From contig JAHBMJ010000447.1 in NCBI GenBank assembly GCA_018398765.1, positions 1 through 47,846 of the forward strand: a stretch of 47,846 nucleotides of DNA. The letters are read 5' to 3'. Positions 1-47,846 of this stretch are shown here, piece after piece. Position 1 is the first letter of the stretch; the number at the start of each line of letters is the position of its first letter. The notes under the pieces are model-generated. The model was not told where the DNA came from and made no database searches. It saw only the letters and a program-made list of their open reading frames with translations. The translations under genes were made by a program, and so were the position numbers. The stretch is from Chromera velia (lineage: Eukaryota; Sar; Chromeraceae).

Positions 1-147
1 CCCCCATCACGCCCATGCCAGCACCGCCCCCGCCCATCATGCCTGCGCCACCTCCGACTACCCCCATCACGCCCATACCAGCACCGCCCCCGCCCATCAT
101 GCCTGCGCCACCTCCGACTACCCCCATCACGCCCATGCCAGCGCTGC
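1..147. repeat. 60-bp minisatellite, coding on either strand
   Basis: Bases 1-60 and 61-120 are the same 60-bp unit with a single difference (G/A at position 77), and a third partial unit starts at 121. On the plus strand it reads as Pro-rich PPPPIMPAPPP repeats, open to a TGA at 348-350. On the minus strand it reads as Gly/Met-rich GGGAGMMGGGGAGMG. The minus reading is preferred because it joins in phase to four upstream exons and has an acceptor at 287-289 after a pyrimidine tract. Confidence 0.8.
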
Positions 148-2350
148 CCATCATACCTGTGTCAACCCCACCCCCGCCCACCATGCCCATAGCGTCTGAG
201 CCACCTCCAGCCATCATGCCCATCCCACCCCCTGGACCCGCTGACGAGGCAGCACCGACTCCGGAACGACTTGCCACAGGGCCAGACTGGACAGGGATGG
301 GGGCAGGGAAGAGCCCTACCCAGTCAGTTGAACCCACAGCCCACACTTGATTGGGTTTCCAGTAGCCATGGACATACTGCAAAAAAGACGGGAAGGAAGG
401 AAGGAAAAAAAGAGGGAAGAAAGGAAGGAAGGAAGGAAGGAAGGAAGGGAGGAACGGACAAATGCATATCAGCAAAGCAGATCACTACAAAAATGAAATA
501 AGGGAAATCAGGGCGTAATGGCCGGGGTTCAAGGAAAAACTCCCCACTCACTGGTTGACTGATTTGCTGCCCTTGTCTGCTCTGCCCCTCTCCCCTTGAT
601 ACATAGAAAAAATTGCATGGTGGAATGTCCACATCCCGGCCCTGCATTTCCCTTCCACGCCCCGAACGGTGGAATGAGCGATTTCCTCTGATGGAACCGG
701 GATTGACAGCAAAGCTACTTCCTCAACAAAAGAGAGAGCCAGCTGGGGCAAGAGAGAGAGAGAGAATCAGAGGGAGGGTTGCAGAGCGGCATCGCAGGCA
801 GACAAGATGAAGGAAGATACGGCAGAGAGAGAAGTGTGAGGCCAAACTTAAAGGTAGGAAGGAGGCCCTGAGGAAGAAAGCCGACGATTCCTCTGGTTGA
901 GCCAGAGAAAAAATAAAGGAAATAGAATGGCAGAAACGGAAGGAAATCCAGAAAGCTGAGAGATACAGTCAGTGACGCCTTCACTGCTCCTTCTGAGCGA
1001 GAGTCCACACCGACCGACCATCATGCCTATGCAGGAGAACACAAAATCGGCAGCCGACGGCGGTCCCTGCAGTTCCTTCAGCTGCCTCGGAGCCAGAGGG
1101 GGTCCAGGGGGGTCGTCGTCGGTAGTCTCTCCCAGGTGTGCAAAGACTTGAAGGGCATGAGGGGACGTCTCCTGCCGACATGAACACTCATTCACATATG
1201 CAAAAACACACGGGAGACATTCCATAACTCCGTAACAGAACAAAACACTGATTTTGGCAAGAAGGGAGGCAGACAGGCAAGATGGCAGGTAGATACTCAC
1301 TGTCAGTCAGTGAGAAAGGAAGTGAGTAAATGAGTAGGGCAATCAACCTGCCAGGCGTTCTTCGAACCAGCCTGTCAATCAGTCTTTGAGTGGGTGATTC
1401 CCGAAATTGGCTTGTGAGCCTTGTACCAGACAATAAAATCGACGGACAAATTAAGTGGATCGAGACGCGAGGCTGACCAGACAGGCTCCGACTTGAGAGC
1501 ACACAACGACGTCAGACACCACCAGCTCCCTCACCAACGGTGTCTGGAGGCATTCGTCAAAAAGTCGCTGCGTGAAATTGTCAGGGCCTTCCAACCATTT
1601 CTCAGAGATCATCTGCATACACAAACAGACAAATCGGGCGAGAGGTTTACAACCAGTCGTTTTGTTCGTTGTATTTCTGAATCACCATTGTACCAGACTG
1701 AAGCTGAACCACGCTGCGCCTCTTGTCTGTCTTCCCCGGAAGTCCCATTCATTCAGCCAGAGGCCGCTGAACATCGATTCTCTTTGCAGCGCCTGCGAGG
1801 ACAGCCTACGGCAAGGCACGGAAATGATCCAACACTCCCATGCACGCACAGATGCCACTGCGTTGGAAGTCAGGGCGCTTTCGACTTTCATTCTCTGGCC
1901 TCACCACATCCAATTAAGCCTTTGCCTGATGTTTCGGCTTTGCGTACCCACCTTGCACAAGAGGATTTTCAGGACCCCCTGCCGGCACTCCGGCTCTGGC
2001 TGCAGGAAGTCCACAAGCTGCAGCAGTCCGATCGCGTCTCCCTTCTGCGTCTTGTTCAGGTCGGTCACGGCGAGGGTGACGAGTCGGCTGTGGAATCTGT
2101 CGTCAGGCAGGGAGACCAAAGTGGCCACAGGGGACCCTGAGGTCTCTGCGAACCGAACTTTCTGCAAAGAAAGAAATGCAATGGGTCCAAATCAGTTTCA
2201 ATTCCTGAAAAACAACAAGCTGGACCTCGAAGCTTTGCGACTGACGTTTGCGAAGAAGCCATAGAGCTTCACGATGTCGGGAGGCACTGTGATCTCTTCC
2301 CCGTCAGCACACTTCACGGTCAGGGACGACGAAGTCCCACCCTCTGGCAT
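1..2350 (-). CDS. Skp1/BTB-like N-terminal protein with Gly/Met-rich tail, 6 exons, 3' end outside window
   Basis: Modelled exons, in transcription order: 2246-2350, 1952-2161, 1493-1612, 1019-1171, 552-641, and 286 to beyond base 1. Every junction is phase 0, with donors GTCAGT, GTGGGT, GTCGGA, GTCGGT and GTGAGT and acceptors ending in CAG. The start is ATG at 2350 (MPEGGTSSS). Residues about 10-28 (LTVKCADGEEITVPPDIVK) and the later VSLPDDRF resemble the first strands and linker of Skp1/BTB-POZ folds; this is weak similarity, not an assignment. The last visible exon encodes [11 protein letters not shown] repeats from a 60-bp minisatellite. If the third donor is not used, translation stops at TAA 1451-1453 and gives 158 residues, close to Skp1 length. 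If it is a Skp1-like adaptor it would act in a cullin ubiquitin ligase, but the long Gly-rich tail is not typical. The exon chain is well supported by phase; the function is not. Confidence 0.5.
387..452. repeat. (GGAA)n microsatellite
   Basis: Imperfect GGAA tetranucleotide tract, inside the last visible intron of the left-hand minus-strand gene. It reads as CTTC repeats on the transcribed strand, about 100 nt before the acceptor at 287-289. Confidence 0.85.
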
Positions 2351-2860
2351 TCTGAAAACGAGAGAAAACCACGGGGGCTCTCGGGCGTTTCAGTGATTGA
2401 GGCGCCACAGATTTCAGTTCTCTGAAAAGACAAGAAAAGAAATTGTTGACAGCTTTCTGCGCAGACCGTCCAGAGCCCTCTCTCTACCGATTTCGCTCCA
2501 CACAGCGCTCGTCGATATGTCTGCCCGGAAGACTCTGTCGGAACGGTAATATATATACGGACTCAACGTACGGATTTCAACGGTCAATGATGCCAGGAGA
2601 GTCACGAGAGTACTTGTCGATCAAATCTTCGATCATCTTCAATTCATCCTCTTTCTAATCTCCTGCGTGACAAAACACAAAGTTTGTGTATACTCCTGCG
2701 CGCGCCTGCAATACAAGCAGCCATTGAACACAACAAAGAAGAAATGCTTGACTTAGATTATCGCACTGATAGACACACCACGGCCTTTAAATTATGTAGT
2801 GCTGTGCTGTGGAAGCCTTGCGATGTCACGTTCTCTCCTTCCTATCAGGTCTATTGGTAG
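2351..2860. other. Short intergenic / divergent promoter region
   Basis: No confident coding sequence. It separates the start of the minus-strand Skp1-like gene (2350) from the plus-strand membrane-protein exon. One possible short first exon for the plus gene is ATG at 2517 followed by ten codons and a GTAATA donor, but its phase cannot be tied to the downstream exon, so it is not called. Confidence 0.4.
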
Positions 2861-3829
2861 TCAGCGTGGGGTGGACGAGGTCGCGGCATCTCGTCTGAAG
2901 GAGACGGGGAGCGGCTTTTCTGGTTTCCCCCCAACTCTTTGCTTGCCAAGGAGGTCGTGAAGCTGCAGTCACCTGCGTATTCGCAAGGAAATCTGCTCAA
3001 GTTGGCGGGTTTTCTGTGGCTGTACACCCAGTGGAAGTTTTTTTCACCTGTAGCGAAATTCTCTGGGTATGTTGCATTTGTCAATGAGATACGGACAAGT
3101 GTGGGGTTCTGGGAGAAGGCTTTTCTCGTCATCATCCCCTTTTCAAGCTTTCTGAATTCACTTATTTTCGCCTTCTTGATCCTCCTGGATAGAGGGGGAC
3201 TCAGAGCCCTTCCGGTTCTGAGCTACCGGCTCTACAGAGGCCTGCAGGCGCTGGCTAAAGGGGGGCAGAGATTGACGGGGGTTCTGATTGGCGTGGTCTT
3301 TCTGCTCAGTATCCCCGGGTTCTTTTGCGCCCGTTCAGCTTACCAAAAAGCCAGAGACCAGTTCCCGTACCCATGCAAACTGGCGCCCCCGGATAATATC
3401 TTTGACACTCACAGTGGCTGGGAGTCACAGTCGACCAATGGAACGACTGTTACAGAGCTTGACGCAGAAGCAGAAGAAGAAGGCTCGTTGCACGCGGCTT
3501 GTAACTTTACCACTTCCATGAGGATAGAAATGTGCTTCTGGGCTCTTTTCTCGCTAGTGCTTCTGGTATTCATGTTGTGGAGCAAAATCTGTTCGCAGAG
3601 TACCGAGACCCGGACTTGTCCTGTGTCTCACCGGCAGCTGCAAATGGCAGGAGCAGAAGGGGGCGCGACGGAGGGTGAGGGAGAGAGGGAGGCCGAAGTT
3701 AAAGTTTTGAGGAGGCCGAGACCAGGCCCGTCCGTGTCTCCCTTGAATCCCACAGAGGTGCAGATCCTGCGAGATTGGCAGTCAGGGGACACTAGACCGG
3801 GTGGCAGCGCAGTGGAGGGCATGTGTTAA
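2861..3829 (+). CDS. Multi-pass membrane protein exon, 5' part unresolved
   Basis: An open frame runs from a stop at 2858-2860 to TAA at 3827-3829 with no ATG in its first 180 codons, so it must be joined to an upstream exon. Candidate phase-0 acceptors end at 2860 (GTAG), 2950 (CCAAG) and 2968 (CTGCAG); the last best fits the CTGCAG habit of this genome. Hydrophobic segments: LLKLAGFLWLY, the stretch around FLVIIPFSSFLNSLIFAFLILL, LTGVLIGVVFLLSIPGFF, and FWALFSLVLLVFMLW. Between the third and fourth is a loop with possible N-glycosylation sites (NGT, NFT), and after the fourth is a charged tail. No family recognised. The tail may splice into the Cys-rich/RING exons just downstream, giving a membrane-anchored RING protein; the joining intron could not be resolved because the frames differ and the gap is short. 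Confidence 0.45.
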   Translation, partial: SAWGGRGRGISSEGDGERLFWFPPNSLLAKEVVKLQSPAYSQGNLLKLAGFLWLYTQWKFFSPVAKFSGYVAFVNEIRTSVGFWEKAFLVIIPFSSFLNSLIFAFLILLDRGGLRALPVLSYRLYRGLQALAKGGQRLTGVLIGVVFLLSIPGFFCARSAYQKARDQFPYPCKLAPPDNIFDTHSGWESQSTNGTTVTELDAEAEEEGSLHAACNFTTSMRIEMCFWALFSLVLLVFMLWSKICSQSTETRTCPVSHRQLQMAGAEGGATEGEGEREAEVKVLRRPRPGPSVSPLNPTEVQILRDWQSGDTRPGGSAVEGMC

Positions 3830-5071
3830 ATTTGCGGAAAGAAAGAAAAGGAAAGAGGAGAATGCATCTTCTTGCTGCCGATGCTGCTCGTGCTGTTGCA
3901 GCCGGACATGCTCGCGGTGGTTTTGTCTTTGCTGCTGTTTGCTTGCCTTCTGTAAACTGGTGCAGAGGGGCATTGATGATGCATTCAGAATTGCAGCTAG
4001 TCAACAGGTAAGCTTGTTTGCCTGCATCTCCGCTTTCTCTGTCACCTCAGCTTCATTGATTGTGCTCAATGTAGACAAGCCCTACTCTGTTCCAATTTTC
4101 TTTAAATTGATGCTTAGTGGTCTTGTATATTTTCGGATGTTTGAGGGGGTGGTCTGATTTTGACTTCAATTATGTGTTTCTTTTCACATGGCCTGCAGAG
4201 ATGGTCAGAGGAGGACGCTTCCACTTTTCTCGTTCTAATCGTTCTCTACCCACTATACTTGCCTGTGTTTAACTCCACCCATTTGTTCATTTTACGTTTG
4301 TTTCATGTCTGTGATCTGCAGGAGCCCTGGATAGAAGAGGAACCTCCTGAGCTTTTTGAGGAGGAAGAGGAAAGAGGCGGGGGAGGTGGAGTGAGCGCGG
4401 GTCCCCTGTCTGTTGTTGTCTCCTTCGACGTGCTTTTGAATCTCCTGAAAGGGCTTGAGGCGGGGGAGCTCCGGTGGCATGAGGAGACGCTCTTCGAAGA
4501 GGGTGTGGCAACGGGAGCAGAAGGGGGAGGCACGGAGGGTGTAAGGGCGGAAATCCGAGAGGCAGAGGCCGGCAGCCCCTCCTACTCGCTCTTCCTCCAC
4601 CTGACCACGGGACCGACCCGTTGTTGCCACGTGTGCAAGGGCCGCTTCTGCAGGAGTAGGGGGAAGGGGGCGGCAGAGGCCCACGATGTAATACAGATGC
4701 AGGAATTAGGTGGCCAGACAGAGGAGTCCAACGCGGTGGAAGAAGGTTCTGATCCGATTGTTCGGGTTCAGTCAGTCTCCGCCGGGAGGGAGTCGTCCCA
4801 GACAGAGGCTGAAGCTGACTCTGCAGCCGAGTTTGACTCAGAGGTTGATCCTGTCAGTCAGGGGGGTGGGCGGGTGGGGGGGAGGGACCCCGACTCCGGG
4901 TTGCTTGTTCGGATGGCGTGCTGCAGTGTGATCCTCCACAGGAAGTGCATGGTTTTGGAGTTGTCGCATGTGGCTGTGTGCCCCTCCTGCAATGCCCCCA
5001 TAAGGCTAGTTGCACAGCATCTGGAGTGGTACAGGCAACTCTCTCCGTTCCTCGATGTGAGAGTCGTATAA
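3813..5071 (+). CDS. RING-finger protein, Cys-rich exon plus RING exon
   Basis: Exons 3813-4007 and 4322-5071, both phase 0, with donor GTAAGC and acceptor ATCTGCAG; stop TAA at 5069-5071. The first exon ends with a stretch of about 30 residues in which roughly half are Cys (CCRCCSCCCSRTC...), next to hydrophobic residues, as in palmitoylated or membrane-proximal segments. The second is acidic at its start (EEEEE) and carries a split RING: CHVC, then an acidic insert of about 110 residues, then ACCSVILHRKC and CPSC. Spacing in the second half matches C-x-H-H-x2-C-x(n)-C-x2-C except that one zinc-ligand position is Val or Ser. RING domains recruit E2 enzymes for ubiquitin transfer; the long insert and missing ligand make activity uncertain. 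It may be the 3' part of the membrane gene at 2861-3829. Confidence 0.5.
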
Positions 5072-5267
5072 AGAGAGGGATACGATCGGATATAAGTTTA
5101 CCGAGATGTGTTTTGACGCAAAATTTCTGTGCTGTTACATGTGAACCTACATGAGCTCCGATGCACTTGTGTGGAATGTTGTGAATGAACGCGAGGTTGT
5201 GAGTGGATTGTCGTTCGACGTTTGATCTAGCACCTACCCTACCCTGTACCCTGACTATCCGAACCAG

Positions 5268-5738
5268 ATGCCCATCCCACACTCCTTCTCGTCCCAAGCC
5301 ACTGCACATATCCAGGCAGCTATGAACGCAGATACCCTGACTGAGGAGGGAGTCGCAGCATGGAGAGAGAACCTCTCAGAGGTCACCACACCAACCACAA
5401 CAACAAACAGCGAGACCAAAAAAGAGGAGACTCACCGATATAACCCCTTCGCCCCGCAGTCTCCTCATCCAGTCTTCCAGCAACCTGACATCAACCCTGA
5501 CGTGCTTCCGCATGTCATCAAGCAGGAAGATATCAAACAGGAGGAAGTGGCAGCCCAGAAAAAAGTAAAGAGAGTAGTTATCAAGGGAAGAGAGAGACTC
5601 GTGGAGAGCATCGAGGACAAAGTTCAGAGGAGGAAGAACCCCGCTTACAGATGTATTCGATACCCAGTGGACTCTCGAACCTGGGCGGTGACCAAGGTGA
5701 AAGTCACGATGGAGAGAATTGGGCGCGCCGAACAGTGA
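5268..5738 (+). CDS. Hypothetical basic protein, 156 residues, intronless
   Basis: Single uninterrupted frame from ATG 5268 to TGA 5736-5738. No family recognised. The N-terminal half is Thr/Ser/Pro-rich (TTPTTTTNS, NPFAPQSPHP); the C-terminal half is Lys/Arg-rich (KKVKRVVIKGRERL, KVQRRKNP), as in nucleic-acid-binding or nuclear proteins. In the middle VIKQEDIKQEEV holds two adjacent psi-K-x-E motifs, the SUMO-attachment consensus. It lies about 200 bp after the RING gene on the same strand and immediately before an AT-rich island. The lack of introns contrasts with the rest of the window and could mean a retrocopy, a terminal exon, or a short independent gene. Confidence 0.4.
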   Translation: MPIPHSFSSQATAHIQAAMNADTLTEEGVAAWRENLSEVTTPTTTTNSETKKEETHRYNPFAPQSPHPVFQQPDINPDVLPHVIKQEDIKQEEVAAQKKVKRVVIKGRERLVESIEDKVQRRKNPAYRCIRYPVDSRTWAVTKVKVTMERIGRAEQ

Positions 5739-7560
5739 ATTTTTTTTTTTCCCTCGCGGTCGCGCGATCTCGAGTGCTTTGCGGGGCCGCGCGCGCTCAT
5801 AATTAAGATGTTGCGATGATGCATGCATGCATTACGATGAGGTACGATAAAATATACGTCGCAATATTGCTCTGAGTGTTACTCTATGATGATGTGCTGC
5901 GATGCTCCGGTGGTGCATGGATCGCTAATTGGATTAAATGTGCGGCTTCCCTCATGATTTAGCTCGATTAATCCGTTCGATGAGTCTGTGAAGTCCACAT
6001 GTCAGTGCGTGAATTGTATATGGTGTGTGCATGTGCATAACCAATGTGCGAGAGTGTTTATGAATACGTTACGGTATTACTACATGCATGCGGTGCTGAA
6101 AAAAAAAAAGAATGGTTATAGGAACATACGATCTGAAACAGTCTTTGAAGTACAAAAAAAAAAAAATATACACACAACCTTAAGAATCGGTGAAGCATCA
6201 AAAATGTCAAATTTTTTTTTTTACGACCGTACTGAACTCTATATAGTATTAATTGCCTAGAAAGGAGCGAATGCTATGAATGCTATGTGATTATATCATA
6301 TATGAATCGAGCGTGGAATCTCGATCTTAGAAAGGGGTGAATGCTATGCGCTATCAAAGCGTAACTAGAAAGAAAATGAGAATTAAATAAATTGACTTAA
6401 TCGAAAATAGTGCTAAGCAAAAGAGAATGGTGTGTATCGCTTACGTTCATGACTTAGTGGTTAACATACAACATTAACAAACAGAAGATCATAGGTTCAA
6501 TCTTCGCTACCTGCCTTTTTAAGGATCAACAAGAAAAGAGACGAGACGTTAACGTCCTGTACTATACAGATTTTGGCCTGTCGTATTTCGATCGAAATCA
6601 CATGAAAGACTTCCGAAAGACTTTCTAGAAGACTACTATGAAAGCCGATCGATCGCCGAATCGCAACAAAGCTCCATACTCCTGACATCGATCGAGTTTG
6701 TCACTGGAGATCGACCTGAACCACTCTAGCGACATCCGGCGACATCAAGCCCTGAAGACCCTTGAACCTCTGCAAGCACTCACTAGCGCCAACCCCTCTA
6801 AGTAGACCTTAACAGCACAGTGGTTTAAAAAAAAAAAAATAGACCTTTCCAGATTTTTTTTTCTTTTCTTTTTTTCTACGAAGGATTTCCTAGAGCACCT
6901 CTAGGAGCACCTAGAAGAGCACCTTTTAGAAGTACTTTTAAACTAACTTCCTTGCGAACTTATTACTTAACTCAAAGTTTTAAACATCTTTCAACCCTAC
7001 TTTCAACCCTAGTTCTAGTCCTAGTTGTTATTGTACGTTTGTCTCTACTAGTGTCTTCAGCATTCCATCATCGACTTTGTTGAACACGGACCAACCGATC
7101 TTTTTTCCCTTGTTCAACTACACTGTCACCTAAAAATTATTTAACCAACTGCTAGTCATTTAACCTTGTTCAACCGCTAGTCATTTAACCTTTATTTTTT
7201 TTTACATATACAATAAAATTTTAAATAATAATAAAAAAAAGAATAAACGTTTTCAGATTTTTTTTTTTTACCACTGTGCGTCGCCTAGATATATACAACC
7301 CTAGATACAACCCTCATAAACACCGCCGCAGCGACTAATTATATGTATTATATAAAAATTTTCTACTATCAGACTACTGATCAAACCTATTGTAGAAAGA
7401 ACTCCTAGTCTAGGAAGAACGAAAAAATAAATAAAGATATGCAATTTAAGAAAGTTTAGGCCTAAGTTTTGACTGCATATATATGGATTTGTATAATAAG
7501 TATATACTAGTAACGACATTAACGATTCAAGTTGACCAATAAGTGTTTTCCAAGTCGATT
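5739..7560. other. AT-rich island without genes
   Basis: About 1.8 kb of much lower GC than the flanks, rich in A/T homopolymers, with no frame longer than about 100 codons and none protein-like. It holds short direct repeats: TAGAAAGG(A/G)G(C/T)GAATGCTATG at 6258 and 6328, and CTAGTCATTTAACC at about 7151 and 7179. It also has a tRNA-like segment near 6443-6514. The reverse complement of 7291-7317 resembles 34918-34945 in the other AT-rich island (GTTGTATCTAG(A/G)GTTGTAT), so the two islands may come from one repeat family. Confidence 0.6.
6443..6520 (+). other. tRNA-like / SINE-head-like segment with Pol III-type boxes
   Basis: An A-box-like TGACTTAGTGG at 6450 and a B-box-like GGTTCAATC at 6494 are separated as in an intronless tRNA, and a T-run follows at 6516-6520. 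The acceptor and T stems do not pair well, so this is not called as a functional tRNA. It may be a degenerate tRNA or the head of a tRNA-derived SINE; chance is also possible in AT-rich DNA. Confidence 0.2.
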
Positions 7561-8177
7561 ACATTTCACTGCATGTCTTTAATCACGCAAATGCGTGTAT
7601 CACCCCACCTTTCACCTCGTTCCCAGTTTCCTGAGGCATTTTCCCCTTTGAACCCTTCGGTCCCTTCCCCCCTCCCCTATAAAGTTGACCCCACTGACTC
7701 AAAACTGAACAGCTGCCGGGTCTGTTCCGTCTAGGAAAATCACCATCGCACCTCCCCTGTACGTCTCCCTGTACCCAACCCCGCCTGCATGTAGACCTCT
7801 GCATGAGACGCACCCGAACAGGAAGACGCGAGACAACCAAGCCAGTAAGCCTTTCTCTCCCTCCCTCCTTGCATGCAGAAGCCTTTGAAGGCCACATGCA
7901 GCCTGCCTGCTACGCTCGACCCATCGACCCGCAGGGCCAGCCAGCCCAGGACTACCTCATGGCCCAATCATGCAAGCTCCCTTCAGTGAACAAACCAGGT
8001 GCTTCTGCCTCGCTTGCCCCACCCTCATTAGACAGACTTTTCTTCCTTCTTCATTTTTTTTCTTCTCTGCGTTAAAAATTCCTGCACAACTTCAAGCACC
8101 CTTTGCTTTCTTTCGGAAAGGGTTCTTCTCTCTTTCAATTTTGCTTCCTCATGCACAGATGAATCGTCCGTTCCTCA
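7561..8177. other. SF3B1 3' flank
   Basis: Between the AT-rich island and the SF3B1 stop. No convincing gene. A plus-strand frame at 7803-8075 has some coding look but no coherent exon model; the implied intron would be only about 34 nt. Most of this should be SF3B1 3' UTR and flank. Confidence 0.4.
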
Positions 8178-8372
8178 TCATAGAACGAAGAAGAGTTCCG
8201 TTCTCTTGTACGACCGCTGTTTCATTTTCCGAATCTCGTCAAGTTGCAATTCTTCAGGCAGCCCCTGCAGCATGATCTCGTGGTCGGGTGGGAGCTTCGG
8301 GAAGAAGGCCACCAACGCGTCCTGGTGCCCTATGTAGATCTGGTTGTAGATGCGCCAGTAGACCTCCCGAAT

Positions 8373-8439
<67 letters not shown>

Positions 8440-11400
8440 CGTACATTCATCATATTCAGCAAATGAGAAACAAGAGTTCAAACGGGAACACAGACTACCC
8501 AAAAGGCCAAGACACGAAACAGAGAGGGTCAGCCGGATACAGAGAGAATGGTCGTAGAATACTGCCTTCACGCCACAAAACTCGAAGACTGCCGTTCGGG
8601 GGCCCAAAGAGAGAAAGAACATACTACTCAATTCCCTCACACACGGCCCACTGACCCTCCTTGCAGGGTGCCACAGTCCCCTCATCACATAGTTCAGCAT
8701 CACACCCGCCCCCAGGGACACGCGGAACCCGTCCACTGCATCGAACACGGCCTGCAGAGAGAGAAACAAACAAACAGACAGACGGATGAAGAAAAAAAAG
8801 TCCGGCAGTCGATTGGTCGGTCGGGCAGGTCGGAAAAGAAAAAGATTTTTGGGGGGAAGACTTGAGGGACCCAGAGAGGAAAGCTAGGCGGAAAGAAGAA
8901 GACTTGGACATCTCCCGTCGAGATTCGGAGGTGGGGGGCAAAAAGACCGCCATGAAGAACAAACACGGGAAGGCAGACAACAGAGCGGGCAGGCAGAGAA
9001 GGAAAAGGAGAGGCAGGCAGACTGCAGACCTGAATGAGGTGGGGAGAATTCTCGAAGATGTTCGGCCAAACAAAGTTCAGGAGATGTTGCAGAACCTCCT
9101 CGCACCCTAGTCCCTGGACCCCCAGGGCCAAGTGTTTGCACGCCCACGTTGCGGTCTGTCGGTGCACCAGGTCGCGGTCTGTCAGGGCATCCTCGAGTAC
9201 AGGGACGGCTGTATACACATAGTCCTGCAGCCAGACAAAGAAACAGAGGGGGTTCATTGAAGATCTTTTGGCCTCGACAAAAGCATGTATGGACAAATAC
9301 GAACCCAACAGATACCAGGAGGAGACAAGGAAGCGGCGGGAAGCAAGCAGAGGTATACCATGCTATTCTTGATGGCTTATAAACTGAGAGAGACGCCCTC
9401 ACTCATTTGCTGTCTGCCCGACTGACTGACCTTCCCCATTTCCCCGATGTACTCAAACATGAAGGAGAGGGACTTCAAAACTCCATTCCGAACGTTCAAC
9501 TCCGGCACCTTATACTCCTGCATCAGGGCAGGCAGCACCGTGTACGGCCCGCACGTCTCCGCCACGATCGCGATCGCCACCGTCGTGCACACACGGAGCT
9601 GTCGCTCTTGGACCTGCAGGGGAGAGGCAAGGAAGCAAGAAAGCCAGTTATTCATTTCAAGAATCTTCACAACGGTCTGAGTCCTGTGCAGGCGTATGAG
9701 AGTGTATTTTGGGCAAATCGGTGGTTCTTGCAAGGAGGATGGGAAGAAACGCATGGAAAATAGTGGAGGGAAAGGAGGGAAAATCTGATTCTGCGGGAGT
9801 GAAAAGACGAGAGAAGGAAAAACTGGAAACCCCAACAGTTCCAGGATAGGTGAAACAGACAACATCCGAAAACCTGCTCGGTGTCTTCTTCGCTTGAGGA
9901 CACGCAAAAGAAAATTCAAAGTAATGCACACGTCCTGCCTGTCTGACCTTCAAGTTATTCAACAGTGTCGCGATGACGTCATGGGGTCCGATGGCTTTGG
10001 CAATGTACCCGAAGGTGTTCACTGTGGCCCTGCGGATTGCCTTCTTGTGGGCCTGCAGGGAGGCAGGGGAACGGAAGCGAAGGGAAGGGAGAAAGAGAGC
10101 GGTGTAGCGAGAAACGTGACGGGGCATTTAAATACAGAGCAGAAAGGCGTGTTTCGCTGTCCTGCTGCCCGGCAAATGGACTCGAACAAAAAAGTGAAAG
10201 AGCCGAGACAAAGTCCAGCTGCTGGTCGAGTGTACGAAGAGAGAGAGAGAGAGAGAGAAGTAAAGGAAAGATGAGAGGTCAGGCGACTTTTTTTTGACTC
10301 TTCCTTCGCACCAATTAGAGACAGACCTTAAGGAGTTCGAGGAGTTCGAAGCAGATGCGGTCCCATTCTTTGGGAGAGATCATGTCTGCCCCCCTGTCTG
10401 CGATTCTCCCAACCAGATCGATGCAGTTCTCCTGCACCTTCTCGTGCCTGTTCTTCAAGATCGGGGTCAGTCTTGGGAGCAAGTCCTTGATGGGAGGCTG
10501 CATGTTCTGCATCCCGATCACGTTCACGATTCCCTTCAGGGCACCCAGAATGGACCCGAGCACCTGAACGGAGAGAAAGGAAGCGAGGGAGGGAAGGAAA
10601 AAAAAAATGTACCTGCACATCTACTTGACAGGCAACAGATGAAAGGGTTGGAGGACCTTGCTTCTTTCTTTGTCTACGCTGCACCCCAACATTCTCAGCC
10701 GGGAGGTCCAACGGAAGGCACTACCCCCCCCCCACCTTCCGACTCGCTGCACAGACCCCTGTTTACACATTCTAAATCGACAACAAATAATCAGCGGACC
10801 GAGCACAAATGTACACAAACCCGACCCTCCCTGCCTGCCTACTGACGCACGCACCTCAGGATACTCCTCCCCCAGGTATTCGTACAAGAAGAGACCCAAG
10901 TTCGCCAACAGCGTCTCCTCCTCGCACAGCTTCATCACCCCAGCAAGTCGAGCAACCAGGTCGGCTGCCTGCTGTCTCACACGCGCATTCGGCACGTTGA
11001 GGCGCCACCTGACCATCCCGCCAATCTGGGGCAGGTACGGCTTCACGCGTCTCCCGAGGCAATTCACGATGGTGCCGAAACCGTTCAGCATCACAGACGT
11101 GTCGTCGCTTGACTGCACGACCGGTCACATGGAAGGAACACAACACGAGGTCATCTATGCCAAGAAAACCGCGCGTGAATAGAAAGAAAGCGGGCGTCTC
11201 CCTCGCTGTTTCCCTCGAGGATAAAAAACCAGCAAGCTGTCAGCCAGAAAGCCGAATTGAAAAGATGATTGGATAGAATGGCAGAGAGGAAGACAAACAC
11301 TCGGTCACGACGTGCAGCCAGCAACCGTTTCCGACAGACTGAAAGACTGCCTATCTCTCTCCCTCACTCACTCACTCCCTGACCTGTTCCTGGAATGCGT

Positions 11401-14400
11401 AGATGATGCCATCAATGAGGAGTTCCTCCAGCCTGGAGTCCACATCTGCCAGCCCCAGGTTGGAGGCAACCTTCTCGATTGTCTCCACGACCATCTTCCT
11501 GTAGGGCTCGCTGCCGTCCTTCAGGTCCTCCACGATCCGACTGATGATGTCGGCACCCCCAACCTGAATTGGTTCGGGCAGGCAAGCAGGCAGGCCAATG
11601 AACGAACGAACAGAAACACGGACAGGCATGCATGGAGGAGGGATGACGCTCCGCCGTCCCATACACAAAAAATGGAAAGAACTGCTACGGATGCATGAAA
11701 GAAGGGACCCACGGGATGCGTAGAATTCATGGTCATCTTGCGTGCTAGAATGTTCTGAGTTGACACGGCTCTTTCCCCAAAACTCTTCAGCCCCAGTGGA
11801 TGCATCACCGGTACCCCCGCGTGACCCACCGACCGACCGACCGACCGACCGACCTTGTTAGCAAGTTCCACAGTTGTGTCCACCAGCTGTCGGTAGTTCC
11901 TCCTGTCCAGAGCGTTCCTGACCACCCAGAAAGAGGAGAAGTAAGCAGGGAGCACCTCCTCACGGACGTACTGAGGGTCGACTCCCTCTGTGCCAACGCA
12001 CTGCTTCACGACCTTCAGAACGATCTTCTTCATCTCCTCATCCGGCGTTGCGAACTCTCTGCAAACAAACAAATGAGGGGGGGAGAGGTGGAAGGAACGA
12101 CGCAAGGAAGGAAACAAATGCAACAAAGGCCGCGGAGAGGGAGGGCTTTGATGCGATGCCGACCGACTGTCGAGACACTGCACACGAACAGGAACGAGAA
12201 GACGATGCGGCGAGGGTGAGCATCGACACGAATCACTGTTCAGATGAATGGCATTTCGCACGCAAGAAGAGCAACACTTGTCACGAATGGCAGGAATAAA
12301 GCTTGGTCTATCTCCGAAATGCCTGAGAGGAATAATCAAAGCTGCTTGCCACCTAACCGACCGAACGAGGATGACCATCACCTCCCGAGTGTAGTAGTTC
12401 GCGTGGTCGGGGTCCATCAGGGGAATGATATACCCGATGGCCTTCAGAAAAGCGGCCAGGCCCTTTCCCCTGTGCTCAGTGATGCCGGACCACAGGGGAC
12501 GGAGCACGGAGTCAAAGCACTCAATCCCGTAGGGAGTGGCGGCTTCAGCAAGGGCAGCAATTGCGAGAGCAGTGATTGTCCTCACCTGCCAGGCACACAC
12601 GCAGGCAGGCACACACACAGGCAGAGGGGCGGGCAGGGAAGCAGAGGGGCAGAAAGGGAAGATCGTCATTGTTTGAAAGCACACAGACACACAGAGGAAG
12701 ATAGATTAGACACTTTGAACGAGAAAGAGACGAAAGCAGACTGACGGATCCATTTTTCAAATCTTCTCTGCATTTCCGAGTCCCGCCCCCCTCTCTCTCC
12801 TTTTGCGCATCCAAACGCCTCTTTCTCATTATCGAAGATTCACCACACCTCTCGCCCCCTGTCTGTCTGACTGACCTTCTGCTCCTCATCCTGCAGACCG
12901 TGTTGGATGATCTGCACGAGATCCTTCAGGTGAGGGAGGACCGCACACCCCACCTCAATCGAAATCTGCTGGACAATCTTCACACCTGTGTGTCGGGCCT
13001 GCCAGCTCTTTTTCGATCTGCACACGGCCCGGAGGAACTGAATCAACGTGTTGATGCCCAAAGCAGAGGCCACCACTGCGAACGCCTTCGCTGTACAGTT
13101 CCGCACGTACTCGTCGGGATGATCCAAATCGGGGCGCATTGTGGCAATCATCGTTGCCAGACCGGCGGCCTTGGCGAGGTTCGAGATCACTTCCTTGCCC
13201 TCCTGTCGGGCGTAGTAGTCTTCATCGATAAGCATCGGCTCGATCACCACCAAAATCTTGTGGACGTACGGACGGACCTGCAGATCCAGAGGCGTACATC
13301 CATCTCTATACTCCTTTCTTCCAGCGCAATCAAATGAATGCAGCGACAGGGAGAAACAAAAAAAAAAGAGGGGGGGCAGGTAGATCAACAGGGCTGCAGG
13401 ACTCCTCTTCTTCCTATTTCTTTCATCACCAAGACAAAAATGGAAGGAAAGAGAAAAAATCAAGCAGAAGAAGAGCAAGATGCACCTCATCCTCCAGTTT
13501 ATGGAGCACCCTCTGGATGCACTTCACCAGCAGATGTCTCTCCTGGTCCTCCAAAGTTGAGGACATCATCAGGGGCAGAATCTGCACACACTCACACACA
13601 CACAAAGGAATAAGCACTTGAGAACCAGGAAGGAGAGGCGTACAAAGGGCCACACAGAGGCACACTGATCGACAGAGGCACATCAAAACGACAAAGAGAA
13701 TTTCAGAAAGGCTTGCAGGAATACGCGCGCCAGGAAGAGAACACGACTTCCTTCGCCTCCTTCTGTGTTTATGCGAGTACATTCCAAATATGCAGATACA
13801 CAGACTAAGACGAACAAACCCACAAACACAAAGAGACACAGAGGTCGACGCACGCACGCAAGCGCACAAACCTGATTGAAGAGAGGCCCCGGCCCGAACT
13901 CCCTCGCCTTGTCTTGCAGTTGCCTGAAGGCAGACCGCCTCATCGGGGGAGTCCCGTTTTTGATCTTCAGGAGGATTCGCATGATCTTCCTCTCCTTGAT
14001 CTCAGTGGGGGACAGCGACTTTTCATCGTCGCTCGATAGCAGTTTGCCTGCAGGGAGGGAGGGAGAGAAACAGAGAGAAGAAAAGGATCGTTCAGTCTGG
14101 CGCATGCATGTCCTAATAGAAGATCCGCATGCATGTACTAATAAAAGGAGCATGCAATCATGCAGACATGCGTACCGACGCAGAACGATGCCGCTAAAAC
14201 GGGCAATGAGGCGGGAAGAAGACGCAGAATGGAATGGAAGAAGTCAGACAGGCACATAACTGCGCAAAAAAATGGGTTGAAGGAAAAAGAACCAACAGAA
14301 CGATTGAATTAACAAACGCACTCACTCACTCACTCACTCACTTACTGACCAAAGTACTGCATATCCTCTGGTTTGATGTCTGGCAGTTCCCCCCCGGCCA

Positions 14401-16885
14401 CAGCTGCTCCATGTTCCTCCGGGAGCGCGGTGGGACCCGCACCCTCCATGGTGACCTTGGTGGCCTCCGGAATTTGGTACAGAGGTGTGGCACCCATCGG
14501 CGTGGCCCCCATGAGGGAGGCTGCAGTGGGCCCAGCCTTCCTGACGGGCTGGTAGTCCTTGGGGGGTTGGACGATTTCGTAGCCCTCCTTTGGAAGGATA
14601 GCGTCCAGCTCTGCGTCTGTCATGGGCAGATTGCGTGCGTCAACGTCCCGAGTGATGGCAGCCTCCTTCATGGCTGCAGGGGTCATCGGGGTGGCTGGAG
14701 TCATCATGCCGCTGGGCATTCCTGTCATTCCCTGCAGATAAGAGAAGAGAAAAAAGAGGGGGGGGAGGGGGAAATGAGATGGAGGGAAGAGGCAGACCGC
14801 TTTGAAGCCAGCTGTTCCTTAGAAGGCAACTTGTTAGGGGAAAGAACAAAGCAGAACAGTTCTCTGCTTCGCCTTCGGACTTCTGGTGCGCGCGTGTATT
14901 TTCCTTATCTTTCTGATGGGATGTCAGGCTTTCAAGAAGAAAACGGAATTTCTCCACAGGAACGCCCAAAAGAAAAACTTTTCCCTTCTCATCAGCACCT
15001 CTTACTCCCACAAGACCGTCTGCTGACTGACCAACGGTGTCTGTCCAAAGGGAGTTGCCCCTGGCGTCATCCCCCCAATTCCCGGTGTCATCCCAGGTGT
15101 CATGCCTACAGGGGTGATCCCCCCCATCGCCATTCCCCCCGGGGTCATCCCCTCAATCGGGGTAGCGTCCCATCGGGAGGAACGCCTCTTACTCGGCCCC
15201 GCCCCTGCGGCAGCCGCGGCCGCCCCTGGCGTCTCCCCCCCCCCGATCATGGGGGTCTCCCCCCACGATCCAGGCAAGGGCGTCTCCCCGAGCATCGGCG
15301 TCTCCGACGCAGAGTGCCCAGGGGTGCCCTGCACGCAAGCACACACACACTCACACTTCGTTCGTTCACGCGTTCAGAGTTCTAGCGTCATGCGGGCATG
15401 CACCAAAAACAATTCCTCTGGATTCTCCCGAAGAAAAGAGAAAACGACACGCTCCCTTCCAAGGTACAACCAGTGGATTGAGTCAGCCCCTCACTCATCG
15501 AGCACTCTTTCATGTCATGCAGCCAGTAGTCTCACAGAAATGAGAACGACAGACACAGAAAGCCAAGGAAGGAAGAAAGACAGACTGACCCCCCACGACG
15601 GCGTTTCCATCCCTTGATTGATCATCGGCGTGTCCCAACGGGAGACGCCATTGGCTCCTCCTGCGCCTCCAGACTCTGCAGGTCGAAGGAAGGAAGGAAG
15701 GAAGGAAGGAAGGAAGGGAGGAAGGAAGGAAGAAAGGAAGGAAGGAAGGAAGGAAGGAGGGAAGGAAGGAAGGAAGGAAGGAAGGAAGGAGGGAAGGAAG
15801 GAAGGAAGGAAGGAAGGAAGGAAGAAGAGATTCCATGGAGTGTCGGAAAGGAGGAAACAGAGAGGAAAGGAGAGAACAGAAAGAGAGACAGAGTGGGGAG
15901 ACAAGTAAGGGAAGGAGAAGAGAAGTACACACCCCGTCATCTATCTTCTCTTTCCCTTCTGGTTCTAAATCGATGGCTGCACCACTCGATGGATGGATGC
16001 AGTGAATTCATTCATTCTCTTTCTGTCTGTCGCCTCGTCTCGCAAGGACATGGGATGAGAGAGTCCCTCGGCCTGCTGCCCCCTCTCATTAAGACAAAGT
16101 CATTTCATTTCACGAACCGCATTCGTCCCCCTGCTCTCCAAATACAAAGAAAGAAATCGAAGGCAGCCGGCCGGCCGACACCCCAACGGACCTTCCGTTG
16201 TCTGGTCCCATCTTCTTTTCTTCTTCGCCTGCTGCACCGCCCCGTTCGTTGCAGCCCCCTCCCCTCCCTCCCCTGCAGCTGCTCTAATGACTCCCTCGTC
16301 CCTCTTCTTCTGCAACTTCCGCTGGATTTCCTGTTTCTCCTTGTCCAGCTCCTGCTCTTGCATAACGTCCGCATGCGTCCTGTCATCCCCCGACGGTCCC
16401 CTGCCCGCAAACGGATCGGCTCGAGGGGGGGACAGCATGCGGTCGTGCATCTGTCTCTGATAAGCATTTTGCCGCGAAAAAATGGACTTGTCCTTGCGGG
16501 AATCCTCCAAAATATCTGGAACTTCCTCCTGCTCCTCGTCCGCCCGCTGCATCTCCTTAAAGGCATTCTTTGAAGTGCTGTACGTCGCGTAATTGTGTAT
16601 GCGGCTCTGGGCCTGTTGCTCCATCCTCAGCTCCATGGCTGCTGCCTCTGCGTCTGTGGGCAGCTCCGAAACGTACTGCCCTCCTCCTCCACCCATCATT
16701 CCCATCAAGGACTCATCCTCCATTGGAGCGTCGGAGAGACTCACGTCTGCAGAAAGAGGAAGAGAAAAGAATAAATACGTTAATTCTTGCAGGTGTACTC
16801 CTACTCCAACAAAACCATGCACCCACCCCGAACAACGGTGAGTGCTGGCACTGGATGTACCTTTCCGCTTCTGCGTCTTTGACAT
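8178..16885 (-). CDS. SF3B1: Splicing factor 3B subunit 1 (SF3b155), complete, 18 exons
   Basis: Core of the SF3b complex in U2 snRNP; clamps the branch-site duplex in the nucleus. Exons in transcription order: 16861-16885, 16192-16746, 15590-15675, 15032-15328, 14350-14731, 13872-14047, 13486-13581, 12876-13277, 12362-12585, 11854-12058, 11384-11563, 10855-11112, 10327-10563, 9948-10052, 9431-9613, 9030-9224, 8656-8751, 8178-8372. They sum to 3897 nt, 1298 residues plus TGA, against 1304 in human. All phases agree and split codons complete conserved residues (for example REF across exons 9/10). The N-terminal half has DPFA, three RWD/TP U2AF-ligand-like motifs (RRWDQT, SRWDTP, SRWDAT) and TPG repeats. 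HEAT repeats follow, with near-identical blocks such as [42 protein letters not shown] and [20 protein letters not shown]. The K700-equivalent Lys (DEEQK) ends exon 8. C-terminus is [10 protein letters not shown], like human YIRYELDYIL. Start ATG encodes MSKTQKRK. Confidence 0.97.
8373..8440. repeat. (CA)n(GA)n microsatellite abutting last SF3B1 acceptor
   Basis: On the transcribed minus strand this reads (CT)n(GT)n GCAG directly joined to the last SF3B1 exon at 8372, so the repeat itself forms the pyrimidine/GU tract of the 3' splice site. Confidence 0.9.
15676..15834. repeat. (GGAA)n microsatellite in SF3B1 intron 2
   Basis: About 150 bp of GGAA units with few interruptions. On the minus strand it reads (CTTC)n GACCTGCAG, immediately before exon 3 (acceptor at 15676-15681), and serves as the pyrimidine tract. 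Long frames reading [11 protein letters not shown] here are artefacts of the repeat. Confidence 0.9.
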
Positions 16886-18280
16886 GAAAGAAGACAGTTG
16901 AGAGCGAGAGGAGAGGGAGAGGAACCCTCGCTACTTAGAGGAGGCAAGGGGGGAGCCAGCCACTCTCTCTCTCTCTCTGTGTCCCCAAGGAGACTTCGAA
17001 CGAGGGAGTGGGTGGGATCTTCGACAAGGGAGGGAGATGGGCAGAAAGGATCCCGTCTCCAGGTGAGACACACAGAGTGACAGAAAGTTGGGCATCGACG
17101 GAGAGAGGGGCAAACCGACAAAACAAACAGAACGAACGGACGAACGGTCTGTGGGAGGACAAAGCGGAGACGGAGAGGAAGTTAAAGAGAAGACGCGAAG
17201 AGGCTCGTGTGAACCCGCGCACGTCCTTGAACGCCTACAACCCGATGGCTCTACAACCCAAAATTCAGAGAAGAGAAGAGAAGAGAAGAGAGGAGGGGAC
17301 AGGAGGGGAAAGCAGAACGTAGGAACATGGACAGACAGAAGGGTAGGTTGATCAAGCTCAGAGAGAAGAAGAGCAGGTCTGCCCCAACTCTAGCACTCAC
17401 CTTTCCGAACCTCTCCGTGGCCGTTCTGCATGGCGGCTCTAGAATGAGTGAGAGGCTTTTGCTTTTTAAAAGACCCGAGTCGTATGCAATCCTCGCCAGA
17501 CCGACTACCAGTCTGTCTGCCTCACTGGAGGGTTTTTCGGGAGTCCTCCCCTCCAGTTTGCTGCTGGACGGAGAAACAAACCACTGCTTCCCTCCCCCTG
17601 GCCACTACCTATACAGGTAGAAGAGGCAAGTGAGGGATAAAGGACCGGGAAACAGTCAAAGTGCTAGGCAAAGAGCAGCTATTTTTGGGTTTTTGTTTTC
17701 TCCACGAGACGGAAAACTGACACAGAAATTATGCGGGAAAGAAGTCTCGACCTCACTCCTTGATCAAAAAGCTTGCTGTCGTATTTGGAGAAGGATTAGA
17801 AAGAATTCACAAGTTCCGCCTCAGAAACTCCACAGAGTGCATGATTTAAGACGGAACATGGCAGATTTATGGCAGAGTTTCCATGAGTTTCCCTCATGTT
17901 TCCCTCACCTTCCTTTGAACCGGGCACTTCCAAAAAATTTGCGAACGACGTTTGTGCGTATATTTTCGTGCCCCCCAAGCAGCTTCATTGTACTGATGAG
18001 CGCGTGCGAGCTGTCCCGTACTATCCCGTACTTAAAAATGAGTATACCATTGAACCAACTGTCATTTGGCAACTTGCCTCAGCGGCTGTTAGGCAAGTTG
18101 GTGTTCACATGTGTCCACAATAGCTGACTTCTTTCAATGCGGAGTCTGCTTCACGTGGAATTCAAGGTATGTAAGCTGAAGTGGACGAGCGTTCATTTGT
18201 AAGAGTTTGTCGGCAGTCAGACTGATTGAGTCGAGTGCACGTGACACACGAGGCCAGTCAGTCAGCTGGGTGATTCGAAA
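16886..18280. promoter_or_regulatory. Shared divergent intergenic region SF3B1 / UPF2
   Basis: 1395 bp between the start codons of two head-to-head genes. No coding sequence recognised; open frames at 17327-17620 and 17630-18127 lack homology or splice support. It must hold both promoters, but no TATA box or initiator can be assigned. It contains a (CT)n tract near 16963-16978, GAAGA-type repeats near 17263-17290, and a perfect hairpin at 18070-18100. Confidence 0.6.
18070..18100. other. Perfect 10-bp inverted repeat (hairpin) upstream of UPF2
   Basis: CAACTTGCCT at 18070-18079 and AGGCAAGTTG at 18091-18100, separated by 11 nt. It lies 181 bp before the UPF2 ATG, in the presumed promoter or 5' UTR. 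It could be a palindromic factor site or an RNA stem-loop; the sequence does not distinguish them. Confidence 0.6.
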
Positions 18281-19963
18281 ATGGGGGGTCCCTCCGACGA
18301 GGGTTCTGCTCCTGCCATGTCAGATGAGGAGTTGAAGAAGCTGAAGGAAGAGGTTGAGCAGAGGAAGGCGGAGGAGATGAAAGACGACACCGAACGAGCC
18401 CGTCTCCTCGAGGCTAACAAGACAGCACTGGAGGGAGGAAGGCAGTTAGAGGGAAAGCGCGACAAGTCAATCCAGAAGATTTCGAATTTCAAAAACCGAT
18501 TGAAGAAAATTGCCGAATCAGAGCGTAAAATTCTTCTGGAGGAGGTGAAGAAGTTGAATGTCGGAATGTACCTGGAGGAGTTGGCAGATGCCGTCTCCGA
18601 GCTCAACTTCAAGCAGAAGGACCTGCCACTTGCTGTGGAGCTGTGCTGTGCTCTTCACCAACAGTACGAAGGCTTCACTCCAGCTCTCCAGAAGGCCCTG
18701 GGCAAAGCATTTCAAGCGGCAGGAAAGGGAGTACAGGGGAGTCTGGCAGCGGATCCGGCTGGGGCCTCTTCTTCTAGTTCCTCCTCGTCTTCTGCAGGGT
18801 CGGGGGCCGTCTCCGCCCTCTCTGGGTGGACCGTGGCGTACCAGAATGAATTGGCGGGGCTGCTCACAAAGAGGAAATTGGCAACGCGTCTGGCAGGTGA
18901 GATGGGAGGAGGAGAACGGAGAAAGAGAAAAGAAAGCACCTACGCTGATAAAAAAGGACGACGCTTTTTTTTCTTCTTTGCAGAAGCCAAAAAGAACACG
19001 GATCAGCGAGGCAATGCTTTGGTCAAACAGAAGAGGAAAGCTTCAGAGAGCCCAGAAATGCTGCTAAAGATCTCTAGGTTCCTTCTTGTTGGTTTGTTTC
19101 GCTTTTTTCTCTCTGCTTCATTAAAAGGTCGACTCTCTCCTATCATCCAGAGACCCTAAACCTAAACACGTCGGCAGGACGCGCCCTATCTTTGATTCTC
19201 CTTTTTTCGCTGTTTCTGTCTGTTTTTATTGCAGGAGAGCTGTATCTGACGGGAGTCTTCGAAGACGAAAAACTTATCGGGAGTATCCTCAAACTTCTCT
19301 GCACTCCTCCTGCACCCTCTGTAAGTTTCCTTCTTTCTTTTTTTCTTTATGTCTTTCTTGCTTGCTTGCTTTCTTGCTTTCTTTGTTTGTTTCCTTCTTT
19401 CTTTCTTTCTTTCTTTCTTTCTTTTCTTTCTTTCTTGCTTTCTTGCTTTCTTGCTTTCTTGCTTTCTTTCTTTCTTTCTTTCTTTCTTGCTTTCTTTCTT
19501 TCTTGCTTTCTTTCTTTCTTGCTTTCTTGCTTTCTTGCTTTCTTTCTTTCTTTCTTTCTTTCTTGCTTGCTTGCGTGCTTTCTTTCTTTCTTTCTTTCTT
19601 TTCCTTCTTTCTTGCTTGCTTTCTTTCTTTCTTTCTTTTTTTCTTTCTGTCTTTTCTTTCTTTCTTTTTTTCTGTCTTTTCTTTCTTTCTGTCTTTTATT
19701 TCTTTCTGTCTTTTTTTTCTTTCTGTCTTTCTTTCTTTCTTTCTTTCTTGCTTGCTTGCTTGCTTGCTTTCTTTCTTTCTTTCTTTCTTTTCTTTCTTTC
19801 TTGCTTTATTTCTTTCTTGCTTGCTTGCGTTCTTGCTTCCTTTCTTTCTTTTTTTCTTTCTTTCTTGCTTGCTTGCTTGCTTGCTTGCTTTCTTTCTTTC
19901 TTTCTTTTCTTTCTTTCTTGCTTTATTTCTTGCTTGCTTGCTTGCTTCCTTTCTTTCTTTTTT

Positions 19964-19994
<31 letters not shown>

Positions 19995-21056
19995 GTCTTG
20001 CTTGCGTTCTTTCTTCCTTTCTCCCTCTCTTTTACCCACTCTTTTTCTGACACGTTTTGGTATTTTTGATTAGTCGGCTATTGAAACAGAGAAGGGGAGA
20101 CTAGCGCAAGTGGAAAGCTGAAGGGTCCCAAATGGCTGGTTTTCTATTCCCTTTCTTCTCTTTTCCCCACCCCCCTTGCGGCAGGCGACTGCAGCATCCG
20201 CAGACGCACAGCAGGACAAGGAGAAGGACGGACAGGGTCCAGAACAACAACCACAAACGACAGACCCGTCAGAGGACATCCTCCAAGCACACCTGGCGTG
20301 CCTCGAATTCGTCCTCAAGTCAGCAGCCACAATCGACCAGCCTTCTTCTCTCTTGTCTCTGTTCTCCTCCCCCCCCCACACACACCCGACGGAAATACGC
20401 ACACAGAGGATATCAAAAGGAGGAATGATCTTTCCTTTCCTGCCGATGTCCCCCCTTTCATCTTTCCCGTCTCTTCTCCCCCCCCTCTCAAATACATCCC
20501 TTCTCTTCTGCTCGCTGTCTGTCTGTGTGCAGAAAGATGGGCACGGCGCTTCTCCGCACAGTGCCGAAGAAGGAAGCGGACTTGAATCGACAAAGCAAAA
20601 CCAAGGGGGAGGGGGAGGGGGCAGAAGGAAAGGAAGCCGAAGAAGGGGAGGACAAGAGGATCGCCGTGGCCGAAAAAACTGCAGGAGAGAAGATGAGTGC
20701 ACTGGTCGGTCAATAGTTGTGCTGTTTTTAGTAAGCAGCTTCTTCTGAATGTGGGAGAAATAGAGACTGCATGTCCATTTGTTTTCACTTCTGAGTGACG
20801 TCGTTCACAGAGTGACGATGTTTCATGCTGTTTATGTCCTTGCCCAATCATTTTTTGCTTGCTTCTATTTTTCCGGTCGGTTTCGTTTACTCGATCTCTC
20901 ACACCGAGAAGGACTTCGACGAGGAAAGAGGGCTGAAAAGAAAAGAAACAGGGGGGAAATGAAAGTGCGTTGAATTCTTGCGTTGGTGTCAGAAGGGAGG
21001 AAAGCGTGTCTCCCTCCCTGCCTCCCTCCCTCTCTCTCTCCCCCCCCCCCTCTCTC

Positions 21057-21090
<34 letters not shown>

Positions 21091-23398
21091 TGTATCCGTC
21101 CGTCCGTCCGTCCGTCCATCTCTGTGCGTGCAGGTGAAGGGGTTCGTTCGCACAAGCGGGAGAAGGATTCTTGAGAGGGCGCACTGGCAGGTAGGCAGAC
21201 AGACTAAAAAAACAGGTTGAATGAATGACGGAGAGACAGGGAGGGCCTCTGTCTCCCCCCAACCCCCCCAGCTCTCCTCAATCAATCAAGTGTCTCCTTC
21301 CTTCCTCATCTCAACACACAAATACTGCATGTATTTATGGGCGTCTCTGGATGTTTTTTCTCTTCTGTCAAGCGTGAAGATCCATTCTCCCTCCGGCTCT
21401 CGCTTCCGTCACCTATACGCCTCTGCCTCTCCCCCCCCTCCCTCTCTCTGTCCTCTCTCTCAGATGACAGACCAGGAGCAGAGAAACCACACGGCACGAG
21501 TCGAGAGGGGCGTCGTGGAACCAGAAGCCATGTCGAGGTCAGCAGAGAGGGCATGAAAGTAAATGCAAAAAAGAGCAAAAAAGTCGTGGAACCAGAAGCC
21601 ATGTCGAGGTCAGCAGAGAGGGAGGCAGTGAGTGAAAAAAAAACGCTTTTTTACAATGGCTTCTGTGTTTCTTGCCAGTGGAAGCGAATGCTTCATTTTC
21701 TCTTTTTTGAAGTCTGCTGCTGACTGTTGTTCTATCACATGCCTTGCGAGCTTCTTCTTTGTTGGTGGCGATCGGGCTGCTGTTGTCTAGGTGGGGGTCA
21801 GGCAGAAAAGAAGCACCAAGCTCGAGAGGGATGGGCAAGCAGAAAGTTGCTGTCTCTCTTTTCATAGCATTTCTTAGAGCTCCTGTCTGCGCGAAAGAAC
21901 ACCGATTGCAGGTACCAGGAGCTCCGCAACGCCCACCAGCGGGTGCAGACGCAGTTGGCCTTCATTGCTGACCTCGTGTGTGAGGAGATGCCCAGGATGG
22001 TGGATGCTGCAGGTCCGTCCGTCGGCTTCTGAACTTGTCGGGCAGTCACTATGTCCGAGTCTGTATGTCACAGTCTATATGCTTTGCCCAAGTGTCGACC
22101 GCTTCTCTGAAAGACTAGAAAAGAACAGAAAGGGGTAGAAAGAGGGTCTTGTCTTTCTCTTTTTTGTTCCTTTTCTCTGTCCTGTTTGCAAGCAAGCATG
22201 CAGCCGATTCAAAGCTGAAAATCAAACTCGCTTTCTCCCGCCCCACCCCCTAATCTGCCGACGTTTTGGAATTCCGACTGCTGCACAAACCTGCCTACCT
22301 GTCCAGCTGTGCATTGGTTGCGTGTGAAGTTTGGCTTTCCTCTTTTTTGTTCTCTTCTCTACTTGACTAATGACTTCGTCTCTGTCTGCCACTTTTTCGT
22401 CTGTGTGCCTGCAGAGAAGGAGGGTGGTGTGCGTTTGGCTGCTGCGGAGACGGCAGAGACGGGGAAGGAGAAGGAGGCGGAGGAGAAGGAGGAAGACCCG
22501 GAAACGCTGAAGTGGGAGGACGCAGGAGACAGGTGGGGACGGGGAGGGAGTAGATTTTCTCTTTGGCTGTTCATCTGTTCTCGATTTTGTTTTACTTTTT
22601 TTCAAAAGAAGAAACAAGCACGCAGTCTGTTTGTCTGCTCGTCTTTTTGTCTCTCGTCCGTAGGTAGATGGATCTATCTCATGTGATGCTGTTGTGCCAG
22701 CCGTCCTTGTCGTTCCCCCTCTTGTTTGTCCTTCTCCCTCTCTCGCGCTCTCTCTCACACACTCACACACCGTGTGTGTGTGTGTGTGTGTGTATGTGTG
22801 TGTGTGTGTGTGTGTGGACATTTGTTTTTTCATTTTTGTGGCTGTCTGCAGAAAGTTCTACGAGGACGTGCTCGACTTGAAGGACATTCTTCCAGGGGTT
22901 CTTCTGGGCCTAGATAAGGAGAAGGAGAAGGAGCGGAAGGAGAAAGAGAAGGAAAAGAAGGAAAAAGAAAGAGATCTGCTAAGTGAAAGCCAACAAGAAA
23001 AAAAAAAAGAGAAGGAGAAGGAGAAGGAACGAATCATTCCGGGACTCCCACCTCCACCTCCAGCACCGACTGTCCCTCTCGCGGTCTGTCTGTGGGTCGT
23101 TTGGCGTTCCAATTGCATACTATGTGTTGCTGTCAATCAGCCTTTTGCTCTGTCTTTTTTTTCCTCTTCTCCCATCTCTCCGTACAACCACGTCTGAATT
23201 TGCTTCCTCTCTCTTTACTTCACCAGAGTTTCTTTTTTCTCTTCCATCATCTGGGGGCCACTCCTCATCTCACTTCATTTCTTCAACTCCTCATGAAAAC
23301 CGCTGGGTGATGAAGAGCGCTGAAATTTCGGACTTGAAAAGAGAATTTTGCTACATCTGTGTGACTTTCCTCTCTCTCCTCTGCGTGTGTGTGTGTGC

Positions 23399-23438
<40 letters not shown>

Positions 23439-23458
23439 GTGTGTGTGTGTGTGTGTGC

Positions 23459-23494
<36 letters not shown>

Positions 23495-26400
23495 AAGCAG
23501 ACTGCCGACTCTGCGGATTCCCCCCTCTCTCTGTCTGCTGAGGCGGGTGAGAAGGAGAACGACAAGAAGGGGACTGAAGAAGAAACAATAACAGACGATG
23601 ACAAAAAGAAAGAGAAGGAGAAGGAGACTGATCTCTTGAGCGCCGCAGCGACGCCTTTCGACCTCTTCCTCCTCAATCTATCAGTTAGTAGACTTACACC
23701 TGCAGGGACTTAGGGCCGTTCGTTTTTCTTCCCGCGAACCCGTTACATTCTGAGCTAGCTCTCTTCCCTGCATAACGCGTCATGCCGCTGTATGGCTTGT
23801 GAAAGGTTGTGTGCCTGCATGCATGGGTCTGCAATTCCCCATACAGACAGACCACTGTTGTCAGACAGACCACTGTTGTCTGTCTCTCTGTGTGTGTGTC
23901 TGTCTGTCTATCCGTCTCTCTGTCTGTCTATTTGTCTGGCTGGCTATCTGCTGTCAGAAATACTTCCGAGGCAACCATTCGATCGATTCTTTGCTGTGAG
24001 GTTCAACTATGTCGCTGACCTCTCTCTCTCTCTCTCTCTCCCCCCTCCCCTCTGTCTCTGGCTTCCCTTTTGTGTGCTTTTCTTCCCACTTTGCTTCCCT
24101 CTTCTTGCCAAGTCACGGAGGAGAGGCTGCTGTCGAAGAGGCCCCTGATCTCCTCATCATGTTGGCATCATATCATTCTCTCTCTCCGCCTCTGCAAGCA
24201 ACCCTCTTCTCCTGTACGGCTCTTCCCCATGCAACGAACGCTTTGGTTGCAGAGAACAGAGCCGATCGCAGAGGAAATCGACAAGCTCGCAGAAGAATTC
24301 TTCATGCAGATGAATTCAAAAACAAACAGGCAAGGAGGGNNNNNNNNNNNNNNNGGGGGGCAAATACGAGGATCCTTCCTTGCGCTTGGTTTTCTTGTTT
24401 TTTATGTATACTTGCTTGAGTGCGATAGAGCGTCCTGGTCTGTTTGCTCTCTGCCTTCCTCGGCCTTTTCGCGTCATCTCCCCTATGTCGCGTGCGGAAA
24501 GAGACCAAGTGACCACAAAACTTCATGCTGCTCCTTCAAGTGATCGCTGTGCGCTTCTGGTCCTCCAAACTGCCTGACTGCGTGTGGTGTGTGCAGGAAG
24601 AAACTGGCATCCCATCTTTGGGGGAACAGACGGAGGCCCGACCTGAACCTCCTGCCTGTCTACTCCCGCTTCATACGCCTCATCCATCCTTATTGCAGAG
24701 AGGTTGGAGGGAGGGGGAAGGGAATCTTTGTGTCTGTGCGTTCTTTGAGTTTTCGTCCTTTTGAGTGGGTCTATCAAGTTGACTGAAAACTGAATGATTG
24801 CGCCCACACTTCGTTTTTTGTATCTTTCCTCTCTCCCTCATTGCAACGCACAAAATGGCCGTCTGACCATGTCTCCCTGACACATGTACCTCCACACGTG
24901 CAGGTGGGATCTTCCGTTCTGTCTGCCCTCCAGAAAGAATTCGCAGCGCTGCTGAACGAGAAGAATCCCACAGAGGCCGCACTCGACGCGAAGGTCTGTT
25001 TTTTGTTGGTGGAAGAGAGGAGAAGGGAGGGGAGCAATACAGATCCTAGACGTGGAGAAAGCGTATGTGTGCTTCTTTTCTTTGTATAAGGGCATTTTTG
25101 GACAGACAAGCATTTTTTTTTCTCCCTTTATCATTTAATCTGTTCATTGAATCACCCGTACAAATAAATGTGCAGATCAAGAACGTTCGTTACCTCGCTG
25201 AGCTTGTCAAGTTTGGCGTTGCCCCTGCCGGGTTGATCCTCGATGCCTTCGGGAGGATGTTGGATGACTTCACTGCACATCACGTTGAGTTGGCAGTCAA
25301 TATCTGTATCGTCAGTCTCTTTTGGGGAGAGGGGGGGGGATGTGGTTGGGCATTCATGTTTAAAATCTTTTTGGTGCCCCCAGGTGATATGTCGTGGATC
25401 GGTGGGCTCTTTCCACGCATCTGGGTTGAACCTTGATTTCTCTTTTTTTGTTTTGAGAGTCGGTGCATCACAAATCGTCAGGGAGGTCTCGGGAGTTAGC
25501 GATGACATGGGCGTGCGGGCGTGCGGAGCTGGTTTCCGCAAAACATCTCTGCCTGTCGGTGTGCGCGCATTTTGTTTTTTCTTTCTTAGATGCGGAGAAG
25601 CAATGATTTAGCCTAGAGATGAGGTCCTGTTCATTTCGGCAGCTACTCTCTGTCTTCCACCATCTTCCTTGAAATATGTCTGTCTGTTTTCTTCCTTGCA
25701 CGCACAGCCTCTCCCTCTGCTTGCATATTCCTGCAGGGCTGTGGGCGCTTTCTCATGTATACAAAGGAAACGAGCACGCGAACCCAGAATCTCCTTGATG
25801 TCAGTCTGTCAGTAGAAACGCACTTCAGTTTTCCTTACGGTTGCTTTGTGGGTGTTTATCGACTCTGCGGTGTGCTGCTATTGGGCTTTGCTTCCGTGTG
25901 ACAAATCAGCACTTTCTGCCGCTCCCGGTTTTGTCTCTTTTTCGTGCTCATCTCGCCGTGTTCTTTTTGTGTGTGCAGAAAATGATGAGACTAAAAAGCG
26001 CCCGCTCAGTGTCGACACGGCTGGAGGTGATGATCGAGGATGCGTACTTTCAGGTGTGTATGTGTGTGTGCGTGTGTGTGTGTGTGTGGTTCTGAATTTG
26101 TTTGTGTGTGCATGGAGGGGTAGAGATGTGGTGACCGTCTTTTCCTCGCATTGCGCCTGTGAATGTTCTTGTCTGCCTGCCTGCCCGCCTTTTTGCCTTT
26201 CTGCTGATGAGTCCCTGTCTCCTGTTTGTTTGTTCTTTTTTTCATCCTCTCCTTCCTACCGCCTCCTGTCCTTCCCCCTCCCTTCCTTGGCGACTGCAGG
26301 TACGCCCGACGGAAAGGAAGAAAGTGGTTCTGAAAGAACGCCCCGTGATGAGACAATTCATCGATCACGTCGTCCATTCGATGGTGTACAAGTCAGTCAG

Positions 26401-26915
26401 TCAGACGGACAGGTAGGCAGGCAGGCGCTGATGGGTCGCTCACCCATCTCGCTCGTTCGTCGATCGATAAGTTGTCGTGTCGTCGTCTTCCTTTACTTCA
26501 CTCCCGGCCGTCTGGAAACCTGCCTCTTGCTCGTTTTCTTTTTCTTTTTATTCACTTCTCAGTAGAATGGATGAATGGCCGATTGATTGCATGATTGAAT
26601 GAGTTCGTGAATGGAAAAACGGACGATGCAGAGAGGACGAGGACTCGGTGCTCAAGCTGATTCGAAAACTTGACTGGGGAGACCCGAAGGTCGTCAAGTG
26701 GCTGAGGAAAGCGATGCTCGGTCGGTCTGAAACAGACAGGAAGGACTACAGGAGACGGGTTTGGATGTCTGCAGAGCACCCTGCTCTTTTGTTTTTCGTT
26801 TCTTTTCTCACACACAAACCACGTATTCCTCTTCTTTGCGACTGCTGGTGAGCACTCGCCCTTCCATCTGCATTGCGTCATCCAGTCTGTGTCCGCATTT
26901 CGGGCCGCGCCTCAC

Positions 26916-26950
<35 letters not shown>

Positions 26951-29900
26951 TGCGTGTGCGTGCAGACCTGGACATGCATGGCGACTACGCGCGTCTCCAC
27001 TGCCTGGCCTGTCTTCTTTCTGGCCTGGCAAGGTACAGGGACGCGTTCGTGATAGAAGTCATCGATGGTCTGATGGAGGACATTCAGGTCAGGCAGTTGA
27101 GTACTAACTCATTTACTTTTTTACTCGCACACTTGTACGACTGCATGACTTGCTCGACATGTTGGAGGGGAGAAGGCCAGCATGAGGAACTGCGCTTTTC
27201 TTCTCTTCTAGTTGGCAGGACGCCAGTTGCAAAGGATGAGCGTCAAGCTTTGACCTATTGCTTATGCATTGATGAATGGACTGTGAGACTGCCTTGGTGG
27301 CTGGCGCTTTGGAAAGGGTGTTGGGCAGCGAGCTCCCTTTCCGAGTGATCACTACTTCTGTGCATCTGCGTGTCTGTCCTCTCTCCCTCTCTGTGTGTGT
27401 GCAGGTATCCCTAGAGAAGGCAGATTTTCGGGAGAGTCCCAAGAGAGTCAGGCAGGTGCGCCTGTTGGGGGAGCTGTACTGCTACAGGTCAGTGCGTCTC
27501 TTTTCTTTTCTGCGTGTCTCTCTCTCTGTGAGTCTGGCTATCTTCTGCACTCTCTAAACTCGAATTCCGCGGAGGGAAGTGAGTCGTGCTCAGGAGGGAA
27601 ATGTTCTTGGTCCCTCTCTCCTTCTGTCTTGTTGCAAGCAGGCTTGTAGACTCTGCCGTGATCTTCGACTGTCTCTATCACCTGATCGGACTCGGGGGAG
27701 CCTCTGCGTACCAGTGCGGGTCTGCCAAACACGCGGCGGCACTGATGAATGAGAATCAACGGATGGACGAAATCCACGCAGGTCAGTCAGTACGTCTTTC
27801 ACAAAGGACTTTTCTGAAGGCCGTTCATTCAGAGTGTCTGACATAAGGCTGACGGACTGGTTGCAACCGTGTAGCAGTGATCGCCTACACGCTTCCTCTG
27901 TATCTGTGTATCTGCGTGCTTAGCTGAACATGTCTTGGTGAAGACGGATGCGGTGGACGGCACATCAGGACTGTTCAAGATGAATGTGTTGCTCCTGCTT
28001 CCCTTGCGCTTGCCTGTCTGACTTCCTGCAGGAGGACTGGGAGGTCGTCCGATGAAGGCAATCATGGAGGAGGACGAGGAGGAGGGAGAAGAGGAGGCAG
28101 ACGATGAGGGTCGGTTTGCTTGAGTGGTTGAGTGGATCGTTTTTCTGGGGGCGGGTTCATGTGGGAACAGACAGATGGATGCGTAAGGGGTGGGAGAAGG
28201 AGTGGAAAGGCAACGCAGCCCTTGACTTGACGAAAGCAAAGCTTGCCGTTTCAATTCATTTGTCGTCTCTGTCCAACTCGCCCCCCGGAGCGGAGTGCAT
28301 CTGTACACAACATACCAATACGTGAGTGTATGTGGATCTGTGTGGTTTTGGTACACGGACCTAGACTTCCTTCCAAGCATTAAAGGCAGCTTCATGTGTG
28401 AATGTCTGGGGACGTTTTCTGCTTTTTTTTTCCTCGTCTTTTCTCTGACTGAACAAATCGGGTATTCTCTCTCATGGCTGGAGCTTTTTCTTTCGTAGTT
28501 TGACTCTTGCTGTTAGACATGATCCCATGCTTCTTTCTTTCCCTGCCCTGTTTCTCTGCAGAAAAAGAAAAGCTGGGAGACTCCACTGGCCCTGCGGCAC
28601 CTCTTTCAAGTCAGTGAGACCCCCTCTTTCTTTCTCCTCTCTGTGTCGCCTTCTTGCATCACTCAAAAATGGAGTCTTCTAAAGAGTTTTATTCCTGCAT
28701 GTGCCTGCTGATGTTGCACTTCTTCCTCTCCACGGTATGATTTCTTTTTTTCTCCTTCCTCTGATTTGTTCCCTCTCCAGTAGGTTTGAAGTGTCTGTCT
28801 CTTTGTCTCTCTCTGTCTGTCCATCTCCCAATCCTCTAGCTGCACGAGTGTGCCTATCTGCCAGCTTCCCTGCCTGCCTGCCTGCCTGCCTGCGTACCTC
28901 ACCTCTTCTTGGTTTCTGCAGGGGAGATGCTCCGCTACTTGTGGAACCCCATGGCCCCGTTCGAGCCTCCCAACGACTTCTTTCGCATCCGCCTCGTCTG
29001 CATGATTCTGCAATCGGTCGGTCGGTCGGTTGCTTGGTCGGTCGGGGGGAGTGAGTGAGTGAGGGAGGGAGGGAGGGAGGGAACATGTGGTCGTCTGATT
29101 TATTGGAGACGTCGGGGGCACAGTGGAGAAGCCCTTGGTAGCACCCGACTTGCTTTTGACCTTCGGATCGAAATAGGCATTTGACTTTGTTTGTATTTGT
29201 GCAGATAGGGCAGTACTTCTCAAAAGGAGGCGCCCGTGTGAAGCTGGACAGGTGGGAGGGATGACACGCTGGTTCAGTGGGTCTTTCGCCCTCTTTTGAT
29301 TCTGTCGAGTTTCTTCTCATTCGATCATGTTTCTTCATTTTTCCCTTCCTGCTGTTTGTGATGAGTGATCAGTAAGTGATAAGTAATAAGTGATTTATTG
29401 GTGCCCTAGGACACTGTCGCCGTTTTATTTTTTAGAGGTCGCCCCCGATCCTCCGAAGACCGTGCCCTCCCTTCCTCCGTGTTCTTCTTCGCCTTCTTTG
29501 AATCCTTTCGTTCGTTTGTGTACATGGATGTATGAGAACAGTTCCTTCCAGCAGCTGGTTTGCTGAACTCTTTTGGCTTCTGTGCAAATTTGGAAGGTCG
29601 CGGCTGCATGTATGCGTGCATGTGCGTGTTTCTGTGGCCCGTGGATGATACAAATGAGTGCGTTTCTCCTTTCTGTTCTTTCAGGTTTCTCCTCTTTTTC
29701 CAGAGATATCTCCTCTTCAGGGTCAGTCCATGAATCTGCATGCATGGAAAGATTGAAGAAATCTGAGATGGAAAGATTGAGTGGGTAGGTGATGATGATT
29801 GCGAGACAAGCACTGAAAGAAAAACCAACCGGCTTTCCTTGTCCTTTTCCTTTCCTTCAGCAGAGGTTGAGAGATCATAGTCGTTTTAGCCACAGTCATC

Positions 29901-30015
29901 CGTGGACTCTCTGTGTGTAGGTCTCTGCCCTTGACCGTCGTTTTCTCTCTCCTTCATTCAGTCTTGCTGCCTGTCAGATGACAGCCAAACTCTCCCTCTG
30001 TCTACCTCTCCCTCT

Positions 30016-30046
<31 letters not shown>

Positions 30047-31786
30047 CCTCTACCTCTCCCTCTCCCTCTCCCTCTCCCTCCAGTGATCGACGGCCTTCTT
30101 GTATGTTTCCTGTATGTACGTTTTTGTATCCCCCTTGCTTCCCCTCCCTGGCTCCCCCCTCAAATCCTGCAGGGCCAACTCCCCATGAGAGTCGGGCACC
30201 TGGTGAAGGACACCATCGAGGACCTCAGACCTCAAGTGAGTGAGTGAGTCTGCATGCCAGTGCGTGCGTCAGTGAGGGAGGGGCTTGGTGGTTCTGAGGG
30301 CAGGCATCATGTGCGTGTGTGGGGTTGTGAAGCTTCTTTGCATCACGTTGGGGTTCAGGTTCATTTGAACAGTAGGGAAGAAGTGATTCTGTGTCACGGG
30401 AGGATTTCACTCTTGCTTTGCCTCCTTTCTCTTGTCCCCCAGTTTTTGTTTGTTTATTGGGCTTCGATCTTACTTGACAGTCCTCCGCTGTGGCTGTCGG
30501 TGCACGCACGCTTCCCCCCGTCTCACCTTTTCGCGCTCTCTCTCTCTCTCCCTGTCTCTCAGATGGTGCTGCACAAGACTCTGGAGGAGAGCGACGATGC
30601 GATCCTCTTGGTTCTGCAGGAAGAGGCCAAACACCTGCAGGTGAGGGGGGAGTGGTCAAGGGGGGGGGTGGAAGGAAGCTGATTGGATGAGGGCGGAAGG
30701 GGCAGTCCGTCTGTCCGTTCAAACGTTCGTTCCTTATTTTTTCATCGCATACAATTGGGCCGCCGTCGTGACGGTAGAAAAGACAAGTGGAAGGAACCCT
30801 TCCTCTCTCTCTCTTTTTATCTGTCAGGTATGAGAGGGTCGGTCCTTTAGCTCTGCATGTGCATTCCCTCCACTCTCTCTCTGCTTGTGTGTGCGTGTTC
30901 GTGATTGCGTTGCAGGACGGGGATGAGGACGGGATCGGAGGGGGTGATGATGAGGGAGAGGAAGAGGAGTCAACAGAGGAAGAGGAGAGCGAGGAAGGTC
31001 GGTCGGTCGGTCGGTTTGTTTGTCTTGGCTTCTGAATCAACCGTTTTCTTTTCTTTTGTCTCTCTGCCTGTCTGAATGGATGGAACAGAAGGCCTGTTTC
31101 GCTGTCGTTCTGTTTGCCTTTTTCCCATGTGCCGATGAATTCACCCAACCAATCGCTTGTCCCTCTGTATGTATCAGAAGGATCTGTATTCATTGACTGT
31201 CTTTTTTCCTGCCGTTCAAAATCTATGGCGACACAGTATGTGGCCTCGTTTTTGTTTTTTTTTTGGTTCGTCGTTTCCCCACATGCTCGTCCTTGTCACG
31301 CCCGATGCAGCCCTTCTCATCAGATTTGCCCCTCCCTTTCTATTTTTGCTCCTGGTTGTCTGACCCGACTTGCCTACCTGGCTGCCTGCCTGAATTCAGG
31401 AGGGGATTCCGATTTGGACTCTGAGGATGAAGACGCAGACGGGGCAGACGACGAAAACGAGGAGGACGATCCGGACTATGACAGGAAGAGAATGCAGGTG
31501 GGGGGGGGGGGNGGGGGGGGGGGGGGCTGCATAGTGTCTGCGTGCGCTTGCGTTCTTTGCTTGTCTGACAATTTCTCTCTGTCTGTCTATCGACTGTCTG
31601 TCCGTCTGTGCAGGCGGCAGAAGAGGAGCCCGACGAATTCGAGGAGGCAATGAAGGATCTGATCAAGGACTCTCTCGTGGAGGCCCGCAACCAGGGAGCA
31701 TCCAAGAGAATGGTCAGACAGACAGACAAAGGGGGGGGAAGGAGGGACAGGCGGGAATACACACACACACACGCGCGCGCGCGCGC

Positions 31787-31819
<33 letters not shown>

Positions 31820-32610
31820 GTAAGGCAGGACACAGGGGGGAAGCTTCGGAAGACAGACTTTCTCCTCGCATCTCTGTTTCTGCAACAGGTTTGGCGGTGA
31901 AGTTTTTGACCTTCTCTTCTGGTGTGTCTTCTGCCGGATCCGGGTCCATCCCCCTGGGGCAAAGGAGCGGCAGAGAAGCTGCACTCTCTTCTTTTCTCTG
32001 TCTCTCTTCCTCTTTGGTGGACCTTCCTTGTGAACACTCTTCTCTCTCTCTCTCTCTCTCTCTCTGTGCATATCTATCTCTCTGCAGTTCACCCAAGGTC
32101 TTGCAGTCGCACAGTCAAAGCGCGGTAGCGGGAGTCAATTTGTGATTGAGAGCGAGAGGGACGGAGACGGCAGCAGAGCGGCGGGGGGACATGTGCCTGC
32201 ATCGGTAGGGGGGGGAGGGCGGGTGAAGGGCTTTGTGCATGTAGGGGCTTTAGTCGCTAATATTTCTTTTGATTCGTTCTCTCTGCGCTTCGCCTCTTTT
32301 CTTTCCACTTCATCCGTCAGTTGGGAAAGAAAGACAGAGGAACGAACGAACGAACGAACGAGGAAGAGGGTCCATCTATCCATCCATCTATCCATGCACA
32401 CTAACTGACTGCCCCCTCTGATATGATGTTTTGTGTCCTGCATGCATGGGCATTCATTCGAGCTTTTCTTTTTCTTTCTGCCTGCAGAGCGACGACGGAG
32501 AGGGAGAAAGGGAAGGGATGACTGACGGAGAAGCTCCGAGGCAGAGTGATGACAATGAGGAGGTGTGTGTGGATGATTTCTCTCTCTGTCTCTTTCTCTC
32601 TTTCTCTCTG

Positions 32611-32645
<35 letters not shown>

Positions 32646-34401
32646 GCGTGTGCGTGTGAGTGCGTTGCCCCTACCAACCTGGTACTTAGAGTTGGATTCC
32701 AAAGTCCCAGAGTGTCAATTGTCTCTCTCACACATTGAAGCTTGAAGAAAAGAACCATTTCCCTTCCTCCCCGTCCCTTTTTGAGTTCTGCAGAGTGCGG
32801 TTGCGAGGTCCCGCACGTTTGTTCGTTTTGGTCTTTTGCGGAGAGGGGGGGGCGTGAGGGGGGAGGTGAGGGTACCGACATCGGACAAGCTCGTGAGATC
32901 TGCATTTGCAAAGAGGGCAGGAGAGGAGAAGGAGAGGGAAGAAGTCAAGTCGAGGGTCATGCAGGTTGGTACGTAGGGATGGGCGACGGAAGCCTGTCCG
33001 GTCTTGAGTGTGCGTGTGTGAAAGAGGGCTATGGATTCTCGTCGTCTCCTTTTTTTTGTTTTTCTCCTTTTTTTCCCTTCTCGCTGCTACTTTTGCTTGA
33101 ATCCATGGGAGCAGGGCGAGGATGCATTGAGGGGGCAGCAGAAATGAAGGTGGGTGCATCCATATGAGCGTGCCTGTAACAAAGCATCACATCATGCACC
33201 GGACTCAAACAAACAGCCGTCTCTGTAATCAGCAATTGCGAGATCCAAACGCTGTTCGTTCGGTTGCTCAGGCAGGGAATCAAAACTTCTTTCTGTCCTT
33301 CGGGACTGGGGAGGACTAGAGAAACATTCTTGATTTCTGAACGCAATTGTCAGATGATATTGCAGAGAGAGAAGTATTTTGTTTCTGGCCTTTGAACTTC
33401 CCTCCCTGTGGGCAGGCTGTGGGGAGACAGGAGGAGGCAGGCTACTCATACATTTATTCTGTTCTTTAAAAAGAATTCTGCATGAAAATAAATGCATGCA
33501 GGCTGTGGGGAGACAGGAGGAGGCAGACTACTCCGAGAAGATCCAGAACCTTCAGACAGCAGGGTTTTTCGTGGGGGGGGAGAGGGAGGGGGGACACGGG
33601 CACCGGAAGAAAAAGGGACACTCGGTAAGCTGCCTTGTTTCTTTTCTTTCTCCGGTCTGTTCTCCATTCCTTCATTGATCCCTTCGTCCATCCACTCATT
33701 CCTGAGAAGTGAAAGAAAGGAGAATTGACCTGCCAACATTTCATGACTTCACAGACAGCTTTTCCCGGCTCTTGCGGTATTCTTTTACTGTAAGTGTTAA
33801 TTGCAAAGTTCCTCTCACTTACACGCGGATTACCGCTCTTCGTTGCAACTTCTTTGTTGCATTTCTTTGCAGTCTACGTCTGAGTGTCCACATTTCAATC
33901 GAATGAAGTGAAGCTTATCCGCCTTCTTCCTCGATCCTTGTTTTTTTGCTTGTCCTTGTAGAATGAATCGGCCTTGATAGTCTAGATGAAATGAGGAAGT
34001 TCGATTTGATTTGATTTTTTGTTCTTTGACTTTTTTCCTTTGTTCCTTCAAATTGCAGATGTACTCCCAGCCTGGGGAGGGACAGCCACGTCAGTCGAAG
34101 ATCATGGTCTTTTGGGGGGGGGGGACTGCAAAACTCTGGCTCGGCGTTTCACATTCGATTGAACAACGGAAAATCTGAATGGTTCTTCTTCTCTCTCCTT
34201 GCATGTCGTCTCGTCTTGGTTGTGCCTCCGCGTCTGCTCCTGGGTAGCCTTTTTTGTTGGATCGAGTGCGCGGATTAGAAGTTTGAATTTTGTTTTTTTC
34301 AATGTTTTTACCCGCACCACTTCTGAGACACGCGATGGCTTCTGTGCGTCTCTGCAGGGACAATGCATCTGACATATGGGAACTTCCGGCGGCGAGGATA
34401 G
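18281..34401 (+). CDS. UPF2: Regulator of nonsense transcripts 2 (UPF2), 39 modelled exons
   Basis: Bridge of the nonsense-mediated decay complex; in characterised UPF2 the MIF4G domains scaffold, the third binds UPF3 and the C-terminus binds UPF1. About 1438 residues plus TAG at 34399-34401. ATG at 18281. MIF4G-1: exons 1-9 (LEELADAVSELNFK, FLLVGELYLTGVF, YQELRNAHQ). Linker: KWEDAGDRKFYEDVLDLKD plus a Lys/Glu-rich tract. MIF4G-2: exons 12-20 (EEIDKLAEEFF, RKKLASHLW, KNVRYLAELVKFGV, CGRFLMYTKE, LKLIRKLDWGDPKVVKW). MIF4G-3: exons 21-30 (HCLACLLSGLARY, RLLGELYCYRLVDSAVIFDCLY, FFRIRLVCMIL, KLDRFLLFFQRY, LPMRVGHLVKDTIEDLRP). Acidic region: exons 31-33. UPF1-binding-like C-terminus: exons 34-39 (ARSRTFVRF, RQEEADYSEKIQNLQ), ending GNFRRRG like human TGGRRR. 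Identity is firm; weakest are exons 4-7, the choice at the exon 5 and 19 donors, and whether another exon lies between 31712 and 32088. Confidence 0.94.
19321..20035 (+). repeat. ~710-bp (CTTT)n/(CTTG)n satellite in UPF2 intron 3
   Basis: Intron 3 (19321-20073) is almost entirely CTTT and CTTG units with occasional GTCT and CTTC. It contains higher-order repeats, for example a segment near 19740-19840 recurring near 19865-19970. Open frames on both strands reading FLSFFLSF or KERKKERK are repeat artefacts. Confidence 0.95.
21059..21118. repeat. (GT)n then (CCGT)n microsatellites before UPF2 exon 7
   Basis: A GT dinucleotide tract of about 30 nt is followed by CCGT units and ends at the GTGCAG acceptor of exon 7 (21134). 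Confidence 0.9.
21512..21622 (+). repeat. 40-bp perfect direct repeat spanning the UPF2 exon 8 donor
   Basis: 21512-21551 and 21583-21622 are identical, offset 71 bp. Each copy contains the last codons of exon 8 (GCCATGTCGAG) and the GTCAGC donor. The first copy is in frame with the conserved reading; the offset is not a multiple of three, so the second copy lies in another frame and the first frame meets a TGA between them. Confidence 0.9.
22772..22816. repeat. (GT)n in UPF2 intron 10
   Basis: GT dinucleotide tract, 35 nt before the CTGCAG acceptor of exon 11 (22852). Confidence 0.9.
23383..23494. repeat. ~110-bp (GT)n in UPF2 intron 11
   Basis: GT dinucleotides with ATGT interruptions, running straight into the GTGCAAGCAG acceptor of exon 12 (23501). 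The tract forms the entire 3' splice-site region. Confidence 0.95.
24340..24354. other. Assembly gap, 15 N, in UPF2 intron 13
   Basis: Run of 15 undetermined bases starting 11 bp after the GC donor at 24330, flanked by G-rich sequence. Confidence 0.99.
26919..26949. repeat. (GT)n before UPF2 exon 21
   Basis: GT dinucleotide tract ending about 16 nt before the GTGCAG acceptor at 26965. A shorter (GT)n starts at the exon 18 donor (26054), where the GTGTGT donor is itself part of the repeat. Confidence 0.9.
30001..30081. repeat. (CT)n/(CCCTCT)n in UPF2 intron 28
   Basis: Pyrimidine-only tract of about 80 nt made of CT dinucleotides and CCCTCT hexamers, within the intron upstream of exon 29. 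Similar CT tracts lie at 32041-32066 and 32603-32642. Confidence 0.85.
31498..31527 (+). repeat. Poly-G tract with one undetermined base after UPF2 exon 32
   Basis: The donor GTGGGG runs into about 25 G residues with one N at 31512. Length is therefore uncertain. Similar G runs lie at 33579-33586 and 34114-34124. Confidence 0.9.
31758..31814. repeat. (CA)n(CG)n(GA)n compound microsatellite in UPF2 intron 33
   Basis: Three adjoining dinucleotide tracts, CA then CG then GA, between exons 33 and 34. The alternating CG/CA portion could adopt Z-DNA. Confidence 0.85.
33412..33533 (+). repeat. 36-bp direct repeat duplicating the 5' end of UPF2 exon 37
   Basis: 33412-33447 and 33498-33533 match with one mismatch (G/A at 33441/33527), offset 86 bp. 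Both contain a GCAG acceptor and the first codons of the exon (AVGRQEEA). Only the second copy continues into the conserved DYSEKIQNLQ; the first hits a stop after about 17 codons. Confidence 0.9.
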
Positions 34402-35132
34402 GTACGCTAAATAGGGGAAAATATTTCCCCGTTGAAAGCTTTGTTTAAAACGAAAACTTGAATAGTCAAACTTTAACAAAATGCAATAGTGCACTATTCG
34501 TTGTACAAACATCATTTTTATGTTGTCAATTATACTATAGTTCAGTTAATAAAAAAAAAAGCAGCATTATGAGTTTTGATACTTGTAGTAAAATCTTTAA
34601 TGAAATTATGATTAAAAGATTGACAAAAATTTTTATAATGAATTAAATTGTTTTTTTTTTAATAAAAAGCTAGATACAAAGTTAGTGCTGCATGTGCCCT
34701 GAGTGAACTGTCGTCAGGTTAGAGCTAGGGTTAGAGGGGCTAATTAAAAGATTATAGTACAAATTATGAAGTAATTTTTAATTTTTTGTTTTTCTTTTTG
34801 AAAAAACGAACTTGAAGGAACACAAATTTACGTATGTCGGAGCAAGTGATTGACGCTGCAAATCCTTTTCTAGATCGTTTTTTGAAATTTGAATAAAAAC
34901 ATAAAATATATGTAGTTGTATCTAGAGTTGTATTCTAGGTTGTATTAGTCTATTATATGTATCAAAGGGTAATTAAAAATAATTGAATAGACTAGTGAAT
35001 AGAGTTAGTAATACAGAATTTATTAGTTGAATTATAACTTGAAAAAATATATATATAGTCATCAATTCTGGTAACAAATGCTGAAATGCATCCATAGCGG
35101 GAAGGCCACGTTCAAGGCCTAGCGCGGAACAT
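34402..35132. other. AT-rich island between UPF2 and LINE 1
   Basis: Composition drops to AT-rich directly after the UPF2 stop. No gene seen. Several AATAAA-like strings (near 34546 and 34660) could serve UPF2 polyadenylation. It holds GTTGTATCTAGAGTTGTAT-type motifs shared with the first AT-rich island, and ends in an (AT)n run just before LINE coding sequence. Confidence 0.6.
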
Positions 35133-38100
35133 ATGAATATATATATATATATATCTTTGACCTCCTCCCCAGTGAGCCCTCAGGATAAGAAAGACCGGGT
35201 GAAAGCCTTGGCCACAGCCTGGTATCGGGTTTTGGTTGGGCCAGTGAAGGAAGTAATAGCGAAAACGACAGAGAAGCAACAGCCTCCTACCTTCAAAACG
35301 TTGTTTAGAGAGAAGGAAGGGTGGTGGGATGAGGAATGTAAAGAGCTGCAGGAATACCTGAAGAAAGTAAGGAAAGAAGTTGAGGACTGTGCAAGTGGGG
35401 TGGAGAGAGAGTTAAAGCAGGAAAGGGTGGAAGACATCTTAAAGAAAAGGAGAGAGATCTTCCGGCAGAAAAGGAAGAGATTTGAGAGAGCGGAAACTGA
35501 AAAAGCGAAGACACATTTACTTAATGACCCCCTATTCCTTCGGAAAGAAAGGAGAAAGTTATCGAAAGACGGTCTGAGACCAGGGGCAAGAGACTTCTCA
35601 AACCATTGCGCACGGGTTTTTGAGGAGGGCGAAGAATTGCCAGAGCCTGATCCGGAGCCGGAGCCCCCGAAGCAATTCATTTTCTCGTATAAGCAGGTGA
35701 CTGATCGTCTGAAAGGAATGGATACTAGAAAGAAAGCGGCAGGGCTCGATGGCATCTCTCCTCAACAACTCGACCTTTGCTTTTGTCACTCTCCCATCTC
35801 TCGCTTCCTTTTGTTTGTTTTCTTTAATTTAATGCATGCATATGCGTGTTGGCCTGATAACTGGAATTTGTTGAGAATCGTACCTATCCCGAAAGGTCCC
35901 CCTTCGCCACAGCCGAATGACTGGCGTCTAGTCCATGTCGTTCACCCCCTTGCAAAGCTTTTTGGTCTCCTTATGGATGATAGAATCCGTCAGCAAGCTC
36001 GTTTTGACGATAGACAGATCGGGTTTAGGAAAGGAATGGGCATAAGAGAGGGGATCGGAGCAGTGGTAGGCTTGGTACAAGAATGCAGAAGAGGCAAGAA
36101 GGGGCTCCTGGGCGGATTTGTCGACTTCTCAAAGGCGTTTGACTCTATCCCTTGGTTGAAGCTTCTGGCAAAGCTGCAGGCTGAGGGAATAGAGAAAAGA
36201 GATCTATTGATGATTGCATCAATGTATAGAGGCGTGAAAGCGAGAGTCGATGGGGACTCGGCTCTATTCCCGGAGGGGGCAGGGGTTAAGCAAGGTAATG
36301 CGTTATCCCCGTCGCTTTTTCTATGATTCATTAATGACCTACATGATGAGATTCAGAAAAGAAAACGCGGAGATGGAAAGGAAACGGAGGGGGTTCACCT
36401 TGCTGGGGTCAGTTTGGGAAGTATAGGCTACGCTGATGATCTTGTCTTGTTTGCACACTCAGCAGCCGACCTCCAAGCAAAATTCGATGCCCTGGAGGGG
36501 TATTGCAGAAAGTGGGGGTTGAATGTCAATCTGAAGAAAACTAAGGTCCTGCGCCTTTGTGAATACCGCGAGGACTGTAACGGCATGATTTTGTACCAAG
36601 GGAAGGAAGTAGACTGGTGTAATCAGTACAAATATTTGGGTTGCCTTCTGTTTGAGGGAGGGGATTTGACTCGGTCGATTGAAGCACGCCTACGCAGTGC
36701 AGAGCGTGCAATGGGGGCGGTGATTGGTCTGGCTGCAAGTCTGTCTGGGTTGCCTCTCGGGGGAAAGATGCAGCTGCTGAAGGCGTGCTGGGAGCCGGTG
36801 GCACTCTATAGCCTGGAGTGCTTTCCGATAAGACAGGGAGACTGGGAGGCGATTGACAACTTGCGGCTCCGGTTTGTTCGATGGGCGGCCCGACTTCCGG
36901 TCAGGAGTTTGCGTGTACCCTCTCTTTTGTCTGTTAATTTAATGTCTGCTCGCGCGCTCTTGTGTGCTCGTTTTGCTTCATTCTGGATTGCACTTAGCCG
37001 TTCGCATCTCCGTATTCCTCAGGCTCTTTTGAATTCATGGAAGGGACCAGCGGGGCAGAAGCAAAGACGAGCCGTCAATGGTCTGTTCAGATGGGCAGGC
37101 CTTGACTTTTTGACGTCTCTCCCTGTCCGGAGCTCAGAAAGACGGGCCCCGAAGGGGAATTTGTTTGTTTCTGCCAAAATTAAGGATGCCTGGGGAATGG
37201 AATGCATGAAAAGGGGAGACAGGGAAGAAAGGGGCAACTTCCCCCTGTCTGCCTCTTTATCAGGACTACAGAGAGCTCTTCCGTCTTCTTTACGTTCTTC
37301 TCTATTTCTTTTGTCTTCAAAGAATGGCCCCAAGGTACGGATGTCCTGTCTGCCGAGAAGTGCCTTATGTGAGAAGATTGAGCCACTCCTAAGGGCATTG
37401 ACACTAAATCGGAAGGGTCTGACGGGGGGGGCCAACTCTCCGGGAGAGGTGTTTTGTCTGGCAGAGGGTTGTTCAAATGGAAGAAAAATTGATGATCTCT
37501 GGCACCGGCTTTCAGTATGCTCCAATTGGGTAGAAGCAAGAAATAAACTAAACAAAGTGGTAGAGGGAAAGAAAGTGAAGCAAAGGATTCAGAGAGAAGG
37601 AATTGAGGGATCGGATNTTTTGCTTCATTCTGGATTGCACTTAGCCGTTCGCATCTCCGTATTCCTCAGGCTCTTTTGAATTCATGGAAGGGACCAGCGG
37701 GGCAGAAGCAAAGACGAGCCGTCAATGGTCTGTTCAGATGGGCAGGCCTTGACTTTTTGACGTCTCTCCCTGTCCGGAGCTCAGAAAGACGGGCCCCGAA
37801 GGGGAATTTGTTTGTTTCTGCCAAAATTAAGGATGCCTGGGGAATGGAATGCATGAAAAGGGGAGACAGGGAAGAAAGGGGCAACTTCCCCCTGTCTGCC
37901 TCTTTATTAGGACTACAGAGAGCTCTTCCGTCTTCTTTACGTTCTTCTCTATTTCTTTTGTCTTCAAAGAATGGCCCCAAGGTACGGATGTCCTGTCTGC
38001 CGAGAAGTGCCTTATGTGAGAAGATTGAGCCACTCCTAAGGACATTGACACTAAATCGGAAGGGTCTAACGGGGGGGGCCAACTCTCCGGGAGAGGTGTT

Positions 38101-38380
38101 TTGTCTGGCAGAGGGTTGTTCAAATGGAAGAAAAATTGATGATCTCTGGCACCGGCTTTCAGTATGCTCCAATTGGGTAGAAGCAAGAAATAAACTAAAC
38201 AAAGTGGTAGAGGGAAAGAAAGTGAAGCAAAGGATTCAGAGAGAAGGAATTGAAGGATCGGATACAGCCGAAACAGAAGCGAGGAAGATGCTGCTTTTGG
38301 CTTTACAAGTCGATCCGTATGAAGTATGCAGAGCCGTTTGCGATCTTTGTCACTCACTGTGCACGCCTGTCTCTGTGTGA
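35133..38380 (+). pseudogene. 5'-truncated LINE (non-LTR retrotransposon) reverse transcriptase
   Basis: The frame enters in the linker typical between endonuclease and RT of LINEs (EGWWDEECKEL, then a basic coiled coil). RT motifs follow in order: KKAAGLDGISP, FVDFSKAFDSIPW, AGVKQGNALSP, GYADDLVLFAH (catalytic YADD) and QYKYLGCLL. The C-terminal Cys/His motif is CLAEGC...HRLSVC, and the frame ends at TGA 38378-38380. No endonuclease domain is present upstream. One in-frame TGA at 36324-36326 breaks the RT between SLFL and FINDL. Bases 36971-37616 are repeated at 37618-38263 across a single N; merging the copies restores one frame of roughly 860 codons. Residues before about 35172 translate the (TA)n tract and are not part of the element. 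Confidence 0.9.
36971..38263 (+). repeat. 646-bp near-identical tandem repeat joined by one N
   Basis: 36971-37616 and 37618-38263 differ at only four positions (37261, 37395, 37413 and 37607 in copy 1), all C/T or G/A. The single N at 37617 is exactly at the junction, which looks like two overlapping contigs joined end to end rather than a biological duplication. Confidence 0.95.
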
Positions 38381-38593
38381 ACACGACCTTTTCTTCTTAT
38401 GTTCAAGTCTTATATTGCCACCTACAACGTGCATGCTGCTCGTGAGCTCACCAAGCGAGCACTTCAGGGGATCTCGCGCTTAGCCTTATCTCTAGAGTTG
38501 AGTGATTGACGATCTCTTGCATGAACATGGGCTACTGAGAGCACGGCTCCACTCTAGCAAAGCCAACTTCATTCATTCATTCATATATTGAGT

Positions 38594-38646
38594 GATTGAT
38601 TGATTGATGCCAAACCCTAGGTGGAGTATATGTATATGTGTGTGTG

Positions 38647-38695
<49 letters not shown>

Positions 38696-38700
38696 CCTAG
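38594..38700 (+). repeat. LINE 1 3' tail: (TGAT)n, conserved 20-mer, (TA)n
   Basis: After the LINE 3' region come TGAT units, then GATGCCAAACCCTAGGTGGA, then a TG/TA tract at 38628-38694. The same tail occurs inverted at 40963-41003. Microsatellite-like tails are common on non-LTR elements. Confidence 0.65.
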
Positions 38701-38751
38701 AAACGTTATAGAGCCATAGTATTCCATCAAATCTCCTCTACTCTAAAGAAA

Positions 38752-40683
38752 ATGAATAGAAAGAAAGCCTCCGGCCTTGAAGGAATCTCCCCCACTCAGC
38801 TTGACTTTTATTTTGCGCACTCGGCGCTCTCTCATTTTTTACTTTTTGTTTTGTTTAATTGTATGCATATCTTTGCTTGCTCGCCTCCCTCCTGGAATGT
38901 GCTGCGTATCTGTCTTGTCCCTAAAAGCCCTGCCTCTCCTTCTCCCAATGAATGGAGACCTATTCACATGTCAACCCTTTTGCAAAACTTTTTGGTTTGC
39001 TGATGGACGGCCGTGTGCGCTCTCAAGTTGAGCTTGACGTCAGGCAGTTAGGTTTCAGACAAGGGGTGGGAACGAGGGAAGGAGTAGGCGCGTTTGTCTC
39101 TGCCATTCTCTCCTCTAAAAAGAAAAAGAAAGCTCTGCTGGCAGGCTTTGTTAATTTTTCCAAAGCCTTCAACACTGTGCCGAGAGGTAAGCTAATTTAG
39201 AAACTGAGAAGAGAAGGTGTGTATGAAGCAGATGTGTACATGATCTGTGAAATGTATAGGGAGGTCTGGGGAAAGGTAGACGGGGACTCTTTGAGTTTTC
39301 AGGAGGGCGCTGGGGTAAAGTAAGGTGATGTTCTCTCTCCCATTCTCTTTCTTATCTATATCAATGATCTTCTCCGTGTGTGTTCAATTAGTAAGAATGA
39401 GGGGGCCGTAGACAGAGAAGCAGAAGGAGCAGGATGGTCAGACAGTGGAATGGGGGAGGGCAGCGATGAGGAGCCCGAGAGAGAGCCCGAACCTGTCCTC
39501 TTTGACAACTGCATCTTAAGCAGTCTGGGGTATGCGGATGATCTCTGTTTCCTTGCTCATTCCGTCTCGGATCTGCAAAAGAAGTTCTCAGCCTTGGAAA
39601 GGTATTACAAGGAATGAGGATTGACTGTAAACTTAAAAAAAACGAAAATCTTGCGTCTGTCTGCCTTGGTTCTGGGGCAGTCTACAGGTACAGTCGTGTA
39701 TGGTGGGAGGGAAGTTGAATGGACATCTGAATACAAATATCTGAGGTATGTTTTCTTTGAAGGGGGGTGCTTGAACAAGACAATTGAGTCCCGTATTGCT
39801 TCTGCTTTGCAGGCTCTCGGAGGGGTAATTGGGTTGATTGTAAGCATGGGCCCGCTCAGCATTGATGCGCAGGTAATAGTCTTTAGAGCCTGCTGGACCT
39901 CTGTAGCGCTCTACTACCTTGAATATCTGCCAGTGCAAGATACAGACCTGCTTGCTTTTGATGCTTTGCAGCTTCGGTTTGCCCGTTGGTGTGGTCATTT
40001 GTTTGCTCGCAGCCTCCGCCTGCCCTCTCTTTGCATCCTTAGTTTTCTTCCTTGCAAAGCTTTTCTCTGCTCCCGCATGGCTGACTGGTGGCACTCTCTT
40101 TTCATCACAACACACACCATTCTTGCAGTCATGTTGCATGCCTGGAAGAATAACTGCTGCCAACAATTCATAATTAAGGTCTATAGACAGGCTGCTTCAT
40201 TGGGCTGATTTGATTTTTGTTCGCTCGCTGAGGGTCGAGCCCGATCTGTCTTCACAACACGGGCAGAATGGTCGTAGGGCATAAGGCACTGGCTCACTTT
40301 TCTTCAAGGGCAAGGTGAGACAGACAGTTACAAAGGAATGCATGAAGGCTTCTGAGGATGATGGGCAATCTTCCTTTCACTTTCCCCTCCTTGCTAGACT
40401 CACCCCTCTGCAGTGCGACTTCCCGTCTTCCCACCGTATGTTTATCTTTTTCCTGTACAGCAAGTCGTCCTCCAGTGTTCCTTCCATCTCTACCTTTCCC
40501 CGTTTTGCCCTGTCAGTTACGGATGGTTCGATCTTTTCTTTTTTGCGCATGCTGACATATAACCCGATGGGCGGGCAAGGTGGACTGCCGGTTGATTGCT
40601 CTGATAGAAAGCTGTGCACCTATAAAGCCTTCTGCCGGTGTATAGATGATTTTATTCATCGGCTCTCTGTCTGCCTCCGATAG
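38752..40683 (+). pseudogene. Second LINE reverse transcriptase copy, multiply broken
   Basis: Divergent relative of LINE 1 from RT motif KKASGLEGISP onward. A frameshift lies near 38940-38960; the frame then runs FVNFSKAFNT, GAGVK*GDVLSP, YINDL, GYADDLCFLAH and VNLKKTKILRL, with in-frame stops at 39198-39200 (TAG), 39321-39323 (TAA, where the motif expects Gln) and 39615-39617 (TGA, where LINE 1 has Trp). A further frameshift near 40190 precedes WADLIFVRSL. C-terminal fragments continue to about 40683. An Asp/Glu-rich insert (about 39400-39500) before YADD is absent or shorter in LINE 1. Clearly non-functional. Confidence 0.88.
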
Positions 40684-40962
40684 ACTGCCGAACAAGGCTT
40701 TTTATAGTAGTTGGCATTAATTCAATCAGACCGCTTCACTCGTTATGACTCACCCTTTGTATCTGCCTCCTTTTCTGATCTGGGGGTTCGCAAGTTCATC
40801 ATATCGCTCTTGCGCTCTCAACCCTCTCTCCTCTTTATAATTTCTCATCATATTGTAGTAAATGATTGATTAGATTAAATTTAAATAACTGTCGTCCACT
40901 TAGCTTGCAGCTGGCACAATTGAACAGACTCATGCATGTATACGCCGCCCGGGAGTTCTAAT

Positions 40963-41003
40963 TCCACCTAGGGTTTGGCATCAATCAATTAATCAATCAA
41001 TCA
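40963..41003 (-). repeat. Inverted copy of LINE tail
   Basis: TCCACCTAGGGTTTGGCATC followed by (AATC)n is the reverse complement of 38594-38625, allowing for repeat length. The pair brackets the second LINE. It may be the 3' end of another, minus-strand element or one arm of a terminal inverted repeat. Confidence 0.75.
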
Positions 41004-41294
41004 GAGCTTACACAGTGATCAATACCACAGTGACACTGTACTGTAGTAGTCTGCTTGTATTTTGTAGATCGAAACTAACCAACAACTAGACTAACAAGTT
41101 GCTTATATATACCCTATCGCATTTAGGAGTAATTGGCAGAATTGAAATGTCCAATTGGGAATTTGGAATCCCAACTAGAATCCCAATTTCCCAATTCGGA
41201 CCAATTTGGAAATCTTTTTTTCTTAATTGGTCAAAAACTTAGTGTACAAAGCTGTATTTTTGCTACCCCCCTGACACTCAAAAATCCACTCTTG

Positions 41295-41475
41295 AAAGGC
41301 CGCGCCGCAGGCGCGGCCTATGTCTTGAAAAGCTGCACCACAGGCGCGGCCTATATCTTGAAAAGCTGTGCCGCAAGCAGAGCCTATGTCTTAAAAAGCT
41401 ATACCGCAAGGAGAGCCTATGTCTTAAAAAGCTATACGCCGCAAGCAGAGCGTATATCTTGAAAAACTATGCCGC
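41295..41475 (+). repeat. ~36-bp minisatellite, about five units
   Basis: Diverged units of the type GCCGCAGGCGCGGCCTATGT followed by CTTGAAAAGCTG; unit length 35-39 bp. The plus strand reads as a 12-residue repeat (GAAYVLKSCT and variants) through all units without a stop. Units become AT-richer from left to right. Confidence 0.85.
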
Positions 41476-41543
41476 AAGACGAGTTCATCCAACACTGGTG
41501 TGAAGTCAGGCCTCGGAACAAGAAGGGACAGGACCCTCTTTCT

Positions 41544-41820
41544 CTAAGTACCTGCTCTGTCTGCCCCTTCCATCATTAAATGATAAAACCCAAGGCAACG
41601 CAGCTTTCTCTTCACTGTCCCAACCCACCTTTCAACATCTGTGTGTGTGTATGAAAGATTGGTGGGGATAATTGCAACGAAGCGCATGTGCGAAACAAAC
41701 TCTGACACAAGAGGACACAAGACAAGATAGAGAACAGAGGTAGCAAGACCGTACTTTTTGCACAAATTGAAGACGTCTTCGAGAAGATCAAAGGTGTTTT
41801 CATCGGGCCTGATGAGCCCT
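41544..41820 (-). CDS. Unidentified reading-frame fragment
   Basis: Open frame of about 90 codons after a TGA near 41821, ending at 41544. It begins RPDENTFDLLEDVFNLCKKYG, a helical and protein-like composition slightly reminiscent of PPR or transposase C-terminal helices, and ends ERWVGTVKRKLRCLGFYHLM. No ATG at its start. It could be an exon or the remnant of an element gene within the AATTGG-bounded region. No function is claimed. Confidence 0.25.
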
Positions 41821-42263
41821 CAGAAAAACTGTGTGTTACACCACGCCTGCATGCAGAAAGGCATGCCGGGGCCGTGGTTTCGGATCCGGGGCCGCGCGGT
41901 ACTCTGTAAACGTAGCGCGACAGTGGGGCGCATACGCATACAGTAGAATAAATTTTGGCGGCACGAAATAGTACAAAACGGTGCCGCCGCTCAAAAATCC
42001 TAACTTAAAATTAAATGCTGCTGAAAAATCCAATCTTGAAAAATGTTTTCAAGAACAGCTTAGAGTGTCGGGGGGGTAATTTTTGTATACATACATTTTA
42101 GAACTCAAAGATTTCACACCTGAAGACCATTTAGCTTTATATAAACATTTAACCTAAAAAAAAAATATAATTGGAAATTTGGATTTCCAATTGGAAATCA
42201 TATACGTTTTAAATTGGAAAATAGATTGGATTCTAATTGAAAATCACAATTTCCAATTGTTTT

Positions 42264-42365
42264 TTGCTTTCTTGCTTTTCTTTTTTTCTTTCTTTCTTTG
42301 TTTATTTCTTTGTTTCTTTCATTCATTCATTCATTCTTTTTCTCTCTCTTTCTCTTTCTCTCTGT
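42264..42365. repeat. (CTTT)n/(CATT)n/(CTCT)n microsatellite
   Basis: Pyrimidine-rich tetranucleotide tract immediately after the right AATTGG-rich end. Confidence 0.85.
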
Positions 42366-42599
42366 CTTTTTGAAATTGCTCCCCTCTCCAAGCTCTAACT
42401 CCGTATCCCCCCTTCCCACCTTCAGCGCCACGTCACTCTGCCAGAAAACAATCAGAAGAGCTAATAATATCCATCAACTTTGAAAAGAAAAAACCTTTGG
42501 TGACAACAAGCGTGACATTTTCACACCAGAAAAGAGCTTGGGAATGAATGAGACAGAAAATGAAAAAAAGAAATTGAAAATCAAAGCCCGGGCCTCTCT

Positions 42600-44464
42600 C
42601 TAAAAAGTGTTGCTCAAATTCGTAAAATTGTTGGAGCTCAGAGGCATCAGAGTCACCAATTCACCGGACGCACTCATTTCTTTAAACTCGTTCCACTCAA
42701 AAAGAGGAATGAAGAACCAGGCAAGACCATATAGATAGATCGAAACACTCAGCGCAAAAAGGCCACAGTGCGGGTTTACTGTGCGTCGATCGTGCTTTTT
42801 CTGAAGAAACTCGACAACAGGCGGAATTCCCTCTCGGTATGAGCAGAACTGCTACGCCGTCTACAATGGAGTGCGATTCTGCTTGTCTAAATAGTAGCTA
42901 GCCATGCTAGCAAGACAAGAAGGGTCGGTGTGAAGGAGTAGGCAGACGACTTCTAGTTGTCTCTGTCTGTAATTTTCTGGGGGTTCTTTGGGTTTTTGAC
43001 AAGCCCAATGGAGGGAAGTCACTTTGTCGTGATCTTTCCTTCCCATATCTGCTCTCAGATCGATCAGGTACTCAACCAGTTCTAACGATCCGTACTGAGC
43101 TGCTCTATGGAGAGCTGACCGCCTTTTCGAGTCCAACGCCTCAATATCTGCTCCCCACCTAACAAGCACTTCAGCAATCGCTTGGTCCTCAGGACCGTTA
43201 CTGGGTGCGGGTGCTCCATCAAAGCCACAGCCCCCATGACCTATTTGGTGGAGAGGGGTGAGTCTTTCGGTATGGTTATTCCGACTTGTCTCGTTCACGT
43301 TGGTACCGATGGAAAACAAAAGTTTGACGACTTCCCGCTGGAGCCTCCTGACTGCGTAGGTGAGTGCGGACTTTTCTGTCTCGTCTACAGCCTCTCTATC
43401 AACACTCCGATCAAGCAAAAGGCGAGCAAGACCCACAGGGCCCCGGAAAGCCGCTTTATACAGCAACGCAACACTTCTCTCACCGACATGATAAACGTTC
43501 GCCCCCTCTCCCACCAACCATATCGCAGCCTTTACCCACCCAGGACCCGGAACAGCGCTGCAGAGGAACTCAAGGGAACCCCCCTCCCAATTTTCTGCTC
43601 AGAGTCTGCCAGGAGGTGCTGACAGCCTCAGCGCATCATCGCTCTCATGCAGTGGCCGGGAGACTTTGAGGAGGTATCTGAGGATCCTCCACCTTTGCCT
43701 ACTAACTGCCCTCTCGAAAACCCGCGGTCCGATCTTCCCGCCTACACGAACCAACACCTTCACTGCTTCCAAATTACCTGTGGAGACAGCCGTCTCCACT
43801 AAGCTCTCCGTCTGGGAAGAAGCTGTGGCGTTCTCACGATTAGAAGCGATGGTCTCTACAACAACGCCGTCTTCTAAGAGCATTCTCATTACTCTCACAT
43901 TCCCTTACGACACAGCTTTTAATAGAACTCTCCTGCCGAGCGTCCTCCCTCCCCGCATACCCTCAATATCCGCCCCGACATACAGCAGGAGACGGAAATC
44001 TCTCCCTACGCCCATCTGAGTGAAACTGTCCAGAACTTCTTCAACAGCGCTCGGTTCAACGGTCCAAAATTTGGCGATCTCTTGCGCAATGTTCGTGTGC
44101 TTATCAAAAAAAGAGGATAGATCCATTTTGTAGTTCCTGCTGGTAACCTGGACCAGCTTTGTATAAACAAATGACTTGAATTCTTTCAACAGCTCCATCA
44201 GACGTGCAAAAGCAGCACGATCTTGAGGAGACGGCCAACATGATGAAGTCCTTAACCACCGTTGCCGTCTCTTGCTTCCCGCGCCAAGGAAGCCTTGAGC
44301 ACTTCGGCCAGAGTGTGCCTCCTCGACTCGAGGGTCTTTGTAAAGTTATACAAAGTACTTTCCACTTCTTCAAGACCATTCAGAAAAGAAAGGACTTCAA
44401 AAGATTGGTCTACCAGTGAGCTTATGGTCGGCAACTTGAGTCAGACCACACCCCTTTCTTGCAT
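42600..44464 (-). pseudogene. Ankyrin-repeat protein pseudogene with C-terminal membrane segment
   Basis: Single-exon reading from ATG 44464 (MQERGVV) to TAG 42602-42600, about 620 codons. An N-terminal helical region (FLNGLEEVESTLYNFTKTLE) precedes ankyrin units such as GNLEAVKVLVRVGGKI, RSALHRAAQYGSLELVEYLI and VTSLHWACQ; a hydrophobic segment (CGLFALSVSIYLYGLAWFF) lies near the C-terminus. Internal stops in the same reading: TGA 44443-44441, TAA 43907-43905, TGA 43601-43599, TAG 42863-42861 and TAG 42854-42852. A frameshift lies between about 44260 and 44220. Each stop is one C-to-T change from CGA, CAA or CAG, and coding similarity continues across each. Ankyrin repeats mediate protein binding; the intact parent is not in this window. 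Confidence 0.85.
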
Positions 44465-46109
44465 GTAAGAAGGAACAAAGCAAACTCTGAAAGTCTCAAC
44501 CAGCAGTCAGAGGGTTGACAACTTTCAGCATCTCTGAGCTGGACCCCACCGTTCATCAAAGCAAACACGTACTGCACTTATAGCTGTGTACGGGCGATTG
44601 CGGGCCCCCTTTAAGCCCCACGGCCCCCGCACCACGGCGTTAAGTTCCTAGCTCCGTTCCACACGCCTCCGTTCCGTACACTCTCCCTACTAAATAACCT
44701 TTGTGCCGCACACGCCAATAAATGTTACTCGACTCTTTGATATGCATCTATATTTTGACTCTATTCTGACAAGTCTTTGAACGTTTCCCGGCGGGGTCTG
44801 ACATACAATTAAGCTTGGAAGCCGCTTCGCAGTACAACGCAAACACTAGCAAATACAAGTAAATTGAACTAAGTAAATTTTGCTGCATAATTATGCATAT
44901 CGTAGTACAATGCGCCATAAAGCGCCATGGGCTACCAACTCCTGGAGAGTTCAGGCCCAAAGACCTAAAATCGGAGAGTGACTTGCAGAGTATATCGTTC
45001 CGGAGAGTTTACGAAGGCCCAAAAGACCAAAAAATGGAGAGTGATCACCATTATCGTTATGTCACGGCCCGATGACCTAAATGTGGAGTGATTGGAGTAT
45101 ATGTCAAAGACACACACCGCGAGTTATTGACCCACGTGAAGTGCTTTTCCACCCCGGCCGCAACATTTACTAGCATTTACCCATAAATGCTGCGAGGTTT
45201 ACAGTCATGTACAATAATTTATATTATATAATTTTATTAATACAACCATTACCATAATCATAATAACATTTTTTTTTGTATATATTTGAAACCTATAAAA
45301 ACCCTATGGAACCCTTATATTCTGTTTACCTATGAATCAATCAATCAATATCAATCAATCAATCGATTCTAAAAATTCTGAAAAAGTCATGTCAATTCTA
45401 GTAGATTCCTAGGTGACAGTCGAATTTTATAATGAATTCAAACATGGTTAATAAATTCAATAATCGTATGTTGCGCCATCAGCAGCAGAGCCAAGTATTA
45501 AAAAAAAACGATAGCCATCCGCGCCAGTCTCATACGCGGTGAGTGGGGAGGACACAGAGGACTCCGAGAGGATATCCGTTGTTGCCGACTCGAAGCAGCT
45601 AGATACAAGAGTTCGCAGGGACATGCAACGAAGTCAGGTAGCACTGTCACACTTCCAAGGAGAAGGAGGGCGTCCTGCGAGAGACGACTGCACATGCTCT
45701 AATGAAAGCAGCAAAGTGTCACCATGCAGCCACGAACCCCTTTCTTGTTCTAAAGAGATCACTCGACGGCTCGTTCAATTAATTAATTGGCGGAGAAGAG
45801 AAGGAAACCACAAACAGGACAGAACAGAACCTAAGGCCTGTCCACTCGCCTGTCAAGACTGCGGGCCTTTATCTCTAAACCTACCATAAAGGGGGAGCTA
45901 GGGCAAACGAGAACATCACTTCTGATGGAAAGGGAGAGAGAGAGAGAGAGCAGCCCTTCCCCGCCCCAGCGGTCCTCCCTCCCAAAAAACCAACAGCTAA
46001 ACAGACAGAGACGACAGAGGGATGCGTGAACGAACGAACTCCCTTCCCCGATGTGCTGAGGCTCGATCGACCCTGAGGGGTCAGGATCCCCCCTCATACT
46101 CTCCCAGGG
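44465..46109. other. Intergenic region with degenerate repeats
   Basis: No convincing gene. 44953-45110 has about three diverged copies of a GGCCCAAAGACCTAAAA...GGAGAGTGAT unit, 50-60 bp apart. 45180-45300 is AT-rich. 45332-45364 is (ATCA)n, like the LINE tails. The open frame at 45539-45889 has no ATG start, no homology and no splice support. Confidence 0.5.
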
Positions 46110-47641
46110 TCACCCGAACAAACCGGACAGGTCAAAGTCGAAGAGCCCCTTTCCCTTCTCTTCCACGCCTTTGCCCCCCTTCTCGTTCCCCTCTTCCTTC
46201 TCCATACCCTTCAGGGAGGGACCCTCAGGAACCGACAGAGGGCCCAGGTCCAGGGTTAGTGCCTTGGAGAGAGAACCCAGGGGGTCGCAGAAGAGCCCAG
46301 TGCACTCCTCTTTCCCTTTCCCTTCTTCTTTTCCCTCAACGTCCGCCTGTTGTCCCTGCACCTTTTTGTTTCCTGAAGGGTCTGTGTCTGGGGCGCAGAG
46401 TTCTTCCAGTTTTGTCACCAACTCTTCTTTCGTTAGAGACTCAAAGACTCTCCCCGTCTCGCCCCTTGGGGGGAGGTCCTTTGACTTCACGCCCGTCTCC
46501 TTCACGTCTGTGCACTCAGTCAGGCCGAACGAGGCGCTGTCTCTGCTTCAAGAGGACATGGACACGGACACGGACACACACACACACACACACACACGCA
46601 CGGACGGACGCATAGAGAGAGGGAGAAAGAGAGAGAGGGTCATGTGTACAAACATCAAGAAATGCAGATAGATAACTGCACCGACAAGCAGATATGTCCA
46701 GACGGGGAACCGTTTCAAATGGCCAGCCAGCCAGCCAGAGGCAAGTCCTTCCCTGCAGCTCACGAAGACCCAAAGGACAGTGAAAGAAAAAAAAGAAAAG
46801 TCCAAGAGGAGGTGATGATAGGAAGAGAAGAGCCTTCCTTGCAGAGAGAGGCGCATGCACCCACCCACTCCCCCCCCCTTCTGACTTTTTTGAGGGCTTC
46901 CCAGTTAATTCCCCCCCCAGGCTTTTCAGAGCCTCCAGGGATACGGGTTGCGAAAGAGACTCCATGATCCCCCCCCCCTTCCCCCCGAGGCCTTCCAGAG
47001 AGGAGAGAGCAGAAAGGCTGCTGAGGTCTAGCTGAGGGAGCCCCGCAGCCAGCCGCCGCTTGCCGATGAGAGCCTTCAGTCCGTCCAGATCCAGGGACCC
47101 TGAGGGAAGCTTCAGGTCCGCAGATTCAGAAGCCGAGAGCGAAAGGGGAATGCCCGACAGGGCTTCTCCCAACTTATCTAGACTCCCCCCCTCGGCCCCC
47201 GACAGCTTTCCCGAGGCCCCCCCAGGCAGACGGGGAAGACCGGACAGGCGCTTCAGGTTTTCTCCCAGGACTCCCCCCCCTTCCTTCCCTGGCCCCAGGC
47301 CGAGACTGTCAGGAAGGTTCAACTTAGAGGAGAAGAAAGAGAGCAGACTCGAACTATCCGCCAGAACGAGCACCTCACTCTCAACCTTCCTGCTGTTCCC
47401 GCACCCGTCCCGTAACTCCACCACCACCGAGATCAAATTCAAGACGCTGGTACCGCACGCCTTCAGAGGCTGGCCGCTGGCGAGTGCCTCCACGTACAGT
47501 GTGTCCGTTTCTCCGTCGTAAACGCAGCACCCGCCCTCCTTCTCTTTCTCCGTCTTCTCGTCCTTCCACCCTGAGGGACCGCAGCGGCACCCGAGGAATG
47601 CAGCAGAGATCTGGGAGACGTCAGTCGCCTCGGTGAGGAGT
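46110..47641 (-). CDS. Unrecognised Ser/Leu/Gly-rich protein, last two exons
   Basis: Exon 46886-47641 (begins with one base of a split codon after TTGCAG; donor GTCAGA) joins in phase to exon 46110-46542 (acceptor AAGCAG), ending at TGA 46112-46110. The 5' part lies beyond the window or in an exon not seen in 47642-47846. The upstream exon starts with a Cys-containing region (GCRCGPSGW, GGCCVYDG, LKACGTS, RDGCGNS) that may form disulphides, then a long low-complexity part rich in Leu, Ser and Gly (SLDKLGEALSGIPLSLSAS, LSSLSALSSLEGLGGKGGG). The second exon has ESLTKEELVTKLEEL and a Lys/Glu/Gly-rich tail ending FDFDLSGLFG. No family recognised; secretion is possible but no signal peptide is visible here. 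Confidence 0.6.
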
Positions 47642-47846
47642 CTGCAAGCATGCGTGTCCGATTAGGGAATGCAGGCAGGCAGCTGGACAGAGCAGAGTGG
47701 ACGAATGCCCAGAAAGCGGGGAAAAGAGGAAAAGGCGAAAGAAATTCTAAACAGAGCGCAAGACAACAGCCCGCATCTTCAAACAGAAAAAGCAGAATGT
47801 CCGACGAGATTTCAGTGACTCTTCTCTCCCCCCCTCCCCCCCCCCC

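What the first reader, a model, noticed from the sequence alone, without database searches (positions are those of the whole stretch)
8178..34401. Atypical 5' splice sites: cytosine at +3 (GTCAGT / GTCGGT)
In the 61 introns modelled here (17 SF3B1, 38 UPF2, 5 left gene, 1 right gene), 36 donors start GTC and only a handful start GTA. In SF3B1, where exon ends are fixed by near-identical protein, it is 13 of 17. In most eukaryotes +3 is a purine that pairs with U1 snRNA and faces the U6 ACAGA box. A C-rich +3 with retained G at +5 suggests a lineage-specific donor code and perhaps altered U1 or U6.
Basis: partly seen in the sequence, partly recalled or inferred. Interest (0 to 1): 0.8.

Follow-up and report, generated by a model that had tools for sequence, protein, structure and literature searches.

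The report
Cytosine-rich splice donors, ordinary splicing RNAs
In this probable algal genome about two thirds of the introns that could be checked against known proteins begin GTC (typically GTCAGT) instead of the usual GTA or GTG, yet the small RNAs that read that signal look ordinary, so the odd start signal is real but its cause is open.

Summary
With an aligner that treats every GT donor alike, 25 introns fixed by homologues of solved structure (SF3B1 13, HSP70 5, kinesin-13 5, UPF2 1, PFK 1) have +3 C in 17, G 5, A 2, T 1, with -1G and +5G in 24 each. Background after GT-N-N-G is 31% C; p = 2e-4. A self-trained gene finder with +3 unmodelled gives 64 C of 140 introns on 16 sampled contigs. 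The proposed cause is not supported: the one full-length U1 gene found begins AAACUUACCUG, seven of seven U6 matches keep ACAGAG, two of two U5 keep GCCUUUUAC. The two U1-like sites with the compensating G that I fetched lack the rest of U1 and read as donors on the other strand. The genome is probably Chromera velia (inference). Best mechanism: normal U1 tolerates a +3 mismatch held by -1G and +5G, while +3 C may pair with the U6 ACAGA-box G; that last step is inferred and only weakly backed. My searches listed no paper on Chromera nuclear donors. No transcripts were available.

The parts
8178..17431 (-). SF3B1 gene (SF3B1/Hsh155 subunit of U2 snRNP); the gene finder gives 19 exons, but it mis-sets the intron ending at 11564 and splits the one at 10564-10854 in two, as the protein alignment shows
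18281..34372 (+). UPF2-like gene, 38 predicted exons; the MIF4G-3 region matches human UPF2 structures
14048..14349 (-). intron, donor GTCAGT, protein-fixed
13582..13871 (-). intron, donor GTTTGT, protein-fixed
13278..13485 (-). intron, donor GTGCAT, protein-fixed
12586..12875 (-). intron, donor GTCAGT, protein-fixed
12059..12361 (-). intron, donor GTCGGT, protein-fixed
11564..11853 (-). intron, donor GTCGGT followed by more GTCG units, protein-fixed
11113..11383 (-). intron, donor GTCAGG, protein-fixed
10564..10854 (-). intron, donor GTGCGT, protein-fixed
10053..10326 (-). intron, donor GTCTGT, protein-fixed
9614..9947 (-). intron, donor GTCAGA, protein-fixed
9225..9430 (-). intron, donor GTCAGT, protein-fixed
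8752..9029 (-). intron, donor GTCTGC, protein-fixed
8373..8655 (-). intron, donor GTCAGT, protein-fixed
14732..15031 (-). intron, donor GTCAGT, less conserved part of SF3B1
15329..15589 (-). intron, donor GTCAGT, less conserved part
15676..16191 (-). intron, donor GTCCGT, less conserved part
16747..17400 (-). intron, donor GTGAGT, gene finder only
27488..27641 (+). UPF2 intron, donor GTCAGT, protein-fixed

Best explanation
The introns are ordinary major-spliceosome GT-AG introns whose donor consensus has shifted to AG|GTCAGT. Shown: +3 C in about two thirds of protein-fixed donors, and canonical U1, U5 and U6 interaction sequences in the copies found. Inferred: U1 first binds through -2/-1, +1/+2 and +4 to +6 and tolerates one internal mismatch at +3, which the near-invariant -1G and +5G offset. 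After hand-over to U6, the C at +3 can form a Watson-Crick pair with the fourth base of the ACAGA box (G44 in human), a base that +3 A or G contacts only weakly elsewhere. So the third intron base would be tuned to U6 rather than U1, without any change in the sequence of either RNA.
For: Protein-fixed donors: 17 of 25 +3 C, 24 of 25 -1G, 24 of 25 +5G, 20 of 25 +6T. Gene-finder introns on sampled contigs, +3 unmodelled: C 64, G 37, A 30, T 9 of 140; the commonest hexamer over all 209 introns is GTCAGT, 41, against GTGAGT 11 and GTAAGT 10. AGGTCAGT is seen 12 times against 3.9 expected in 166,650 sampled bases, both strands. U1 5' end AAACUUACCUG in the one full-length gene, U6 ACAGAG in 7 of 7 matches, U5 loop GCCUUUUAC in 2 of 2. 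Family matches for SNRNP27 and the U1-C zinc finger (that family also rings in E. coli in the control). [quoted passage not shown]
Against: No transcript evidence. Predicted U1 duplex energy (unmodified bases, register not forced) of +3 C donors is weaker: mean -4.9 against -7.5 for A, -7.7 for G and -5.8 kcal/mol for T, so the mismatch is not fully made up elsewhere. The energy model gives almost no U6 gain: mean -2.1 against about -1.6 kcal/mol, and for GTCAGT itself -1.9, the same as GTAAGT; only GTCTGT gains clearly (-5.0) and that hexamer is 8 of 209. If U6 pairing drove the choice, +3 C should be commoner where +5 is not G; the trend is the other way (+5G in 90 of 99 +3C donors and 90 of 110 others, p = 0.07). 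In the gene-finder set +3 A is also above background (30 of 140 against 12%). HSP70 has +3 C in only 1 of 5 donors. That other eukaryotes with the same U6 do not use +3 C is recalled.
Confidence: 0.37

Rival explanations
1. Selection for a weaker U1 duplex: donors carry one mismatch to U1 at +3 or +4, whichever base it is, so that the site leaves U1 easily; the C itself has no partner, and U1-associated proteins supply the missing stability.
For: In the 25 protein-fixed donors +3 C goes with a +4 purine and other +3 bases with a +4 pyrimidine (15, 2 against 1, 7; Fisher p = 5e-4); only 1 of 25 is GTRAG. Iwata and Gotoh 2011 (PMC3033335, sections 5 and 9 read) describe abundant GC-AG introns with a canonical U1 5' end in two algae and suggest RNA modification or U1 snRNP proteins.
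Against: The +3/+4 link is not significant in the larger gene-finder set (p = 0.13), and it rests partly on one HSP70 gene. GTGAGT and GTAAGT do occur in that set (11 and 10 of 209). It does not say why C and not T is the favoured mismatch.
Confidence: 0.3
2. Composition and microsatellite origin: intron starts are GTNN tetranucleotide runs (GTCA, GTCG, GTGA) that expanded at the donor; +3 C reflects the repeat units and not recognition.
For: Several donors run on as GTCAGTCAGT or GTCGGTCGGT. Lag-4 identity is 0.40 at +7 to +36 against 0.35 in mid-intron (166 introns), and GT sits at +9 in 21% of introns against a 6% background. GTCAGTC-type words are enriched in the sampled DNA.
Against: The lag-4 signal is modest and is stronger at intron 3' ends (0.45). 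Genome background gives 31% C after GT-N-N-G, far below 17 of 25.
Confidence: 0.17
3. A variant U1 with G opposite +3 exists but is missing from the assembly or too divergent to be found.
For: Only one full-length U1 gene was found; the held contigs (177.8 Mb) are smaller than the published Chromera assembly (193.66 Mb, PMC4501334), if that is the organism; the covariance search scored only 41 of 2442 candidates.
Against: A 155-base U1 query found five loci; four keep the 5' end or part of it and none has G at that place, the fifth lacks the 5' end. A pattern open at both positions found 10 sites with up to one mismatch; three are known U1 copies, I fetched the two with ACTGACCTG and they lack the rest of U1, and five were not fetched (one of these, on C588, has a G there and a mismatch at the next base).
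Confidence: 0.1
4. Gene-model artefact: the true junctions lie elsewhere and +3 C is an error of modelling.
For: No RNA data. The gene finder mis-set two SF3B1 junctions, and the support filter alone passed some junctions in clearly wrong alignments of light-harvesting loci.
Against: Reading frames and near-identical protein fix the junctions in SF3B1 with all GT donors scored alike. A gene-finder prior that penalises +3 C still leaves 34% C and recovers 21 of 25 protein-fixed introns against 22 of 25 for the neutral and the learned model.
Confidence: 0.03

Closest known systems
[quoted passage not shown] outline and sections 7, 9 part 1 of 2, 11 and 15 read)
   Same: Same logic of U5 (exon side) and U6 ACAGA-box pairing; canonical snRNAs.
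   Different: Here -1G and +5G are both near-invariant (24 of 25 each) and the purine at +3 is replaced mainly by C; GTRAG is 1 of 25.
+4 A to U switches in Saccharomycotina (Parker and others 2023, PMC10581693; abstract and sections 6 and 7 read)
   Same: A lineage-specific shift in donor preference without change in U1 or U6 sequence.
   Different: The shift there is at +4 and tracks loss of METTL16 and SNRNP27K; variation at +3 was limited. Here +3 shifts, SNRNP27 is found, and a METTL16-family match exists.
Abundant GC-AG introns in Aureococcus and Micromonas pusilla (Iwata and Gotoh 2011, PMC3033335; sections 5 and 9 read)
   Same: Donor anomaly with canonical U1 5' end.
   Different: The change there is at +2 in GC-rich genomes; here at +3 in DNA of about 50% GC.
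Non-canonical introns of Fritillaria (PMC13326754; abstract and section 29 read), Amoebophrya (PMC7789003; passages) and diplonemids (PMC12621601; passages)
   Same: Unusual donor sequences in particular lineages, in part with conserved U1.
   Different: Those break GT-AG; here 25 of 25 protein-fixed introns are GT-AG.

Membership tests
Major (U2-type) spliceosomal introns | GT at the start and AG at the end | tested here: met
   25 of 25 protein-fixed introns; GC donors were allowed at a cost, but junctions of the 'other' class were excluded by the filter (1 such among 41 placed)
Major (U2-type) spliceosomal introns | donor extends as GTRAGT complementary to U1 | tested here: not met
   GTRAG in 1 of 25, +3 purine in 7 of 25; +5G 24 of 25 is kept
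Major (U2-type) spliceosomal introns | U1, U5, U6 snRNAs with canonical interaction sequences in the genome | tested here: met
   U2 and U4 not searched
Minor (U12-type) introns | donor RTATCCTT (recalled) | tested here: not met
   0 of 25 protein-fixed donors start GTATCC
U6-class donor NN//GURAG | purine at +3, A at +4, G at +5 | tested here: not met
   1 of 25
U5-class donor AG//GUNNN | AG at -2/-1 with free intron side | tested here: inconclusive
   AG at -2/-1 in 19 of 25 (my count), but +5G is also 24 of 25, so the intron side is not free
Introner elements | introns are copies of one another | tested here: not met
   blastn among 15 SF3B1 introns: one 29-base match of GT-rich repeat; other genes not tested
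Compensatory U1 change | G at U1 position 6, opposite +3 | tested here: not met
   5 of 10 pattern sites not fetched; unassembled DNA not testable
METTL16/SNRNP27K-linked donor shift | loss of both factors | tested here: not met
   SNRNP27 found with QYMNRKGGF kept (that this Met is human M141 is recalled); PF05971 found in two exon-sized matches on one contig, a family that also rings in 5 of 14 bacterial and archaeal controls, so METTL16 itself is not proven

The most novel reading that the evidence does not exclude
This lineage reads the third intron base with U6 instead of U1: +3 C pairs Watson-Crick with the ACAGA-box G and extends the U6 helix, at the price of a mismatch to an unchanged U1, so the donor consensus has been rewritten by shifting the balance between two unchanged RNAs.
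Probability: 0.22. Interest if true: 0.75.

Novelty: new variant of a known kind. Interest (0 to 1): 0.5.

Why it matters
The third intron base is usually A or G (PMC11732430), which is commonly put down to U1. A genome in which it is mostly C while the U1 and U6 copies found are unchanged is a natural test of which RNA, or which protein, sets that position. It would also mislead gene finders trained on GTRAGT.

Tried and rejected
Altered U1 or U6: not found. The two U1-like hits with ACTGACCTG (L049, L050) do not continue as U1 and read as CAG|GTCAGTCA donors on the opposite strand (by eye). Introner copies: no similarity among 15 SF3B1 introns beyond one repeat match. Plastid psbA family as an identity test: no match; the light-harvesting family then gave 58 matches, and the PDB search with one of them named no organism. 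More protein-fixed introns: the polyketide synthase gene in L029 gave 0 accepted of 3 placed. Seven light-harvesting loci gave inconsistent junctions against distant references and were not counted; single junctions passed the filter there in clearly wrong alignments, so the filter alone is not enough. Without the two weakest references (UPF2, PFK) the protein-fixed set is 15 C of 23. The first gene finder merged whole contigs into single genes and was replaced. A branch-point word search gave mainly GT-rich and C-rich words. Two gene predictions in L017 look like a retroelement cut by false introns; the 13 introns of L017 (5 C) were left in the count of 140.
Full report
What the window is. 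The window lies at C446:1-47846 of a held genome of 177.8 Mb in 4040 contigs. It carries SF3B1 on the minus strand and a UPF2-like gene on the plus strand. The genome has 58 light-harvesting matches and 11 alveolin-family matches (that family also rings in one bacterial control, so it is weak alone). The published Chromera velia assembly is 193.66 Mb in 5953 scaffolds with much low-complexity DNA (PMC4501334, passages read). A photosynthetic alveolate of this size fits Chromera velia with the short scaffolds left out. This is inference; no tool named the organism.

Checking the donors. I wrote a protein-to-DNA spliced aligner in which all GT donors with AG acceptors cost the same, with GC and other ends allowed at higher cost. 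References were copied from PDB alignments. A junction was accepted if at least 4 residues were identical on each side over about 10 residues and the ends were not of the 'other' class. Of 41 introns placed in five genes, 25 were accepted: SF3B1 13 of 13, HSP70 5 of 5, kinesin-13 5 of 7, UPF2 1 of 4, PFK 1 of 12. The 16 dropped are mostly in the two poorly conserved references; of the 15 of them that begin GT, 9 begin GTC and 6 GTG (my count). Third base of the accepted: C 17, G 5, A 2, T 1. Fourth: A 13, C 5, T 4, G 3. Fifth: G 24. Sixth: T 20. Last exon base: G 24. By gene, C is 10 of 13 in SF3B1, 4 of 5 in kinesin-13, 1 of 5 in HSP70, 1 of 1 in UPF2 and 1 of 1 in PFK. Script 70 stopped with an error after printing these results; the binomial test was run (p = 1.8e-4 against 0.314). 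Light-harvesting loci and a polyketide synthase were tried too and added nothing usable.

Beyond the window. A simple gene finder was trained on SF3B1 of the window plus three light-harvesting genes and then on its own predictions, over the window, 19 of the 20 sampled contig stretches (L017-L036; L034 has only 22 bases) and, in the last run, one HSP70 locus. The donor model covered -2, -1, +4, +5 and +6 and left +3 out on purpose. It recovered 22 of 25 protein-fixed introns. Over 209 introns +3 was C 47%, G 27%, A 18%, T 8%; on the 16 sampled contigs with introns alone C 64, G 37, A 30, T 9 of 140. In an earlier round 60 of 143 were C (p = 0.005 against the GT-N-N-G background). Letting the model learn +3 gave 56% C with the same 22 of 25; forcing a purine prior left 34% C and recovered 21 of 25. 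Word counts agree in direction: AGGTCAGT 12 against 3.9 expected, AGGTCGGT 8 against 2.6, AGGTAAGT 3 against 1.7, AGGTGAGT 6 against 4.8; the highest ratio was AGGTAGGT, 8 against 1.7, possibly repeats. The gene-finder set is diluted by false introns, so the true share of C is probably between 46% and 68% (judgement). The sample is under 0.1% of the genome outside the window.

Part of the pattern is composition. After GT the sampled DNA has A only 14% of the time, so the lack of GTA is not itself remarkable; in the gene-finder set A is even above background (30 of 140 against 12%). The excess of C is what needs explaining.

The splicing RNAs. Rfam models found three U1 matches, seven U6 and two U5, after scoring 41 of 2442, 48 of 12240 and 46 of 8772 first-look candidates. 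The full-length U1 (C723:30205-30359) starts AAACUUACCUG and has the Sm-like AAUUUCUG. A DNA query raised the U1 loci to five; the other four are truncated, one of them at the 5' end too, and none has a G opposite +3. U6 keeps ACAGAG in all seven (one reads ACAGAGU) and U5 keeps GCCUUUUAC in both. A genome pattern with both critical U1 positions open and one mismatch allowed gave 10 sites (7 forward, 3 reverse) against 16 (8 and 8) for the reversed-pattern control. Three of the ten are known U1 copies. Two carry the compensating ACTGACCTG; their flanks do not continue as U1 and read as CAG|GTCAGTCA donors on the other strand. The other five were not fetched.

How it may work. With the found U1, CAG|GTCAGT pairs on both sides of a break at +3. 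Predicted duplex energy is about 2.7 kcal/mol weaker on average than for +3 A or G donors. In the protein-fixed set the exon G and +5 G are almost invariant. Reading U6 5'-ACAG-3' against +6 to +3, a C at +3 meets G, a Watson-Crick pair; [quoted passage not shown] This gives a simple reason why C could be favoured with unchanged RNAs, but the evidence is indirect. The standard energy model sees no gain for GTCAGT over GTAAGT (-1.9 each), perhaps because it cannot score the A-A contact at +4; the trend with +5 does not favour it; and other lineages with the same U6 do not show it (recalled). A rival fits the protein-fixed set at least as well: donors carry one mismatch at +3 or +4 (Fisher p = 5e-4 in 25; p = 0.13 in 209), as if a weaker U1 duplex were selected.

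What is known. Lineage-specific donor shifts with unchanged U1 and U6 are described at +4 in yeasts (PMC10581693, sections 6 and 7 read), and abundant GC-AG introns with canonical U1 in two algae (PMC3033335, sections 5 and 9 read). Searches with Chromera and splice sites, introns, U1 snRNA or spliceosomal (5 of 5, 12 of 25, 1 of 1 and 7 of 7 papers listed) listed no paper on its nuclear donors by title and abstract start. The genome paper has no occurrence of 'splice' or 'donor' at a word start in its main text; its supplements could not be looked up here. Searches (20 of 34, 20 of 31, 6 of 6, 20 of 22 and 12 of 15 listed) showed none on +3 C donors by title or abstract start. The library lacks most subscription journals.

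Verdict. The donor shift is real at the sequence level and is seen in sampled contigs as well as in the window. The proposed RNA change was not found in the assembly. The thing is a new variant of ordinary GT-AG introns, of moderate interest until transcripts and U1/U6 modification data are read.

Because that last result weakens the U6 step, the best explanation went from 0.40 to 0.37, the novel case from 0.25 to 0.22 and interest from 0.52 to 0.50, and the repeat rival rose from 0.15 to 0.17.

Noticed in passing
25 protein-fixed introns of SF3B1, UPF2, HSP70, kinesin-13, PFK: Acceptors are unusually uniform: TGCAG in 19 of 25, with G at -4 in 21 of 25 against 34% G before CAG in the sampled DNA. 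That G at -4 is not part of the usual consensus is recalled.
   Followed up: partly
L001 and L012 about 50 bases upstream of the genes; L011 on the other strand: U1 and one U5 gene share CTTCGAAAAACCGGAA upstream, and the other U5 has the related stretch CCGGTTTTTCGGAGG in reverse complement; it looks like a shared snRNA promoter element.
   Followed up: no
L013, L014, L015, L016: Four truncated U1-like copies without a complete 3' part, probably pseudogenes.
   Followed up: partly
ends of 166 predicted introns: Period-4 sequence is raised at both intron ends: lag-4 identity 0.40 near the donor, 0.35 in the middle, 0.45 near the acceptor.
   Followed up: partly
window 35085-38380 (+): Reverse-transcriptase-like open frames; the stretches 37019-37588 and 37666-38235 encode nearly the same protein, with Ns between, either a tandem copy or an assembly fault.
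   Followed up: no
window 19078-20073 and 15515-16007: Long CCTT/CTTT-type microsatellites inside the first UPF2 intron and an SF3B1 intron.
   Followed up: no
window 42861-44345 (-): Open frames that read like ankyrin repeats (by eye).
   Followed up: no
L048 (HSP70, C1522): Three of five donors have C at +4 (GTACGT twice, GTGCGT once) and only one has C at +3, so this gene differs from SF3B1 and kinesin-13.
   Followed up: no
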